A stretch of 64,000 nt of DNA, taken from assembly GCA_019429255.1 (NCBI GenBank), contig JAHYIY010000005.1:1-64000 (forward strand). Direction: 5' to 3'. The notes beneath the pieces were generated by a model. The model saw nothing but the letters and a program-made list of their open reading frames with translations, was not told the DNA's origin and did no database searches. A program made the position numbers and the translations under genes. Below, one piece after another: positions 1 to 64,000 of this stretch (position 1 is its first letter; the number at the start of each line of letters is the position of its first letter). The DNA comes from Desulfuromonadales bacterium (GTDB taxonomy: Bacteria; Desulfobacterota; Desulfuromonadia; Desulfuromonadales; Geopsychrobacteraceae).

Positions 1-1
1 G

Positions 2-586
2 TTTGGGAGTGAGGGGAACGACAGTTTCACCGGCCTCGGCTCGGCCATGACCCTGTATGGTCTGGCCGGCGACGACACCCTCAACGGTGGCAGCGGCAAC
101 GACCTTCTGTATGGTGGTGAGGGCAACGACACCCTCAACGGTGGTGCCGGTAACGATCTGCTGGTCGGCGGCGTCGGTAACGATTATCTCAACGGCGGGC
201 GAGGGAACGATACCTACCTGTTCGGTGTTGGTGACGGCAATGACACCATCAACAACTACGACACCAGCGGATTCGACCGCATTCTTTTCGATGTCGGGGT
301 CTCAACCGACTCCATTGCTGTTTTCCGCAACGGCAACCACCTGGATATCGGTTACGGCACTGACGACCGGATTACCGTCAGCAACCATTTTAGCAGCTCA
401 AGTTACGCCATCGATCAGCTTCAACTGGCCAACGGCAGCTACCTGACCGATGCCGACATCAATCAACTGCTGCAGGAAATGTCGGCCTACGCGGTGACCG
501 AAGGGATTGCGCTGAACAGTATCGAAGACGTTCGGCAACACCATGAATTGATGGCGATGGTAGCAGGCAGCTGGCAGGCGGCCTGA
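2..586 (+). CDS. RTX calcium-binding repeat protein, C-terminal part
   Basis: The 5' end lies outside the window; the frame is open from base 2 with no start needed at the internal ATG at 47. The visible 194 residues begin with nonapeptide RTX repeats of the GGxGNDxLx type (for example [33 protein letters not shown]), which bind calcium and fold as a beta-roll outside the cell. A roughly 120-residue C-terminal region follows, of the kind that carries the uncleaved type I secretion signal. The TolC, ABC and HlyD genes that follow are the likely secretion apparatus for this protein. The catalytic or adhesive part is upstream and cannot be named. Confidence 0.9.
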
Positions 587-604
587 TTTTTCACCAGACA
601 GTTT

Positions 605-641
605 CGTGCGGGGTGCTTTCTTGCCCCCGCACGTTTAATTT
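605..641 (+). terminator. Rho-independent terminator after RTX gene
   Basis: A perfect 9-bp stem (CGTGCGGGG with CCCCGCACG, 605-613 and 625-633) with an 11-base loop is followed by TTTAATTT. It lies 18 bases after the RTX stop codon and would separate that gene from the secretion operon. Confidence 0.75.
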
Positions 642-684
642 ATGGTGAATCGTCTCATGTACTGAAGTATGTAGGGGGGGGAGC

Positions 685-1992
685 TTGTTCATCAACATCA
701 CACTACTGCTGTGCGTTGTACTGTTGTGGCAGGTGCCGACAGTCCTGGCAGGGCAGATCAGTCTGGAACAGGTCCTGCAAGATGCTGAAGCCCAGGCGCC
801 GGCCGTGCGGATTGCGGAGTTTGATCTGCTTGCGGCAACAGCGCAGATAGTGGAAGCCCGCAGCGACTATTATCCGCAAGTGTCGGTGCGGTTGGGCAAC
901 GAATATGTTCGTGTACATGGTGCGGCCGGCAATGTTGTCTCGGTCGGCGACGCCATCCTTGCCGACAGTGCCTCAGGTTACAAGCACTCCTTGACCTTTT
1001 CCGCTCAGTACACTCTCTACGACTTTGGGCGCCGGACTCTGAATCTCGAATTCCACAAAGGGCGGCGGCAGCTTGCCGAGTATCGACTAGCTGCAATCCG
1101 CAAAGATATCCGCCGTCAGGTAATTGAAATTTATGGCCAGACGCTGAAGTTACAGCAACAGACAGGGGTGCAGCGCCGGCGCCGGCAAGCCCTGCTGACA
1201 ATCTATCGCTATTCCGAGCGACTACAACTTGCCGGCAAATATGGCCGGGAGGCAGTTGCCGCAGCGGCACTGGAGCTGGCCGCTGCCGGTGTGGCCGAAC
1301 AGGATCTGGCCGTGGAGTTTGCCAATGCTCTCGATTCCCTGACGTCATTAACCGGCCGGGAGTATTCGCCGCCGACCACGGTTCTGGCGGATGTGACAGC
1401 GGGATCAATCCTTGATAGCGACCTCTACGATGTCGAACAACATCCTGACATTCAGTCCGCACAGCAGGAAATAAACCAGAAAGAAATCGAACTGCGACTG
1501 GCCCGTCGCAGTCGCTATCCGCAACTGATTTTGACCGGCTCCCACCGGATGTTCGGCAGTGATCAGCGTCGTTTTGATGATTCTTTTTCATCCCTGAGCT
1601 CGCGCGACAGCAGGATTGTTCTTATCGTCGATGTGCCCTTGTTTGCCGGATTTCGCAGTCTGGCACAAACAGCTCGGTTGCAACATGAGTTGCGCTCACT
1701 GGAGCTGCGCAAACAGAAAACGGTCACCGAGATTCAGGCAAAAATCAGGCAACGACAACGCCTTTATCAAAACCTCACAGAGCAGGAATCGGTACGGCAG
1801 GAGCGGCAGATGCTGATCGTCCGGCAACAGCAGGATCTGGAGCGGATGACAGAGCAGCAGTTACTTGACCAGGTTGTTGCCTGGCGCCAACAGATTGAAT
1901 GGGCTCAACAGCAGATGGAGCTGGAGATGCGCCGGATAGATCTGGCGGTGCAGTCGTTATTGCTGCACCAGATGATGGCGGTGGCACGATGA
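685..1992 (+). CDS. TolC-family outer membrane channel of type I secretion system
   Basis: 435 residues with an N-terminal signal peptide (about residues 1-22, ending VLAGQ) and the two long alpha-helical repeats of TolC-like outer membrane efflux proteins. The start is a TTG at 685 preceded by a very G-rich ribosome-binding site; no better ATG is near. It would form the outer membrane duct through which the RTX substrate leaves. The stop overlaps the start of the downstream ABC gene (ATGA), so the three secretion genes are translationally coupled. Family assignment is firm; the link to the upstream RTX protein is inferred from position. Confidence 0.88.
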   Translation: MFINITLLLCVVLLWQVPTVLAGQISLEQVLQDAEAQAPAVRIAEFDLLAATAQIVEARSDYYPQVSVRLGNEYVRVHGAAGNVVSVGDAILADSASGYKHSLTFSAQYTLYDFGRRTLNLEFHKGRRQLAEYRLAAIRKDIRRQVIEIYGQTLKLQQQTGVQRRRRQALLTIYRYSERLQLAGKYGREAVAAAALELAAAGVAEQDLAVEFANALDSLTSLTGREYSPPTTVLADVTAGSILDSDLYDVEQHPDIQSAQQEINQKEIELRLARRSRYPQLILTGSHRMFGSDQRRFDDSFSSLSSRDSRIVLIVDVPLFAGFRSLAQTARLQHELRSLELRKQKTVTEIQAKIRQRQRLYQNLTEQESVRQERQMLIVRQQQDLERMTEQQLLDQVVAWRQQIEWAQQQMELEMRRIDLAVQSLLLHQMMAVAR

Positions 1993-4085
1993 ATCCGGCA
2001 TTGGTGGCATTTGAGCTGGTGGCACGGATGAATCGGATCGATGTGGATATCCGCGCTATTGCGCGGGAATTCAGCGTCAGCGCAGAGATGAGGGTCGAAG
2101 ATCTGCTGCGCATCGCTAAAGCCAATGATTTTAAGGCAAAACGGAAAAAGTTGACGGCAAAGCAGGTTGGTTCCGGTTATCCGTTACCGGCGCTGGTGAT
2201 TGACAGCGCCGGCGTTTGCAGTGTGCTGCTTAAACTGGACCCTAAGCAGGAAAAGGCCCTGCTGTTTGATCCGGTGCAAAAGAAGAGCTTTGAGCTGAGC
2301 TATGCGCAACTGGACGAGCGCGCTGACGACTATCTGATATTGTGCCACAAGAAGATATCCTCTCAGGTGGTGTTCGGTTTTAACTGGTTTCTGCAGGAAA
2401 TTCTTCGTTTCAAGCGGATTATCGCTGAGGTTCTGCTGGGTTCTTTTGTCGTTCAGTTGTTCGGTTTGGTGACACCCCTCTTTACCCAGGTGATTCTCGA
2501 CAAGGTCATCGTCCATCGCAGTCTGACCACGCTGGATGTGCTGGCCATCGCGTTTCTGGCGGTGGCGGTTTTTGAGCTGCTGCTGAACATCTCGCGTAAT
2601 TACATTTTTATTCATACCGCCCATAAACTGGATGCCAAGCTCGGCACCAAGCTGTTCAAGCATCTGCTGGCGCTGCCCTTTCGTTATTTCGAAGCGCGCC
2701 AGGTCGGTACCATTGCTGCGCGGGTCAGGGAGCTTGATAACATTCGCGAATTTATCACCAACAAAGCGGTAACCGTGGTTATCGACCTGTTCTTCTCTCT
2801 GGTGTTTGTGGCGGTGATGTTGTTGTACAGTGTCAAGCTGACGCTGGTCGCTCTTGCTTTCGTCAGTCTCATCGCCCTGATTTATCTGGTGATTACCCCG
2901 GAATTGCGGCGTCGTCTCGAAACCAAATTCCAGATGGGCGCCCGGTCCAACTCCTATCTGGTCGAGTCGGTCACCGGCATTCAAACGGTCAAATCCCTTG
3001 CCGTTGAGGGGACGATGCAGAACCGCTGGGAGGATCATCTTGGTGGATACGTCAAGTCCAGTTTCAACCTGGCCAACATCGCTAACATCGCCGGCGCCAT
3101 TTCCGGCACCCTGCGCCAGCTGATGACGATTTCCATCCTCTATCTCGGGGTCAAGGCGGTGTTGCAGGGGGATCTGAGCATCGGCCAGTTGATTGCCTTC
3201 CAGATGTTTGCCGCACAGTTCTCCGGCCCGGTGTTGAGACTGGTGAACCTCTGGCACGAGTTCCAGCAGGCGCTGCTGTCGGTCGACCGACTGGGGGATA
3301 TTCTTAACCATCCCCGGGAGCTGAGCAGTGACAAAGCGATCACCCTGTCACGGCTTAAAGGTTCGCTGAAGCTGGATAATCTGTCCTTCAAATATCACCC
3401 CGATGGTCCCAGGGTGCTGGATGGTATTTCGGTGGAGATCAAAGAGGGGATGAGTGTCGGTATTGTCGGGCGCAGCGGCAGCGGTAAAAGTACCCTGGCC
3501 AGGTTGCTGCAGCGGCTTTACATCCCCAACGAGGGAGCGATTTATATCGATGATATCGATAGCCGCCACATGAACCCGTTCTGGTTGCGCTATAACATCG
3601 GCGTCGTCCTGCAGGAAAGCTATCTGTTCAGCGGCACCATTCGTGACAACATCGCCCTGCCGAAACCTGATGCGCCGATGGAGTTGATCCTTCAGGTGGC
3701 GCAGATCGCCGGCGCTCATGAGTTTATCGCGCAATTGCCCGAAGGCTACGATACCCCGGTGAGCGAGCGTGGGGCGTCCCTTTCCGGGGGGCAGCGGCAG
3801 CGTATCGCTATTGCCAGAGCCCTGATCAACAATCCGCGTCTGCTGATTTTTGATGAGGCGACCTCGGCCCTGGATTATGAGTCGGAACATATCATTCAGC
3901 AGAACATGAAGAAGATCAAGCAGGGCAGAACAACCCTCATTGTTGCGCACCGGTTGGCGACCATCAAGGAGTGCGATCTGATTCTGGTGCTGGATAAGGG
4001 CAAGCTGGTGGAGTCCGGCCGTCATGAGCAACTGCTGCAACAGCAGGGTGTTTATGCCGGCCTTCATGCCCAGCAGGGGTTCTGA
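1989..4085 (+). CDS. Type I secretion ABC transporter, HlyB-like with C39-like domain
   Basis: 698 residues from the ATG at 1989, which overlaps the preceding TGA; the frame is open further upstream but that part lies within tolC. Order: N-terminal peptidase-C39-like domain (about 1-130) with no cysteine in the place of the protease nucleophile, so a docking rather than cleaving domain as in HlyB; six-helix membrane domain (about 150-430); nucleotide-binding domain with Walker A GRSGSGKS near 493, LSGGQ near 598, Walker B LLIFDEATSALD near 617, and the switch histidine in LIVAHRL. It powers export of unprocessed RTX protein from the cytoplasm. Stop and next start overlap (TGATG). Confidence 0.92.
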   Translation: MNPALVAFELVARMNRIDVDIRAIAREFSVSAEMRVEDLLRIAKANDFKAKRKKLTAKQVGSGYPLPALVIDSAGVCSVLLKLDPKQEKALLFDPVQKKSFELSYAQLDERADDYLILCHKKISSQVVFGFNWFLQEILRFKRIIAEVLLGSFVVQLFGLVTPLFTQVILDKVIVHRSLTTLDVLAIAFLAVAVFELLLNISRNYIFIHTAHKLDAKLGTKLFKHLLALPFRYFEARQVGTIAARVRELDNIREFITNKAVTVVIDLFFSLVFVAVMLLYSVKLTLVALAFVSLIALIYLVITPELRRRLETKFQMGARSNSYLVESVTGIQTVKSLAVEGTMQNRWEDHLGGYVKSSFNLANIANIAGAISGTLRQLMTISILYLGVKAVLQGDLSIGQLIAFQMFAAQFSGPVLRLVNLWHEFQQALLSVDRLGDILNHPRELSSDKAITLSRLKGSLKLDNLSFKYHPDGPRVLDGISVEIKEGMSVGIVGRSGSGKSTLARLLQRLYIPNEGAIYIDDIDSRHMNPFWLRYNIGVVLQESYLFSGTIRDNIALPKPDAPMELILQVAQIAGAHEFIAQLPEGYDTPVSERGASLSGGQRQRIAIARALINNPRLLIFDEATSALDYESEHIIQQNMKKIKQGRTTLIVAHRLATIKECDLILVLDKGKLVESGRHEQLLQQQGVYAGLHAQQGF

Positions 4086-5395
4086 TGCGACAACAAGACA
4101 AGGATCAGCATGAGTTCAAGCCGTTACTGGTGGAGATAGAAGAACGTCCTCTGAATCCCCTTGGGCGGATTATTTTCTGGATTATCATCTGCGCCATGGG
4201 GTTTACCGCTATATGGCTTTTTATCGGCAAGGTGGATGTGGTGGTTACAGCACGGGGAAAGGTGATTCCCAGCGGTGAAGTGAAAACGGTTCAGCCCTTA
4301 AGCGGCGGGGTGGCGCGCAGCATCCTGGTAGAGCCGGGGGATTATGTCAGGCAAGGACAGGTCTTGATGGAAATCGATCCGTCCGGTATCGATCCGGAAC
4401 TGGTTTCCCTGTCTACCGACCTGCGCCAGGTTGAGATGGAACGACAGCGCATCAGCGCCTTGCTGAAAAATGATGAATTCATCACGGATGACCCGCAAGA
4501 CTCAGCGGAGCTGTTTGCCATGCAACAGGAAATTTACCAGGCAGAAAAGGAACGTCTCCAGCAGCAGCTTGGGGCTAAAGAGGCCGTGCTGCGGCAGTTG
4601 TCGGAACAATCAGCGTTGATCGATGATGCCGCTGATTATGCGGAGATCATGGTGGCCCAGCTAAGGGAACGAACAGAGCGACTGAAACAGGTCAGGGATA
4701 TCATCAGTCGTGATGAATACGAGCAGACCCACGCTGAACTGTCGCGATTTGAAAACGAACTCCTCGGCACCCGACGGCGCAAGGAGGAGGTTCTTGCGCG
4801 CAAGCAGCAGACGCACCAGGAAATCGCTGTGATCAGGGAGGATTTTCGCAACCGGCTGTTGCTGGAATTAGCGGAAAAAACCCAACGCCGGCTTTATCTG
4901 CAGGCGCAGATTGAGCAAAAGAGTTTTTTGAGCGGTCGGCAACAGATCACCGCACCGGTGGATGGCTATGTGTCACGGTTATTGTTTCATACCGTCGGCG
5001 GCGTGGTCAGTCCGGCGGAAGTTCTCGCCTACATTGTCCCCGAGCAGTCCCCTCTGCGGATTCGTGCCCTGCTGCAAAACAAGGATGCCGGTTTTGTGGT
5101 CGCAGGGATGGATGTTTCGATCAAGGTGGATACCTTTAATTTTCAGAAATACGGTACGATCGACGGTAAGGTGCTGCAGGTAGCGCACGACAGTATCGAA
5201 GATGAACTGCTCGGGCTGGTTTACGAACTATACGTCAATCCGGAACAAACAAACCTGGCTGTTGACGGGGTTGACACTCCGATTGTCAGCGGCATGGGTG
5301 TCACCGCGGAAATCAAGGTGGGAAAACGGCGGATTATCGAGTTTTTTCTCTATCCGCTGATCCGTTATCTGGATGAGGGGATCAGTGTGCGATGA
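4085..5395 (+). CDS. HlyD-family periplasmic adaptor of type I secretion
   Basis: 436 residues. A short cytoplasmic N-terminus and one membrane helix (about 26-48) precede a lipoyl-like beta domain (GKVIPSGEVKTVQPLSGG and following), a long coiled-coil region (about 110-280), the second lipoyl half and a C-terminal beta-barrel. This is the usual order for HlyD/PrtE adaptors that join the inner membrane ABC exporter to TolC. It starts on the last base of the ABC stop codon, completing a TolC-ABC-HlyD operon. It is the last gene of the group; the next gene is on the other strand. Confidence 0.92.
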   Translation: MRQQDKDQHEFKPLLVEIEERPLNPLGRIIFWIIICAMGFTAIWLFIGKVDVVVTARGKVIPSGEVKTVQPLSGGVARSILVEPGDYVRQGQVLMEIDPSGIDPELVSLSTDLRQVEMERQRISALLKNDEFITDDPQDSAELFAMQQEIYQAEKERLQQQLGAKEAVLRQLSEQSALIDDAADYAEIMVAQLRERTERLKQVRDIISRDEYEQTHAELSRFENELLGTRRRKEEVLARKQQTHQEIAVIREDFRNRLLLELAEKTQRRLYLQAQIEQKSFLSGRQQITAPVDGYVSRLLFHTVGGVVSPAEVLAYIVPEQSPLRIRALLQNKDAGFVVAGMDVSIKVDTFNFQKYGTIDGKVLQVAHDSIEDELLGLVYELYVNPEQTNLAVDGVDTPIVSGMGVTAEIKVGKRRIIEFFLYPLIRYLDEGISVR

Positions 5396-5431
5396 CTTCA
5401 GGGAAGCAGGGTCGCCCGGCGGATGAAAAGA

Positions 5432-5812
5432 TCAGGTTTTTGCCCGCCGGCAGACTTGTTTCACCGCCTGCACATTGATATACAGCACCACCGCCAGGAC
5501 GATAATCGCGGCCACTCCGGTCGGTCCTCCGTAAAAACTGTGCCGCACTGTATTCATGATGAATACGCCGAGAAAACAACCGGCCAACAGGGTGTCAGCC
5601 TTGACCGACCATTCGCTGCGGCTGTTCCAGGCCCAGCTTAATACGTAGATGTTGAGCAGGCCGTAGCCGCCGGTGACGTAGGCAAAGCCCTTAAGCCAGG
5701 TGGTAGCGCTGTCGCTGAAATAAACATTGACGGTGTAAAAAACAAAGACAAAAGAGCTTAAAACGCTGAACAGCATCATGCCGTAGAGCTGAAATTTTTC
5801 GGTTGAGTTCAT
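5432..5812 (-). CDS. Small four-helix inner membrane protein, unknown function
   Basis: 126 residues with four predicted membrane helices (about 8-30, 40-60, 72-90, 97-115) and a basic C-terminus. Low charge and aromatic-rich helices suggest an integral inner membrane protein, perhaps of the YiaA/YiaB or DUF2-helix type, but I do not recognise a specific family. It is convergent with the type I secretion operon and separated from it by 36 bases, and its upstream side is a repeat-filled gap, so it is probably transcribed alone. No motif suggests an enzyme or transporter. Confidence 0.6.
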   Translation of the reverse strand: MNSTEKFQLYGMMLFSVLSSFVFVFYTVNVYFSDSATTWLKGFAYVTGGYGLLNIYVLSWAWNSRSEWSVKADTLLAGCFLGVFIMNTVRHSFYGGPTGVAAIIVLAVVLYINVQAVKQVCRRAKT

Positions 5813-5904
5813 GGCGTATCCTTAACGAATGAGAGACCGCCGCAGATTAGCAAAAAATTGTTCTGATTGGTACTAATCTTCCGCTGTGTTTAACGACAAT
5901 GCAC

Positions 5905-5978
5905 GTCATACCCGCGAAGGCGGGTATCCAGGGGGGGTGCTCAGCTTCCTGGACTCCCGCTTGCGCGAGAGAGATGAC
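5905..5978. repeat. Short palindromic dispersed element
   Basis: Starts GTCATACCCGCGAAGGCGGG and ends with the inverse arrangement ending GAGATGAC, with CCAG/CTGG at the inner ends. The two halves form an imperfect inverted repeat. Elements of the type GTCAT-CCCGCGAA-GCGGG-ATCCAG are common short repeats in many proteobacterial genomes; only one copy was seen here. Confidence 0.55.
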
Positions 5979-6023
5979 TTTTCAGAGTAGAGCGGAAGGT
6001 TGGTGCTTCTAAGTAACAAATTC

Positions 6024-6168
6024 GTATCTGTTCAGCACCGGATCTCCGGATCCTATGTCAAGGGACGCTTTTCGTCATCCATGACCGCTTGTTGTCGCCA
6101 TTCATGGCGACAAACACCCCTGCCACAGGACCCCCGACCCTGCACAAGGATAGTGGTGAATAATTACA
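6024..6168 (+). repeat. Three-stem structured repeat, copy 1
   Basis: Begins GTATCTGTTCAGCACCGGAT and ends with GGTGAATAATTAC, an imperfect inverse of the start. Inside are two hairpins with identical TCCA or TTCA-like loops: GTCATCCATGAC and TTGTCGCCATTCATGGCGACAA. The flanks of the hairpins pair as a long outer stem. Six further copies or relatives occur in the window. Confidence 0.75.
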
Positions 6169-6387
6169 CAAATTCTAAGCCACTGTTTTCCCGTAATAAT
6201 TTTTGGTCGCTAAAAAGATGATTCTGCAAATGACAACCTGCTGAGCTCAAAGGTACTTGCTGACGTTGGGCCACCGCAGGGGGCTTGTTGCACAATGAGG
6301 CATGCTTACCAAGGTCGAAGCAGTGGGACGATAGCGCCACCGCTGCAGTTGATGAGTTTGTGCGACGCCATCAATCTTTGCTGCTGG

Positions 6388-7236
6388 TTATTTTGGGGTC
6401 GGGAGAGGTTGTTGTGCAGACAGAAAAAGTTCGTCGCGACGATGTTGTAAGGTCGGAAGCTGGCGTCTGACGTCATCCAGCTGTTGTTTGCTGAGGTCAG
6501 CGATTATCAGTTCGCCATCGGTAGAATCATTTGTTGCCCGGGCAATGACGGTGCCCCATGGATCAACGATCATGCTGTGACCATAGGTTTCCCGTCCGCC
6601 GGGATGGATTCCTATCTGGGCGGGGGCGAGAACAAAAGCCTGGTTTTCAATGGCGCGGGCACGCAGCAGGATCTCCCAGTGGGCGTTGCCGGTCGGAACG
6701 GCAAAGGCTGAAGGTACTGTCAGGATGTCCGCCCTATAGCTGGCGTAATAACGGAACAGCTCCGGAAAGCGCAGGTCGTAGCAGATACTTAGACCAATGC
6801 GCCACTCATCTACGTCAATGATTTCCGGAGAGCTGCCGGCGGTTACCTGTTCAGACTCACGGTAACTGCGATCCGGCAGGTCGCTGTCGAACAGGTGGAT
6901 TTTGTCGTAGGTGGCGACCAGATTGCCGGCGTGAGAAAAGACCGGACAACAGTTGCGCAACAGCTGTTCCTCGTTTGCCAGCAACAGGGTGCCGCCGATG
7001 ATGGTCATCTGATGCCGACGGGCTTGATCGACAAGAAAGGGGAGGGCCTTCTGTTGGGCCTCCTGCGTGGCAAATTGCCATTTACGCTCCTGTTCAGGAT
7101 GCATGAAGGCGAACATTTCCGGCAGAACTGCCAGGTTCACATTTTGCCCGGCGGCCTCTTCCAGCAGGTGGGCAACAGTATCAAGGTTGCTGTCAACCTC
7201 ATCCTGAGAATTCAGTTGCAGGCAGGCAACGCGCAT
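6388..7236 (-). CDS. Carbon-nitrogen hydrolase (nitrilase superfamily, Nit1/Nit2-like)
   Basis: 282 residues, the normal length for the family. The catalytic triad is visible: Glu40 (AVLPE), Lys112 (YDKIHLFD) and Cys152 (SICYDLRFPE). The flanking sequence resembles the Nit branch, whose members remove the amide from deaminated glutathione or act on other omega-amides, so a cytoplasmic metabolite-repair amidase is likely. It is the third gene of a minus-strand group after the rhodanese and the selenoprotein, 82 bases downstream of the latter. The substrate cannot be read from sequence. Confidence 0.88.
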   Translation of the reverse strand: MRVACLQLNSQDEVDSNLDTVAHLLEEAAGQNVNLAVLPEMFAFMHPEQERKWQFATQEAQQKALPFLVDQARRHQMTIIGGTLLLANEEQLLRNCCPVFSHAGNLVATYDKIHLFDSDLPDRSYRESEQVTAGSSPEIIDVDEWRIGLSICYDLRFPELFRYYASYRADILTVPSAFAVPTGNAHWEILLRARAIENQAFVLAPAQIGIHPGGRETYGHSMIVDPWGTVIARATNDSTDGELIIADLSKQQLDDVRRQLPTLQHRRDELFLSAQQPLPTPK

Positions 7237-7318
7237 GGGGCCATCTCCGTGAGAAGAGTTACCTTAAGTTGATTAGCACGTTGTCCTCGTTGCGACAAGT
7301 CCGAAGTCACCGCCATGG

Positions 7319-8140
7319 CTATTTCGCGGAGATCTTGTTTTCTGTGTCGTATTTATGTCGGCGCCAGGCAAATGGCAGGTCGATAATGGTGCCCGGAGTT
7401 TCAATCTCGTAGAGCAGCCGCAGGCTCTCGGTAACAACGGCGCGTTGCTGGGCCTTGTTGTGCGGTTCGCCGACGGGATGGCCGAAGGGCCATTTCAGAA
7501 ACACCGTGCGCGGTGGCTTTACCTTCTCGGCGTACTCCCGCACGATGGAAATACCGATGGTGGCGATGCCGGCTTCTTCAATAACGCGCTGGATCAGTCC
7601 GACGGACTGATTGCAGATCCCTCAGCCAGGGGTTAAAAGGACGATATCGACCTCGTCCTGGAGCAGTTTTTGGGCGATATCAGCGGCTGTCTGGTGAATC
7701 AGGGTATCAATGTGCGGCCCGTCGATGTGCCCCATGAAAGAATAGTGGGTAGTGGCCAAACTGCCGAGTTTCTTTTCCGCAACCATTTCCTGCAACCGAT
7801 CCAGGGGCAGGATGATGTTGGGATCTTTGTCGGCGTCGCTGTGGTCGTAATAGTCATGGGTGATGGTAAAGTCGCCAAACAATCGGTTGCTATCAACGGC
7901 GCGATAACTCGGGTCGCCATTGGGATCGTTCATATCAAAGGGCTGCTGCTCCGGGTGGTGAATGCCCGACGTCGTTACCAACGCTAATTTGGCTTGGTGC
8001 AGGGGAACCGCGGGGCGAACCCAGGGGATGTCCCCTGAGCTCGCGCGCGGAGTGTAGCTGTCAGTAAATTTTTTGGCCAGGGCCGGAAAGCGGGTTGCCA
8101 GGCGGGCCAGTAGCTGGTTTTTTAAGCGGGAAAACTGCAT
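7319..8140 (-). CDS. PrdB/GrdB-like selenoprotein with in-frame UGA (Sec173)
   Basis: Two adjacent open frames in the same phase are separated by one TGA at 7622-7624; reading it as selenocysteine gives one 273-residue protein. The joined sequence resembles the selenoprotein subunit of D-proline reductase (PrdB) and the glycine/sarcosine/betaine reductase B family: ALVTTSGIHH near the N-terminus, then DIVLLTPG-U-GICNQ, a UxxC redox motif, followed by IQRVIEEAGIATIGIS and WPFGHPVGEP. Strong protein similarity continues without a break beyond the TGA, and a SECIS-like hairpin lies just after it. It starts 6 bases after the rhodanese stop. The substrate is unknown; no other reductase subunits are next to it. 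A gene caller that treats TGA as stop would split it in two. Confidence 0.87.
7593..7624 (-). promoter_or_regulatory. Bacterial SECIS-like hairpin after UGA codon
   Basis: On the coding strand the TGA (7622-7624) is followed by 10 bases and then a perfect 8-bp stem ATCAGTCC-GTC-GGACTGAT (7593-7611). The position and a G/U-containing tip match bacterial SECIS elements, which lie inside the coding region right after the Sec codon and bind SelB. Confidence 0.75.
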
Positions 8141-8146
8141 TTATGC

Positions 8147-9094
8147 TTACCTGTTCTGTAGACCGGTAGCGGCCAGACTGCGATGTTGAAGGGTTCCGTC
8201 AAGAGTACCATCAGCGCTGATGATGGGCAGTGTTGGATTGTTTGCCCATTCAATCCAGGAGCCATCATAGTTCTTTATCCGCTCATAGCCAAGACCCATC
8301 AGTACCAGCGTTGCATAAGCAGAGCGGATACCGGTCTGGCAATGGGCGACGATCTCCCGGTCGGGGGTGAGACCACGCTCATTGAGCAGGTTGATGATCT
8401 CGTCACGACTTCTGAGAACTTTCACTCCGTCAACATCTTTCTGCAATTCCGTCCAGTCCAGGTGAACAGCGCCCGGAATATGCCCACCCCGGTTTGCTCG
8501 TACCTCGGTGCCGACAAACTCAGCCGTTCTACGGGTATCCCAGATAACGGTATAGGGGTGATCAATGCGGGTTCTGATGTAATCCGCTTCAGCCCTGATA
8601 TCAGGATAGCTGGTCAGTTCAACCACCCTGTATTCTACCGGTTCAGGTTTCGCGCTGGAAAGAAGACTGGTTGGATGGCCTTCTTTTGACCATTTCTCAT
8701 AGCCGCCATCAAGAACGAAGGCATTGGTATGGCCATGGTAATGAAGAGTCCAGACCAGACGTGCCGCATAGGGGTTGTTGTCTTCAGCGTAGACGACAAT
8801 CGGCGTTTTCTGAGTGGCACCCAGGTTGCCGAGCAGGACAGCGATGTCAGCGAAGTCCGGCACCAGGCTTTTAACCTCATTGCGGGTCGAGAGAAACTGG
8901 TCTCGACCGACATGCTGTGCTCCGTCAATATGACCAAGCCAGTAGAGGGGTGCTCGCCGAACATCCAGAACAAGGGCCTGATCGCGGTTGTCAATCAGCC
9001 ATTTGGTATCGACAAAGTAATCTTCAAGGGATGCGTGGCTGGTGCCGACGCCGATTGTCAGTAATGCAAGCAAAACAGTAAGAAACCTTTTCAT
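8147..9094 (-). CDS. Exported two-domain rhodanese (sulfurtransferase)
   Basis: 315 residues with a cleavable signal peptide (residues 1-21, ending SHA), so probably periplasmic. Two rhodanese domains follow: an N-terminal one (about 30-150) without a catalytic cysteine in the loop and a C-terminal one (about 165-290) with the active-site loop CQTGIRSA, Cys252. This arrangement is typical of thiosulfate or 3-mercaptopyruvate sulfurtransferases. It is the first gene of the minus-strand cluster with the PrdB-like selenoprotein 6 bases downstream, which hints at a shared role in sulfur or selenium redox chemistry. The substrate is not certain. Confidence 0.88.
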   Translation of the reverse strand: MKRFLTVLLALLTIGVGTSHASLEDYFVDTKWLIDNRDQALVLDVRRAPLYWLGHIDGAQHVGRDQFLSTRNEVKSLVPDFADIAVLLGNLGATQKTPIVVYAEDNNPYAARLVWTLHYHGHTNAFVLDGGYEKWSKEGHPTSLLSSAKPEPVEYRVVELTSYPDIRAEADYIRTRIDHPYTVIWDTRRTAEFVGTEVRANRGGHIPGAVHLDWTELQKDVDGVKVLRSRDEIINLLNERGLTPDREIVAHCQTGIRSAYATLVLMGLGYERIKNYDGSWIEWANNPTLPIISADGTLDGTLQHRSLAATGLQNR

Positions 9095-9256
9095 AAAAAA
9101 TCCTCCTAGTTGGGTGTTGTTTGTTTGTTATATTTTCTAAAAACAACAGTGTCAAGATAAATATTATAAAAAAAATACATACATAAATTACTGTAAAATT
9201 GACAGGGAGGTATTAGCACTTATTTTTTAGTATATTGGATAGTTATTGAGGTAATT

Positions 9257-9410
9257 TTGATGGCGTCGCAAAAAGTCCGCCCTACGGCGTTACGGCGTTT
9301 TTTCAGGATCTTGACATACTCTATGTATGCCTGCGCCCCTGAAAAACCACCAGGCCTTGTAGGACGAAATTTTTGCTTAGCCATCCTATGACTTTTTGCG
9401 AGTGCATCAA
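9257..9410. repeat. MITE-like palindromic element with TCGCAAAAAGTC ends
   Basis: The ends are TTGATGGCGTCGCAAAAAGT and its near inverse ACTTTTTGCGAGTGCATCAA. Inside are nested inverted repeats, including TTTTTCAGG with CCTGAAAAA and GTAGGAC with its partner. Elements of this look, often mis-called as small proteins on one strand, are common in deltaproteobacterial genomes. The 74-residue frame across it on the minus strand is not considered a gene. Confidence 0.7.
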
Positions 9411-9504
9411 TTTTGGGTCTTGGAGAAATGCAAAAAAAAGACAAGCTGGCAGATCAAAACCGTACTCACTTGAGTATCAGGGGGATTGATAATGAAAAAG
9501 TTGA

Positions 9505-9659
9505 GTATCTGTTCAGCACCGGATCTTCGGATTCTATGTGAAGGGACGCGATGGTCTCCCATTGGGTCATCCCTGACCGCTTGTTGTCACCATCCATGGC
9601 GACAAACACCCTTGTCACAGGACCCTCGACCCTGCGCAAGGATAGTGCTGAATAGTTAC
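9505..9659 (+). repeat. Three-stem structured repeat, copy 2
   Basis: Starts GTATCTGTTCAGCACCGGAT like copy 1. It carries an extra short segment before the first hairpin (GATGGTCTCCCATTGG), and the hairpin tips read GTCATCCCTGAC and GTCACCATCCATGGCGAC. The right end GCTGAATAGTTAC is an imperfect inverse of the left end. Confidence 0.75.
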
Positions 9660-9933
9660 GTCTGGTTTTTAGTCCCATTGTTTTTCTAGCATCATCAACT
9701 CTCTGTTCGTGGCTTTCCTGCAAATACTGCATGATCGGAAGCTCCCATCAAGAGGGTTTTGGTGTTCTTGTGATTGTTGCGCGCATTTGTTACGACGCTA
9801 ATGAAGGCATTTGGGGTGTGACATTGCGAATTGCTGTTGTCGGATAAATGGCAATCGATGATTGCGCGACTCTCCGCCAGATGTTACTAGTTATCGTTTG
9901 AATCAAATTCCTTTACAGCTACGCGCGGCTACT

Positions 9934-11181
9934 ATGAAATTCATTCACACATCCGATATCCACCTGGGAAAAAGTTACCGCAACTCTCCCGGCGAGAGCA
10001 AACGTTACGACGACTTCTTTGCCTGCCTGGCGGGCATTTGTGCCGAAGCCATCCGTGAGCAGGTCGACGCTCTGCTGATTGGTGGCGATCTGTTCCATGT
10101 CGGCCAGATTTTGCCGAAAACTTTTGCCCGCACTATCACCACCCTGCAACCCCTCAAGGATGCCGAAATCCCCTGTATCGCCATCGAAGGTAACCACGAC
10201 TGGATCCATCGTCGCGACAACATCTCATGGATGGAAGCGCTGTCGCAGATGGGCTATATCAAACTGTTGCGGCCGGCGCGCAGCGATGATGGCGATTATC
10301 GCTTCGCTCCCTTCGATGAAAAAACCGGTATGGGCGGGCATATCGCCATCAACGAGGTTAATATTTATGGTCTTGGCTATATCGGTGCCCAGGCCGGTCA
10401 TCATGTGGAACGTATCTGTAATGCGGTTACTACAGAGAACAACCTGCTGATCTTCCACGTCGGCATCTGGAAATATTCCCCGGTCGAAATCGGCAACATG
10501 AAACTGGAAGAAGCCCTTCCTCTGGCCGAGAAGTTCGGCTACGTTGCCCTCGGTCACGGTCACAAACCCTATGTGATTCAAGCGCCGGAAGGCAGGCCTT
10601 ACGCCTTTAATCCCGGTTCGCCTGAATGCGTCAATTTTGGTGAAGAGAAGTACGCTAAGGGTTTCTACCATGTCACTTTCGCGAACGGCGAGTTTACCCC
10701 GGTATTCAGGAATACGTCGCCGCGTCCGATGTTTGTTGAAACCATTGATCTCAGTGGTGCGGAGAATGCCGAACAGGCCCTCGCTGTGTTCAGCGAACAG
10801 GTCGTCGCCCTGCTCGAGCGCTGCGGTGATGAACGTCAACCTCTAGTGGAGTTAAAGCTGGTTGGTCGCGTCGGGTTTCATCCCTTTGAGTTGGGGCGGG
10901 AACGGCTGAGAGCGGTGATGGAAGAATTGGTCGACCCATTGCATGTCGAGATCAAGAATCACCTCTCCCTCGTCAGCAGCTCCGAAGGGATGAACGGAGC
11001 CAATAAAAGCCTGGAGGAGATCGAACAAGAGGTTTTGCATGATCTGATCACCTCCGGCAGCGAATACCAAGGCCGTGAAGAAGAACTGATCCGGCTCTCC
11101 ATCACCCTGAAGAATGCCGTGCAGAAAGGTGATGTCGACGGTGATGAATTGCTGGCCCTTCTGGACACGGAGGGCAATTGA
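9934..11181 (+). CDS. SbcD/Mre11-like DNA repair exonuclease subunit
   Basis: 415 residues from the ATG at 9934; the frame also has a TTG at 9862 but the family begins at MKFIHTSDIHLGK. The metallophosphoesterase motifs are in place: DIHLG, GGDLFH, EGNHDW, and the later histidines HVGIWKY and LGHGHKP. With its partner it would process DNA ends and hairpins as an ATP-controlled nuclease. The stop overlaps the ATG of the SbcC-like gene (TGATG), as in other SbcDC pairs. The C-terminal third is charged and less conserved and probably contacts the ATPase coiled coil. Start choice is the main uncertainty, since no strong ribosome-binding site precedes 9934. Confidence 0.88.
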   Translation: MKFIHTSDIHLGKSYRNSPGESKRYDDFFACLAGICAEAIREQVDALLIGGDLFHVGQILPKTFARTITTLQPLKDAEIPCIAIEGNHDWIHRRDNISWMEALSQMGYIKLLRPARSDDGDYRFAPFDEKTGMGGHIAINEVNIYGLGYIGAQAGHHVERICNAVTTENNLLIFHVGIWKYSPVEIGNMKLEEALPLAEKFGYVALGHGHKPYVIQAPEGRPYAFNPGSPECVNFGEEKYAKGFYHVTFANGEFTPVFRNTSPRPMFVETIDLSGAENAEQALAVFSEQVVALLERCGDERQPLVELKLVGRVGFHPFELGRERLRAVMEELVDPLHVEIKNHLSLVSSSEGMNGANKSLEEIEQEVLHDLITSGSEYQGREEELIRLSITLKNAVQKGDVDGDELLALLDTEGN

Positions 11182-13628
11182 TGCAGATCCTCTCCATTCA
11201 GCTTAAAAACATCAAGTCGCACCGCGACACCGAACTGCACTTCTCCCCCGGTATCAACGTCCTCTCCGGTCCTAATGGGGTCGGCAAAAGCACCATTTTT
11301 GAAGCGATCGGTTATGCCCTGTTCGGAGTCGATGCGCAAAGCTTTGTCGGCAACGTCGATCGCTTCGTGACCATCGGGGCCAGGCGGGGAGAAATTGCCG
11401 TTGTGTTTCAGCTCGCGGAAGACGGCCGTTATCGTGTCAGTCGCAGCGTTGGTACAGCGTCCAAGTGGCTTCTGGCCAAAGAGGTCGGAGGCGATTTTGA
11501 AGTGGAGGAGCATAAGGACAGTAAAGAAACCGAAGGGCGCATCAAGGAGTTGCTCGGGCTGAGATCGGTGCGTTCACTGGCTGAACAGTTTGAACTGGTG
11601 ATCGGCCCGTTTCAACACGAATTTCTCGGCCCCTTTGTCATCAAGCAAGCAACCAAACGGCGTGACAAGTTTGACGAGATCCTCGGCATTGACACCTGGC
11701 GGAAGACGTTCAACGAGACCAAGGTATTGACCAGTGCCATCAAGGCCAGGGTGGACGCCCTGGAAAGCGCAATCGGCCCGCTCCAGAGCCAGGTAGCTGA
11801 GCTGCCGGCGAAAAGGGAGGAGCATCAAGCGGCGCAGAAGGATCTTGCCCAGGCCGAGAAGGATCTGGTGCTGCAACAGCGGCAACTCAAGGACCTTGAA
11901 GGACTTCTCCTCACTGTAGATGAGCGCGAAAAGCAGCTTAAGGAGCTTGAAAAAGAGGTCGAAACCCTCAAAGAGCGGATCAGTAACGGTAACGAGATGA
12001 TCGGCAAGCAGAAGCTCCTGGTCGAGGAGGCAGAAAAAGCTCACAAGATCATCGCAGCGACCACGCCCGGCAAAAAAGCCTACGAACAGGCCGAGAAGCA
12101 GCTGGGCGAACTGCGGGAGAAACTCAAGGTTCAGCGGCAACAGGAACAGGAAGTCGCTGATCTCAAAAATCAGCTTGCCAGGTTGACCGAACGGTTCAAG
12201 GTTGAAACTCAAACGATCCAGGGAACCCGCGAAGAACTGGCGGCCGAAGAGAAGACCCTGGTTGAAGGCCGGAAGGCGTTGTCCCTTGATGATGAGCAAA
12301 AGGCCCTGGCGGAGCGACTGCCGCAAATCCGTGTGAACCTTGAAGGGGTGCGCAAGCAGCTTGGGCTACTCGAAGGACGCCGGGCGGGCCTGGAAGAGGG
12401 GAACGAAAAGCTTGCTGAGGGGATATGCCCGTTCTTTCAGGAGCCGTGTCTCAATATCGCCGCAAGTCCTCCGGCCGATGTCTTCTCGGCTAAATTCTCT
12501 GAGTTGGACCAGGCATGCCGGCGCCTGCAAAAGGAAGTTCAGGAGTTCGAACTGGAGGAGAAGGCGGCCAGTGGTGCCAACGATCAGCTCAAGGCGATTG
12601 CGGTTAAACTCGAAGGGCTGGATTCTCAGTTGGTAAAGCTGGCGGAGCGTCGCAACCTGAACGAGCTTAAGGCTGAAAGCCTGGTCGCGTTGCAAAAGGA
12701 ACAATCAACAGCGCAGCAGCAGCTTGATGAAAAACACAAGGTGCTGGATACCTACAGCCGGTTGCAAACCGACATCGAAGCGGCTGAGAAGGAGAAGATG
12801 CGCCACCAGGAAGCTCGTGACCGTTATCTAGCCAATCAGCAACAGGCGGAAGAATTGGACCAGCGCCGCGCTGATCTGGAAAAATTCGACAAGCACCTCA
12901 AGCAGTTGCAAAATAATCTCGAAGCCAGGCAAGCGGCTTTCAGTGGGGCGGGAAAGGCGTATGACGCCGCCGAACATGAAAGGCTGCGTCAGCAGAAAGA
13001 CAACCTTTGGGGTGGTGTCAGCGCCCTCGGCCAGAAGATAAAGGGGCTGGTCATTGATGTCTCCCGTCTTGCCGGTGAAGTCGACAAGCTCAAGAAGATT
13101 GAACAGGAAATCGTCGACAAGCGGGGGCGGATCAAGGCGTATAAGGAGAAGGATGAACTGGTCAAGTTCCTGCGCAACCGGGTGTTCCGGAATGTCTCCG
13201 GGTATCTCTCTGAACGCTTCCGCGAGGAAATCAGCCAGCGCGCCAATCGCATCTATCGAATCATCGCAGAAATTGATGAGGAATTAGCCTGGGGTGACAA
13301 CTATCAGATTGTACTGCGCGATATGGTCGCTGGTGAACTGCGTGAACGAGCCGATGACCAGCTCTCAGGCGGTCAGATGATGAGCGCCGTGGTTGCCCTG
13401 CGTCTGGCCATGTTGCAAACGATCGGCGCCCGTATTGCCTTCTTTGATGAACCAACCTCCAACCTCGATGTGACGCGCCGTGAGAACCTGGCTCATGCCT
13501 TCAGGGCTATCGATGTCGGCAAGGAAGAGGTCACCGAACATTGGTACGATCAATTGTTTCTGATCAGTCATGATGTCGCATTTACCGAAATTACCGATCA
13601 GATTATAACGATTGGAGAGGGCGATTAA
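11181..13628 (+). CDS. SbcC/Rad50-like SMC-family ATPase
   Basis: 815 residues from the ATG at 11181. N-terminal ATPase half with Walker A GPNGVGKST (about 31-39), two long coiled-coil arms (about 190-410 and 450-650), and a C-terminal half with the signature LSGGQMM and Walker B IAFFDEPTSNLD. Where Rad50/SbcC carries a CxxC zinc hook, this protein has Cys416 and Cys423 in CPFFQEPC, a CX6C spacing, so the hook may bind metal differently or belong to a distinct branch. Forms an overlapping pair with the SbcD-like gene. Likely role: DNA end processing and double-strand break repair. Confidence 0.9.
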   Translation: MQILSIQLKNIKSHRDTELHFSPGINVLSGPNGVGKSTIFEAIGYALFGVDAQSFVGNVDRFVTIGARRGEIAVVFQLAEDGRYRVSRSVGTASKWLLAKEVGGDFEVEEHKDSKETEGRIKELLGLRSVRSLAEQFELVIGPFQHEFLGPFVIKQATKRRDKFDEILGIDTWRKTFNETKVLTSAIKARVDALESAIGPLQSQVAELPAKREEHQAAQKDLAQAEKDLVLQQRQLKDLEGLLLTVDEREKQLKELEKEVETLKERISNGNEMIGKQKLLVEEAEKAHKIIAATTPGKKAYEQAEKQLGELREKLKVQRQQEQEVADLKNQLARLTERFKVETQTIQGTREELAAEEKTLVEGRKALSLDDEQKALAERLPQIRVNLEGVRKQLGLLEGRRAGLEEGNEKLAEGICPFFQEPCLNIAASPPADVFSAKFSELDQACRRLQKEVQEFELEEKAASGANDQLKAIAVKLEGLDSQLVKLAERRNLNELKAESLVALQKEQSTAQQQLDEKHKVLDTYSRLQTDIEAAEKEKMRHQEARDRYLANQQQAEELDQRRADLEKFDKHLKQLQNNLEARQAAFSGAGKAYDAAEHERLRQQKDNLWGGVSALGQKIKGLVIDVSRLAGEVDKLKKIEQEIVDKRGRIKAYKEKDELVKFLRNRVFRNVSGYLSERFREEISQRANRIYRIIAEIDEELAWGDNYQIVLRDMVAGELRERADDQLSGGQMMSAVVALRLAMLQTIGARIAFFDEPTSNLDVTRRENLAHAFRAIDVGKEEVTEHWYDQLFLISHDVAFTEITDQIITIGEGD

Positions 13629-13710
13629 TCAAGCCAACCTTGCTTCGGAGTACAGTTGGATTGATCAGGATTATTGCGGTAAATAAAAAAACTCACGCAG
13701 GAGGAAAACA

Positions 13711-14475
13711 ATGGAAACAGTAAAGATTATGCCCTGTCTTGATATGAAGGATGGTCGGGTGGTCAAGGGGGTTAACTTTGTCGATCTCAAGGATGCCGGC
13801 GATCCGGTCGAGAACGCCATATTTTACCAGCAGGAAGGGGCCGATGAGCTGGCTATGCTCGATATCGCCGCCACCCTCGAAAATCGCGGCAACCGTCTTG
13901 ATTGGGTACGAAGCGTCGCAGCAGTCATTTCCATCCCGCTAACTGTGGGTGGCGGCATCAGTAGTCTTGAAGATATTGAAGAAACCCTTGCTGCCGGCGC
14001 GACCAAAGTGTCTATGAACAGTGCTGCGGTTAACAGCCCGGTTTTGATCAGCCGGGCGGCAACAAAATTTGGTTCCGAGCGGATTGTCGTTGCTGTTGAT
14101 GCGCGGCGTAGTGCGGAAATGCCATCCGGGTTTGAGCTGGTGGTTTCCGGTGGCACCAGGCCGGTTGGCAAGGATGCCATCGCCTGGGCGCGAGAGTGTG
14201 AGAAATTGGGAGCCGGAACCATTCTGCCCACCAGTATGGATGGCGACGGTACCCGCGCCGGTTATGATCTGGAATTCACCAGGGCGATTGCGGATGCGGT
14301 CAGTGTGCCGGTGATAGCCTCCGGTGGAGCCGGCACACTTGAACACTTTTATGATGGTGTGGTCACGGGGGGAGCTCAGGTCCTGTTGGCTGCCTCTGTG
14401 TTCCACTTCCGTACCTTTCGAATTCGTGAGGTCAAGGAGTATCTGCGTGAACGCGGGCTGGCAGTGCGTCTTTAA
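13711..14475 (+). CDS. hisF: Imidazole glycerol phosphate synthase cyclase subunit HisF
   Basis: 254 residues, the usual length. The (beta/alpha)8 cyclase keeps both catalytic aspartates, Asp11 ([14 protein letters not shown]) and Asp130 (VVAVDARR), and the phosphate-binding loops (VGGGIS, ASGGAG). In histidine synthesis it takes ammonia from HisH and forms IGP and AICAR. A good AGGAGG ribosome-binding site lies ahead of the ATG. No other his gene is nearby, so it is either a scattered his gene or a second copy; sequence alone does not decide. Confidence 0.92.
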
Positions 14476-14490
14476 TCTTTAGCTGCCAGC

Positions 14491-14536
14491 AATAAAAAGC
14501 GAAAAGCCCAGATTGGCACCAACCTGGGCTTTTCGC
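14491..14536 (-). terminator. Terminator hairpin downstream of lhgO
   Basis: A perfect 13-bp stem (GCGAAAAGCCCAG with CTGGGCTTTTCGC). On the minus strand it is followed by TTTTTATT, so it should end the lhgO transcript; it lies between convergent genes and could also stop hisF transcripts weakly. Confidence 0.75.
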
Positions 14537-14557
14537 GCTGATGACAGTACCTTCGAC

Positions 14558-15754
14558 TCAGTCGAGGAGTTCTTTAACCTGCTCGCAGATGTGGCGGGCG
14601 ATCGGCAACGCCGAGGTCGCTGCGGGTGACGGAGCGTTGCCGACGATCAGGCTGTGCTGCCCTTTGACAAAGAGAAAATCATCAAGGGTTTTGCCGTCGG
14701 CTTGTACCGCCTGGGCGCGCACCCCGGAGGGGTAGGGACACAGATCATCGAGCTCGATTTGCGGGCAGTAGCGCTTTGCCAGTTGCAGGTAGCCGGGCCG
14801 GTAGAGAGAGTTTTTCAGTTCCGTCAGGGTTGGTCCCGGATACTTTTTAATCAGCCGGTAGAGCCCCGCATAGCCGAACATCTCGATCATATCTAGCAGG
14901 TTCATTGACCAGCGGCTGTAGCCTTCGCGCGCTAAAGCGAGGGTGGCGTTAGGACCGATGGTGAGGGAACCGTCGCTCATCGGAGTCAGGTGGATGCCTA
15001 AAAATGGCAATTCCGGATTGGGGATCGGGTAGATCGGATGGGTAACAATCCGGCGTTTGTCGACAGGCAGCTGGAAATATTCGCCACGGAACGGCAGAAT
15101 GCGAAATTCCGGTTCCTTACCCAGCATGCGGATCAAGCGGTCAGAGTGCAGACCCGCACAGCCGACAACAAATTTGCCGGAAAAACGGCCGATGCTGGTG
15201 GTGACCGTCACCTCTTGCGCGTCGCTGATCCCGGTAACGCGGCAGTTGGTGTGGATCTCGCCACCGGCGCCGGTGAACAATTCGGCAAGTTTGTAGGTGA
15301 CCCTGGCATAGTCGACAATACCGGTGTTTGCCACCCAGGTTGCCCCCAGGCCGACGACGTTGGGTTCCTTTTCCTGCAGTTGCTGCCGATCGAGGACCTC
15401 GGTCGGAATGTCGTTCTGGCGGCAGCGCTCTAACAGATCCTGCATCCGCCCCAACTCGGCATGGTTGGTCGCCACCAGCAGTTTGCCTGTTTCCTTAAAC
15501 GGGATGCCGTGCTTGCGGCAGAATTCTTTGGTTGCGCGGTTTCCTTCCCGACAGAACTGTGCCTTGAGGCTTCCCGGTGTGTAGTAGACCCCGGCGTGAA
15601 TGACGCCGCTGTTGCGACCGGTCTGATGCAGAGCCAGGCGCGATTCCTTTTCAAGAACAGCAATCTTGCTATCTGGATAATCCCGCTGCAACTGACATGC
15701 GGTAGCCAGACCGATAATGCCGCCACCGATGACAATGAAATCGTAGTTAACCAT
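14558..15754 (-). CDS. lhgO: L-2-hydroxyglutarate oxidase/dehydrogenase (FAD-dependent)
   Basis: 398 residues of the DAO superfamily. The FAD-binding glycine motif GGGIIG is at 10-15, followed by LEKESRLALHQTGRNSGVIH, a hallmark of the LhgO branch that oxidises L-2-hydroxyglutarate to 2-oxoglutarate and passes electrons to the quinone pool. Strong AAAGGAGGA site before the ATG. Its start overlaps the stop of the RuvC-like gene by one base, making it the last gene of a three-gene minus-strand unit. Membrane association is expected from the family but no membrane helix is present. Confidence 0.92.
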   Translation of the reverse strand: MVNYDFIVIGGGIIGLATACQLQRDYPDSKIAVLEKESRLALHQTGRNSGVIHAGVYYTPGSLKAQFCREGNRATKEFCRKHGIPFKETGKLLVATNHAELGRMQDLLERCRQNDIPTEVLDRQQLQEKEPNVVGLGATWVANTGIVDYARVTYKLAELFTGAGGEIHTNCRVTGISDAQEVTVTTSIGRFSGKFVVGCAGLHSDRLIRMLGKEPEFRILPFRGEYFQLPVDKRRIVTHPIYPIPNPELPFLGIHLTPMSDGSLTIGPNATLALAREGYSRWSMNLLDMIEMFGYAGLYRLIKKYPGPTLTELKNSLYRPGYLQLAKRYCPQIELDDLCPYPSGVRAQAVQADGKTLDDFLFVKGQHSLIVGNAPSPAATSALPIARHICEQVKELLD

Positions 15755-16263
15755 CAGATGTCCTCCTTTTGCGGGGGCCAGCGCTCAAGCCAGCCGAGAT
15801 CCAGTAATCCGTAAAGTCCGATCAGAATCGCCTCAGCTGTGTCATGACGCAGTCCCGTCGGTTTTTTGTGGCTGAGGTGATCAATAACGCCGCCGGCCAT
15901 CAGTAGTGCCTGTTGTTTGGCAACGCGACCGTTTGGGTGCTGACGTGCATAAAAGAGCTTTTTACGCCATTGGCCGGCATGTAACGAGACGAAAACCCGC
16001 TTCAGTTTCAGCGCTTCGCGTTGCCACAGTTCGGCCAGGGGGCCGCCCCCTTCCAGATAAATATGGGTCGGCTGCGGTGTGTTGCGCAATAGTGTGGCGA
16101 CCAGGCGTTTTAATTTCTGCTGATCAGCCAGATGGTGGGAACGATACCACAGCAGTTGGTTGTTGCGATTGTATAGCGCCAGTCCGGTATGCAGACCGGC
16201 ATCAACAGCAAGCAAGTGCGGTGTCGGCTGATCTGCGGATGACAAAGGTTGCGTGCAAGTCAT
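15754..16263 (-). CDS. RuvC-like RNase H-fold protein, possible nuclease
   Basis: 169 residues. The N-terminal strand AVDAGLHTGLALYN carries Asp21; Glu71 follows in IYLEGGGPLAELW, and a late acidic pair is in LRHDTAEA (Asp141). The D...E...D order and the DxGxxTG pattern fit the RuvC/RNase H-like fold of crossover endonucleases and related pre-16S or resolvase-like proteins. I do not recognise a named family. Both ends overlap neighbours by 1-4 bases: the AbiEi-family gene upstream and lhgO downstream. Nuclease activity is inferred from the motif pattern only. Confidence 0.65.
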   Translation of the reverse strand: MTCTQPLSSADQPTPHLLAVDAGLHTGLALYNRNNQLLWYRSHHLADQQKLKRLVATLLRNTPQPTHIYLEGGGPLAELWQREALKLKRVFVSLHAGQWRKKLFYARQHPNGRVAKQQALLMAGGVIDHLSHKKPTGLRHDTAEAILIGLYGLLDLGWLERWPPQKEDI

Positions 16264-17324
16264 TTGTCATCGTTAAAGCGCGGTGCCAGGTATTGCTGAT
16301 AGAGACGGATGGCCATTTGCTCATCGCTGGAATCGTTGAGTTCGGCAAAGGTCAACAAGGGGTCGGCCAGGGTCAGTCCTTCCGGTTGCAGACCGGTCCA
16401 GCGACACTGGCGCCCAAAGGTTTGCAGCAGGGTGACCTCGCCGCCAGGGTCGGAGGTCAGATGCAATTGCAGCATGGTTTTGAGTTGTTGCTCCGCTTCC
16501 AGATAGAGCACGGCCGATTGTGGCTGAAAACCGTGTGTCATCAGGCTGGCACCCAGTTCACCACCAATGAATACCTGCGAACTGACGTTCAGCTGTTTCA
16601 GCCGTTGGGCCAGACTGACCGGCGTGTCACCGGCAGCCAAACTGCAGCGTTGCAGAAAAAGGCGCGGTCGCAGGGTTTCGATGTAGCCCAGCTGCCAGCG
16701 TTGCAGCAGTTCCTCGATGGCTGTTAATTGCCGTTTTCCCTGTTCATCCTGAATCAAGTTGCCGCGTTTTTCCAATTCGCCAAACAGGCTGCCGATAGCC
16801 CCCAATGCAATGCCGGCATCATCGGCCAGGGCACGATAGGTCGCGTTGATTGCTTTGCGGCTGCGCAGCAGCAGATAGATCAGCTTAAGGCCACCGGCAC
16901 GGAACAGTCGGTCTACCGTCGGCGGTTTTAGCGTATGCTTGCGGCCACTGATGTCGATGTACAACGGCATCTGGTCAAGATAGACATTGCCGGCACAGTC
17001 AGCATGCTCGATCTTGCTCTGGCGCAGTTTTGCCGCCATGTTGGCGGAAATGTAATTGCTGACCAGCAGCGGTGCGGCATTCTGTGGCGCCGGCGAGGTT
17101 TTGAGTTGATGGATGACCAGATCAGCGATGTCGGCGGTTAAACGCGGCACCACCTTGATGTAGTAGTAACGTTCCCCCCAGGGGCCGGACAGACGGAAAG
17201 CCCCGGCAAAAGGGCCACCGATTTTCTGCATCATGAATTCGATCTTGGCCTGGGGGATGCCGCGGATGGCCTGCATGCTGTTATAGATGATCTGATCGTC
17301 TTCCAGGCGGGGTTTACGTGGCAT
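16260..17324 (-). CDS. AbiEi-family (COG4861-like) winged-helix protein
   Basis: 354 residues from the ATG at 17324, chosen because GAGG lies 5 bases before it; a start ten codons upstream lacks this. The order matches AbiEi-type antitoxins of the COG4861 group: an N-terminal domain, DCAGNVYLD and ISGRK motifs, a winged helix (about 150-205: RAGGLKLIYLLL, NATYRALADDAGIALGAIGSL), and a C-terminal domain with GGELGASLMTHGF. Such proteins usually act as DNA-binding antitoxins with an AbiEii nucleotidyltransferase toxin. No such toxin is next to it; instead the coupled partner is a RuvC-like protein. Function here is therefore open. Confidence 0.7.
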   Translation of the reverse strand: MPRKPRLEDDQIIYNSMQAIRGIPQAKIEFMMQKIGGPFAGAFRLSGPWGERYYYIKVVPRLTADIADLVIHQLKTSPAPQNAAPLLVSNYISANMAAKLRQSKIEHADCAGNVYLDQMPLYIDISGRKHTLKPPTVDRLFRAGGLKLIYLLLRSRKAINATYRALADDAGIALGAIGSLFGELEKRGNLIQDEQGKRQLTAIEELLQRWQLGYIETLRPRLFLQRCSLAAGDTPVSLAQRLKQLNVSSQVFIGGELGASLMTHGFQPQSAVLYLEAEQQLKTMLQLHLTSDPGGEVTLLQTFGRQCRWTGLQPEGLTLADPLLTFAELNDSSDEQMAIRLYQQYLAPRFNDDK

Positions 17325-17420
17325 AGAAACCTCATATTGATGAATGCCGTTCACTATAGTCTTTTGTTCATTATCTGTGAAGTTGGCAGAAATGAGTCAT
17401 TCTGTCAAGGCGGAGCGACT

Positions 17421-17445
17421 GGGGCACGGCGCGCCGTGCCCCTAC
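17421..17445. repeat. Perfect 22-bp palindrome at the ftsK stop codon
   Basis: GGGGCACGGCG followed directly by CGCCGTGCCCC (17421-17442) with TAC after it. On the ftsK strand this reads GTAGGGGCACGG, and the TAG of the element is the ftsK stop codon. It resembles REP-type sequences beginning GTAGGGGC, two other pairs of which occur at 31.4-31.8 kb. It may also end the ftsK transcript. Confidence 0.6.
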
Positions 17446-19727
17446 TCGATCTTGCTGATCAGGACCTCACGGGGTTTGCCGCTGCCGTCGGAGGGGCCGA
17501 CGATGCCTTCCTGCTCCATTTTCTCGATCATGCGCGCAGCGCGGTTGTAACCGACGCGCAAACGCCGCTGGATCATGGAGATGGAAGCCTGGCGGGTGTC
17601 GCTGACGATTTTAAGCGCATCGTCCCAGAGTTCATCGTAGTCGTCCTCGCCGGCCTGTTCCGTAGCAGTTGGTGGGGTGGTGAGGATTGATTTGTCGTAC
17701 TCGGGCTTGCCCTGGCGCGAGAGAAATTCTACGACGCGCTGCACCTCGAGTTCGGAAACAAAGGCGCCGTGGACCCGTTCCAGGTAACCGACCCCGGGGG
17801 GGAGAAAGAGCATATCGCCCATACCGAGCAGGGCTTCAGCACCCATGGAATCAAGGATGGTGCGCGAGTCGATACGGGAAAACACCTTGAAGGAGATCCG
17901 GGTTGGAAAGTTGGCTTTGATCAGACCGGTGATAACATCAACGCTGGGTCGCTGGGTGGCAAGAATCAAGTGAATGCCGGCCGCCCGGGCCATCTGCGCC
18001 AGACGGGCGATGGATTCTTCAATGTCGCGCCCGGCAACCATCATCAGGTCGGCCAGTTCATCAACAATCACGACGATATAGGGGAGGTGGCCGTGTTCCA
18101 GTTCCTCCGGCGGGATTTCTGCGGTGATGGGGGGCAGCTCGTCCATCAGCTCGCTGGGGTCCAACTGCGCTTCCGGATCGGGCACCCGGCTTTGTGCTTC
18201 CTTGGCCTCTTTGACGAGTTTACGATTGTAGCCATCGATGTTGCGGACCCCTTTGGCCGCCATCAGTTGGTAGCGACGTTCCATCTCGCGCACTGCCCAG
18301 TTCAGGGCCAGTGCGGCTTTTTTCGGGTTGGTCACCACCGGCAGGAGCAAATGGGGGATGCCTTCATAGATCGATAATTCCAGCATTTTCGGATCGATCA
18401 TGATCAGCCGGACATCCTCCGGCGCGGCACGGTAGAGCAGGGACAGGATCATGGTGTTGATGGAAACCGATTTGCCGCTACCGGTGGAGCCGGCGACCAG
18501 CAGGTGGGGCATGCGTGACAGATCGGAAACCACCACCTGACCGAAGATATCCTTGCCCAGGGCCATGGGGAGTTTGCCGCCATGCTTGTTGAAGGCCTCG
18601 GAGTCGATGATTTCTTTGAGATAAACGGTTTCGCGATCTTTGTTGGGAATCTCGATACCGACCACACCCCGGCCCGGAATCGGCGCCACAATGCGGATGG
18701 AGACTGCCTGTAGCGCCATGGCCAGATCGTCCTGCAGGTTGGAGATCTTGTTGACCTTGACCCCGGGTGCCGGAGAAAATTCGTACATGGTAACCACCGG
18801 TCCCGGTTTGACCTCAACCACATCCCCTTCAACGCCGAAATCGAGAAGTTTTTTCTCCAGCATGCGCGCAGCCATGGTCAAACTGTTACGGTCAACCGGT
18901 TTGGCCGGAGCGCCATCGTGTTCAAGCAGGGAGGCCGGCGGCATGTGGTAGTCGCCACTGGCCTCCAGAAAAGAAAAGGCGACCTGGGGGTCTTCTTTAT
19001 CGTTAGCTCTTTTTTTGGATTTTTGGGTCGACGGCGGTGGGATCAGGTTTTTCGGCTCGCTGGTGATGATGGCCGGCCCTTTCTCCTCACGCTGCTGACG
19101 GGTTTTTTTCTTTAGTTCCTTGCGCGCGCGCCGGGCTTCGCGGCGCATCTCCAGACGGCGTCCCAGACGATCAAGAAAACCATCGATAAACAGCACGAAG
19201 GAAAAACGGGTCGAGAGGATCAGTGCCACCAGGAAAAAAACAATCAGTACAATCGCCGCACCACCGACATTGAGATAGTGGGTCAATATCTGTACCAGAA
19301 TGCGCCCCAGGGTACCGCCGGCCTCATCGATTTGCTGGCCGAACAGAGGGATACTGTTAAAACGCAGGGCGAGCAGGGCTCCTAACGTGATCTGCATGAG
19401 CAGAAAAGCGATCAGGCGGGTGATGCGAAAATGGACATCAGTAAATTTGAGCCAGCGCCATGCCAGATGGAGGCAGCCTAAGGGCCACAAGAGCGCCGTC
19501 AGACCGAAGGTCTGATACATCAGGTCGGCGAGATGGGCACCGAAAACCCCAACCCAGTTGCGGATCCGCTCCGGCTGCAGATTGTTATTGAAGGAAGGGT
19601 CGTCATTGCTGTAACTGAGCAGACAGATCAGCAGAAAAATGCCCAGGGCGAGCCACACCAGACCGAGGATTTCCTTGCGCATCCGATGTTCGGCCAACGC
19701 TGTTGCTTCTTTCTCTTTAACGTTCAT
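17442..19727 (-). CDS. ftsK: DNA translocase FtsK/SpoIIIE
   Basis: 761 residues. Four to five N-terminal membrane helices (about 22-170), a short charged linker rather than the very long one of E. coli FtsK, then the motor domain with Walker A GSTGSGKS near 411, Walker B IVIVDELADLMM, and a C-terminal gamma winged helix (about 690-755) that reads KOPS-type sequences. It pumps chromosome ends through the closing septum and activates dif recombination. It follows rnj by one base, in a plsC-rnj-ftsK unit. The stop codon is inside a palindromic repeat. Confidence 0.95.
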   Translation of the reverse strand: MNVKEKEATALAEHRMRKEILGLVWLALGIFLLICLLSYSNDDPSFNNNLQPERIRNWVGVFGAHLADLMYQTFGLTALLWPLGCLHLAWRWLKFTDVHFRITRLIAFLLMQITLGALLALRFNSIPLFGQQIDEAGGTLGRILVQILTHYLNVGGAAIVLIVFFLVALILSTRFSFVLFIDGFLDRLGRRLEMRREARRARKELKKKTRQQREEKGPAIITSEPKNLIPPPSTQKSKKRANDKEDPQVAFSFLEASGDYHMPPASLLEHDGAPAKPVDRNSLTMAARMLEKKLLDFGVEGDVVEVKPGPVVTMYEFSPAPGVKVNKISNLQDDLAMALQAVSIRIVAPIPGRGVVGIEIPNKDRETVYLKEIIDSEAFNKHGGKLPMALGKDIFGQVVVSDLSRMPHLLVAGSTGSGKSVSINTMILSLLYRAAPEDVRLIMIDPKMLELSIYEGIPHLLLPVVTNPKKAALALNWAVREMERRYQLMAAKGVRNIDGYNRKLVKEAKEAQSRVPDPEAQLDPSELMDELPPITAEIPPEELEHGHLPYIVVIVDELADLMMVAGRDIEESIARLAQMARAAGIHLILATQRPSVDVITGLIKANFPTRISFKVFSRIDSRTILDSMGAEALLGMGDMLFLPPGVGYLERVHGAFVSELEVQRVVEFLSRQGKPEYDKSILTTPPTATEQAGEDDYDELWDDALKIVSDTRQASISMIQRRLRVGYNRAARMIEKMEQEGIVGPSDGSGKPREVLISKIE

Positions 19728-19728
19728 A

Positions 19729-21414
19729 TCAGAGTTCCAGAATGACCGGCAGAATTAAGGGGCGCCGGGCGATGGCGCGGTTGAAAAAACGACGTAGTAC
19801 CTTGCGGACTTCAACCCGCAATTCCTCCCAATCACCGACCATGGCGAGGCTGTGCTCTTCGAGCAGATCGCAGACGCGTTGGCGCGCTTCGGCCAGCAAT
19901 GCTTCACCAATGTCCGAATCTTCGGGGATAAAACCTTTGGAAAAAATGTCCGGACCCTGGATGATTTTACCGGTTGACTGGTTAATCGCCAGCATCAGAA
20001 TCACCAGCCCATGGTTGGCCAGATGGCGGCGGTCGCGCAGTTCCATGACCCCGACGTCACCGACCCCCTTACCGTCAACAAACACCCGGCCGCTTTCAAA
20101 GCGTTTGCCACGGCGTAGTTCGCTGGCGTTGATGATCAACTCATGACCGTTTTCGAGAACCAGGGTGTTTTCTGCTGCTACTCCCATTTCCATGGCCAGT
20201 TGGCGGTGCTTGACCAGATGGCGGTATTCGCCGTGAAGCGGAACAAAGTAGCGCGGTTTGACCAGAGCTTGCAGGAGCTTTAACTCTTCCCGACTGGCGT
20301 GACCGGAGACATGGATTTCACTGGTTTTTTCGTAAATGACTTCGGCCCCGCGGCGATAGAGATGATTGATCAGGTCGCTGATGGCCTTTTCGTTGCCGGG
20401 AATAAACTTGGAGGAGAGAATGACTGTATCGCCAGGTTCGATGCTGATCTGTTTGTGATCCCCAAGGGCCATGCGCATCAATGCACTCAAGGGTTCACCC
20501 TGACTGCCGGTGGTGATAATCAGCACCTCTTCCGGCGGTAGGTGGGGCAGATCGCGCAGCTCGATAAATTGCTCATTGGGGATCGTGAGGTAGCCGAGCT
20601 GGCGGGCAACGGCGATATTGCCAACCATGCTGCGCCCGTTGATCAGCAGTTTGCGCCCGGCCAGCCGGGCAGCGTCGGCGACCTGCTGGATCCGGTGGAT
20701 GTTGGAGGAAAAGGTCGAGAGGATGACGCGCTGCGGACAGCGTGGGATGATCTCTTCCAGTACCTTGCCGACGGTGCGTTCCGACAGAGTGTAGCCTTCG
20801 TTTTCGACATTGGTGGAATCGGCCAGCAGCAGCAGAACGCCTTCCTCGCCAAGTTCCGCCAGACGCGCAAGATCGGTGTTTTTGCCGTCGACCGGGGTGG
20901 GATCAATCTTGAAGTCGCCGCTGTGGACAATCAACCCCGCCGGGGTTCGGATCGCCAGCCCGACGCCATCAACGATGGAGTGAGCGGCGCGGTAAGGTTC
21001 AACGGTAAAGGGCGGGAGTTCAATCTGTCGGCGTGGTGTGATCTCGATCATCTCAACCCGCTGATCGAGGTCATGTTCTTTCAGTTTGCGCTGCAGTAGC
21101 CCCAGGGTCAGGCCGGTCCCGAAGACAGTAGGGGAGCCGAGGCGCTGCCATAAAAAAGGCAGGGCGCCGATGTGGTCTTCGTGGCCATGGGTCAGGACCA
21201 GGCCGACAATGTCCGACCGACGTTCTTCGAGGGCACTGATGTCGGGCAATACCAGGTCGATGCCGAACATATAGGCTTCGGGAAACATCAGTCCGCAATC
21301 GATCAACAGGATTTTGCCCTGCGCTTCGATTCCGAGCAGATTCATGCCGATTTCACCAAAACCGCCAAAGGGCAGCAGACGGACTTCTTCACTATGTTCA
21401 GTTGGATTGTTCAT
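19729..21414 (-). CDS. rnj: Ribonuclease J
   Basis: 561 residues, typical length. Metallo-beta-lactamase core with the zinc-binding motif HGHEDH (His76, His78, Asp80, His81), a beta-CASP domain (VILSTFSSNIHRIQQ), the RNase J motif HVSGHAS followed by FVPLHGEYRH, and a C-terminal domain. RNase J cuts and trims mRNA and rRNA from the 5' end, and in groups such as Desulfuromonadales it is present in a proteobacterial genome. The start overlaps the end of plsC by 17 bases and the stop is one base from ftsK. Confidence 0.93.
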   Translation of the reverse strand: MNNPTEHSEEVRLLPFGGFGEIGMNLLGIEAQGKILLIDCGLMFPEAYMFGIDLVLPDISALEERRSDIVGLVLTHGHEDHIGALPFLWQRLGSPTVFGTGLTLGLLQRKLKEHDLDQRVEMIEITPRRQIELPPFTVEPYRAAHSIVDGVGLAIRTPAGLIVHSGDFKIDPTPVDGKNTDLARLAELGEEGVLLLLADSTNVENEGYTLSERTVGKVLEEIIPRCPQRVILSTFSSNIHRIQQVADAARLAGRKLLINGRSMVGNIAVARQLGYLTIPNEQFIELRDLPHLPPEEVLIITTGSQGEPLSALMRMALGDHKQISIEPGDTVILSSKFIPGNEKAISDLINHLYRRGAEVIYEKTSEIHVSGHASREELKLLQALVKPRYFVPLHGEYRHLVKHRQLAMEMGVAAENTLVLENGHELIINASELRRGKRFESGRVFVDGKGVGDVGVMELRDRRHLANHGLVILMLAINQSTGKIIQGPDIFSKGFIPEDSDIGEALLAEARQRVCDLLEEHSLAMVGDWEELRVEVRKVLRRFFNRAIARRPLILPVILEL

Positions 21415-22108
21415 GGTTTTCCAGGCAGTGGGCGATCTGGTCGTGAACCTGATCGGTCAGTTGATCGATGTGCGACATTTTCAGCCCATCTGTAGCTATC
21501 GGGGACATAATGGTCAGCTGCAACGGCGTCGGATTGATGCGCAGACTTCCCTTTGGTTGAACCTGATGACTGCCGTGAATCGCCATGGGCACAATCGGCA
21601 CCCCGGCTTTAGCGGCCAACAGCAGTGCCCCTTTTTTGAACGGCTGCAGGGTACCGTCAGCGCTACGGGTTCCTTCCGGAAAGATGATGACGGATACGCC
21701 GGCGCGAATCCGCCTGGCCGCCGCTGTCAGGCTGCGCATCGCCTCTTTACGATTGGAACGGTCAATCGGGATATAACCACTACTTTTCATTGCCAGTCCA
21801 AAGAGCGGGATGTTGAACAGCTCCTGTTTGGCCATCCAGCGGAACTGGATCGGCAGGCCGGCGTAGAGCAAGGGGATGTCAAAATTGCTCTGGTGGTTGC
21901 TGACGTAAATTGCCGGGCCATCACCTGTGAGGTTTTCGCTTCCTGTTACCTTGAGTTTTAATCCCGCCAGCCACAGACAGCTGCGTCCCCACAGGATCCC
22001 CCAGCGGTGAACAACATTCTGGCCGAACAGGGACAGGCAGACGCCAATGCTCAGGGCAATCACTGTCCAGGGGTAGAAAACCAGATAAAAAAATAGTGTG
22101 CGTAGCAC
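21398..22108 (-). CDS. plsC: 1-acyl-sn-glycerol-3-phosphate acyltransferase (PlsC)
   Basis: 236 residues with an N-terminal membrane helix (about 8-28). The acyltransferase motifs are present: NHQSNFD (His72, Asp77; HX4D catalytic pair), GYIPIDR, FPEGTRS, and VPIVPMAI. It adds the second acyl chain to make phosphatidic acid at the inner membrane. First gene of the unit with rnj and ftsK; a three-stem repeat copy lies 20 bases upstream of its start, between it and the pst promoter region. Confidence 0.92.
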   Translation of the reverse strand: MLRTLFFYLVFYPWTVIALSIGVCLSLFGQNVVHRWGILWGRSCLWLAGLKLKVTGSENLTGDGPAIYVSNHQSNFDIPLLYAGLPIQFRWMAKQELFNIPLFGLAMKSSGYIPIDRSNRKEAMRSLTAAARRIRAGVSVIIFPEGTRSADGTLQPFKKGALLLAAKAGVPIVPMAIHGSHQVQPKGSLRINPTPLQLTIMSPIATDGLKMSHIDQLTDQVHDQIAHCLENHEQSN

Positions 22109-22127
22109 CTGTTAATAACCCCTTCCT

Positions 22128-22273
22128 GTATCTGTTCAGCACAGGGCCTTTGAATCCTATGTCAAGGGACGCTTTTCGTCATCCATGACCGCTTGTTGTC
22201 GCCATCCATGGCGACAAACACCCCTGCCACAGGACTCAAAGGCCCTGCACAAGGATAATGGTAAATAGTTACA
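22128..22273 (+). repeat. Three-stem structured repeat, copy 3 (covarying outer stem)
   Basis: Same ends and the same two TCCA hairpins as copy 1, but the outer stem differs on both sides: CAGGGCCTTTGAATCCT on the left and AGGACTCAAAGGCCCTG on the right, which pair with one mismatch over 17 bases. Copy 1 has unrelated bases at these positions on the left, so pairing seems to be kept while sequence drifts. Confidence 0.8.
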
Positions 22274-22411
22274 TAAAAATAAAAGCAGATCATTCTACTG
22301 TCACAGCTGTATCAGCGTCAAACTTTTCTCATGCAGCCGGTTACCAGCGATAAACCGGTCAACCGACGCGCCGGCGCGTTATAGCGTGAAGTCACCAGTC
22401 TCATCAAAAAA

Positions 22412-22438
22412 TCGTCAAACCCTAACACTGCCCTAACA
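22412..22438 (+). promoter_or_regulatory. Candidate Pho box upstream of pstS
   Basis: CCTAACA-CTGC-CCTAACA (22421-22438) is a 7-4-7 direct repeat with 11-base period, the layout of PhoB sites; a further half-site TCGTCAA sits 11 bases upstream. The 16 bases TCGTCAAACCCTAACA recur with one change ahead of phoB. About 90 bases before the pstS start. Confidence 0.6.
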
Positions 22439-22527
22439 AAAAAAGCGCGATCATGGCGCCGTCTACATGAGCAACTAAGACGTCATTTGCAGAACGTCAT
22501 TTTCACCAACAAAAGGAGAGATGAATC

Positions 22528-23502
22528 ATGATGAGAAAAAAAGTAGCCAGACTTCTTGCAACCTGCCTGCTGGTTGTCGGCTTGCCGACAGTTGGTCTGG
22601 CCCTTGACCCTGCTTTAAAGCCTTACACCCCGGTGTCCGGGATTTCCGGGACCTTGAAGAGTATCGGTTCCGACTCCATGAACAACGAAATGACCCTGTG
22701 GGCCGAAGGATTTTTGAGTTTCTACCCCAATGTCCAGATTGAAATCGAAGGCAAAGGCTCAGGTACGGCGCCGACCGCCCTGGTCAGTGGCACTGCCCAC
22801 TTTGGCCCCATGAGCCGACCGATGAAAGGTAAAGAGCTCGATGATTTTGAGAAGCGCTATGGTTACAAGCCGACCGAGCTCAACACCAGTATCGACATGC
22901 TGGCCGTCTATGTCCACAAGGACAACCCGATCCAGTGTCTGACCCTGCAGCAGGTCGATGCTATTTTCTCAAAAACCCGTCGCGGTGGTAACGCTGAAAA
23001 TATTCGCACCTGGGGTGATGTTGGCCTGACCGGTCAGTTTGCCAACCTGCCCATCAGTCTCTACGGACGTAACTCCGCTTCCGGTACCTATGGTTTCTTC
23101 AAGGATAACGCCCTTTTTGGTGGTGACTATAAAGATGAAGTGAAAGAACAGCCGGGTAGTTCCTCTGTCGTACAGGGTGTTGCCAGCGAGCTCGCCGGTA
23201 TCGGCTACTCCGGTATCGGTTATATGACTGCCGATGTGCGCGCCGTTCCTCTGGCCGGCGGCCCGGGCGAGCAGTGCTATGCAGCAGCAGCAGAGAATGC
23301 CTATACCGGTAATTATCCCCTGGCCCGCTTCCTCATGGTCTATACCAACTACCAGCCGGGCAGCACTATTGATCCGCTGCGTCGTGAATTTACCCGCTAC
23401 ATCTTCAGTCGTAACGGCCAGGAAGATGTCGTGCGCGATGGCTATTTCCCGGTGTCCAATGTGATTGCTCAGGAGCAACTGCAGAAGCTGGGAGTCAAAT
23501 AG
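22528..23502 (+). CDS. pstS: Phosphate-binding protein PstS
   Basis: 324 residues with a signal peptide (about 1-25). The SBP domain shows the phosphate-binding loops: GSDSMNN, GSGTAPTAL and GRNSASGTYGFF. It binds inorganic phosphate in the periplasm and hands it to the PstCA permease. It is the first gene of pstS-pstC-pstA-pstB-lipoprotein-phoU and follows a candidate Pho box, so induction by phosphate shortage through PhoB is expected. Two strong hairpins follow the stop codon and could raise PstS levels over the rest of the operon. The form lacks a lipobox, so it is likely soluble. Confidence 0.93.
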   Translation: MMRKKVARLLATCLLVVGLPTVGLALDPALKPYTPVSGISGTLKSIGSDSMNNEMTLWAEGFLSFYPNVQIEIEGKGSGTAPTALVSGTAHFGPMSRPMKGKELDDFEKRYGYKPTELNTSIDMLAVYVHKDNPIQCLTLQQVDAIFSKTRRGGNAENIRTWGDVGLTGQFANLPISLYGRNSASGTYGFFKDNALFGGDYKDEVKEQPGSSSVVQGVASELAGIGYSGIGYMTADVRAVPLAGGPGEQCYAAAAENAYTGNYPLARFLMVYTNYQPGSTIDPLRREFTRYIFSRNGQEDVVRDGYFPVSNVIAQEQLQKLGVK

Positions 23503-23525
23503 GACAATTTGACGGGTAACACCTG

Positions 23526-23627
23526 CTGCCCGGAACCGCAGACATTAGTGTCGCGCTTCCGGGCAGATTTCCGCGATCCCTTCTGGCTCTTGATGCTGAT
23601 GTCGGGACTAGAAGGGACCGCGGAAAT
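23526..23627 (+). terminator. Two adjacent hairpins between pstS and pstC
   Basis: Hairpin 1: CTGCCCGGAA pairs with TTCCGGGCAG (23526-23566). Hairpin 2: ATTTCCGCGATCCCTTCT pairs with AGAAGGGACCGCGGAAAT with one mismatch (23567-23627). Neither has a T-run, so partial termination or protection of the pstS 3' end is more likely than full termination. Confidence 0.6.
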
Positions 23628-23696
23628 CAAGACAGGCAGATGAGAAAGACAATAAGGGTGAAATAGTCGCCAAACTTATAAATGATGGTCAAATAA

Positions 23697-26312
23697 ATGG
23701 CAGAGAAGAAAAAAATTACCGGCACTCAGCGTCGCTACACCACCAAAAAAAGCATCAAGTATATGGATGTAGCAGCAACGGTGCTGATTTCCCTCGGTGG
23801 CCTGGGAACCATTATTGCGGTCGCCGGGGTGTTTATTTTTCTGGCATCCGTGGTTGTCCCCCTGTTTGCTCCCGCCGAAATGACCCCGGCCCAGAAGATC
23901 TCCACCATCGAGGCTAAGACCAAACAGGCACCGCTATTGATTGTTGACGAATTTCAGCTCAGCGCCTGGACCCTGGAAGACGCAGGTGCCAGTGCCCGGG
24001 CATTTGTTCTCAATGATGGTGAAACCCTGCTGCAGACACCTGTCTTTGCCGAAGAAACGCCCCAGGCCTGGGCCTATGACTCCCTGTCGGAAACCTTGAT
24101 CGCCGCCTTTGCCGATGGCCGCATCGAGTTGAAAAAAATCGGTTTCAGAACCAGATTTCTGCTTGATGAGCAGGTATTGCCTGGATTTTTACAGGAAATG
24201 GAAGTCGGCTCGGCACTACCCTGGGATGAAGGCATTGTCCAGCGCACCCCCATTGGCCAATTGCGGCAGTTGAAACTGGAGCTGGAAAGCGAGGCTCTTG
24301 TTGCGACAGAGCATGAAGGTATCCGGCTGATTTCCATGATCAATACCAACAGCGGTCCGGTCTTGACCTATCTGACGCAAGATGGCGTGCTGCGGATCCA
24401 GCGTATGGTGTCGCGTCGCAACCTGCTCACCGGGCAAGTGACCACTACCGTCACCGGCGGCTCACTGCAACTCGACCTCGACCGGCGCGGGTTGCCGCAG
24501 TGGCTTGAGCTGTCCGGTCGTGGTGATACGGCGTTTCTGGCCTGGAGCGATGGCCATCTGCTGCGTATCGATAGTCGCAATTTCAATGCCCTGGCGGTCG
24601 CTGAAGAACTCAGTCTGATCCCTGATGGTAACGCAACCCTGACGTCCCTGTCGTTTCTGATTGGTCGTACCACCCTGGTAGCCGGTGATTCGCAAGGCCG
24701 CCTGAATGCCTGGTTCCGTACCCGGCCTGAAGGGACAGCGACCAGCGACGGCAGCAGGCTGACCCTGGTGCATGATCTGGGTCAAGGTCCGGCGGCAGTT
24801 ACGGCCCTTGCCCCGTCAACGCGCAGTCGCCTGCTCGCTGCCGGCTTTGCCGATGGCACGGTGCGCACCTATCATGTCACCAGTGACCAGTTGCTGGTTG
24901 AAGAAAGAGCAGGCCAGGGAGCGGTTGCTGCTGTGGCCCTGGCGCCACGCGACAATCTGCTCGCCGCCCTGGTGCCGAGCGGTCTGATGGGTTGGTATCT
25001 GGACAACAAACACCCGACCGCAACCTGGCACACCCTGTTTGGCAAGGTCCATTATGAGGGGATGAATGAGCCGGGCTATGTTTGGCAATCAACCGGGGGA
25101 ACCGACGATTTTGAGCCGAAATACAGTCTCATCCCCTTGATTTACGGCACCCTTAAGGCCACCTTTTTTTCCATGTTCTTTGGTGTTCCGCTGGCGCTGC
25201 TGGCGGCTGTTTATACCAGCGAATTTCTTGAAGACAAGCGCGTCAAAGCCCAGGTGAAACCGCTGGTGGAGTTGATGGAAAGCCTACCGACGGTTGTTCT
25301 GGGTTTTCTGGCGGCGCTGGTCTTTGCGGTTTTCGTTGAGGGGCAGACAGCCAGTGTCCTGGCGGCCTTTATCACGGTGCCCTTGTCTTTTGTTGCGGCG
25401 GCATATCTGTTTCTGTTGCTGCCCATCGACAAATTTGTCCGTTTTTCCCGCTTCCGTTTTTACATCATTGCCCTGTTGGCCCTGCCCATCGGCATTCTGT
25501 TAGCGCGACAACTCGGGTCCGTGCTTGAAGCCTTGCTCTTTGCCGGTGATATCAAGGCCTGGCTCGATGGTCAGGTTGGGACCGGTACCGGTGGCTGGTT
25601 TTTGTTGTTGCTCCCCTTAAGCAGTTTTGTCGTGGCTCTGTTCTACGGACTGACGGTCAATCCCTGGTTGCGCAACAGAACCGCAGGCTTGACACGCTTT
25701 GCAACCGGAATGACGGAAATTGTCAAGTTTGCTTGCGGTGTCGTTATTGTTACAGCGATGTCCTGGTTGGCGGCCTCCTTGTTGACGGCGGCCGGCATCG
25801 ATATCCGCAGCGATTTCCCCTTCACCGGTCAGATCATGGGGACCTACGTTCAGCGCAATGCCCTGGTGGTCGGCTTTGTCATGGGTTTTGCCATTATTCC
25901 GGCGGTTTACACGATTGCCGAAGATGCTTTGTCAAGTGTCCCGGAGCATCTGCGTTCCGGTTCCCTGTCAGCTGGTGCCAGCCCCTGGCAAACCGCCATC
26001 CGTATCATCATTCCGACCGCCGCCAGTGGCTTGTTTTCGGCAGTGATGCTCGGTCTTGGTCGGGCGGTCGGGGAAACCATGATCGTGCTGATGGCGACCG
26101 GCAACACGCCGGTGATGGAAATGAATATTTTCAATGGCTTTAGGACCCTTTCGGCGAATATTGCCGTTGAGCTGCCGGAGGCGATTATCTATGGCACCCA
26201 TTTCCGCATCCTGTTTCTGGCAGCCCTGACCCTCTTTTTGCTGACCTTTACTATTAACACCATTGCTGAAGTGATCAGGCAGCGCTTTCGTAAACGGGCC
26301 TTCCAGTTGTGA
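23697..26312 (+). CDS. pstC: Phosphate ABC permease PstC, long form with periplasmic propeller-like domain
   Basis: 871 residues, far longer than the usual ~300-residue PstC. One N-terminal membrane helix (about 30-55) is followed by about 420 residues of probable periplasmic domain with WD-like blades (AFLAWSDGHLLRID, VAGDSQGRLNAWF, AAGFADGTVRTYHV), then the standard permease core (about 490-871) with the EAA-type loop SSVPEHLRSGSLSAGASPWQTAIRIIIP. Long PstC of this kind (COG4590-like) is known from several proteobacteria; the extra domain has no established job. Paired with an equally enlarged PstA. Confidence 0.88.
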   Translation: MAEKKKITGTQRRYTTKKSIKYMDVAATVLISLGGLGTIIAVAGVFIFLASVVVPLFAPAEMTPAQKISTIEAKTKQAPLLIVDEFQLSAWTLEDAGASARAFVLNDGETLLQTPVFAEETPQAWAYDSLSETLIAAFADGRIELKKIGFRTRFLLDEQVLPGFLQEMEVGSALPWDEGIVQRTPIGQLRQLKLELESEALVATEHEGIRLISMINTNSGPVLTYLTQDGVLRIQRMVSRRNLLTGQVTTTVTGGSLQLDLDRRGLPQWLELSGRGDTAFLAWSDGHLLRIDSRNFNALAVAEELSLIPDGNATLTSLSFLIGRTTLVAGDSQGRLNAWFRTRPEGTATSDGSRLTLVHDLGQGPAAVTALAPSTRSRLLAAGFADGTVRTYHVTSDQLLVEERAGQGAVAAVALAPRDNLLAALVPSGLMGWYLDNKHPTATWHTLFGKVHYEGMNEPGYVWQSTGGTDDFEPKYSLIPLIYGTLKATFFSMFFGVPLALLAAVYTSEFLEDKRVKAQVKPLVELMESLPTVVLGFLAALVFAVFVEGQTASVLAAFITVPLSFVAAAYLFLLLPIDKFVRFSRFRFYIIALLALPIGILLARQLGSVLEALLFAGDIKAWLDGQVGTGTGGWFLLLLPLSSFVVALFYGLTVNPWLRNRTAGLTRFATGMTEIVKFACGVVIVTAMSWLAASLLTAAGIDIRSDFPFTGQIMGTYVQRNALVVGFVMGFAIIPAVYTIAEDALSSVPEHLRSGSLSAGASPWQTAIRIIIPTAASGLFSAVMLGLGRAVGETMIVLMATGNTPVMEMNIFNGFRTLSANIAVELPEAIIYGTHFRILFLAALTLFLLTFTINTIAEVIRQRFRKRAFQL

Positions 26313-26366
26313 CCAGAGTAACAGGCTCTCGCTGTAGAGGTTACGGCCTTAAAACATGACAAATAG

Positions 26367-28169
26367 ATGGATGGAGATACCGGCTTGACTGGCAATAGCA
26401 GCAACAAATCAACAGTAAGGCTCTGGCGCCGCCAGGGGAGCAGTACCTCAGTGGCTTCATTGGGGCAGCCGATGGTGTGGCTTGCCGGTGGTATGCTGGC
26501 TTTGTGCAGCGTCATGATTATCGCCTTGATTCTGCTGGTGGTGGTGCGTGGTATGGCGACCTTCTGGCCCGGCGCCATCACCAGTTATCACACGGTGAAC
26601 GGCCAGGTGATCACTGGAGAAGTGACGCGTTCCAGCACCTATGAGCCAAGGCCGGAACTGATCGATACTTTACCGCAGGATGCCCAGGAGCGCGCGCGCC
26701 AACTACTTGCTGCCAATGACGGGCTGGCTGAGCGGGTGCTGGTGCGTACCGGCAACTATGAACTTGATAACAGTCATTTTACCTGGGTGAGTAACTACAC
26801 CATTGAACGCATGGAGAAGCCGGAATGGTTTGTGGTGATGGAGCGTTTAACCTGGGGGCGGTTCTATGGTGTGCCGACAGCTTTTTACGTCGATGGGGAA
26901 TTGGTTGCCGATACTCCTGCCGACGTCTGGCGTGAGTTTGAGCGCCATCATGGCGATATTCGCAAGCGCTGGCAGCAACGCCGCATTCTTGAAAGCAAGG
27001 ACATCGGTAAGATCAATCATCAGCAGGAACGCGCCCGACTGGAGCTGCGTGGGGCAGAAATTGCCGCCCAGCAGGCACGGATTGACTACGGTGTCCGCTC
27101 CGAGCAGTTTAACCAGGCCCAGCGCACCCTGGAACAGCAACAACAACGATTTGCTCAAGGCGAAGCTGAATTTGAACGACGTTACGCAGACATTCGCGAA
27201 GAGATCGTCGCCCTTAATCAGGAGAATGATCGCTATCAGATCCGCCTGATGACGGTGAATGGTCAGGAAAAGTCCATGGGGATGGCGGAAGTAGTGCGCG
27301 CTTATCCCGCCAATCAGCTTTCCCTGCTCGGGCGCATGGGTGTTTACCTGGATCGCTGGCAAGAGTTTCTGCTGGGTGATCCGCGTGAGGCCAACAGTGA
27401 GGGTGGTGTTTTCCCGGCCATCTTCGGAACTGTCGTGATGACCCTGATCATGGTGGTATTTGTCGTGCCTTTCGGCGTGCTGGCGGCCCTCTATCTGCGC
27501 GAATATGCCAAAGCTGGACCGTTGGTCAGTGTCATTCGCATCGCGGTGAACAATCTGGCCGGTGTGCCCAGTATCGTTTATGGGGTCTTTGGTCTGGGAT
27601 TCTTCTGCTATCTGGTGGGCGGGTCCATTGATCAGTTATTTTTCAGTGAAAAGCTCCCGAATCCGACCTTTGGTACCGGTGGTATTTTGTGGGCCAGTCT
27701 GACCCTGGCCCTGTTGACCTTGCCGGTGGTGATTGTTGCCACCGAAGAAGCCCTGGCGGCGGTTCCCGGTTCCATGCGCGAAGGCTCCTATGCCTCGGGT
27801 GCGAGCAAGTGGCAGACGATCCAACGCATTGTGCTGCCAAGAGCGATGCCGGGAATCATGACCGGGATGATTCTGGCCATGGCGCGGGGTGCCGGTGAGG
27901 TCGCTCCGCTGATGCTGGTCGGTGCGGTCAAGCTCGCTCCCGAACTGCCCATCGACAGTATCGCCCCCTTTGTCCACCTGGAACGCAGCTTCATGCACCT
28001 GGGCTTCCATATCTATGATCTGGGGTTCCAGAGCCAGAACAGTGAAGCGGCAATCCCCATGGTCTTTACCACAACCTTACTGCTCATTCTGATCATCACC
28101 TTGCTTAATGTCGGGGCTATCTGGTTGCGTAACCGGTTGCGGCGCAAATTTGTGGTCAGTGCGGTTTAA
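26367..28169 (+). CDS. pstA: Phosphate ABC permease PstA, long form with coiled coil
   Basis: 600 residues, about twice the usual length. An N-terminal helix (about 35-60), a periplasmic region containing a Gln/Arg/Glu-rich coiled coil (about 205-290, for example [20 protein letters not shown]), then the normal permease core (about 345-595) with the coupling loop [27 protein letters not shown]. It forms the membrane pore with PstC. The two enlarged permeases probably carry interacting periplasmic modules. 54 bases after pstC, 31 bases before pstB. Confidence 0.9.
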
Positions 28170-28200
28170 GTTTAACTATTCCAAAGAAGAGGCTGGATTA

Positions 28201-29106
28201 ATGGTAACAACAGATACAACGCGAGTAACCAACGGTAGTAATGGCACGGCTGCCGATCCTGGCTACGCCGAGCGCAAAAATCGTGGGCGCCTGCAGGAGA
28301 TCGCTGCCGGAAAATGGTTTCCGCCGGTTGTCGATCACCAGTTGGAGCGCGAAGAGCCGGTTCTGACGGTAAATAATTTCTGCCTCTGGTACGGCAATGC
28401 GCAGGCGCTGTTTGATGTGTCGATGAAGGTGCCAAAATCCAAGGTCACCGCCCTGATCGGACCTTCCGGCTGTGGCAAATCAACCTTGCTGCGCAGTGTC
28501 AATCGTCTGAACGACCTGGTCGATTCGGTGCGCATCAGTGGTGAGATGAACCTCTACGAAGATTCCATCTATGCCAAAGGTGTCGATGTCATCGAACTGC
28601 GCAAGCGCATGGGCATGGTGGCTCAGAAGCCCAACCCCTTCCCTATGTCGATCTATGAAAATGTCATCTATCCCTTGCGGATCGATGGCGTCCGTGATCG
28701 TCGGATTCTTGATGAGGTCTGTGAAACCTCCCTGCGTGGTGCTGCCCTGTGGGATGAAGCCAAAGATCGTCTGCATCAGAGTGCCCTTGGTCTGTCCGGC
28801 GGTCAGCAGCAGCGCCTGTGTGTGGCTCGCGCCATTGCTTCCGAGCCGGAAATGTTGCTGATGGATGAACCCTGCTCCGCTCTTGACCCCATCGCCACCG
28901 GCAAAATCGAAGATCTGATCGATCAGTTGCGCGGCGAATACACCATTCTGATTGTTACCCACAACATGCAACAGGCGGCGCGAGTCAGTGATTACACCGC
29001 CTTTATGTATCTGGGACAGTTGGTGGAATATGGTGCCACAGCATCCCTGTTTAAAAAGCCCCAGCTCAAAGAGACGGAAGACTATATTTCCGGCCGCTTT
29101 GGTTGA
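28201..29106 (+). CDS. pstB: Phosphate ABC transporter ATPase PstB
   Basis: 301 residues from the ATG at 28201, which has GAAGAGG upstream; the frame is open 31 codons earlier but that part lies in pstA. An N-terminal tail of about 50 residues precedes the ABC domain with Walker [10 protein letters not shown], signature [15 protein letters not shown] and Walker [13 protein letters not shown]. It drives phosphate import through PstCA and, with PhoU and PhoR, takes part in phosphate signalling. Family identity is certain. Confidence 0.94.
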
Positions 29107-29187
29107 TGGCTGTCTGCACGTGTGAAAGCGGATAAGACCCCGATGTCGGGATATTCAAACACCAAAAAATCAAAGGAGAAACAGACA

Positions 29188-29691
29188 ATGATCAGGTTCA
29201 AAAATATCGTGCCCCTAGTAATGCTCGTTCTGGTGGCTGTTGTCACCATCGGTTGTGCTGCAAAAGATCTCAGTGCTGCCAACCATGGAGCAACGTCGAA
29301 TTATGATCGTCCCGGTTTTATTACCGGTGTTGAAGACGGACGTTTATGGGTTTTCCTTGCCGGCAGTAAGGAAGGACAAGCCTATGCCGCCACCAAGAGC
29401 AAACCGGCTAAACATGTAGTCCGCCCCGGCGCCGGACCCAACGGCATGACGATTCGGGCGCCTGAATTTGACGTTATTGACGCTTATCTAATGGCAAAAC
29501 CCGGATTTGTCACCGGCATTGAAGATGGCCGCCTGTGGGTATTCAAGGAAGGAACCAAAGAGGCTGATGCCTATATTGCATCTAAAAGTAAGCCCGCCAA
29601 ACATGTGGTGCGCCCGGGTGCGGGACCCAATGGTATAACCATCCGTGCCCCCGAATTCGATACTATCGACGCCTATCTGGCGACCAAGTAA
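29188..29691 (+). CDS. Pst-operon lipoprotein with tandem duplicated module
   Basis: 167 residues from the ATG at 29188 (AAAGGAG ahead). Signal peptide with lipobox VVTIGCAAKD, so the mature protein starts at Cys26 or nearby and is lipid-anchored. The mature part is two near-identical modules of about 58 residues: each runs F-TG-EDGRLWVF, then AKHVVRPGAGPNG, then TIRAPEFD-IDAYL. I do not recognise the family. Its place between pstB and phoU points to a role in phosphate uptake or sensing at the membrane, but that is inference. The high identity of the modules suggests a recent duplication. Confidence 0.75.
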   Translation: MIRFKNIVPLVMLVLVAVVTIGCAAKDLSAANHGATSNYDRPGFITGVEDGRLWVFLAGSKEGQAYAATKSKPAKHVVRPGAGPNGMTIRAPEFDVIDAYLMAKPGFVTGIEDGRLWVFKEGTKEADAYIASKSKPAKHVVRPGAGPNGITIRAPEFDTIDAYLATK

Positions 29692-29729
29692 TTTAGCTAG
29701 ACCTAGCTGCATCAGCCGATGAGAGAATT

Positions 29730-30392
29730 ATGACTCAGATTTTTTTCCGCGAAATAAAACGCTTAAAAACCCTGCTCTTAGAGCAGGGTGAAGCGGTGGA
29801 AGAGCAGGTCAGGTTGGCTAAACAGGCCCTGCTCAGCATGGACGTAACCTTGGCCAAAAAGGTGCTTGCCGCCGATGATGCCATCGATCAGCGCGAGGTT
29901 GATCTACAGGAGGAATGTTTCAAGATTCTGGCGCTGCATCAGCCGGTTGCGGTAGATCTGCGTTTTTTGGTTGCTGTGCTTAAGTTTAATAATGATCTGG
30001 AGCGCATCGCTGATCTGGCGGCTAATGTTGCCAAGCGGACCGTCAAATTGAAAGAGCTGAATGATACCGAACTGGTGTACGACTTTGCTGAAATGGCGGC
30101 CATTGCCCGGCAGATGCTCCATCAGGCTATGGCGGCCCTGGTCGATATTGACGCCGAAGCCACAGCCGATGTGTTCAGTCTGGAAAAGAACCTTAATCGT
30201 CTGCACAAAACCAACTCCAATACCATTCGCCAGGCGCTGAAGAAAAACCCTGAACGAGCAGAGTCATTGGTTCATCAATTGGTGATCTCCAGAAACATGG
30301 AGAGAATTGGCGATCTGGCGACCAATCTAGCCGAAGAGGTGATCTATGTCGCCCGTGGCGAGATTGTCCGCCACAGCGAATCGCCCCTTTAG
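29730..30392 (+). CDS. phoU: Phosphate signalling protein PhoU (first copy)
   Basis: 220 residues with the two three-helix bundles of PhoU and the metal-cluster motifs (E/DxxxD type) in AADDAIDQREVDLQEE and SRNMERIGDLATNLAEE. PhoU links the Pst transporter to PhoR and keeps the Pho regulon off when phosphate is plentiful. Last gene of the pst operon. A second PhoU is encoded with phoR at 32.1-32.8 kb. Confidence 0.93.
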   Translation: MTQIFFREIKRLKTLLLEQGEAVEEQVRLAKQALLSMDVTLAKKVLAADDAIDQREVDLQEECFKILALHQPVAVDLRFLVAVLKFNNDLERIADLAANVAKRTVKLKELNDTELVYDFAEMAAIARQMLHQAMAALVDIDAEATADVFSLEKNLNRLHKTNSNTIRQALKKNPERAESLVHQLVISRNMERIGDLATNLAEEVIYVARGEIVRHSESPL

Positions 30393-30439
30393 TGCCGGCG
30401 GGGAATTGGCATTGTCCATGGTGAGTCAGTCGCTGGAGG

Positions 30440-30739
30440 CTAGGGTTTTCTTGTACGGTCCTGTGCTTGTTTGTAAACCTGGTTATTGTCTCTTTTGCCA
30501 ATCGCAATGACCAGGACGCAGATTTCTGTGTCGATCACCTCATAAACAAGACGGTAGCCGCTGGCCCGAAGTTTTATTTTATAATGTCGCTCAAAACCGG
30601 ATAATTGCTTTGATAAAACATGAGGTTCCTCGAGGCGTTCCTGTAATTTCTTCTTGAATTGTGCTTGAATGGAACCCTCAAGCTTTTTCCATTCTTTGAG
30701 AGCCGTCGGCAGAAATTTAAGTTTGTACTTATAGCTCAT
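30440..30739 (-). CDS. RelE-family toxin
   Basis: 99 residues from the ATG at 30739, which lies within the last codons of the antitoxin gene; a start four codons upstream is less likely. The RelE/ParE fold is shown by LKFLPTALKEWKKL, the central LSKQLSGFERHYKIKLRASGYRLVYEV, and the C-terminal basic strand VLVIAIGKRDNNQVY. Members cut mRNA on the ribosome. Paired with the antitoxin just upstream in the usual antitoxin-toxin order with an 11-base overlap. The pair lies at the edge of a decayed, repeat-rich stretch, as mobile TA modules often do. Confidence 0.9.
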   Translation of the reverse strand: MSYKYKLKFLPTALKEWKKLEGSIQAQFKKKLQERLEEPHVLSKQLSGFERHYKIKLRASGYRLVYEVIDTEICVLVIAIGKRDNNQVYKQAQDRTRKP

Positions 30740-30980
30740 CGATATCCACATCGACGGCGGAAATTTTTTCGTTCTGTCGTTCTTTCACGATCATGCCCAG
30801 TTGATAATCCTCGATTCTTTCCATGAGTTTTTCGTAGGTTTCTGCAGCGACAAGGTAAGCCGTTGGTTTGTTGTGATTAAGGATGACAATGGGCTCCCCA
30901 TTGGCCTGGTCAATCAGGGCGCTGGGGTTTTTTTTGAGTTCGGAAATACTTGCTGAGCAATTTGCCAGGATGGATTTCAT
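30729..30980 (-). CDS. Phd/YefM (RelB-like) antitoxin
   Basis: 83 residues. The N-terminal DNA-binding half (ANCSASISELKKNPSALIDQANGEPIVILNHNKPTAYLV) is the Phd/YefM fold; the acidic C-terminus (SAVDVDIDEL) would wrap the RelE toxin. Binds its own promoter and neutralises the toxin. Its start is followed by the toxin gene in an overlapping layout. Confidence 0.9.
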   Translation of the reverse strand: MKSILANCSASISELKKNPSALIDQANGEPIVILNHNKPTAYLVAAETYEKLMERIEDYQLGMIVKERQNEKISAVDVDIDEL

Positions 30981-31401
30981 TTTTTGTGCCTTTTGGGGAT
31001 CTAATTTACGGATCAGATAATGGTCTTATTTTTGACAAAAATGATAACCCAGTCAAGTTTGTTTTGTAATCATTCTCTGTGTGAAATGAGGATGTTCACC
31101 AATTATCATGCTTAACTCTCCATAATTTGCTTGCGCAATGGTCATGCCTATCATTGATGTCGAGCTGATCCAATATCCAGCGCCATTCCGGTCTGCTGGA
31201 CAATCCTAAATGACATCCGTTTTAACGTCCATGGCTTGCTCACGTTGCGGATCGTTCAGCCTGTTGTTGATAGATCACGCCGATAGTATTCGAGTTTGTG
31301 GCGAAGCTGTGGATAAGGTTGCATTTTCATGTCATCCATGCCTCATCGACAACGCGGACGATCGTCTTGACATATATTTCGGATGTTTCGCGGATTTCCG
31401 T

Positions 31402-31478
31402 AGGGGTAGACCTATGTGTCTGCCCTGTTGATCCCAGGTTGCCCGAGTCAGGGCGAACATATAGGTTCTCCCCTAAAT
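31402..31478. repeat. REP-type inverted pair A
   Basis: GTAGGGGTAGACCTATGTGT and the facing sequence ending AGGTTCTCCCCTAA form an imperfect inverted pair around a short centre. It is related to pair B at 31681-31807. Confidence 0.65.
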
Positions 31479-31489
31479 TGGGGTTTAAT

Positions 31490-31682
31490 TTATCCAAATC
31501 CCATTGGGCAGGGTTATTCAGGATGTATTCCCGTATGCGATTCAATTCCGTTTCGTAGCGGATGATGTGTTCCCAATAATTGCGCTGCCACAATTTTTTG
31601 GGAAATGGTTGCCACCCATCCTGTTTGACACCCCGAATGTATTCATTGGTCGACATGGTTTTGAACCATTGCACCACACGAT
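31490..31682 (-). pseudogene. REP-associated tyrosine transposase (Y1_Tnp), C-terminal remnant
   Basis: The minus strand reads about 64 residues typical of the end of RAYT transposases: WFKTMSTNEYIRGVKQ, then LWQRNYWEHIIRYETEL and IREYILNNPAQWDLD. The N-terminal half with the HUH and catalytic tyrosine motifs is missing; the frame runs straight into REP sequence on the upstream side (31683). It sits between two REP pairs, the kind of element such transposases mobilise. Confidence 0.7.
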
Positions 31683-31807
31683 GTAGGGGCGAACCTACGT
31701 GTTCGCCCGGTTGTTTTCCCATGTCGATTTTGGTCGTGGGGGCAGACCGATGTGTCTGCCCATTTTGTTGTTGCGCCAAACCAGGGCGGACACATAGGTC
31801 CGCCCCT
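31681..31807. repeat. REP-type inverted pair B
   Basis: GTAGGGGCGAACCTACGTGT at the left and ACATAGGTCCGCCCCTAC at the right are near-perfect inverse ends; an inner GGGGCAGACCGATGTGTCTG unit lies between. The pair separates an HTH gene start from a transposase remnant and probably inserted into one of them. Confidence 0.7.
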
Positions 31808-31873
31808 ACTGCTGATACCAAGGTGGTGGCAGATTTCGTGGATGGATAACCAGCGATCTTCCGAGTTGGTCAT
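31808..31873 (-). pseudogene. Excisionase-like HTH protein, N-terminal stub
   Basis: From the ATG at 31873 (GGAG 8 bases upstream) the frame reads MTNSEDRWLSIHEICHHLGI, the usual start of an HTH_17/excisionase-type DNA-binding protein, then enters the REP pair. The rest of the gene is not found in the window. Confidence 0.55.
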
Positions 31874-32015
31874 TGATGGAACTCCGGATTTTCTAAACAA
31901 CGACAGGAGAAGTGGTCGTGAGTATGATGAGCGTCCCCTCCATCATTTGCTTTTGCAACTCTGCCCCATTTGAAAAAGAAGATCAAACGGTTTCAGCCGA
32001 TATGGGCCGCTTGTT

Positions 32016-32132
32016 ATGTTTGGTGTATGGGGATTTTTTCTCGTTATGACAGTGATTCTGTTGTTGGCTTGTCTGCCAGTGTTTATTGCAAAGGCAGTTT
32101 CTTCTAAAAAAATCAATAGGTATGCCGAATAA
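32016..32132 (+). other. Possible 38-residue membrane ORF
   Basis: ATG at 32016 reads a hydrophobic stretch (VMTVILLLACLPVFIAKAV) ending KKINRYAE. No clear ribosome-binding site and it overlaps the end of phoU2 on the other strand by 20 bases. It could be a small membrane protein or the tail of a lost gene. Confidence 0.2.
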
Positions 32133-32766
32133 TCTCCCCGTCAATCATATAGAGTACGTCTTCGGCAATGTTGGTGGTTAAATCAGCGATGCGTTCAAGG
32201 TGGCGGGACAGGGAAAGGTGTTCGATCAGGGCATCGAGCTGTTCGGGGTGTTGGCGGATCTGATCTTTTACCAGGCCGTAATTGTCTTTGTGCATGGCGT
32301 CGACTTCATCATCGAGCCGGCAAACCTCGCGGGCCAGTTCCATGTCCAGATTGACCAGGGAGTCGAGACTTTTCTTGAGCATACCTTCAACCTTGTCGGC
32401 CATCTCGAACAAGGCAAAGGGAATGGGCGCCGGTTTGAGCGCTGCCAGGCCGCGGGTGCGCTGCGCAATATTGACCGACAGGTCGGAGATGCGTTCAAGA
32501 TCGTTGTTGATTTTCAGTACCGAGACGATAAAACGCAGATCAATGGCCACCGGTTGGTGCAGCGCCAGGATCTTCAAACACTCCTCTTCAAGATCAACCT
32601 CCATCTCGTTGACTTCGACATCCCGTTCAATAACGGCCTCAGCGAGGCTGGTGTCCATTTCCTCGAGGGAGTGAATCGCCTGATGAAAGCCCTCTTCCAC
32701 TACCGCTGAAAGGGTAAGAATACGTTTTTTCAAATCATCAATCTGGCGTTCGAGATACAAAGGCAT
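32113..32766 (-). CDS. phoU: Phosphate signalling protein PhoU (second copy)
   Basis: 217 residues from the ATG at 32766; a TTG three codons upstream overlaps the phoR stop and is the alternative start. Two PhoU helix bundles with EEECLKILALHQPVAIDLRF and SRHLERIADLTTNIAEDV, the metal-binding repeats. It follows phoB and phoR on the same strand in a coupled unit, so it probably acts with PhoR, while the other PhoU goes with the transporter. The two copies are clearly related but not identical. Confidence 0.93.
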   Translation of the reverse strand: MPLYLERQIDDLKKRILTLSAVVEEGFHQAIHSLEEMDTSLAEAVIERDVEVNEMEVDLEEECLKILALHQPVAIDLRFIVSVLKINNDLERISDLSVNIAQRTRGLAALKPAPIPFALFEMADKVEGMLKKSLDSLVNLDMELAREVCRLDDEVDAMHKDNYGLVKDQIRQHPEQLDALIEHLSLSRHLERIADLTTNIAEDVLYMIDGEIIRHTY

Positions 32767-32771
32767 GCGGA

Positions 32772-34616
32772 TCAATCCTCTTGGTCTGGAGGGGTTTTTG
32801 GTGATGCCTGCACAGTGGTCGCCGGCGACGAGCTGTTATGGTGCTGGGCCTTAAGGGGAATCTGCAGGGAGAAAGTGCTTCCTTCTCCCGGGGTGCTGGT
32901 AACGCTAACTTCACCACCGTGGGCCTGGGCAATATGTTTAACAATGGCCAGGCCAAGGCCGGTTCCGCCGAGCTTGCGACTACGGGCTTTGTCGGCGCGA
33001 TAAAAGCGCTCAAACAGCCGTGGCAAATGAACCTTGTCGATGCCGCACCCCCAGTCACGCACATTGATGGTGGTTTTATGGTCGCCATGAATTGCTTCAA
33101 TCAGCACCTTGCCTTGCTGCGGACTGTACTTGATGGCGTTGGTGAGCAGATTGATCATCGCCTGTTCCAGCAGCGGTGCGTTGATCGGGATGCGAAGATC
33201 GGAGGGGCAAATAGGCTCAATATGTACCTGTTTTTCCGCCGCCAGATTGGCACAGGCCTGCACCGCAGTGTTGATAACAGTGGTCAGGCTCATGGTGGTG
33301 AGGGGGAGTTCCTGCTGGTCGCTGTCCTGTTCAATGCGGGCAAGAATCAGTAGATCGTCAATGATGTCATTAAGGCGATCTGCCTGACGCATCATAATCT
33401 CAAGAAACTGCGAGGCGCTGTCCGGATCGGCAATGGCACCTTCCTGCAGGGTTTCGACGAAGCCCTTGATGGCGGTGATGGGTGTTTTCAGCTCGTGAGA
33501 AACATTGGCGACAAAGTCACGGCGGACATTTTCCAGACGTCGCAACCGGGTGACATCGTTAAGAACGATCAGGGCGCCAAGTTCCTGTCCCGATTCTCCG
33601 CGTAACAGGGAACCGTGGGCCTGGAGATAGAGATCTTCGTTGCCGTGTAGGACGATATCGCCCTCAACCGGGTCACGGGTAGAAAGGGCGCGCCGGACAA
33701 AGCGCTGCAGATCGGCTTTGCGGATCGCTTCCTGAATACTGCGTCCCTTGACCTCTTCCGGTGAGACCCCGAGCAGGGTGGCGGCAGCACGGTTAATACG
33801 AATGATGCGTTCGCTGGTGTCAACCGCCAGCACCCCTTCGACCATGCTCGCCAGGACGGCTTCCTGCTCGTTGTGCTGACGCACGACGGTGCGCATGCGC
33901 TGGTCAAGTTCGTAGGCGGTGGTGTTCATGGCAGTTGCCAGGGCGGTAATCTCAATAGAACCTTTTATGCGCAGACGCTCGGTCAGTTCGCCGCGGGCAA
34001 AGCGCTCCGCGCCCCGGCGCATCTCTTCTAAGGGACGACTGATGCGACGACTGATATAGATCCCGATCAGGGTTGCAATCAGCATGACAACCATGCCACT
34101 GACGATAATCTGCCGATAAACAATGCCAAGGGTCTGATCAATGGTGGTCACCGGCAACGCGGCGCGAACAACGCCAACCAGCTGGTCCTGATTCTGGACC
34201 GGAATTGCGACATACATCATATTTTTATGGACGGTGTTGCTGTAGCGGGTGGCCTGTCCGATTGTGCCGGTCAGGGCGATCGCAACTTCCGGTCGCAGGG
34301 CGTGGTTCTCCATGTGCTCTGGGCTCTCCAGTGAGTCGGCGAGAACGGCTCCGGATGGCAGAACGAAGGTAAAGCGGGTTCCTGTTTCTCTACTTAGACG
34401 GATGCTTAATTCGTCGAGGCGGTCGCTGTGGTCAAGGGCGAAGGAATCGGCAATCTGAAAAGCCACGAGTCTGGCGCGGGCTTCCAGTCCGGCTGCCGTT
34501 TCTTCCAGATAAAAGGTGCTTAAGTTGCGCGCAAAAAGCCAGGTTAGCAGCAACAGGGTGAGCAGGATAAGGAAAAAAAATGCCGGCAGAATTTGCCAGA
34601 CAAAGCGCAGACGCAT
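32772..34616 (-). CDS. phoR: Phosphate regulon sensor kinase PhoR
   Basis: 614 residues: membrane helix (about 9-30), periplasmic sensor region (about 31-160), second helix (about 163-187), HAMP (about 188-240), PAS domain (about 255-345), HisKA with the phosphoacceptor His374 in VSHELKTP, and HATPase with NLLTNAIKYSP, DWGCGI and GTGLGLAIV. The large extracytoplasmic loop makes it longer than E. coli PhoR. One-base overlap with phoB, coupled to phoU2 downstream. Expected to phosphorylate PhoB under phosphate shortage. Confidence 0.92.
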   Translation of the reverse strand: MRLRFVWQILPAFFFLILLTLLLLTWLFARNLSTFYLEETAAGLEARARLVAFQIADSFALDHSDRLDELSIRLSRETGTRFTFVLPSGAVLADSLESPEHMENHALRPEVAIALTGTIGQATRYSNTVHKNMMYVAIPVQNQDQLVGVVRAALPVTTIDQTLGIVYRQIIVSGMVVMLIATLIGIYISRRISRPLEEMRRGAERFARGELTERLRIKGSIEITALATAMNTTAYELDQRMRTVVRQHNEQEAVLASMVEGVLAVDTSERIIRINRAAATLLGVSPEEVKGRSIQEAIRKADLQRFVRRALSTRDPVEGDIVLHGNEDLYLQAHGSLLRGESGQELGALIVLNDVTRLRRLENVRRDFVANVSHELKTPITAIKGFVETLQEGAIADPDSASQFLEIMMRQADRLNDIIDDLLILARIEQDSDQQELPLTTMSLTTVINTAVQACANLAAEKQVHIEPICPSDLRIPINAPLLEQAMINLLTNAIKYSPQQGKVLIEAIHGDHKTTINVRDWGCGIDKVHLPRLFERFYRADKARSRKLGGTGLGLAIVKHIAQAHGGEVSVTSTPGEGSTFSLQIPLKAQHHNSSSPATTVQASPKTPPDQED

Positions 34617-35314
34617 TATTGATCCTTGAAGCGGTAGCCGACGCCGCGAACCGTCTCGATGACTTTTCCGGCGGGCCCAAGTTTTTTGCGCAGACCGACG
34701 ATCTGGACATCAACCGCGCGATCAGTGACCGAATAATCGTCGCCACGCACGGCATTGACAATCTGATAACGGGTAAAGACCCACCCAGGGCGGCGGGCGA
34801 GTAGATTGAGGACGCGAAATTCAGTAAAGGTGAGATCGATCTTCTGCCCACCGACCAGCACCTCATTGCGGCCGGGGTGGATGCTGATAGCGCCGATGTG
34901 CAAGGATTCACTTTCATCAGTAGTATTGTCGCTATCACGTTCGTGGCGACGCAATACCGCCTTTAAACGCGATGACAACACCCGTGGGCTGAACGGCTTG
35001 GTCACGTAGTCGTCGGCACCCAGCTCGAGCCCGGTGACAATATCGTGTTCTTCCCCTTTAGCGGTGAGCATGACAATGGGGATAGTGGCGGTTGCTTTGG
35101 CGTTTTTCAGGGCGCGGCAGACCTCCAGCCCATCAATCCCAGGTAACATCAGGTCAAGGACGATCAGGTCGGGTTTCTCAGCACGGGCGGCGTTCAAACC
35201 TTCTTCGCCGCTCTGGGCACAACTGACCCTGAAACCTTCTTTGATCAGGTTGTAGTGCAGCAGCGCGAGGATATCCTCTTCATCTTCAATAACCAGAATA
35301 TGTTCTTTCCCCAT
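34616..35314 (-). CDS. phoB: Response regulator PhoB
   Basis: 232 residues from the ATG at 35314, chosen for GGAG 5 bases upstream; a start seven codons earlier is possible. Receiver domain with Asp54 (IVLDLMLPG) and switch Lys in DDYVTKPFSPR, then an OmpR-type winged helix (about 135-230) ending VETVRGVGYRFKDQ. It should bind Pho boxes ahead of pstS and its own gene. First gene of the phoB-phoR-phoU unit. Confidence 0.93.
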   Translation of the reverse strand: MGKEHILVIEDEEDILALLHYNLIKEGFRVSCAQSGEEGLNAARAEKPDLIVLDLMLPGIDGLEVCRALKNAKATATIPIVMLTAKGEEHDIVTGLELGADDYVTKPFSPRVLSSRLKAVLRRHERDSDNTTDESESLHIGAISIHPGRNEVLVGGQKIDLTFTEFRVLNLLARRPGWVFTRYQIVNAVRGDDYSVTDRAVDVQIVGLRKKLGPAGKVIETVRGVGYRFKDQ

Positions 35315-35368
35315 AGCATCTCCATGACCTGTCATTTTCTCTTAATTTTTGAATAATTACTATCGTAC

Positions 35369-35384
35369 TGTTAGGGTTTGATGA
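35369..35384 (-). promoter_or_regulatory. Candidate Pho box upstream of phoB
   Basis: On the minus strand TCATCAAACCCTAACA, 15 of 16 bases identical to the motif ahead of pstS, lies 55-70 bases before the phoB start. The downstream third half-site seen at pstS is weak here. Suggests self-regulation. Confidence 0.55.
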
Positions 35385-35552
35385 GGATAGCAGAAAAAGT
35401 ACGGCAAGCAGTGTCATGGTGGTGTGCGAAACATCGGTTTGGAAAATCAAGTGAATTAATACCTGTACCCTGTAACTCGCGTTGATCATAACGCAGTTGA
35501 CGCGTCAAAAAAACAAGCAAGATGCGATAGATTATGGGTTGCAGGGTCCTGG

Positions 35553-36467
35553 CTAAGCCACAATCCGATCCACAATCAGCACCGTGAACAATAAGGCCAT
35601 CGACAGGTTGATCAGATGAAAGCGTCGCAGAGCGATCTCTTCGGTGGAGCCACGGCGCATGCAGACCAGGCCAACGAGCAGGGCCAGTAGCCCAATTAAA
35701 AAGATGGTCGTGATCAAGGGGTGGGAGAGGAACCCAAACAGCGGAAAGAGCAGGTAGCAGAGAAACAGGCTGGCGATCCAGCAGTTATTGATCTGCAGCA
35801 GCCTCTTGGTCGGGATGGTGTGAAACAGATCCGGCAGACCGCTGCGTTGCAGATCATCGCGATAGCGGCACAACAACAACCAGGTATGGGGAATCTGCCA
35901 GACAAACAGGGTGCCGGCGAGAATAATCGCCGGCAGAGTCAGCAGCGCACCACCGGCTGCGGTCCAGCCGATGAGCGGTGGCAGGGCGCCGCAAACAGCG
36001 CCGGGCAGAGCGGCAAACGGGGTGATACGTTTTAACGAGGTGTAGATGGCATTGTACCAGATGACCGCCAGGGCGCCGATGAGCAGCGGCAGATAGCCGG
36101 GTAGCTGAGCCAGCAGGATGAAGCCGCCGGTAATCTGCAGAAGGACTAATACCAGAACAAGCTTTTCGTTGAATTGTCCTGAGGGTAGCGGGCGCATGCA
36201 GGTGCGCAGCATCCGCTGGTCAAGATCGGCCTCCTGCCATTGATTGAGTGCTGAACTGCCACCGGCAAGTAAACCGGTTCCACCCAGCACCAGCAGAATC
36301 GACCACGACCAGGCGCCGCCGGCAAAGAAATATCCGGTCAACGCTGACAGGGCGACCATGGTTGATAGTTCCAACCGCATCAGGCGCCGCAACGCTGTCG
36401 CGCCAGTTAGCCAACGGCTGATCATTGCCTCTTGGCGGCGTTGGGGAACGGATAAAGACAAGGTCAA
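35553..36467 (-). CDS. cyoE: Heme O synthase (protoheme IX farnesyltransferase)
   Basis: 304 residues of the UbiA superfamily with about nine membrane helices. First aspartate-rich motif NQWQEADLDQRM; then MRPLPSG and the CtaB/CyoE signature YTSLKRITPFAALPGAVCGALPPLIGW. It attaches a farnesyl chain to heme B for the oxidase encoded just upstream (6 bases after coxB). No CtaA (heme A synthase) gene is visible nearby, so whether the oxidase uses heme O or A is open. Confidence 0.92.
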   Translation of the reverse strand: MTLSLSVPQRRQEAMISRWLTGATALRRLMRLELSTMVALSALTGYFFAGGAWSWSILLVLGGTGLLAGGSSALNQWQEADLDQRMLRTCMRPLPSGQFNEKLVLVLVLLQITGGFILLAQLPGYLPLLIGALAVIWYNAIYTSLKRITPFAALPGAVCGALPPLIGWTAAGGALLTLPAIILAGTLFVWQIPHTWLLLCRYRDDLQRSGLPDLFHTIPTKRLLQINNCWIASLFLCYLLFPLFGFLSHPLITTIFLIGLLALLVGLVCMRRGSTEEIALRRFHLINLSMALLFTVLIVDRIVA

Positions 36468-36473
36468 TGATCC

Positions 36474-37691
36474 TTACTGTTGCAGCAGATGATCGACGAT
36501 GGCATCAAGTTCCTCGGGACTCAAATAATCCATCGGCGGCATGATGTCCGGATAGCCCTTGACCATATCGGAACCTGGATCAACCAGGGCGCGGAGCAGG
36601 TAGTCAGCATCTGCCTTTTGGGTGAATTCCTGTCCATCGCGAATAAAGGTGATGTCGCGGCTGCCAATCCCCTGAAAGGTTGGACCTATGCTGCGACTAC
36701 CGTCCGTCGAGTGGCACCCAATGCAGCCGTTGATTTCGATCAGTCGGGCACCGTCAAAGACCGGGGCTGTTGTTGTGTCCGGTCGGTCCATCATGTAGTC
36801 GACCAGCGCCTGCAGATCCTCCTGATTCAAGGTGGCCTCGTCATAAGACGGCATCATTGCCGGATATCCCTGAACAACCTCGTAATCAGCATGACGGATG
36901 GCGCGCACCAGATAATCATCGTCAATGGTGATTTCAGTGGTTTGGCCGTCAATCTCCACCCGGCGGGGTGATCCTGCCAGTTCAAATAAGGACGGGCCGA
37001 TGCCGGTGGTGCCGTCAACGCTGTGACAGCCGATACATCCCTGCTCACGCATGACCACCAGACCACGATGTTCCGGCGGCGCATCAGCAACCAACCAGGC
37101 GGCGTAATCCTCTGCACTCAGCGCCTCGATAGTCGTGACCATGTCAGCGTGGCCGACGCCACAGTACTCGGTACAGAAAATATCGTAACTGCCTGGTTTC
37201 GGGGCCTCAAACCAGACGTAGGTTTCCAGACCCGGTACCATATCTTTTTTGATGCGGAAGGCCGGAACGAAAAAACTGTGAATCACATCAGTTGACTGGA
37301 GGCGCACCTTCACCGGGGTATTGGCCGGTACATACAACCGGTTTTCACGGCGGCCATCCTCGTATTCAAATTGCCACGACCACATGCGCGCCGTGGCCTT
37401 GACCTCTATGGCATCCTCCGGAACTTCCGTCAGGCCGACATAGTTAACCCAGCCATACCAGAACATGGTCAGGACGATCAGGGTCGGCAAAACCGTCCAC
37501 ACGGCTTCCAGGACAATATTGTGATCGACATCGGAGGTCGGTTCCGGATGCCTGGAACGGCGGTACTTGACGACAAAATAAATAGTAACAATGGTGATCC
37601 CGAGCAGCAGTAGCAGAGACAGGCCGAAGATGTAGATCATGACACCGTCAACAAGTTGAGCTGTCGGGTTGTCAGTTGGAAGCAGGGTCAC
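36474..37691 (-). CDS. coxB: Cytochrome c oxidase subunit II with two fused cytochrome c domains
   Basis: 405 residues starting at a GTG that overlaps the coxD stop (GTGA). Two N-terminal membrane helices (about 15-38, 55-80), the cupredoxin domain with the CuA ligands in CTEYCGVGHADM, then two cytochrome c domains, each with a CxxCH heme motif: GCIGCHSVDG and GCIGCHSTDG. Caa3-type oxidases have one fused c domain; two makes this a di-heme (caa3-like, cc-aa3) form, which would accept electrons directly from a donor without a separate cytochrome c. The heme domains look like a duplication. Confidence 0.93.
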   Translation of the reverse strand: MTLLPTDNPTAQLVDGVMIYIFGLSLLLLLGITIVTIYFVVKYRRSRHPEPTSDVDHNIVLEAVWTVLPTLIVLTMFWYGWVNYVGLTEVPEDAIEVKATARMWSWQFEYEDGRRENRLYVPANTPVKVRLQSTDVIHSFFVPAFRIKKDMVPGLETYVWFEAPKPGSYDIFCTEYCGVGHADMVTTIEALSAEDYAAWLVADAPPEHRGLVVMREQGCIGCHSVDGTTGIGPSLFELAGSPRRVEIDGQTTEITIDDDYLVRAIRHADYEVVQGYPAMMPSYDEATLNQEDLQALVDYMMDRPDTTTAPVFDGARLIEINGCIGCHSTDGSRSIGPTFQGIGSRDITFIRDGQEFTQKADADYLLRALVDPGSDMVKGYPDIMPPMDYLSPEELDAIVDHLLQQ

Positions 37692-37984
37692 AGCAGCACC
37701 TCGCGGTAGAGAACATCGGTAAAGGTTAGACCAATGAAGATAACCAGAATGACCAGCATGGCGAGCAGGCCGATTTTAAACAATAGCGATTCCTGGCGCA
37801 GATGCATAAAAACAAACAGTACCAGGGCTGATTTCAACGAGGCCACAGACAACGCAACCCAGACATTCACCGCGCCAAGATCAAATTGGGCAACCCCGAC
37901 GGTTATGCCGGTTAAGATGATTAAGGCAACCCAGATAAGGATAAAGGTCTGGTACGGAACAGGTTCGTGCTTTTCTTCCGACAT
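37688..37984 (-). CDS. Cytochrome c oxidase subunit IV (CoxD-like)
   Basis: 98 residues from the ATG at 37984, which has GGGAGG 6 bases upstream; the frame extends further but without a good site. Three membrane helices (about 12-32, 38-58, 68-92), with SLKSALVLFVFMHLRQES between the second and third, the typical pattern of the prokaryotic subunit IV/caa3 small subunit. Assists assembly of the oxidase core. Lies between coxC and coxB with a 4-base overlap to the latter. Confidence 0.88.
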   Translation of the reverse strand: MSEEKHEPVPYQTFILIWVALIILTGITVGVAQFDLGAVNVWVALSVASLKSALVLFVFMHLRQESLLFKIGLLAMLVILVIFIGLTFTDVLYREVLL

Positions 37985-38001
37985 GCAATCCTCCCGACGG
38001 C

Positions 38002-38601
38002 TCAGATAATCAGGTAATACAGGGGGAACAGGAAAATCCATACCAGGTCAACCAGGTGCCAGTAGAGGGCCGAGTTTTCCAGCAATACATAGCGGTCGCT
38101 GGTGACCTTGCCCTTGGCTACCATCACCGCTACAACGGTAATCAGGGTGGCGCCGATCAGCACATGCAGGCCATGCAAACCGGCGGTAAAGTAATACAGG
38201 TTAAAAAACGAGGTGACTCCCGGCCCCATGTCACGCAGGGTTTCCGACGCAGGGTAAATCCCGAGGCTGATCTCGTGGGACCATTCAAAATATTTATTGA
38301 TCAGAAAAACAAAAGCCAGGCCGATGGTCGCGACACACAGGCTGATACAGAGGCGGATCTGGTTGCGCTGAATGGCGGTAATGGCCAGCGCAATGGTCAG
38401 GCTGCTGGTCAGCAGGACAACGGTATTGGCAGCACCGAACCAGATGTTGAGCTTGTTGCTGGCGGTTATGTACTCTTGCGGATAGGTGGTCAGGGCAATG
38501 GCATAGAGAATGAACAAGCCACTGAACAGGATCACCTCGGTATAGAGAAACAGCCACATACCGAAACGGTCGCCGGTGTCATCACGATGTTCAAAACTCA
38601 T
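38002..38601 (-). CDS. coxC: Cytochrome c oxidase subunit III
   Basis: 199 residues, the short five-helix form found in caa3-type oxidases. The family signature is seen in YYFTAGLHGLHVLIG and YWHLVDLVWIFLFPLYYLI. It stabilises subunit I and may guide oxygen to the active site. Overlaps coxA by 11 bases and leaves 17 bases to coxD. Confidence 0.92.
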   Translation of the reverse strand: MSFEHRDDTGDRFGMWLFLYTEVILFSGLFILYAIALTTYPQEYITASNKLNIWFGAANTVVLLTSSLTIALAITAIQRNQIRLCISLCVATIGLAFVFLINKYFEWSHEISLGIYPASETLRDMGPGVTSFFNLYYFTAGLHGLHVLIGATLITVVAVMVAKGKVTSDRYVLLENSALYWHLVDLVWIFLFPLYYLII

Positions 38602-40216
38602 CGGCTTTGACTCCTTTGTAGTCGTAGGGGCCGCGGGTAACTACCGGATCCTCCTTGCCGAAATTGAGCATCGGCGGAGGTGACGGCACCTGCCATTCAA
38701 GGGTTGCCCCACCCCAGGGGTTCATCCTGATAGGACGACCGTTACGCATACCGTTCAGCAGATTGACAAACATCACAATCAATCCGGCTGCCAGCACCCA
38801 GGAACCGATAGTCGAGACCATGTTGAGGGTCTGAAATTCAGGAAGATAGTCGTAGTAACGGCGTGGCATGCCCTGGATACCGACGGCCTGCATCGCCATA
38901 TAGGTTGTATTAAAGCCGACGAACAGCAGTCCCCAGGCGATAAAGGCAATTTTGTGATTGTACATGCGCCCGGTGAATTTCGGCAGCCAGTAGTGCAGGG
39001 CGGCAAAGAAAGCAAAGCCGGTACCACCGAACATGGTGTAATGAAAGTGACCGACGACAAAGGTGGTGTCGTGCAGATGAATATCAGCCGCCGCTGCACC
39101 AAGTGCCAGCCCGCCCAGTCCACCGATGGCAAACTGGAGGATGAAGGCGAGGGCATAGAGCATTGGTGGTGCCAGTTCAATGGAACCCTTGTAGAGGGTC
39201 GAAATCCAGTTGAAGATTTTAATTGCACTGGGGATGGCAACGATGAAGGTTAGTAGCGAGAATACCAGAATAGCGAAATCACTCATGCCGCTGGCATACA
39301 TGTGGTGGGCCCAGACCAATGAGCCGGCAAAGGCAATTGCCAGACTTGAGATCGCCATGGCCCAGTAGCCGAACAACGGTTTGCGCGAAAAGGTCGGAAT
39401 GATCTCGGAAATGACCCCCATGGCCGGCAGAATCATGATGTACACCGCCGGGTGAGAGTAGATCCAGAACAGATGCTGAAACAGAATCGGGTCGCCTCCG
39501 CTGGCAACGTCAAACAGGCCGGCGCCGAAGAAGCGCTCCAGCATCACCAATACCAGGGTGATCCCTAACATCGGGGTCGCCAGCACCTGAATCCATGCGG
39601 TGGCGTAGAGGGTCCAGACAAACAGCGGGAGCCGTCCCCAGCCCATTCCCTCGGCACGTAAACGGTGGATGGTAGTGACAAAGTTGATCCCGGTAAGAAT
39701 CGACGAAAAGCCGAGCATAAAGGCGGCCAGGGCGGCGAGACTGACGTTGGTTGAGGTCTGCGTACTGAAGGGGACGTAAAATGTCCAGCCGGTATCAGGG
39801 GCCCCGGTGCCGGTAAAAATAGCCAAAACCGCCAGAATCGCGCCTATGATATACAAATACCAGGAGAGCAGGTTGATTTTGGGGAAGAAAACATCCCGCG
39901 CGCCGATCTGAATCGGCAGCAGCAGATTGCCGAATGCCGCGGGAATGCTGGGGATAATGAACAGGAAAATCATAATAATGCCGTGAACCGTGAAGGTGGC
40001 ATTATAGGTCTGGGCCGTCATGATGTGTTGGCCGGGAGTAAATAGTTGCAGACGCATGGCCAGGCCGAGCGCGGCAGCAACAATAAACATGGTGGTGATG
40101 CAGCCGAGGTACATCATGCCGATGCGTTTGTGGTCGGTTGAGAGCAACCAGCCCAGCACGCCGGAACGGGGGCTCTCGCTGTAAAATCCGGTGTTGGTCA
40201 AGGGGGTTTTTGTCAT
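38591..40216 (-). CDS. coxA: Cytochrome c oxidase subunit I (A2-type heme-copper oxidase)
   Basis: 541 residues with twelve membrane helices. Active-site motif IYSHPAVYIMILPAMG carries CuB His and the cross-linked Tyr; the Glu of A1 oxidases is replaced by the YS pair before HP, the mark of the A2 branch. CuB histidines in WAHHMYASG, heme ligands in VVGHFHYTMFGG, and the K-channel Lys in IPSAIKIFNW are all present. Reduces oxygen to water and pumps protons at the inner membrane. Overlaps sco and coxC at its ends. Confidence 0.94.
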   Translation of the reverse strand: MTKTPLTNTGFYSESPRSGVLGWLLSTDHKRIGMMYLGCITTMFIVAAALGLAMRLQLFTPGQHIMTAQTYNATFTVHGIIMIFLFIIPSIPAAFGNLLLPIQIGARDVFFPKINLLSWYLYIIGAILAVLAIFTGTGAPDTGWTFYVPFSTQTSTNVSLAALAAFMLGFSSILTGINFVTTIHRLRAEGMGWGRLPLFVWTLYATAWIQVLATPMLGITLVLVMLERFFGAGLFDVASGGDPILFQHLFWIYSHPAVYIMILPAMGVISEIIPTFSRKPLFGYWAMAISSLAIAFAGSLVWAHHMYASGMSDFAILVFSLLTFIVAIPSAIKIFNWISTLYKGSIELAPPMLYALAFILQFAIGGLGGLALGAAAADIHLHDTTFVVGHFHYTMFGGTGFAFFAALHYWLPKFTGRMYNHKIAFIAWGLLFVGFNTTYMAMQAVGIQGMPRRYYDYLPEFQTLNMVSTIGSWVLAAGLIVMFVNLLNGMRNGRPIRMNPWGGATLEWQVPSPPPMLNFGKEDPVVTRGPYDYKGVKADEF

Positions 40217-41043
40217 GATTTTTTCTTTCTACCGCTGAAGAACAGAAACAGAAAAAAACTGCCGAGGGTTAACAGGATCACCGTGCCGCTGACGCGCAAC
40301 AGGTTAAAGACATAACGGCGGTTTTCGGCATCATAGGTAAAACAAAATTCAAGGGCCTTGCTGATCGGGGTGCTGATGCGCCCTTCGGCAGCTTCAAGGA
40401 TCGCCATGGTCAGGGTGATCGGCGGGATCGACTGGCCGATGAGGTAGCGCACAATGGTGCCGTCAGCGCCAACAATGAAGGCTGCCGTGGGGTGAACAAA
40501 GTTATCCCCCTCTTTGTAAAAAAAATAACCGGCAGAATCAGTCAGTTTAAGGATATTCTCCTGTTCTCCGGTCAGAAAATGCCAGGCCTCAGGGGGAAAG
40601 TCGATGCGCGTGGCGGTGAGAAAGGTGCGCTGACTGTGGGCCGCCATCGCGACGGTTTCTTCCGGATCAAAGCTCAAGGTGATCACCTGATAATCCTTGC
40701 CGGGGGTCAGACGCATTTTCGGCAGGGTTGACGACAGGCCGCCGAGTAATACGTTACAGACCGTGCGGCAATTGTAAAAAACCGGTACAATCAGGGTTGG
40801 CCGGTCAATCAGGTTGGCAAGTTGCACTTGTTGGCCATTCGAGTCAGTAAAGGTCAGCTCCAGGGGAATTTTCTCCCCCAGTTGCATCTCCAGGGCGACG
40901 CGCTTTTCCTGCGCCGGTACGGTGTTAAGACTGAGCAGGTAGAAAATCAACAGCAACAGGGCAACACGCAAGAGCAGCTCCTTGGTGATCATCGGAATGT
41001 TGGGTGTGTTGGCGGGCCGGCGATTTTGCGGATACGCGGACAA
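40213..41043 (-). CDS. SCO1/SenC-family copper chaperone, membrane-anchored
   Basis: 276 residues from a TTG at 41043; an ATG at 40992 (MITKELLLR) is the main alternative start. An N-terminal helix (about 22-42), the thioredoxin-like Sco domain with the copper-binding CRTVC (CxxxC) and the later histidine in FVHPTAAFIV, and a C-terminal helix (about 250-270). It delivers copper to the CuA centre of CoxB. First gene of the oxidase operon; its stop overlaps coxA. The double anchoring is unusual; most Sco proteins have only the N-terminal helix. Confidence 0.9.
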   Translation of the reverse strand: MSAYPQNRRPANTPNIPMITKELLLRVALLLLIFYLLSLNTVPAQEKRVALEMQLGEKIPLELTFTDSNGQQVQLANLIDRPTLIVPVFYNCRTVCNVLLGGLSSTLPKMRLTPGKDYQVITLSFDPEETVAMAAHSQRTFLTATRIDFPPEAWHFLTGEQENILKLTDSAGYFFYKEGDNFVHPTAAFIVGADGTIVRYLIGQSIPPITLTMAILEAAEGRISTPISKALEFCFTYDAENRRYVFNLLRVSGTVILLTLGSFFLFLFFSGRKKKS

Positions 41044-41270
41044 GTCTACCTAACCAGTAAGCAATTGTAAATACAACAGGAGGAAAAACGGAGAAAAAAA
41101 CCGGGGATGCCGTATTTTTTATATAATCATGGCAGATGTTGCGTCACCGGTTGCTGACAAGTTACAGCGATTGTAATAAGTTAAAAAATAATCAGCGCCC
41201 AGACTCGCCTGTTCTATTTTCCTCGTTTATTAGTATCGGAGCAGATTGTTGGGCTGGAAAGGAGTATCAG

Positions 41271-42395
41271 GTGTTGTCTAAAGGTTCCTCCATCGTGGCA
41301 TTTTTACGCCGGTCCCTACCGCTGCTGTTGGTTGTCGGTTTGATTCTGCTGGTAACTATATTTCACTATCTTACTTCCACTCTGCATGCTCCATTTCACG
41401 ATATTTACCGGCGTCTTTACTATCTGCCCATCGTCTTTGCTGGTGTCTGGTTCGGGTTGCGCGGCGGGTTGCTTGCAGCAGCGTTCGTGTCATTACTTTA
41501 CCTGCCGCACGTTTTGTGGCAGCTGGTGCCTTTCCATGGCAACCTGCTGGAGCAAGTACTTGAAATGCTGCTCTATCACGTTGTCGGCGGAATTACCGGG
41601 CTACTATCCCAGCGAGAACGCCATCAGCGAAAATTGTATCAGCAGGCGGCTGAACGTCTTGAACGCAGTTATGCGCAATTGCGCCATCAGGCTGATGAAC
41701 TGATTGCTGCAGAAACGGAATTGCGCCGCAAGGAGCGGCTTTCTGCTCTGGGTGAAATGAGCGCCGGACTGGCTCACGAAATCCGCAACCCCCTGGGATC
41801 GATCCGCATGGCTGCAGAAGTGGTGACGGAAGGACTGACGGAGGACGATCAACGCTATGAGTTCGGGCAGATTCTACAAAAAGAAGCGCAGCGGTTAAAT
41901 GCGGTTCTTGAAGAATTCCTTGGTCTGGCACGTTCCCCGGTGGAAGATGTAGAAGTTGTCGAGCTGGCCGCGTTGTTTGCTGAACTGAAGCTGCAATTAA
42001 CCCCCCTGGCGAAGGCCAACCGGGTTGCCATTGTCGCTGAACCAAGCGCTGAACGGCTGGAGATAGCGCCTCTACCCCTGCGTCAGGCGCTGCTGAATCT
42101 GGCCCAGAATGCGATCCAGGCCATGTCTGCCGGAGGGCAGTTGACCCTGTCGGCCCAACGGACGGAAACAGCTATCCAGTTGCGGGTGGAGGATACGGGC
42201 GAGGGGATCGATGAAGAAATGCTGCAGCAGATCTTTACCCCCTTTTATACCACCCGTGAAAATGGTACCGGACTGGGACTGGCCATCACCCAGCGGCAGG
42301 TGGAATGCCTGGGGGGGACCCTGGAAGTTACCAGCCAGCCGGGAGTCGGCACCAGGTTTGTCATTGGTTTGCCCTTGGCAACAGCCCTGAAATAG
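41271..42395 (+). CDS. Sensor histidine kinase, NtrB/AtoS-like
   Basis: 374 residues from the GTG at 41271, which has AAAGGAG 6 bases upstream; the frame is open 45 codons earlier but without a site. Three to four N-terminal membrane helices (about 10-110) with little periplasmic loop, a coiled linker, HisKA with His169 in AGLAHEIRNPLGS, and HATPase with NLAQNAIQAM, EDTGEGI and GTGLGLAI. The kinase core is of the type that pairs with NtrC-family regulators. The only such regulator nearby is at 45.0 kb, two genes away, so the two probably form a pair. Confidence 0.85.
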   Translation: MLSKGSSIVAFLRRSLPLLLVVGLILLVTIFHYLTSTLHAPFHDIYRRLYYLPIVFAGVWFGLRGGLLAAAFVSLLYLPHVLWQLVPFHGNLLEQVLEMLLYHVVGGITGLLSQRERHQRKLYQQAAERLERSYAQLRHQADELIAAETELRRKERLSALGEMSAGLAHEIRNPLGSIRMAAEVVTEGLTEDDQRYEFGQILQKEAQRLNAVLEEFLGLARSPVEDVEVVELAALFAELKLQLTPLAKANRVAIVAEPSAERLEIAPLPLRQALLNLAQNAIQAMSAGGQLTLSAQRTETAIQLRVEDTGEGIDEEMLQQIFTPFYTTRENGTGLGLAITQRQVECLGGTLEVTSQPGVGTRFVIGLPLATALK

Positions 42396-42416
42396 TGGCG
42401 GTTTTTGCTGGTTGGT

Positions 42417-43862
42417 TTACAGCACCGGTGCTGCCAGATAGGCTGCCCTTGATGCCGCTCTGAACCACAGGGGCTTGCTTGCAACTTCTGTTACAGTCAT
42501 TTCCCGCGACAGGGAGAAATCCTTGTTAAACATCCTTTCTACCTGCCCGGCAAAATCTTCATCGAGAATCCAGGCGGTAATTTCAAAATTGAGGCGGAAG
42601 GAGCGATTGTCCAGATTCACGGTACCTACGGCCGCGGCGAGGTCATCGACAAGGATGGTTTTGGCATGGAGGAAACCCGCCTGGTAGCGGTGAATCTGTA
42701 CTCCGGCTTCGAGCAGGGGGGCAACAAAGGCATAGGCGGCAAAGTAGGTAAGGATGTTGTCCGGCCTCTCCGGGATCAGGATGCGCACATCGACACCCCG
42801 CATGGCGGCTAGTTTCAGGGTCGCCAGCACCCCTTCATCGGGAACGAAATAGGGGCTTGAAATCCACAGGCGCTGACGGGCGGCGCTGATGGCGTTCTGT
42901 ACCATCAGACTCGCGGTTTCAAAACTGTCCGCCGGGCCACTCGGCAGGATCAATACCGGCAGATCCTCAGGCTCCGGTTCCGGAACCCAGTTGAAGCTTA
43001 AGGTTTCTTCTGTCGCCCAGTGCCAGTCCTCGACAAAGGACAGTTGCAGACACAGGGTTGCCGGACCTGCGATTTTCAGATGGGTGTCGCGCCAGGCACC
43101 GAAGCGCTGGTCACGACCAAGATATTCATCGCCGACATTGAGCCCACCGACCCATCCCTGGTGGCCATCAACCACGACGATTTTACGGTGATTGCGAAAA
43201 TTGAGCTGAAAACGGTTGCCTGAGCCGCGGGTTGAGTGAAAACGGTGAACCTCAACCCCCGCTGCCGTCATCTCGGAAAGGAAACGCGCAGGCAGACGGT
43301 AGCTGCCGATCTCATCGTAGAGAAAGAAAACCCGTACCCCCTGACGGGCTTTTTCCTGCAACAACCCCTGCAGGTGGCGCCCTAGCTCATCATCACGAAC
43401 GATATAGAATTGTACCAGCACATAATCCCGGGCTGCTGCGATCCCTTCCATAATGCTCGCAAAGGTGCGGTCGCCATCGATGAGCAATTCAACCCGGTTA
43501 CCGCCGACCATGGGCATCTTGGCCAAGCGTTCGATGGCGGCTACATGGCGTTCACCGGGGGGGAGTTCAACCCGATGCGGGTAAATTTTGGACATTTTGT
43601 TGTCCAGTTTGTGATGCAGCAGGGAATCCCCTTGGCGCCGACCGATGACATACCCCTGAAATTTGGTCCGGCCAAAAACCCAGTAAGCCGGCACTGTCAC
43701 ATAGGGGACGGTATTGAGGGTAACGATCCAGGCTACGGTGCCGGGGGCGGTGCGAGTGGACATGAGGGCGTCGAGGGAGGAAACAAAGCCAACCAGATGA
43801 GCGCTGATCAGTAACGTAATGATAAAGCGTCGTCGATAACGGGCAAACAAGGATGTTGCCAT
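42417..43862 (-). CDS. cls: Cardiolipin synthase (phospholipase D family)
   Basis: 481 residues. Two N-terminal membrane helices (about 10-30, 38-58) and two HKD motifs: NHRKIVVVDGHQGWVGG and HAKTILVDDLAAAVGT. It joins two phosphatidylglycerols into cardiolipin in the inner membrane. Convergent with the sensor kinase gene. Its Shine-Dalgarno GGGAG lies inside one arm of a 15-bp inverted repeat (43866-43926), so its translation may be controlled by RNA folding. The gene sits downstream of the DUF305 gene on the same strand and may be co-transcribed with it. Confidence 0.92.
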   Translation of the reverse strand: MATSLFARYRRRFIITLLISAHLVGFVSSLDALMSTRTAPGTVAWIVTLNTVPYVTVPAYWVFGRTKFQGYVIGRRQGDSLLHHKLDNKMSKIYPHRVELPPGERHVAAIERLAKMPMVGGNRVELLIDGDRTFASIMEGIAAARDYVLVQFYIVRDDELGRHLQGLLQEKARQGVRVFFLYDEIGSYRLPARFLSEMTAAGVEVHRFHSTRGSGNRFQLNFRNHRKIVVVDGHQGWVGGLNVGDEYLGRDQRFGAWRDTHLKIAGPATLCLQLSFVEDWHWATEETLSFNWVPEPEPEDLPVLILPSGPADSFETASLMVQNAISAARQRLWISSPYFVPDEGVLATLKLAAMRGVDVRILIPERPDNILTYFAAYAFVAPLLEAGVQIHRYQAGFLHAKTILVDDLAAAVGTVNLDNRSFRLNFEITAWILDEDFAGQVERMFNKDFSLSREMTVTEVASKPLWFRAASRAAYLAAPVL

Positions 43863-43865
43863 GGC

Positions 43866-43926
43866 GGCTCCCGGCTGGTGAATGATGCGGATGAGGTGAG
43901 CGGCATCATAGCACCAGCCGGGAGCC
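43866..43926 (-). promoter_or_regulatory. Long hairpin sequestering the cls ribosome-binding site
   Basis: GGCTCCCGGCTGGTG (43866-43880) and CACCAGCCGGGAGCC (43912-43926) are perfect 15-bp inverse arms, with a further 7-bp stem ATGATGC/GCATCAT inside. On the minus strand the 3' arm holds GGGAG, 5 bases before the cls ATG. It may mask cls translation, or act as a terminator for the upstream gene, though no T-run follows. Confidence 0.65.
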
Positions 43927-43940
43927 CTGTGAACTGTGAA

Positions 43941-44717
43941 CTAATGATGAGCTTCGTGGTCTTCTTCGCCATACCAGCGCTCTTTCCAGGACATCATCAG
44001 GTCAATTTCCACCTGTTGGGTTTGGATGATTTCGTCAGCCAATGCCTTTATCTCTGGCCGCTGTGATTTGGCCAGGGCATCATGGGCCATATCAACAGCG
44101 CCCTGGTGATGGGGGATCATGGCCTCGATGAAGCGCAAGTCAAAGGCATCATCCCCGGCACCGAGGTCACCACTCATTTTCATCGCGGCAATCTGAGCTG
44201 CTGACATGGGAACCACTGAGCCGGTGGCATGGTCGTACATCACCAATTCCTCGCCAATTTGAGGATACCATGTACTCCTCCAGCGGTTCATCAGGTCAAT
44301 CTCCTCCGCCTGGGCAGCAATGATCGCATCAGCAAGAGCGAGGATTTCTCGCCGTTGCGACTTTAATCGGGCTTCTTCAGCCATCTCCACAGCACCTTGA
44401 TGATGAACGATCATGCCGTCAATAAAGCGCAGGTCGTAGGTGTCATCGGCCGGGCCTGAATCCATGGTGTGATTCATTCCTTCCTGCCCCATCATGTCGT
44501 GATTCATTCCTTGCTTACCCATCATACTGTGGTCCATGCCACCCTGATCCATCGTACTGTGGTCCATACCACCCCGATCCATCATACTGTGGTCCATTGC
44601 CCCGGTTTCGTTGTGCATCTGATGCTTCTGGGTGCCGGTACAGGCAACCAGCATTCCTGATACCACTAATGTCAGTAAAATTCCGCCTATTACCAGCAAC
44701 GTTCTCCAATGTTTCAT
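43941..44717 (-). CDS. DUF305 lipoprotein with Met/His-rich repeats
   Basis: 258 residues. Signal peptide with lipobox GMLVACTG, so lipid-anchored outside the cytoplasm. A Met/His-rich segment (about 40-88) of five 10-residue units such as MDHSMMDRGG and MNHDMMGQEG, a likely copper or silver binding stretch. Then two DUF305 domains, each with FI(D/E)(G/A)MI-HHQGAV-MA, a four-helix fold with His/Met ligands common near copper genes. AAAGGAG site ahead of the start. A sigma-54-like promoter and regulator-type palindrome lie upstream, linking it to the cus operon. Confidence 0.9.
   Translation of the reverse strand: MKHWRTLLVIGGILLTLVVSGMLVACTGTQKHQMHNETGAMDHSMMDRGGMDHSTMDQGGMDHSMMGKQGMNHDMMGQEGMNHTMDSGPADDTYDLRFIDGMIVHHQGAVEMAEEARLKSQRREILALADAIIAAQAEEIDLMNRWRSTWYPQIGEELVMYDHATGSVVPMSAAQIAAMKMSGDLGAGDDAFDLRFIEAMIPHHQGAVDMAHDALAKSQRPEIKALADEIIQTQQVEIDLMMSWKERWYGEEDHEAHH
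44462..44597 (-). repeat. In-gene tandem repeat coding the Met/His units
   Basis: About four and a half units of 30 bases each encode the MDHSMMxxGG-type decapeptides of the DUF305 protein. The units are similar at the DNA level (ATGGACCACAGTATGATGGA and close variants), so copy number may vary by slippage. Confidence 0.75.
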
Positions 44718-44833
44718 TGTTGTATCTCCTTTCGGTTCAATGACTTTGCGATATAAGCCAGGTTTTTGGTGATTCCAGACTTTTGCCCCGCAGGGGCTTT
44801 GTCGGAACTTGCGATCCTTTGTGTTATTGTAAT

Positions 44834-44851
44834 AGCATAAGTCATGCCAAA
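44834..44851 (-). promoter_or_regulatory. Sigma-54-like promoter of DUF305 gene
   Basis: On the minus strand TTTGGCATGACTTATGCT has GG and GC separated by exactly 10 bases, the -24/-12 pattern. It lies about 120 bases before the DUF305 start, with the palindromic site about 105-120 bases further upstream. Confidence 0.55.
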
Positions 44852-44931
44852 TTTTTTGCGTTGCTAATATGATGAAAATACAGACAAATACGATGTCCCC
44901 AATGGGCAGGAAAGGTGTTGGTTAAATCTTG

Positions 44932-44949
44932 CTGTAGAATATTCAACAG
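44932..44949. promoter_or_regulatory. Palindromic regulator site (enhancer candidate 1)
   Basis: CTGTAGAATATTCAACAG is an 18-base palindrome with one mismatch. Two 17-base relatives (14/17 identical each) lie upstream of the cus operon. It sits about 118 bases upstream of the expected start of the DUF305 transcript and about 90 bases before the regulator gene, a place for both enhancer action and self-control. Confidence 0.55.
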
Positions 44950-45038
44950 TAGTTGGCAGAAAGTAGTCTTTGTTTGAGAGAATTGGAACAATCAGTTATT
45001 CTTCAGGAAATGAAGTTTTGTATCAGGAGAATTCATAA

Positions 45039-46415
45039 ATGGCTGAAAAGATTCTGGTCGTCGATGACGATGATTCCTTGCGGCGGATGATGGAATATAC
45101 CCTGCAGCAGGCGGGGTACAAAGTGAGCGTTGCCGGCGATGGTGACGAGGCCCTGGTGGCGGTACGCAAGGAACCACCGCGCTTGATCGTCACCGACCTG
45201 AAGATGGAGCGGATGGGCGGGTTTGAACTCTTGACCCATGTGCGACGGGATTACCCCGATATTCTGGTGATCATGGTAACCGCTTTCGGCAGCGTCGAGA
45301 GTGCGGTGGAAGCTATGCAGCTTGGCGCTCACGATTATCTGGTCAAGCCCTTTTCCCGTGACGCTCTGCGTCTTGCGGTGGAGCGGGCCTTGTCCTACGG
45401 CGGCTTGCAGCGGGAAAACAAAGAACTGCGAAAAAAACTTGCCCAGGGTGAAAGTTTTGACATCATCACTGCTGCCCCTGTGATGCAAAAGCTGATTGCT
45501 ACCCTGGATCGGGTGGCAACATCTGAGGTTCCGGTCTTGCTGACGGGAGAAAGTGGCTCTGGCAAAGAGCTGCTGGCTCGGCGCGTTCACGACAAAAGTG
45601 CACGGGCTGGTCAGCCCTTTGTTGCTCTGAACTGTGCAGCAATTCCGCAAGGGTTGATCGAAAGTGAATTGTTCGGTCATCTGAAAGGATCTTTTACCGG
45701 AGCGCTCAAAGATCGTAAGGGGAAATTCGAACAGGCCGATGGCGGCACCCTGTTCCTTGATGAAATCGGTGAATTGCCCATCGATCAACAGCCGAAGCTG
45801 CTGAGGGCGTTGCAGCTGGGAGAAATTGAACCGGTCGGCGGGCAGACGCGCTCTGTCGATGTGCGGGTGGTGGCCGCTACCAACCTGAATCTGGAAGATG
45901 AGATTCGTCAGGGTAAGTTTCGCGAGGATCTTTACTACCGGCTGGCGGTTATTCCCCTCGAAGTTCCCCCCTTGCGTCAGCGCCGCGAGGAAATCCCGTT
46001 GTTGGCCCGTCATTTTCTGCGGCAATATGCTGAAGAACGGCAGCTGGGCATGAAGGATGATGTTATCGCCGCATTGCAACAGTATTCGTGGCCAGGTAAC
46101 GTCAGAGAGCTGAAGAACTTAATGCAGCGCCTGGCGATTTTGTGCAACGGCGATGCGGTAGAGTTGGCTGACCTGGCGGCAAACCTGCGCGGCAAAGCAG
46201 ATCAGGAAAAGCGCTCCGGCGATGGTTCTGCTGATGAGGCCGGCTTCGTGCTGCCGGCGACAGGTTATTCTTTGGAGGAGCTGGAAAAATCAGCCATCCG
46301 TCAGGCTTTGGAACTCAGCAGCGGCAACCAGACCCGTGCCGCTGAGTTGTTGCAGATCCCGCGTCACGTTTTGCTCTATCGGTTAGAAAAATATGAGATG
46401 AAATCCCCCGCCTAA
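45039..46415 (+). CDS. Sigma-54-dependent response regulator, NtrC family
   Basis: 458 residues. Receiver domain with Asp53 (IVTDLKM) and Lys in YLVKPFSRD, AAA+ domain (about 140-375) with Walker A GESGSGKE, the sigma-54 contact loop GSFTGA (usual form GAFTGA), Walker B TLFLDEIGELP, and a Fis-type HTH at the C-terminus (SSGNQTRAAELLQIPRHVLLY split at its turn). It would activate sigma-54 promoters; the cus operon directly downstream and the divergent DUF305 gene both have candidate promoters and sites. Probably paired with the kinase at 41.3 kb, itself transcribed separately. Confidence 0.93.
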   Translation: MAEKILVVDDDDSLRRMMEYTLQQAGYKVSVAGDGDEALVAVRKEPPRLIVTDLKMERMGGFELLTHVRRDYPDILVIMVTAFGSVESAVEAMQLGAHDYLVKPFSRDALRLAVERALSYGGLQRENKELRKKLAQGESFDIITAAPVMQKLIATLDRVATSEVPVLLTGESGSGKELLARRVHDKSARAGQPFVALNCAAIPQGLIESELFGHLKGSFTGALKDRKGKFEQADGGTLFLDEIGELPIDQQPKLLRALQLGEIEPVGGQTRSVDVRVVAATNLNLEDEIRQGKFREDLYYRLAVIPLEVPPLRQRREEIPLLARHFLRQYAEERQLGMKDDVIAALQQYSWPGNVRELKNLMQRLAILCNGDAVELADLAANLRGKADQEKRSGDGSADEAGFVLPATGYSLEELEKSAIRQALELSSGNQTRAAELLQIPRHVLLYRLEKYEMKSPA

Positions 46416-46416
46416 T

Positions 46417-46455
46417 TGCAGACTATTCAACTGCCCACTGTAGAATAGTCTGCAG
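46417..46455 (+). promoter_or_regulatory. Two tandem palindromic sites upstream of cus operon (enhancer candidate 2)
   Basis: TGCAGACTATTCAACTG (46417-46433) and TGTAGAATAGTCTGCAG (46439-46455) start 22 bases apart, two turns of the helix. Each matches the palindrome at 44933-44949 in 14 of 17 bases. Together they also form an 11-bp inverted repeat, which could be a terminator for the regulator gene, but there is no T-run. Centre about 105 bases before the predicted transcript start. Confidence 0.6.
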
Positions 46456-46514
46456 CCCTCCTTCTTTGCTTCTCTTGAGAAAACTAAACAACTGAAAAAT
46501 AAGCTAAAATAGTT

Positions 46515-46530
46515 TTGGCACACAAGTTGT
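46515..46530 (+). promoter_or_regulatory. Sigma-54 promoter of cus operon
   Basis: TTGGCACACAAGTTGT matches the TTGGCAC-N5-TTGC consensus except for the last base; GG and GT are 10 bases apart. It is 58 bases before the CusC-like start and directly downstream of the paired sites. Confidence 0.7.
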
Positions 46531-46587
46531 AAGTGTCTTTTCGAAGATAGTTACTGTCGATCCATTCTGCTGGTGTCGGAGGTTCGT

Positions 46588-47853
46588 GTGAAAATTATTT
46601 TTTTTGGTTTTTTTGCCTTGGTGTGGCTGCTGGGAGGCCATGCTGTTGCGGCTGAGGAAAACCTTGAAGCATTGGTTGCCCAGGCGTTGACCAGGAATCC
46701 GGAAGTTGCGGTTTCTGATGCTCGCTGGCAGATGCTGCGGCAGCGAGCGGAAGCCGCCGGCTCCCTGGAAGACCCGATGCTGATGCTCGGGATTCAAAAT
46801 GCCCTGGTAAGCGACCCCTTCAATTTTCGTGAGGATCCCATGACCCAGAAGGTCATCGGCATTTCCCAGATGATTCCTTACCGGGGTAAGCGTGGGGCTA
46901 AAACTGCTGCGGCATATAGTGAGGCGCAAGCTGCACGCTGGCTCATCGATGAGCGCAAGCTGGAACTGGCACAAATGGTTCGGGAAACCGGCTATCGTAT
47001 TTATGCCGTGGATAAGAGCATCGGCCTGACCGAAGAGAATTTGCAGCTACTGGATGATCTGATCGCTCTTGCTGAAACCCGTTATGCCGTGGGGCGAGGA
47101 TCGATGCAGGAGATTCTGGCGGCCCAGGTGCAGCGCTCAAAAATGCAGGAAATGCTCCTGGTGCAAAAGCAGCAGCGCCAGATCCAGCAGGCACTGCTCA
47201 ACGAGTTGCTGGCCAGGCCCCAGGTGACAAGCGTCGGCACCATGCCGGAGCTGACCCTGGTTGAGCCCAGTCTCGAACCGGAAGCCCTGCGTCAGCAGGC
47301 CCTCTCCCAGCGGCCGCTGCTGCACAGCCTTGCGGCCCAGCACGAAAAGAGTCTGGCTAATCAACGACTGGCAAAGCTCGATTTTTACCCCGATGTCACT
47401 ATCAGTTTTGAGTACATGCAGCGTGATCGGCTGCGGTCCGGCATGGGGGATGTGGAGGGGGAAGATATGTACGCCCTGACCCTTTCCTTCAATCTGCCGG
47501 TTCAGCGCGCTAAGCGTCGTGCCATGGTTCATGAGGCCGCAAGCGAGAGCGCTATGGTGACCAACGAACTGCGCGCTGTGCACAATGCCATCGAGGGGGG
47601 GATTACCCAGCGCCTGGCTGAGCTGGAGCTGCGCTCCGGGCAGGTGATCCTTTACCGTGAAGCGATCATCCCTCAGGCCGAACAGTCACTGGAAGCCTCA
47701 GTCTCTGCTTATCAGGTGGGAAAACTTGAGTTTTCCATGGTGCTGGATCAACAGATGGGGTTGTTCGGCTATCAAATCGACTATCACAAGATGCTGGCGG
47801 ATTATCACATGTCTCTGGCGCAATTGCGGACACTGGTTGGTGGGGAGCTGTGA
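46588..47853 (+). CDS. CusC-like outer membrane efflux protein
   Basis: 421 residues from the GTG at 46588, with CGGAGG 5 bases upstream; an earlier GTG at 46573 overlaps this site. Signal peptide (about 1-22, ending AVAAEE) and the TolC-family helical repeats. First gene of an operon with a CusB-like adaptor and CusA-like pump, so it should be the outer membrane duct for copper or silver export. Followed by two structured DNA elements before cusB. Confidence 0.88.
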   Translation: MKIIFFGFFALVWLLGGHAVAAEENLEALVAQALTRNPEVAVSDARWQMLRQRAEAAGSLEDPMLMLGIQNALVSDPFNFREDPMTQKVIGISQMIPYRGKRGAKTAAAYSEAQAARWLIDERKLELAQMVRETGYRIYAVDKSIGLTEENLQLLDDLIALAETRYAVGRGSMQEILAAQVQRSKMQEMLLVQKQQRQIQQALLNELLARPQVTSVGTMPELTLVEPSLEPEALRQQALSQRPLLHSLAAQHEKSLANQRLAKLDFYPDVTISFEYMQRDRLRSGMGDVEGEDMYALTLSFNLPVQRAKRRAMVHEAASESAMVTNELRAVHNAIEGGITQRLAELELRSGQVILYREAIIPQAEQSLEASVSAYQVGKLEFSMVLDQQMGLFGYQIDYHKMLADYHMSLAQLRTLVGGEL

Positions 47854-47871
47854 TGGTGTGGTCTCGGGAAA

Positions 47872-47963
47872 ATCAGGGAGTCGGAATGCTTTCTCTTGCG
47901 GGCAAAACTCGGCTGACGCCTCAAACAGTTCCCCGCTGTGTTCAAGCATCCCGACTCCCTGAT
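47872..47963. repeat. 20-bp hairpin element within cus operon
   Basis: ATCAGGGAGTCGGAATGCTT and AAGCATCCCGACTCCCTGAT pair over 20 bases with one mismatch. The inside carries a second stem, GCGGG with CCCGC, enclosing GGCTGACGCC. It has a layout like the three-stem repeat (long outer stem, inner hairpins) but a different sequence. Confidence 0.65.
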
Positions 47964-47989
47964 AATGAGTTCTTTAACTAGCTGAAACT

Positions 47990-48132
47990 GTAATTATTCA
48001 GCAATATCCTTGCGCAGGGTCGGGTGTCCTGTGGCAAGGGTGTTTGTCGCCATGGACGGCGACAACAAGCGGTCATGGATGACGAAAAGCGTCCCTTGGC
48101 ATAGGATTCCCGATCCGGTGCTGAACAGATAC
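47990..48132 (-). repeat. Three-stem structured repeat, copy 4 (reverse)
   Basis: Inverse orientation: ends GGTGCTGAACAGATAC on the plus strand. Inner hairpins are present (TTGTCGCCATGGACGGCGACAA and GTCATGGATGAC as read on plus). In the larger hairpin the stem differs slightly from other copies. Lies between the hairpin element and the CusB-like start. Confidence 0.78.
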
Positions 48133-48160
48133 CTGAAACTTAACATTGATGGATTGGCCG

Positions 48161-49402
48161 ATGAAAAAAATACTTTTGTTACTACTGACGATTTTATTGC
48201 TGGGCGCTGCTTATGTGGCTGCTGAAACGCCAAAATATATCAGCCCGATGCACCCCTTTATCACCTCCGATGAGCCGGGGCAGTGCCCGATCTGTGGCAT
48301 GGATCTGGTGCCCTACGATCAATTCGAGAGCGGCGGTACCGGCAGCACCATCGAAATCGACCCGGTGGTAGTGCAGAACATGGGGGTGCGTCTGGCTCAA
48401 GTCACGCGCGGCAATCTGAGTCGCAACATCCGCACCGTTGGTATCGTCGGTTATGAAGAGACTGCTCGGACATCCGTCAACAGCAAGATTTCCGGCTGGG
48501 TCGAGGGGTTGCATGTCAATCAGGCCGGCCAGGAGGTCAAAAAAGGGCAGTTGCTGCTGACCATCTATAGTCCAGATCTGGTCAGCGCCCAGGAAGAGTA
48601 CCTCATGGCGCTGCGAAATTATGAGCGCCTGCAACAGAGCTCCATTGCCGGCGTCGCGGACAGCGCTGAAAAATTACTGGCTGCGGCAGAAACCCGGCTG
48701 CGCTATTGGGATATCTCTGCGAAAGATATCGAGGGGTTGCGCCAGTCCAAAAAGGTGCAGCGCACCCTGCCTCTGTATGCACCGTTTAGTGGCGTCGTGA
48801 CGGAAAAAATGGTCAATCAGGGGATGTTTATCGCTGCCGGGATGGAACTGTACCAGCTTGTCGATCTCTCGCGTATCTGGGTCTATGCCGATATTTACGA
48901 GTACGAATTGCCCTGGATTGCTGGAGGGATGGCGGCCGAGGTGGAGATTCCCCAATTGGGCAAGACCATCCCCGGCAAGGTCGATCTGATTTATCCCTAC
49001 GCCGATGGCATGACCCGTACGGTTAAGGCACGTATTGAACTGCCCAACACGGATCGCCAGCTGCGCCCCGACATGTTTGTTACGGTGCGCCTTGAGGGAC
49101 GCAGCGTCACTGATGCCCTGTTGGTGCCCAGTGAAGCGGTGCTTGATTCCGGTCAGCAGCAGCGGGTGTTTGTCGCCCTCGGCGAGGGCAAGTTTGATCC
49201 CCGTCCAGTCCACGTGGGTTTGCGCGGTAGTAACGGGTTGGTTGAGGTTCACGGCCTCAATGAGGGAGAGCAGGTGGTGGTCAGCGCCCAGTTCATGTTT
49301 GATTCGGAAAGCCGTTTGCGTGAGGCCATTGACAAGATGCGCGCGGTCACCGGCCAGGATGTTTCCGTTGACGATTTGTTCAACGATCACAGTGGTCATT
49401 GA
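48161..49402 (+). CDS. CusB-like periplasmic adaptor with heavy-metal binding domain
   Basis: 413 residues from the ATG at 48161; another ATG five codons upstream is possible. Signal peptide (about 1-22), then the heavy-metal-binding motif YISPMHPFITSDEPGQCPIC followed by GMDLVP, then the RND adaptor domains: barrel-sandwich, alpha-hairpin (about 130-210), beta-barrel and membrane-proximal domain. It hands periplasmic Cu(I)/Ag(I) to the pump. Followed after 27 bases by cusA. Confidence 0.9.
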   Translation: MKKILLLLLTILLLGAAYVAAETPKYISPMHPFITSDEPGQCPICGMDLVPYDQFESGGTGSTIEIDPVVVQNMGVRLAQVTRGNLSRNIRTVGIVGYEETARTSVNSKISGWVEGLHVNQAGQEVKKGQLLLTIYSPDLVSAQEEYLMALRNYERLQQSSIAGVADSAEKLLAAAETRLRYWDISAKDIEGLRQSKKVQRTLPLYAPFSGVVTEKMVNQGMFIAAGMELYQLVDLSRIWVYADIYEYELPWIAGGMAAEVEIPQLGKTIPGKVDLIYPYADGMTRTVKARIELPNTDRQLRPDMFVTVRLEGRSVTDALLVPSEAVLDSGQQQRVFVALGEGKFDPRPVHVGLRGSNGLVEVHGLNEGEQVVVSAQFMFDSESRLREAIDKMRAVTGQDVSVDDLFNDHSGH

Positions 49403-49429
49403 CCCTTAAGGTACTGAAAGGTTATTACG

Positions 49430-52400
49430 ATGTTATCCCACATCATTGAATGGTCGTTCCGCAATCGTTTCCTGGTGATCCTGACCACCGCTTTTCTGGT
49501 GGCGGGTGGGCTGTTTGCCTTGCGCAACACCCCCATTGATGCCATCCCTGATCTGTCCGATGTCCAGGTGATTGTCTTTACCGAGTACCCCGGGCAGGCC
49601 CCCCAGGTGGTGGAAGATCAGGTCACCTACCCCCTGACCACCCAGATGCTGGCGGTCCCGGGAGCCAAGACGGTGCGCGGTTATTCCTTCTTTGGCTATT
49701 CCTTTGTCTATGTCATTTTTGAGGATGGAACCGATCTCTACTGGGCGCGTTCGCGCGTGCTGGAATATCTCAACTCGGTTTCGGGCCGCTTGCCTGGAGG
49801 AGTCAATCCGACCCTTGGTCCCGATGCCAGCGGCGTTGGTTGGGTTTATCAGTATGCCCTGACCTCCGATCGTCACGATCTCCAAGAGCTGCGCAGTCTG
49901 CAGGACTGGTTTTTGCGCTATGAACTGTCTTCGGTGGAAGGGGTCTCAGAGGTTGCCGGCCTCGGTGGTTTCGTCAAGCAATATCAGGTGGCCGTCGATC
50001 CCAACCGGCTGCTTGCCTACAATATTCCCGTGACCGAACTGATGATGGCCATCCGCAACGCCAATCTGGATGTCGGCGGCGGCGCCATTGAGATGGGGGA
50101 AACGGAATTCATGGTGCGCACTACCGGTGGCTATATTCGCTCGGTGGAAGATCTGGCCAACGTGGTGGTGATGGCGACTCCGGGAGGTGCGCCGATCAGG
50201 GTGGGGGATGTGGCTCAGGTGCGCATCGGTTCCGAGATGCGCCGCGGCATCGCTGAGCTTGACGGTGAAGGGGAGGTTGCCGGCGGTATTATTGTCATGC
50301 GCTCGGGGGAGAATGCCCTGAAAACCATCGAGCGGGTTAAACAGAAACTGGAGGAACTGAAAAAAGGCTTGCCCGAAGGGGTGGAGATTGTTCCGACCTA
50401 CGATCGCAGTGAACTGATCACCGGAGCGGTCAAGAACCTGCAGCACAAGCTGATCGAAGAGAGCATTGTTGTGGCTCTGGTGATTATTCTTTTCCTGTTC
50501 CATCTGCCCAGCGCCTTTGTCGTTATCCTGGCGCTGCCGATAGCGATCCTGATGTCGTTCATCATCATGTATCTGCAGGGGATCAGTTTCAACATCATGA
50601 GTCTCGGCGGTATCGCCATTGCCCTTGGAACCATGGTCGATTCGGCCATCATCATGGTGGAAAATGCCCATAAAAAACTGGAATTTGCCCCGGCCAATGC
50701 CAATCGAAAATCGATCATTGTGGAGGCGGCCAAAGAGGTCGGCCCGACCATCTTTTTTGCCCTGCTGGTAATTACTGTTTCTTTTGCGCCGGTGTTCACT
50801 CTTCAAGAACAGGCCGGACGCATGTTCAAGCCTCTGGCCTATACCAAGACCTACGCCATGGCCGCCGCCGCCCTGCTGTCGATTACCCTGGTGCCGGTAC
50901 TGATGAGTTTTTTCATTCGTGGCCGGATTCGTGGGGAGACAGCCAACCCCGTCAATCGTGGACTGATCCGCATCTATCATCCCCTGGTGGATGTCGTCCT
51001 TAAGCGCCGCAAGACCGTCCTCTTTGTCACGTTGTTGCTGCTGTTGTCGACGGCCTATCCTCTAAGCCGCCTTGGTACTGAATTCATGCCGCCGTTGTAT
51101 GAGGGGGATCTGCTCTACATGCCTACCACCCTGCCCGGCATCTCGGTGACCAAGGCCAAGGAACTGTTGCAGCAGACGGATAAAATTATCGCCTCTTTCC
51201 CTGAGGTGGAGCGGGTTTTCGGCAAGATCGGCCGGGCTGAGACCGCCACCGATCCGGCACCGATGATGATGGTTGAAACCACCATCATGCTCAAACCCCG
51301 GGATGAGTGGCGCTATCTGCCGACCGACAGGTTTTACAGCCACTGGCCTGATGCTTTAGCTTTCATCAAAAAACCATTGCGCCGGGTGTTCCCCGAAGCG
51401 AAACAGATGACTATCGAGCAGCTGACCGACGAGCTTAATCGGGCAGTGCGCTTTCCCGGCTTGACCAACTCCTGGACCATGCCGATCAAAACCCGCATCG
51501 ATATGCTGTCCACCGGCATCAAGACCCCGGTTGGTATCAAGGTCATGGGGGATGACCTGAATATTTTAAGCCGCCTGGCAGAAGAAATCGAAGCGGTGGT
51601 GCGTGATCTGCCCGGAACCAGATCAGCCATTGCTGAACGGGCCGTCGGTGGGTTCTTTCTCGACGTTGATATTGACCGCGCGGCCGCTGCCCGTTACGGC
51701 ATCAATATCGGCGATATTACCGAGGTGGTGCAGACCGCCATCGGCGGTATGAAGATTGCTGAAACGGTGGAAGGGCTGGAGCGCTATTCCATTAATGTGC
51801 GTTACGATCGTGATTTCCGGGATGATGCCGATAGTCTGAAGCGAGTCCTGGTGCCCGCTCCGGGGGGGCGCCATATCCCTCTGACGCAGCTTGCCAATCT
51901 GGTGGTGCGTCAGGCTCCCGACAGTATCAAGAGCGAGAACGCCCGACGTACGGTCTGGGTTTATGTTGATCTTGCTACCAGCGATATCGGCAACTATGTC
52001 GCGGCTGCCCGCAATGCCGTCATCGAACATGTTTCCTTGCCGCCGGGCTACAACGTGGTCTGGAGCGGTCAGTATGAGTATATCGAATCGACGCGCGAGC
52101 GACTGCTGGTGATCATCCCCATGACGATTCTGGTGATTTTCGTCCTGATTTATATCAGCACCAAATCCCTGGTGCGCACCTTCATCGTCTTTTCCGCCGT
52201 GCCCTTTTCCCTGATCGGTGCCTTCTGGCTGCTCTACCTGCTTGATTACAACCTGTCCATCGGCGTCTGGGTCGGCCTCATCGCCCTGGCGGGGCTGGAT
52301 GCGGAAACCGGCGTGGTGATGCTGCTCTATCTTGATCTGGCGCATAAACGCTGGAGCGAGGAGGGGCGGATGCGTACCCGCGGTGATTTGATCCAGGCGA

Positions 52401-52708
52401 TTCACTACGGGGCGGTGCGGCGTATCCGTCCCAAGGTGATGACGGTGGTGACTATTATCGCCGGCCTGATGCCGATTATGTGGAGTAGCGGTATCGGTTC
52501 CGATGTGATGAAGCGCATCGCCGCGCCGATGATTGGTGGCACGGTGACATCCCTGCTCCTCGAACTATTGCTCTACCCGGTATTCTTTTACCTCTGGCGC
52601 TCCCGTTCCCTGGACCCCAGTCCGGTGCCGACGGTTCCGGATGAGGAATTAACAACACCTGTGAAGGTAAATTCACCAGAACCTCTCAACCAAGGAGAAA
52701 CAACATGA
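49430..52708 (+). CDS. CusA-like heavy-metal RND efflux pump
   Basis: 1092 residues, the length of CusA/CzcA pumps, with twelve membrane helices. The fourth helix reads GIAIALGTMVDSAIIMVENAHK, the form found in monovalent-copper/silver (HME) pumps rather than zinc/cobalt ones. Start region MLSHIIEWSFRNRFLV and NTPIDAIPDLSDVQVIV are typical. It takes copper from the periplasm or CusB and drives it out through the CusC duct by proton flow. The stop overlaps the next gene (ATGA). Confidence 0.92.
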   Translation: MLSHIIEWSFRNRFLVILTTAFLVAGGLFALRNTPIDAIPDLSDVQVIVFTEYPGQAPQVVEDQVTYPLTTQMLAVPGAKTVRGYSFFGYSFVYVIFEDGTDLYWARSRVLEYLNSVSGRLPGGVNPTLGPDASGVGWVYQYALTSDRHDLQELRSLQDWFLRYELSSVEGVSEVAGLGGFVKQYQVAVDPNRLLAYNIPVTELMMAIRNANLDVGGGAIEMGETEFMVRTTGGYIRSVEDLANVVVMATPGGAPIRVGDVAQVRIGSEMRRGIAELDGEGEVAGGIIVMRSGENALKTIERVKQKLEELKKGLPEGVEIVPTYDRSELITGAVKNLQHKLIEESIVVALVIILFLFHLPSAFVVILALPIAILMSFIIMYLQGISFNIMSLGGIAIALGTMVDSAIIMVENAHKKLEFAPANANRKSIIVEAAKEVGPTIFFALLVITVSFAPVFTLQEQAGRMFKPLAYTKTYAMAAAALLSITLVPVLMSFFIRGRIRGETANPVNRGLIRIYHPLVDVVLKRRKTVLFVTLLLLLSTAYPLSRLGTEFMPPLYEGDLLYMPTTLPGISVTKAKELLQQTDKIIASFPEVERVFGKIGRAETATDPAPMMMVETTIMLKPRDEWRYLPTDRFYSHWPDALAFIKKPLRRVFPEAKQMTIEQLTDELNRAVRFPGLTNSWTMPIKTRIDMLSTGIKTPVGIKVMGDDLNILSRLAEEIEAVVRDLPGTRSAIAERAVGGFFLDVDIDRAAAARYGINIGDITEVVQTAIGGMKIAETVEGLERYSINVRYDRDFRDDADSLKRVLVPAPGGRHIPLTQLANLVVRQAPDSIKSENARRTVWVYVDLATSDIGNYVAAARNAVIEHVSLPPGYNVVWSGQYEYIESTRERLLVIIPMTILVIFVLIYISTKSLVRTFIVFSAVPFSLIGAFWLLYLLDYNLSIGVWVGLIALAGLDAETGVVMLLYLDLAHKRWSEEGRMRTRGDLIQAIHYGAVRRIRPKVMTVVTIIAGLMPIMWSSGIGSDVMKRIAAPMIGGTVTSLLLELLLYPVFFYLWRSRSLDPSPVPTVPDEELTTPVKVNSPEPLNQGETT

Positions 52709-53253
52709 AAAAAATGACAAAAATGACGATTGCCCTGGCTTTGCTGCTGCTGTTCCTCACCGCTGGAATCTCTCTAGCCATGCGCCACAGCGGCCACAGT
52801 GGCCACGGCAGCAGCGCTCCGGCGGCATCGGGGCATGACGCCCATCAGATGAAAAAAACATCTGAAGCTGGACACAGTGGTGGCCATATGGGGATGGAGA
52901 TGACTGATGACATGATCATGCTCGGCACCCAGGCTCGGGATGGGGTCAAGGCCATGGCGCACATCAGTGATACCAGTGAGGCCATGGCTGCCGCCGGAAT
53001 GAAGCAGACCCATCACCTGATGGTTGCTTTTGAAGACGCTGCTACGATGAAGGCGCTCGACTCCGGTCGGGTCGCTGTGCGCATTGTTGCGCCAGGTGGA
53101 CAAACCTTGCCGGCCATCTCGCTGTCAGGGATGGATGGAGCTTTTGGTGGTGATGTTGAGTTGCGTGAAAAAGGCACCTATACCCTGCAGGTGGGAACCC
53201 AGCTGCAGGATAATAAAGCGCGACAGTTTGAATTTCAGTATGAAGTGAAGTAG
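52705..53253 (+). CDS. Periplasmic His/Met-rich protein of cus operon
   Basis: 182 residues; signal peptide (about 1-26), then a His/Met/Ser-rich stretch (RHSGHSGHGSSAP, HMGMEMTDDMIM) followed by a small beta domain (about 85-182). No named family is recognised; it may be a copper-binding chaperone feeding the pump, as CusF does in E. coli, though it lacks CusF-like sequence. Overlaps cusA by four bases, so it is co-translated. Confidence 0.75.
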   Translation: MKKMTKMTIALALLLLFLTAGISLAMRHSGHSGHGSSAPAASGHDAHQMKKTSEAGHSGGHMGMEMTDDMIMLGTQARDGVKAMAHISDTSEAMAAAGMKQTHHLMVAFEDAATMKALDSGRVAVRIVAPGGQTLPAISLSGMDGAFGGDVELREKGTYTLQVGTQLQDNKARQFEFQYEVK

Positions 53254-53298
53254 CAAAAACGCTGAAAAAGACACTAGCAGCAAACAGCAGTAAACAAC

Positions 53299-53340
53299 GC
53301 CGGTACCATTTTTTTCCAATAATTGAAATGGTACCGGCTC
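53299..53340 (+). terminator. Terminator hairpin after cus operon
   Basis: GCCGGTACCATTT pairs with AAATGGTACCGGC, a perfect 13-bp stem (53299-53311, 53326-53338), followed by TCTTGTTG. It is 45 bases after the last cus gene. Confidence 0.65.
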
Positions 53341-53427
53341 TTGTTGTGTGGATAAAAGTGAAGCAGGCTGTTGGCATATTTTGTTCGGAAGGCTATAACA
53401 ATAACTTTCGTACTCAAGGAGCAAAAG

Positions 53428-53622
53428 ATGCCGCACAATGTCAATGAACGTCTGGATGAACTGGAAATTCGTGCCAGCTATCAGGATCGGCTGCTGGAAG
53501 AACTCAATGCGGTTGTTACTGACTGCAATCTGCGTATTGATCAGTTGACCCGTCAGAATCGCCAACTGCAGGATATGGTGAAAAATCTTGGCGGGTCGCT
53601 GGAAGCATCGCCTGATGAATGA
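53428..53622 (+). CDS. slyX: SlyX-family protein
   Basis: 64 residues from the ATG at 53428 (AAGGAG 6 bases upstream). The whole protein is a short coiled coil with the SlyX pattern NERLDELEIRASYQDRLLEE and LTRQNRQLQDMV. Function of the family is not established. It is transcribed alone or with the structured repeat directly after it. Confidence 0.85.
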   Translation: MPHNVNERLDELEIRASYQDRLLEELNAVVTDCNLRIDQLTRQNRQLQDMVKNLGGSLEASPDE

Positions 53623-53626
53623 TGTT

Positions 53627-53745
53627 TCAGGTAGGCAGAGTCGAAACTTTCATTCCAGGGGACACTATGCGCCATCCATGGCCGTTCGACTGTCGCCGTC
53701 CACGGCGACAGACGCCCTTGTCATGAAAGCCCCGACTCTGCCTGA
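53627..53745 (+). repeat. Three-stem structured repeat, copy 5 (divergent, covarying)
   Basis: Outer stem AGGCAGAGTCGAAACTTTCA pairs with TGAAAGCCCCGACTCTGCCT except for three bases. First hairpin GCCATCCATGGC and second CTGTCGCCGTCCACGGCGAC have changed stems relative to copy 1 (GTCATCCATGAC, TTGTCGCCATTCATGGCGAC), with both sides altered together and TCCA loops kept. Confidence 0.75.
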
Positions 53746-53778
53746 GTGTGCTCGTCATGATCCGATTGGAGCCGTCTG

Positions 53779-54819
53779 ATGGCGCTGGAGTTGTGGCAGC
53801 AGCGCCTCAAAGAAAGTGTCACGACGGTCGATGAGCTGGCACAACGGTTCGGGATCGATCCGGAACCGTTGCGGGAGGTGGCGGCGCGCTATCCGCTGAA
53901 AATTACCCCCGGGTATTTTGATCTGATCGGTGCGGTTGGAGATCCGCTCTGGAGCCAGTGCGTTCCCGATGTGCGCGAGTTGCAAGCGGGTGGCTATGCT
54001 GACCCGCTGGCCGAAGCGCATTATTCTCCCGTGCCGGCCATCATCCACCGCTATCCTGACCGGGTGATTCTGCTGGTGTCCAACAATTGCGCCGGGTACT
54101 GCCGCTTCTGCACGCGCAAGCGCAAGGTTGGCAGCAGTGACCATGCCGTCAGTTTTCGTGAGCAGCGTGAAGGGATCGACTATGTTGCCGCTGATGAACG
54201 TATACGCGATGTGATTCTCTCCGGTGGTGATCCGCTGATTCTGCCTGACAGCGTCCTTGAAGATCTGCTGGTGCGGATACGTGCTATTTCCCATGTCGAG
54301 ATCATCCGCATTGGTAGTCGGGTGCCGGTGACCCTGCCCGAGCGTATTACCCCGGCGCTGTGTCAAATCCTCAAGAAATATACCCCGCTTTATCTCAATA
54401 CCCATTTTAATCACCCGCGCGAGCTGACGCCGGCTTCCGCCGCCGCCTGCGCTCTGCTTGCGGACCAGGGTATTGTTCTCGGTAATCAGACGGTGCTGTT
54501 GCACGGGGTGAACGATGACGTCGCAACCATGATCGAACTGCTGCGCGGTCTGCTGAAAATCCGCGTGCGCCCCTACTATCTGCATCAGATGGATCTGGTG
54601 GAAGGTACGGCCCATTTTCGTACACCGCTACAGACCGGTCTGGACATTATCCGTGCCCTACGCGGCCCGGTGTCGGGCATGGCGTGCCCTCATTTTGTTG
54701 TTGACCTGCCCGGCGGCAAGGGGAAGGTGCCGCTGCTCCCCGATGGACTAAGATATCGGGATGGCAAAACGGTGATTACCACCTCTCCCGGGGAGTTGGT
54801 GGAATATCCGGATTTGTGA
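53779..54819 (+). CDS. KamA-family radical SAM protein (lysine 2,3-aminomutase-like)
   Basis: 346 residues. Radical SAM cluster motif [15 protein letters not shown] (Cys104, Cys108, Cys111), SGGDPL, and the PLP-type lysine region FVVDLPGGKGKVPLLP, where classic aminomutase has PGGGGK. It is shorter than lysine 2,3-aminomutase at 59.4 kb (439 residues) and lacks the extra cysteine-rich C-terminal tail. It may be an EpmB-like EF-P lysine aminomutase or an amino acid 2,3-aminomutase of another substrate; the sequence does not decide. The true lysine aminomutase with its acetyltransferase lies 5.6 kb downstream. Confidence 0.82.
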   Translation: MALELWQQRLKESVTTVDELAQRFGIDPEPLREVAARYPLKITPGYFDLIGAVGDPLWSQCVPDVRELQAGGYADPLAEAHYSPVPAIIHRYPDRVILLVSNNCAGYCRFCTRKRKVGSSDHAVSFREQREGIDYVAADERIRDVILSGGDPLILPDSVLEDLLVRIRAISHVEIIRIGSRVPVTLPERITPALCQILKKYTPLYLNTHFNHPRELTPASAAACALLADQGIVLGNQTVLLHGVNDDVATMIELLRGLLKIRVRPYYLHQMDLVEGTAHFRTPLQTGLDIIRALRGPVSGMACPHFVVDLPGGKGKVPLLPDGLRYRDGKTVITTSPGELVEYPDL

Positions 54820-54903
54820 ATGCATTCAAGGTCATGTCGCACTTAATTCCCACCGCCACATCACCCAAAGGGCGTCCTGATCTGCACCAGAGGAGAACCT
54901 TGT

Positions 54904-55956
54904 ATGGATAAGACCATGTTCGCCAGTGACAATTACAGCGGAATCTGTCCTGAGGCCCTGCAGGCGATTGTTGAAGCCAATGCCGGTTATTCGCGCTCTT
55001 ACGGGGAAGATGCCTGGACCGAAAAAGCCTGCAATCGGCTCCGGGAATTTTTCGAGTGCGATTGTGATGTGTTCTTTGTGTTTAACGGCACCGCAGCCAA
55101 TTCGTTGGCGCTGGCATCCCTGTGTCGCTCCTATCACAGTATCGTCTGTCATGAAGTTGCTCACGTTGAAACGGACGAATGTGGGGCCGCCGAATTCTTT
55201 TCCAACGGGAGCAAGATATTGCTGGTTTCCGGTGCTGCCGGGAAAGTTGATCCTGCCGCCATTGTGCACACGGTTTCACGTCGCAGTGACATTCATTATC
55301 CGCGACCAAAGGTGTTGAGTATCAGTCAGGCGACGGAGCTTGGCACCCTCTATTCGGTTACAGAACTTGAACATCTTGGTGAAACGGCCCGACGTCATCA
55401 GCTGGCCTTGCATGTTGATGGTGCTCGTTTCGCCAATGCGCTGGCAGGGCTGAAGGAGTCTCCGGCAACATTAACCTGGCGGGCCGGGGTGGATGTGTTG
55501 ACTTTTGGAGGGACTAAAAACGGCATGCCGATCAGCGAAGCAGTGATATTTTTCAACCATCAATTGGCCGAGGAATTTGCATTTCGTTGCAAACAAGCGG
55601 GACAACTGGCCTCAAAGATGCGGTATCTCGCCGCCCCCTGGGTTGGCATGCTCGAAAAGGGCAGTCTGCTGGCCAATGCCCTTCACGCTAATTCCTGTGC
55701 ACAACTATTGGCAAAGCAGTTGCTGCGTATTCCTGGAGTGACACTCGTTCATCCGGTGCAGGCCAATGCCGTATTCGTACAGTTGCCCGAACTCCTGCTG
55801 GAGCGCCTGCGTCAAGCGGGGTGGCATTTTTATACCTTCATTGGTTCGGGGCATGCGCGCTTTATGTGCTCCTGGCAAACAACAGAAGAAGAGATACGGG
55901 CTTTTGGTGATGAACTGGCAACTATCGCAGCAGAGTTGAAACTTGCAGGCGGTTGA
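54904..55956 (+). CDS. Low-specificity L-threonine aldolase (PLP enzyme)
   Basis: 350 residues. Aldolase motifs FASDNYSGICPEALQA, NGTAANSLAL, HVDGARFANAL and the PLP lysine in TFGGTKNGM. It splits L-threonine to glycine and acetaldehyde. A strong AGAGGAGAA site precedes the ATG. It follows the KamA-like gene by 84 bases in the same direction; a shared amino acid pathway is possible but not shown by the sequence. Confidence 0.92.
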   Translation: MDKTMFASDNYSGICPEALQAIVEANAGYSRSYGEDAWTEKACNRLREFFECDCDVFFVFNGTAANSLALASLCRSYHSIVCHEVAHVETDECGAAEFFSNGSKILLVSGAAGKVDPAAIVHTVSRRSDIHYPRPKVLSISQATELGTLYSVTELEHLGETARRHQLALHVDGARFANALAGLKESPATLTWRAGVDVLTFGGTKNGMPISEAVIFFNHQLAEEFAFRCKQAGQLASKMRYLAAPWVGMLEKGSLLANALHANSCAQLLAKQLLRIPGVTLVHPVQANAVFVQLPELLLERLRQAGWHFYTFIGSGHARFMCSWQTTEEEIRAFGDELATIAAELKLAGG

Positions 55957-56159
55957 AAAGCTATCTGCGTTACTAGGAATCCCGATCTTTTGCTCGATCC
56001 TGCGGACGTGCCTTCACCGGGCCGGATCCTGGCGGCGATCAGCGACGGAGCGCATGGCGCAGGCACTACGATGCAGAGTCGGCGGAACGGGCGGAAAAAC
56101 ACTGTGGTGACCTCCAGCACTGTTCTGGAAGAGATGCCGGCCTCAACTGTTCGCGGGGT
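55957..56159. other. Gap with no recognised gene
   Basis: 203 bases between threonine aldolase and the decayed aminotransferase. GC-rich, with partly open frames but no protein I recognise; it may be more of a decayed gene. Confidence 0.4.
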
Positions 56160-57011
56160 TTATCGAGCTTGTCGACTGAACCGTTCCACCGCCTGTGGGA
56201 TCTGCTCAGTGGCAATATTGCCGAAGGCAAACCTCAGATAGGCTTCGAGTCCGGAACCGAAAGCTTCCCCCGGCAGGCAGATCAGACTGGCCTCGTCAAT
56301 CATGCGGTGCGCCGCCTGTCGTCCGCTTAAGTGTGGCCAGGGGTACCTGACCCAGGCAAAAAGGAGCCACTGGCAATCAGTTCAAACTGGCTTTTTTCCT
56401 GCTTGAAGCAGCTTACGAAATCGTCGTGACGCTGGTTCATCATCTTTGTATTATCCTCCACCCAATGATCCAGATGCTGACAACCGAACTGCAACGCCAG
56501 TTGCGCCGGGCGCGGGTTTTTTTGTGATCAGGCGTTCGATGGTATTGATATCGGGAAGTCCGTTCTTCTCTGGATCAAAAGGGGCGCAGACCGGCGTCAG
56601 ACCGTAGCTCTGCAAACCCATCAGATGATCAAAGTAAGCCGGAAGCTGGATGATAACCTCATCCCCCGGTTGACACAGGCACAACATCGCCAACCAGAAA
56701 GCCTGACTCGCGCCGATGGTCAGACAGACCTGATCGACTTGGGGCGCGCTTTGGTATTGGCGCTGATACCAGTCGCACAGATCCGCACGGACCTCCGGCA
56801 ACCCTTCATCGGGGTTGTATCTGGAGGTCGTTGGATCCTCAAGGGTGGCTTGCAGATGCTTGATCAGGCTTTGCGCAGGCGGCTAGTTGGGAACCGCCTG
56901 GCACAGGTCGATCAGAGGTTTTTCCGGTGCGAAGCTGCATCCCGCCAACCAGCTTTTGACCTCGGTAATCGGTGGTGGTTGTACCTGCTTCAGTAAGGGA
57001 TTAAGGCGCAT
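56160..57011 (-). pseudogene. PLP aminotransferase (class I/II), broken
   Basis: Reads as one class I/II aminotransferase if three lesions are ignored: start MRLNPLLKQVQPPP at 57011, an in-frame TAG at 56883-56885 (PN-stop-PPAQSL), a frameshift at the T-run 56517-56523 (after ITKK), and another near 56360 (SFFAWVRY region). The pieces TSRYNPDEGLPEVRADL, LTIGASQAFWLAML, GDEVIIQLPAYFDHLMGLQ and ICLPGEAFGSGLEAYLRFAF are clear family blocks. Two lesions are next to homopolymers, so sequencing error should be considered for those; the TAG is not. Confidence 0.8.
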
Positions 57012-57378
57012 GGTAATATCTGTGGGATGAAAAAGGGTTAAAAACGCAGGTTATGGTAGTGTCAAGTTGCCTTTCAGGTAAGCAGGAAAAATGTGTGCCC
57101 TGAATATTGAAAGACTCCCCTTCCAGAAAGATCTTCAGCAGCCAGCCGGAACAGATATGGGATTTTATACTGGACAACCAGGATCAGAGCTGTTAGTGTC
57201 ACGCACCTTCGATGTCTTCGGTCGACATCAGTTATCGTGTCCTTCGGTTTGTTCCTGCGTATTTTCCTCGCATATCTATCCTTCGACACCTTTTTAAAAG
57301 AGTCCTGCCTTTAGACCGTTCCTTGTGCGCTAGCGTTTGGGGATGGGCCGGTTCACAATTTTTGGAGAATACTATTTC
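57012..57378. other. Leader/promoter region of rhlE
   Basis: 367 bases without a gene. A small perfect hairpin GATGTCTTCGGTCGACATC is at 57211-57229. The long gap before an RNA helicase gene could be a long leader, as for cold-induced helicases, but no cold-shock box or other motif was recognised. Confidence 0.4.
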
Positions 57379-58692
57379 ATGACGTTCAACGACCTCGGCC
57401 TTTGTGCCGAACTCCTCCGTGCTGTATCTGAAGCAGGCTACAGCCAACCCTCACCGATTCAGGCCAAGGCGATCCCGGTGGTCCTGCAAGGCGGCGATCT
57501 GCTTGCCGGCGCCCAGACCGGAACCGGTAAAACCGCTGGTTTTGCCCTGCCGGTGCTGCACCGCTTGAGTGAAAAAACATCCCAGAGCAGTAGCGCGATT
57601 CGTGCTCTGATTCTGACCCCGACCCGCGAACTGGCGGCCCAGGTTGAAGCGAGCTTTCGCTTGTACGGCAAGTATCTGCCGCTGCGCTCGACGGTGGTTT
57701 TTGGTGGCGTCAATATTCGTCCGCAGATCAATGCCTTGCGTAAAGGGGTTGATATTGTCGTGGCTACTCCGGGACGTCTGCTTGACCATGTTGGTCAGAA
57801 AACCATCGATCTGTCACAGGTTGAAATGTTGGTGCTGGATGAAGCTGATCGCATGCTCGACATGGGCTTTATTCATGATATCCGTAAAATTCTCGGCCTG
57901 CTGCCGCGCAATCGCCAGAATATGCTGTTTTCGGCGACCTTTTCCAATGATATCAAGCGCCTGGCTGACGGTTTTTTGAAGGCTCCGGAGATGATTGAGG
58001 TGGCGCGGCGGAACACCGCTGCCGAGCAGGTCGATCAGGTGATGTACCGGATTGATAAGGGGTTCAAGCGCGCTCTGCTTTCCCATCTGATTTCCGGCAG
58101 TAACTGGCAGCAGGTGTTGGTCTTTACCCGCACCAAGCATGGCGCCAATCGCCTGGCTAGTCAGCTTGACAAGGACGGTATCACGACGACGGCGATCCAC
58201 GGCAACAAGAGCCAGGGTGCCAGAACCAAAGCGCTGGCCGATTTCAAGCAGGGCAGGGTGCGGGTGCTGGTGGCTACCGACATTGCTGCGCGCGGTCTCG
58301 ATATTGAGCAACTGCCCTTTGTCGTCAACTATGAAATGCCCAACGTTCCTGAAGATTATGTCCACCGCATCGGTCGCACCGGCCGCGCCGGCAATACCGG
58401 CAATGCTATTTCCTTTGTCTGCAGTGAAGAACGCAAGCAGCTGCACGATATTGAAACCCTGTTACAGCGCCGGATTCCCTTGCAGGAGCAGGAGGCCGGT
58501 TTGAAGCTGGTCGCTTCGGCCGTTGACTCACCAGCGCGGCGTCCTGTGCGCGGTGGCGGGGCAGCGCCCTCCAGTCGCCAGCCTGCCAAGAGCCAGCGTC
58601 GCAGTGGCCGTCCGCTAGCGGGAAAATCGTACACTCCCCAAACCGGTTCTGGTCATGCAACAAAAGCCCACGCCAGTGGTGCTCCGCGTTAA
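57379..58692 (+). CDS. rhlE: DEAD-box RNA helicase RhlE
   Basis: 437 residues from the ATG at 57379; a start 14 codons earlier is in frame but the family begins MTFNDLGL. Q motif [12 protein letters not shown], Walker [19 protein letters not shown] (LFSATFS), and [10 protein letters not shown]. The C-terminal tail (about 375-437) is basic and low in complexity, probably for RNA binding. It unwinds RNA in ribosome assembly or mRNA turnover. A terminator follows. Confidence 0.93.
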
Positions 58693-58850
58693 CAGGCTTT
58701 ACGCAGCGGTAATGCAATACCCCCCCTCCCCCGAGGGCTGTTATGACAGCTTTCGGGGTTTTTTATTGCCCTTGTCACCATGGGAGGTAGCCCCAAACGA
58801 CCTAAAAGTAAACCGAAGGCAAAGGCAAAACTGATCAGAATAACAGGCAT
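58689..58850 (-). pseudogene. Kef-type cation:proton antiporter, N-terminal stub
   Basis: From the ATG at 58850 (AGAGG 7 bases upstream) the frame reads MPVILISFAFAFGLLLGRLG followed by LPPMV, the usual first helix of CPA2/Kef antiporters, then runs through the rhlE terminator in reverse to a stop after 53 codons. The rest of the antiporter is absent. Either a remnant or a very small membrane protein; remnant is more likely. Confidence 0.5.
58729..58766 (+). terminator. Terminator after rhlE
   Basis: CCCCGA-GGG-CTGT pairs with ACAG-CT-TTCGGGG, followed by TTTTTTATT. A classical Rho-independent terminator 37 bases after the rhlE stop. Confidence 0.85.
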
Positions 58851-59374
58851 AAAAAACCTCTAAGGATTGGCTGCGGCCAATAAATCAGCTTGGGATTGAT
58901 CAGGTTGGGTGGGCGCAGATGGGATGTCGCCGTCCATGGCGACAAGCGTCCCTTGACATAGGAGCCCCGATCCGGTGCTGAACAGTTACAATAAAACAAT
59001 CAGCGCTGACCAGGGTGAGTGCAGGGTGATTTTGCATAAAAATGCCACAGATTGTTCCTTGCCTCGTGAAAGATTCTTTGTTATGGTTTGTTGGTGACTT
59101 TAAGAATAGTAAATTCCTTCGATAATAAATCGATGCTTCTAACAAGATCATCGGAAATTATAATAAATGGTTAGTATTTATTTTTTTACATTCGAAACTT
59201 TTGAGCAGAACTCAAAAACTCCTGTTTACCCCACTTTATTAGTTTATCTCTGACATCTTAAATAATTATACTTTAATGGTATGACACAGGATCTCACCTT
59301 CAGGTGGTGATTCTTTATCCCATTTTTACCAACGTTAGATTCGAACGGAAAAAAAGGAGAAAAAGGCTTTTATT
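58851..59374. other. AT-rich region upstream of ablA with truncated repeat
   Basis: 524 bases. A shortened copy of the three-stem repeat is at 58922-58990. 59090-59370 is strongly AT-rich and likely holds the ablA promoter; GATCTCACC-TTCA-GGTGGTGATT near 59294 forms a hairpin in the leader. AAAAAAGGAG precedes the ablA ATG. No gene. Confidence 0.5.
58922..58990 (-). repeat. Three-stem structured repeat, copy 6 (truncated)
   Basis: Keeps the larger hairpin (GATGTCGCCGTCCATGGCGA) and one outer arm ending GATCCGGTGCTGAACAGTTAC, but lacks the first hairpin and the other arm. Confidence 0.65.
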
Positions 59375-60694
59375 ATGGGCATTTACTCGAGTAATCAACA
59401 AAAAATCGCAGCAGACTTAAGCGACTATCATGTCAACCAATCCAAATGGACTGACTGGCACTGGCAACTGCGCAATTCCATCAACCGCGTCGACACCTTT
59501 GAGAAACTTCTCGGGATTGAGCTTGAAGATGTGGAGCGGCGCAAAATTGGCCTAACTCTGCGAAAATTCCCCCTGTCGATCACGCCTTACTACCTGTCCT
59601 TGATTGATGCTGATGATTTTCGCAATGATCCGATTTTTCGCCAGGCGTTCCCTGATCCTAAAGAGTTGGAAATTGAGAAATGCGACATGAGTGATCCGCT
59701 GGCGGAAGATCGTGACAGTCCGGCACCGGGCATCACCCATCGTTATCCCGACCGGGTGTTATTCCATGTCAGCAATGTCTGCTCCATGTACTGTCGCCAC
59801 TGTACGCGCAAACGTAAGGTCGGCGACACTGATTCTATCCCCGATCGGAATCAGATCCGTGCCGGCCTTGATTATATCCGCGGTGCTACCGAGGTGCGTG
59901 ATGTGCTGCTCTCCGGCGGCGATCCCCTGATGCTTTCTGATCAGTATCTCGATTGGATTTTGACCGAACTGCGCCAGATCAAGCACGTTCAAGTGATCCG
60001 TATTGGTTCACGTATGCCGGTAGTTCTCCCCTATCGGATTACTGACGATCTGGTCGACATGCTAAAAAAACATCACCCCCTGTGGCTCAATACCCACTTT
60101 AATCACCCACGAGAGCTTACCAGTTCATCGAAGCAGGCGCTAAGAAAACTGGCTGATGCCGGTATCCCTTTGGGTAATCAGACGGTGCTGCTGGCCGGGG
60201 TAAATGACTGCGTGCGGATTGTTAAGTCGCTGGTGCACAAATTGGTGGAGAACCGCGTCCGTCCCTATTATCTCTATCAGTGCGATCTGTCTGAAGGACT
60301 GTCCCATTTCCGTACCCCGGTGGGTAAGGGGATCGAGATTATGGAAGGCTTGATTGGCCATACCAGTGGTTTTTCCGTGCCGACCTATGTGGTTGATGCT
60401 CCAGGCGGTGGCGGTAAAATTCCCTTGACGCCGAACTACCTGATTTCTTTGTCAACCAATAAGGTCGTGCTGCGCAACTACGAAGGGGTGATCACCACCT
60501 ATGCCGAACCTGAAAGCTATAAAGCCAAGTTCTGCGATCGTCAGTGCAGGATCTGCGATCTGCAACTGAATCTGGAGGGTGCCGACGATAACTACAATGC
60601 CACCGGGATTGAACAGTTGCTGTGTGATTATGATGAAACTATCAGCTTGACTCCGGCCGGTAACGAACGTATGGAGCGACGTGATGACAGTTGA
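59375..60694 (+). CDS. ablA: Lysine 2,3-aminomutase (AblA)
   Basis: 439 residues. Radical SAM motif CSMYCRHC (Cys136, Cys140, Cys143), SGGDPLM, the PLP-lysine region [20 protein letters not shown], and a C-terminal cysteine cluster ([12 protein letters not shown]). Converts L-lysine to beta-lysine with a 5'-deoxyadenosyl radical. It overlaps ablB, so lysine is turned into the osmoprotectant N-epsilon-acetyl-beta-lysine, a sign of salt exposure. Confidence 0.93.
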
Positions 60695-61529
60695 TCGTGT
60701 TGAATCCTTTAGATCCTCCATATTGCAGCATGGTCCGGAAAATGATCGGGTTTATCTGATGAAACTGCAGCAGGACGATGTGGTTGGAGTGCTTGAGTAC
60801 ATTAATGAGCTGGTCGATCAGCACAACTATTCCAAGGTATTCGCTAAAATTCCTGCAACCAGTAAAGATCCTTTTCTTGAAGCTGGTTATTGTGTTGAAG
60901 CACAGGTGCCGGGTTTCTATCAGGGCGAAATTGATGGGTTGTTTCTGGCCAGTTATCCTCAGGCTGAACGTCAACAGGATCCAGACTCCGAACGCGTAGT
61001 TAAGGTGTTGAATGCTGCCCGGAGAAAGTCTGGTTCTCTTGCTCCCGTCCATTTGCCGGAAGGCGCAGCCAATCAATGCCGGTTGGCAGACCCTGATGAT
61101 TGTACCGCCATGGCCGACCTCTATCAGCGGGTTTTTTCCAGCTACCCGTTTCCGATTCACGACCCGGTTTATCTGGCCGAGACAATGGCTGACAATGTGA
61201 CCTACGCCGGTATCTGGAAGGGAGAGGAACTGATTGCTCTGGCATCAGCCGAGGTTGACAAGGCCGCTTCCCATGCCGAAATGACCGATTTTGCCACCGC
61301 TCCCGCCTGCCGGGGAGAGGGGCTGGCGCATCTGCTGTTAGCCAAACTGGAAACCCTGATGGCGCAGGCAAGGGTTCAAACCTGTTACACTATTGCCCGT
61401 GCCACCTCCTTCGGCATGAATATCACCTTTGCCAAAAGCGGTTATCGGTACGGCGGCACCCTGGTGCAGAATACCCAGATTTCCGGCGGGCTGGAGAGTA
61501 TGAACGTCTGGTACAAGCCGGTTGAGTAA
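60684..61529 (+). CDS. ablB: Beta-lysine N-acetyltransferase (AblB)
   Basis: 281 residues from the ATG at 60684 (GGAG 7 bases upstream; a GTG directly before it is possible), overlapping ablA by 11 bases. N-terminal AblB-specific domain and a C-terminal GNAT domain (about 125-260) with the acetyl-CoA loop [11 protein letters not shown]. Adds an acetyl group to the epsilon-amino group of beta-lysine, the last step to the compatible solute. Confidence 0.92.
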
Positions 61530-61540
61530 GATTCGAGTGT

Positions 61541-62365
61541 TCAGGCTGTTTTGCTCTGCAGCAGCTTGTTCCAGGTGTTGCGCTCAAGAAAAGACCCGAT
61601 GACATTCTCCTCCATGGTTTGAAACATGGACCAGGGGATCGACATGCTCATGACATTTTCGCCGAAGTGATTGCGCAGGTAGAGGCGCGCCGACAAATCC
61701 ATCAGGCCGGCTACCGCTTTGGGGCGGTCTTTTTCCTCTTCATCATAAGCATAGAGGCCGACCGCCTGACAACCGGCAGCAAAGGGGAAGATGACATTGT
61801 CATTGCCTTCAAAGCTGTAGTTGGCCAGCACACCAAGGGCAGAAAACCGGTCGGGATCACAGAAGAACACCACAACAATCGGTTCCTCCTGCTGCGGATC
61901 GATCTCACTTAGGGGTTTGAATACGACATATTGGGTGGGAATATCACGCATCGGCAGATCATCGATAAAATCTCGCACTGCCTCCGGGTTTTTCAGATAA
62001 CGTTCCCCCTGCAGGTACTCCTCGATAAAATGTTCATCAGTAAAAGCCTTGAGCGCCCTGGCGACCTCTTCCCCGTCGGGGTGGCCGGCGTTGCCGGAGG
62101 AAAGGAAGCGGCAGAATCCTTCTGTCCCGCCGGGGAAATTACGATACTGGTCGCCGAAGCCAAAGCCGGTGCCGCCGCCGAAACAGCCGAAAGCATCGCG
62201 ACTGCAGGCGGTAACCTTTCCCTTGGCCGCTGCCGCCGTCAGCCACAGGCTGCAGCTCCAGGATTTATCCTTGAACATTTGCGCTCCTTCGGGTTTTTCA
62301 TCGCTCCAGAGGATGGCAACCGGCTGGTGGGGAAGGGAGATCGCTGTGGCAATCTGACTGTTCAT
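61541..62365 (-). CDS. DUF169 domain protein
   Basis: 274 residues, a DUF169 family member: CSRDAFGCFGGGTGFGF near residues 54-70, then VVFKPLSEIDPQ and VVFFCDPDRFSALGVLANY. The family is widespread in anaerobes and archaea, with conserved cysteines, but no function has been shown. AGGAG 7 bases before the ATG. Convergent with ablB and separated from the next gene by a repeat. Confidence 0.85.
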   Translation of the reverse strand: MNSQIATAISLPHQPVAILWSDEKPEGAQMFKDKSWSCSLWLTAAAAKGKVTACSRDAFGCFGGGTGFGFGDQYRNFPGGTEGFCRFLSSGNAGHPDGEEVARALKAFTDEHFIEEYLQGERYLKNPEAVRDFIDDLPMRDIPTQYVVFKPLSEIDPQQEEPIVVVFFCDPDRFSALGVLANYSFEGNDNVIFPFAAGCQAVGLYAYDEEEKDRPKAVAGLMDLSARLYLRNHFGENVMSMSIPWSMFQTMEENVIGSFLERNTWNKLLQSKTA

Positions 62366-62689
62366 GATAGACTCCTGTCGGCAAAGGGATTACAAAAAAA
62401 GCGTATCTGTTCAGCTATGCCCTTGCGCAGGGTCGGGGCGCCTGTGACAAGAGTGTTTGTCGCCATGGATGGCGACAACAAGCGGTCATGGATGACCCAA
62501 CGGGAAACAATCGCGTCCCTTGACATAGGACCCCCGATCCGGTGCTGAACAGATACAAAAAGCATACATGAATTGGCCATTATATTGATGTTGCAGGTAT
62601 CTGTCGAGTCTGTTAAAGATGCTCAAGCCTTAGGCTGTCATTAAAGATATTTTGCATGAATCTGTGTCCAATAACTGCCGGAGTAGCTC
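62366..62689. other. Divergent gap with three-stem repeat
   Basis: 324 bases between divergent genes, about half filled by the three-stem repeat (62403-62556). The remaining bases are AT-rich with no recognised motif beyond GGAG before the DUF3617 start. Confidence 0.55.
62403..62556 (-). repeat. Three-stem structured repeat, copy 7 (best terminal inverted repeats)
   Basis: Ends are a perfect 13-base inverse pair: GTATCTGTTCAGC at 62403-62415 and GCTGAACAGATAC at 62544-62556. Inner hairpins TTGTCGCCATGGATGGCGAC and GTCATGGATGAC (plus strand) are present, with the same extra insertion type as copy 2 beside the smaller hairpin. Confidence 0.8.
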
Positions 62690-63298
62690 ATGAATCGATC
62701 CTTTCCCCATTTTTTCCTGATGCTGCTGTTCGCTATCCTGACGCCGTTCATGGTTCTGGCGCAAAGAGACATTCCATCTCCACAACCGGGTCTGTGGATG
62801 ATTGAGTCAACAACGACAATAAATGATGTAAACATGCAGGATGCCTTGCGTGCTGCACAGCAGCAGATGCTGGAAGAGTTGCCGCCGGAATACCGGGCAG
62901 CGGTGGAGGCGGCATGGGGGACGATGGCGGACATTCATCGGGATTATCAGTGCATCAGTGCCGACGATATAGCGATTATTACCGATCCGCACGCCTATTT
63001 GCAGCGTGTCAATGAGGAAATGCCGGAGTGCCGTTTTGAAATAGTGCGCACGGATGGTTCTATGGTGCGTCTTAACGGGCGTTGTGATGACGCAGAGGGA
63101 TTCAGTGGTGATTTTGATGGGGAGTTGCGGATCCTCAGTGCAGAGCACATGCGTTCGGTGTTTGTCGGCAAAGGTCGCTATCTTGAAAATGTTGACCTGC
63201 CAGGGATTGAATTGCCGGAAGATGGCCGGGTTGAAATGCGCATGGCAGAAACATCGCATTGGATTTCTGCCGATTGTGATGCGCTACCGGTACCTTAG
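62690..63298 (+). CDS. Exported DUF3617 protein
   Basis: 202 residues with a signal peptide (about 1-24, ending VLAQR). The mature start PSPQPGLWMIESTTTIN matches the DUF3617 pattern (PGLW near the start), and two cysteine-containing blocks (YQCISADD, ECRFEIVR) follow in the usual order. A small periplasmic protein of unknown function. Not part of an operon. Confidence 0.78.
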   Translation: MNRSFPHFFLMLLFAILTPFMVLAQRDIPSPQPGLWMIESTTTINDVNMQDALRAAQQQMLEELPPEYRAAVEAAWGTMADIHRDYQCISADDIAIITDPHAYLQRVNEEMPECRFEIVRTDGSMVRLNGRCDDAEGFSGDFDGELRILSAEHMRSVFVGKGRYLENVDLPGIELPEDGRVEMRMAETSHWISADCDALPVP

Positions 63299-63321
63299 TA
63301 TATCGCCGAAAACTGTTGCAG

Positions 63322-63423
63322 ATGAGTTTCGATGACAAGGCCACCCACTGGGATGCCGACCCGAAAAAGGTAGATCGGTCCAACATTGTAGCTGCCGCTA
63401 TCCTTCAGGATGGAGATAGATAA
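63322..63423 (+). pseudogene. Class I SAM methyltransferase, N-terminal stub
   Basis: ATG at 63322 reads MSFDDKATHWDADPKKVDRS then NIVAAAIL and a stop after 33 codons. The opening FDDKA-WD-DP-KV-R is the usual start of a family of small SAM-dependent methyltransferases; the rest of the gene is missing. It ends within the terminator of ccsB. Confidence 0.5.
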
Positions 63424-63452
63424 AAAGGGCGCCCCATGTCGAGGCGCCCTTT
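63420..63452 (-). terminator. Terminator of ccsB
   Basis: AAAGGGCGCC pairs with GGCGCCCTTT (63424-63433, 63443-63452) and is followed by TTTTTATC on the minus strand, 32 bases after the ccsB stop. Confidence 0.75.
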
Positions 63453-63483
63453 CTTGTTGGTCAGTGTATATTCTGCCGGCCGA

Positions 63484-64000
63484 TCAGCCACCGCCGTAGG
63501 AATGCAGACCGGACAGTACCAGGTTGACTCCCAGATAGCAGAATACGGTGGCGCCAAAGCCGAAGATCGACAACCAGGCCGCTTTGCGGCCGGCCCAGCC
63601 GCGGGTAAAACGGGCATGGAGAAAGGCTGCATAGATAAACCAGACGATCAGGCTCCAGGTCTCCTTCGGGTCCCAGCTCCAGTAGGTTCCCCAGGCATAA
63701 TAAGCCCAGGCGGCGCCGGTGATGATGCCGAGGGTCAGCATTGGAAAGCCAATCATAATGGCTTTGTAGTTAATGTCGTCCAGCACCCTGGTGGGTGGGA
63801 ACATGCCAAGAACACCACCCATGGGATCAGGCCCCTGATGTTTCTCTTCCTTGCCGATTTTCAGCAGGTACATGATCGAGATACCAAAAGCGATGGCAAA
63901 ACCGGCATAACCGATAAAGCAGGTGATAACGTGATAGGTCAGCCAATTGCTCTGCAGTGCCGGTACCAGCGGATCAATCGATTTGTTCAGGCTCATCTGT
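63484..64000 (-). CDS. ccsB: Cytochrome c biogenesis protein CcsB/ResC, C-terminal part
   Basis: The gene continues past the right edge. The visible 171-172 residues have at least four membrane helices and the heme-handling WWD-type motif [18 protein letters not shown], with the flanking histidine region ([14 protein letters not shown]). CcsB (ResC) works with CcsA/ResB in system II to carry heme across the membrane and attach it to c-type apocytochromes, which fits an organism rich in c-type cytochromes such as the di-heme CoxB here. The ATG at 63996 is internal, since the family is about 280 residues long. Confidence 0.9.

Follow-up and report, generated by a model that had tools for sequence, protein, structure and literature searches.

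A Pelovirga genome carries a multicopy family of IS66-type MITEs whose body probably corresponds to the TwoAYGGAY structured RNA

TwoAYGGAY (Rfam RF01731) has been an RNA without known function since its report in 2010. The available text of the original paper describes it from human gut, gamma-proteobacteria and Clostridiales, and Desulfuromonadia are not listed there (PMC2864571). In the accessible part of another paper, tandem G-A mismatches are reported in one of its stems and the binding of CsrA is proposed from sequence motifs (PMC4333381). For G. sulfurreducens, the portions available of two further sources give no CsrB/C-type RNA as characterised (PMC13407953) and three as predicted (PMC11934962). 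Among IS66 transposons of the ISBst12 group, ISDge4 is described, in the section at hand, with ends GTGACTACTCAGCA/GTAACTGCTCAGCA, a single ORF and a repeat of 8 bp (PMC12898284).

The window analysed here is the whole stretch of 64,000 nucleotides from contig JAHYIY010000005.1, and its host is a Pelovirga species. An earlier note on this DNA had placed three-stem elements with TCCA loops at seven sites, and inspection of the sequence found elements as described at all seven. Six full-length elements were recognised by model R1, one of them without recognisable IS66-type ends, together with one remnant (strands are those of the TwoAYGGAY RNA):

About 6024 to 6167, minus strand: copy 1, full MITE, R1 match and ends
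6016-6023 and 6168-6175: duplication ACAAATTC flanking copy 1
About 9505 to 9659, minus strand: copy 2, full MITE, long form with an 11-base insert, R1 match and ends; flanking duplication absent
About 22128 to 22272, minus strand: copy 3, full MITE, outer stem CAGGGCCTTTGA / TCAAAGGCCCTG; flanking duplication absent
About 47990 to 48132, plus strand: copy 4, full MITE, R1 match and ends
47982-47989 and 48133-48140: duplication CTGAAACT flanking copy 4
About 53619 to 53765, minus strand: copy 5, divergent, intact three-stem core, R1 match; the copy without recognisable ends
58827 to 58990 (visible part about 58922-58989), minus strand: copy 6, truncated remnant, R2 match at 28.3 bits
About 62403 to 62556, plus strand: copy 7, full MITE, exact 13-base inverted ends
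62396-62402 and 62557-62563: 7-bp repeat AAAAAGC flanking copy 7

The block swap in the outer stem of copy 3, the altered hairpins of copy 5 and the 13-base exact inverted ends of copy 7, all pointed out in that note, are present in the sequence. The limits set by R1 itself for the six full-length elements are 6024-6168, 9505-9660, 22128-22273, 47989-48132, 53622-53766 and 62402-62556.

The own genome contains at least 138 strong matches to the element, and at least 146 matches were obtained in a model search in which 150 of 1133 first-look candidates were scored. Copies were found neither in the plasmid sequences searched nor in the viral contigs, which were searched with one exact pattern. 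The ends are imperfect inverted repeats like GTATCTGTTCAGC; both were present, at no more than 4 mismatches in 13 bases per end, in 117 of 132 own copies, one was missing in 10 and both in 5, including copy 5. Exact 8-bp repeats flank 53 of the 117 copies with both ends (0.06% of permuted pairs), and repeats matching at 7 or more of 8 bases flank 73 (0.4% of permuted pairs), leaving 44 without a good duplication. The length was specific, as exact repeats numbered 53 at 8 bp against 4 at 7 bp and 2 at 9 bp. A wider sample, mostly Pelovirga with other genera, gave exact duplications for 29 of 77 copies and at least 7 matching bases for 46. Furthermore, the comparison of sister genomes suggested earlier revealed an empty site, copy 7 being missing from the matching place in sister genome L088. 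Copy 4 is common to the own genome and Pelovirga terrestris (L089), and no model match was found at its place in L088. Copy 5 is missing at the equivalent place in both L088 and L089; in these genomes the gap between the upstream stop codon and the ATG of a KamA/EpmB-family gene is 15 nt.

IS66 transposons with ends near-identical to those of the element were found at six loci in five related genomes (5 of 136 genomes of the order), and four of these five also carry the element (Fisher p = 0.045). These partner transposons are about 1.7 kb in the relatives; the two loci whose ORFs were read contain a single transposase ORF each (472 and 483 aa), to which NCBIfam and Pfam give the name IS66 transposase, and exact 8-bp repeats occur at only 2 of the 6 loci. 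The element ends are also close to those of ISDge4 as given in the published section available (PMC12898284). Because inverted ends, 8-bp repeats, an empty site and near-identical IS66 ends occur together, the elements were assigned to IS66-type MITEs. The core had no match within the partner loci, so that simple deletion within such a transposon does not account for the MITE. A PF03050 search did not find an IS66 transposase in the own genome; an ISBst12-type TnpC acting in trans would move the elements, and its source has probably been lost from this genome since or was missed in the draft. The classical IS66 transposons of the order (ends GTAAGCG; L047, L169, L171, L178) were rejected as partners, their ends being different. 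When the L185 IS was compared with plasmids, one weak partial match was seen (Marinobacter, 13% of the query).

The core of the element is a three-way junction made of a long outer stem and two GGA-looped hairpins. Folding of seven strands, taken from five copies, gave z-scores of -3.9 to -9.8, and for own copies 1, 3 and 4 the lowest-energy structure of the TwoAYGGAY strand was a rod and not the three-way junction. Among 30 close copies, covariation was modest, with double changes in 7 of 50 pairs (22 cells against 9.7 in shuffles) and pair types no richer than in shuffled data (18 vs 18.6). It was strong over 41 order-wide copies, where 25 of 35 pairs had double changes (237 cells against 61.5 in shuffles), an extensive compensatory change that keeps the fold across the order. 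The outer stem is conserved in structure and not in sequence, with double changes in 21 of its 25 pairs and 91.4% of cells paired in these 41 copies. Each position of GGA in both loops was kept in 40 or 41 of the 41 rows, and G-U exceeded A-C on the TwoAYGGAY strand by 75 to 16, or 51 to 12 without the Pelovirga rows. These results uphold the RNA motif half of the earlier alternative, the core being a covarying single-strand fold; the choice offered there between a MITE-like element and an RNA motif resolves into both at once, the MITE side resting on the ends, 8-bp duplications, empty site and IS66 relationship.

Within the own genome the picture was different from that between genera. GGA is intact in both loops of 113 of 132 own copies, and it was not better kept than the remaining hairpin positions (14/789 vs 65/3416 rare cells, p = 0.89). 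G-U and A-C stood at 200 to 120 over all states, 58 to 64 over rare states and 12 to 14 over singletons; in 53 Pelovirga copies they were 75 to 21 over all and 15 to 8 over rare states (p = 0.21). No protection of loops or pairs was thus detected in single own copies. Singletons in 53 related copies were fewer in hairpins and junction (16/2650) than in ends and linker (34/2065; p = 8e-4), whereas in the 132 own copies they ran in the reverse direction (ends 10/3646, hairpins and junction 40/6563; p = 0.025), and states rare in five or fewer of these copies favoured the core (ends 155/3646, core 104/6563; p = 1.5e-15). As the singleton and rare-state measures conflict, no conclusion was drawn on the preservation of core against ends. 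The claim that the fold is under selection is supported between genera, by compensatory change and GGA, and such selection was not detected for individual copies within the own genome; selection on the fold would act on the lineages that keep spreading and not on each inserted copy.

The TCCA loops of the strand described earlier are the complement of the AYGGAY loops of the Rfam strand. RF01731 matched a relative (L078/L196, genome G090) at 50.9 bits, over the threshold of 43 and along all 168 model positions. Of 136 genomes of the order, seven were matched at E <= 0.001, one of them above threshold; among the 19 of 209 candidates scored in the own genome there were three matches, at 33.6-39.3 bits, the best (E = 1e-4) below 43. 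None of 14 control genomes was matched. The window had no match to Rfam at curated thresholds, and RF01731 surfaced only in relaxed Rfam searches on relatives; other sub-threshold names from Rfam (MIR1437, F6, Ysr224 and others) were regarded as chance hits. As to the tandem G-A mismatches reported for one TwoAYGGAY stem (PMC4333381), G-A stands at columns 56/127 in 12 of the 41 rows and at columns 57/126 in 10, and both column pairs vary. As judged from model matches, and contrary to what had been supposed, the core is not undescribed and matches RF01731 on the opposite strand, with the own copies scoring below threshold.

Taken together, we consider it likely that the family consists of non-autonomous IS66 (ISBst12-type) MITEs whose body is the TwoAYGGAY structured RNA, RF01731. 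A weaker part of this reading is that the twin GGA hairpins, once transcribed, might serve as binding sites for CsrA or for another protein that recognises GGA loops; transcripts might come mostly from read-through. The published proposal of CsrA binding is compatible with the data, whereas the random orientation to genes, the GGA no better kept than other hairpin positions in own copies and the element-bearing genomes in which CsrA was not found count against it. A new structured-element family that resembles RF01731 only through its AYGGAY loops would fit the sub-threshold scores of all own copies scored, but it is very unlikely given that a relative of the same anatomy exceeds the threshold over the full model, that part order, CAAG linker and strand agree, and that the controls were negative. 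Still more doubtful is a cis-regulatory RNA maintained in the UTRs of certain genes. The Rfam type of TwoAYGGAY is Cis-reg, copy 4 sits in sense orientation between two plus-strand ORFs, the second CusB-like, and two promoter-like matches (0.7 expected) stand just upstream of copy 3 on the RNA strand, outside the element. Most copies, 47 of 53 in a smaller sample, also lie clear of long ORFs; 34 of 132 own copies overlap a called ORF, edges and short ORFs included, and 6 are deep inside one. Against this, the 132 own copies have no orientation bias relative to genes (same strand 56 and opposite 65 for the upstream gene, 57 and 68 for the downstream gene; 28 to 18 and 21 to 24 in the sample of 53), and the target duplications and empty site indicate insertion. 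Random orientation and the absence of detectable loop or pair protection in single copies count against a function in cis for the majority of copies.

A possible but unlikely reading is that the MITE is purely selfish and that its fold serves transposition as single-stranded DNA and not as RNA. It would agree with the unprotected pairs of single copies, and the bias between genera for G-T over A-C could also come from a folded DNA strand, G-T mismatches being the milder ones in DNA. However, IS66 transposons (Pfam name DDE_Tnp_IS66) are of the DDE type and duplicate their target site, which sets them apart from single-strand transposons; the lack of the core in the IS loci suggests a transposase that can do without it; loops with a nearly invariant GGA are better explained by a bound protein; and the family to which this core belongs has been reported, in the text available, from Clostridiales and gamma-proteobacteria (PMC2864571). 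That individual copies serve the host as trans-acting, CsrA-sequestering sRNAs seems improbable to us. The twin loops, the motif-based proposal (PMC4333381, as far as available) and the co-occurrence with CsrA speak for it, CsrA being present in 25 of 40 element-bearing genomes vs 42 of 96 others under R1 (p = 0.06) and in 28 of 46 vs 39 of 90 under R2 (p = 0.07), both uncorrected for relatedness. Yet GGA changes are as frequent as other hairpin changes among own copies, and CsrA was not found in 15 of the 40 element-bearing genomes, several of them nearly complete (including G019, G020, G106, G001 and G084). Equally improbable is a joint sponge, at least in this order of Desulfuromonadia, in which IS66-type MITEs would scatter more than 100 twin GGA-hairpin RNAs per genome that together titrate CsrA.

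If the sponge existed, a mobile element would have built the decoy system of a global regulator, and if the loops bind CsrA they would be a candidate antagonist in Geobacter relatives. As the body of a MITE, TwoAYGGAY gains a means of spread and natural variants by the hundred, and sister genomes that differ in given insertions are a resource for its study. Covariation across dispersed copies can mirror selection on a mobile lineage and not function at each site, which is a warning for similar families. Transposition as the spread of a TwoAYGGAY RNA seems to be unreported: in the literature as available, no paper was found that describes TwoAYGGAY as a transposable element, and unnamed repeats of this sort may be among the multicopy sequences given for Pelobacter carbinolicus and Geobacter bemidjiensis in the supplements of PMC3543383 and PMC2996986.

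Compared with known systems, the element shares GGA in hairpin loops with the CsrB/CsrC/RsmX-Z RNAs, but it has only two sites, and its own promoter and CsrA binding are putative. Correia/NEMIS MITEs are likewise short, numerous and bounded by inverted ends, with folding transcripts, whereas their ends are others and a GGA-loop RNA family is not known inside them. With the IS66 ISBst12 group, for example ISDge4 as described in the section available, the element shares GTAACTATTCAGC-like ends and the 8-bp duplication; unlike those transposons it is too short for a transposase, and its interior is unmatched in the IS loci. With TwoAYGGAY it shares the long outer stem of variable sequence followed by the large and the small hairpin, both AYGGAY-looped, with CAAG between them, on the same strand and in the same part order; the difference is that here the RNA is multicopy and lies inside inverted ends with target duplications.

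The repeats of the window belong to a known RNA family, met here in a new context: it forms the body of a small non-coding transposable element (MITE) of the IS66/ISBst12 type present in well over a hundred copies. The earlier note had placed elements at seven sites (6024, 9505, 22128, 47990, 53627, 58922 and 62403; copies 1 to 7), and inspection of the sequence bore this out at all of them. Six were matched over their full length in a search with R1, a covariance model built from 30 close copies, and the copy at 58922 is a remnant matched by the order-wide model R2. The window belongs to contig 41 of a 2.74 Mb genome, whose source organism was taken as a Pelovirga species (Desulfuromonadia) because the nearest named relatives of the KamA/EpmB-family protein at 53779 were Pelovirga terrestris and a metagenome bin (88% identity each). 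At E up to 0.001, R2 matched this genome at least 146 times, with 138 of the matches below 1e-9; this is a lower bound from 150 scored of 1133 first-look candidates. With R1, the element was found in at least 24 of 44 family and 40 of 136 order genomes, the named loci including Pelovirga and Desulfuromonas sp. CSMB_57, and with R2 at least 46 of 277 class genomes had it, each of the 46 belonging to the own order; these are lower bounds, the filters being stricter than in the own-genome search and the candidates scored per genome being capped. Other repeats were also seen in the window. An inverted repeat ACCCGCGAAGGCGGGT adjoins copy 1 (5906-5990), and such repeats are common in proteobacterial genomes. 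A GTAGGGG..GACCTATGTGTCTGCCC-like cluster (three direct, one inverted) lies at 31399-31809, and a 54-nt direct repeat, similar in appearance to RTX-type coding repeats, lies ahead of a gene for a type I secretion adaptor of the HlyD family (53-160 and 4085-5395).

On the strand read in the earlier note, the element starts with GTATCTGTTCAGCAC and ends near GCTGAATAGTTAC. Leaving aside 6 own matches at contig ends and 8 weak ones, the ends were analysed in the other 132 of the 146, allowing up to 4 mismatches in 13; both were recognised in 117 copies, one in 10 and neither in 5. Exact 8-bp direct repeats flank 53 of the 117 two-ended copies and at least 7 bases match in 73, as against 0.06% and 0.4%, respectively, of permuted flank pairs; the repeats were exact at length 7 in four copies and at length 9 in two. 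Target duplications were likewise seen in a broader set from Pelovirga and other genera, for which 92 of 143 matches were used (the remainder were mostly opposite-strand shadows, fragments or further hits to the same place). Of its 77 two-ended copies, 29 had exact repeats and 46 matched at 7 or more of the 8 bases; the duplications were AT-rich (26% G+C). Copy 7 is missing at the matching site of the sister locus L088. Copy 4 is common to the own genome and P. terrestris, and L088 has no model match there. Copy 5 is missing in both L088 and P. terrestris (L089), where the stop-to-start codon gap is 15 bases; neither a duplication nor recognisable ends were found at its borders. Identity to P. 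terrestris is 98% over 46417-53622 and 82% from 53768 onward, with the break at copy 5, a pattern which suggests recent within-genus exchange of the heavy-metal efflux region.

Unusual arrangements were noticed at other loci. Three tandem elements at L020 (G000:C13:2780-3248), each followed by CATTATTT, look as if insertion into one 8-bp target had been repeated. At L087, two copies lie 124 bp apart, with the core in tandem repeats and flanks different from the IS66-type ends. The cores at L064 and L095 have other, partly shared, TGCAC.TCG.T-like flanks, possibly a second type of end.

The autonomous partner was sought among IS66 transposons. The own genome yielded no IS66 transposase match, and matches were obtained in 18 of 136 order genomes. 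IS66 elements of about 1.7 kb occur at six loci of five genomes (L177, L184, L185, L186, L187 and L191), and their ends begin GTAACTATTC, 0 to a few bases from the MITE ends; exact 8-bp repeats were seen at L185 and L191 and at none of the other four. The two loci with ORFs listed contain a single protein (483 and 472 aa), named IS66 family transposase by both NCBIfam and Pfam. An R1 search of the six loci gave no core match, and four of the five genomes also contain the element (p 0.045).

The fold was studied with 41 order-wide copies aligned on sequence alone, covariation within the 30 close copies being modest. In other genera, the sequence of the outer stem has changed and its complementarity is kept. 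Of 37 pairs taken from row L082, two were removed (pairing in just 29 and 19 of 41 rows), and the 35 retained were paired in 93.6% of cells. Double changes occurred at 25 of the 35 pairs in 237 cells, compared with 61.5 in shuffles and 32-69 with slid partners; using a one-row structure and dropping two pairs biases the count somewhat towards the true register, by less than this difference. GGA was present at each position of both loops in 40 or 41 rows, and the adjoining loop bases were variable. These loops are AYGGAY on the complement of the strand on which TCCA had been noted. On the AYGGAY-loop strand, G-U exceeded A-C by 75 to 16, and by 51 to 12 in the 34 non-Pelovirga rows (17 pairs to 5, p 0.017), which suggests that it is this strand that folds, either as RNA or as single-stranded DNA. 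Folding predicted a minimum-energy rod with hidden loops for three copies:

22140-22258, TwoAYGGAY strand: copy 3, rod-like fold, hairpins paired together
6036-6152, TwoAYGGAY strand: copy 1, rod-like fold, hairpins paired together
48003-48121, TwoAYGGAY strand: copy 4, rod-like fold, hairpins paired together

The rod was preferred by about 3.5 kcal/mol in copies 1 and 3, and both hairpins formed in the minimum-energy folds of copies 5 and 7. The full junction was the minimum in 16 of 41 rows and at most 1 kcal off it in 28; the RNA may have two states.

The earlier note had offered a MITE-like element or an RNA motif, as a candidate for something undescribed. A known RNA family as the body of a MITE accommodates both; the view that the core was undescribed did not survive the match to RF01731 (TwoAYGGAY). 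Rfam at curated thresholds gave no match in the window, and a relaxed search of relatives returned RF01731, with 50.9 bits across all 168 positions at L078 (threshold 43) and 33.6-39.3 bits, under threshold, for the own copies reported. L078 (G090:C170:90-223) is close to the end of its contig and sits within a longer palindrome that runs into the flanks; it may partly be an assembly artefact, which weakens the sole over-threshold match. At E up to 0.001, RF01731 was found in at least 7 of 136 order genomes, including all four of the own genus, with at least one over threshold, and in none of 14 control genomes (at most 19 candidates scored per genome). The rival readings and the best explanation are not mutually exclusive.

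Gene orientation in the 132 own copies, from simple uncurated ORF calls, was as expected of random insertion (upstream gene on the same strand in 56 and opposite in 65; downstream gene 57 and 68), which argues against a general cis role. Two overlapping promoter-like matches lie directly upstream of copy 3, on its RNA strand (22276-22321, minus strand; 0.7 expected by chance over this stretch). Both loops had intact GGA in 113 of the 132 copies; rare changes were no scarcer in GGA than in the remaining hairpin bases, and rare G-U and A-C states were equal (58 and 64). Thus, selection was visible between lineages and none was detected on single copies. CsrA, the proposed binder of GGA loops, occurs in the own genome and, across the order, in 67 of 136 genomes: in 25 of 40 with the element versus 42 of 96 without by R1 (p 0.06), and in 28 of 46 versus 39 of 90 by R2 (p 0.07), both uncorrected for relatedness. 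As a mechanism, putative binding by CsrA is the strongest lead.

Every component is already known; their combination, a TwoAYGGAY RNA inside an IS66-type MITE, was not found in searches of the literature on TwoAYGGAY, CsrA, IS66/ISBst12, MITEs and Geobacter repeats. PMC2864571 gives TwoAYGGAY as a probable RNA found in human gut, gamma-proteobacteria and Clostridiales, and its binding by CsrA was proposed from motif matches in PMC4333381. ISDge4 of the ISBst12 group, as described in PMC12898284, has one ORF, ends like those of the MITE and an 8-bp repeat.
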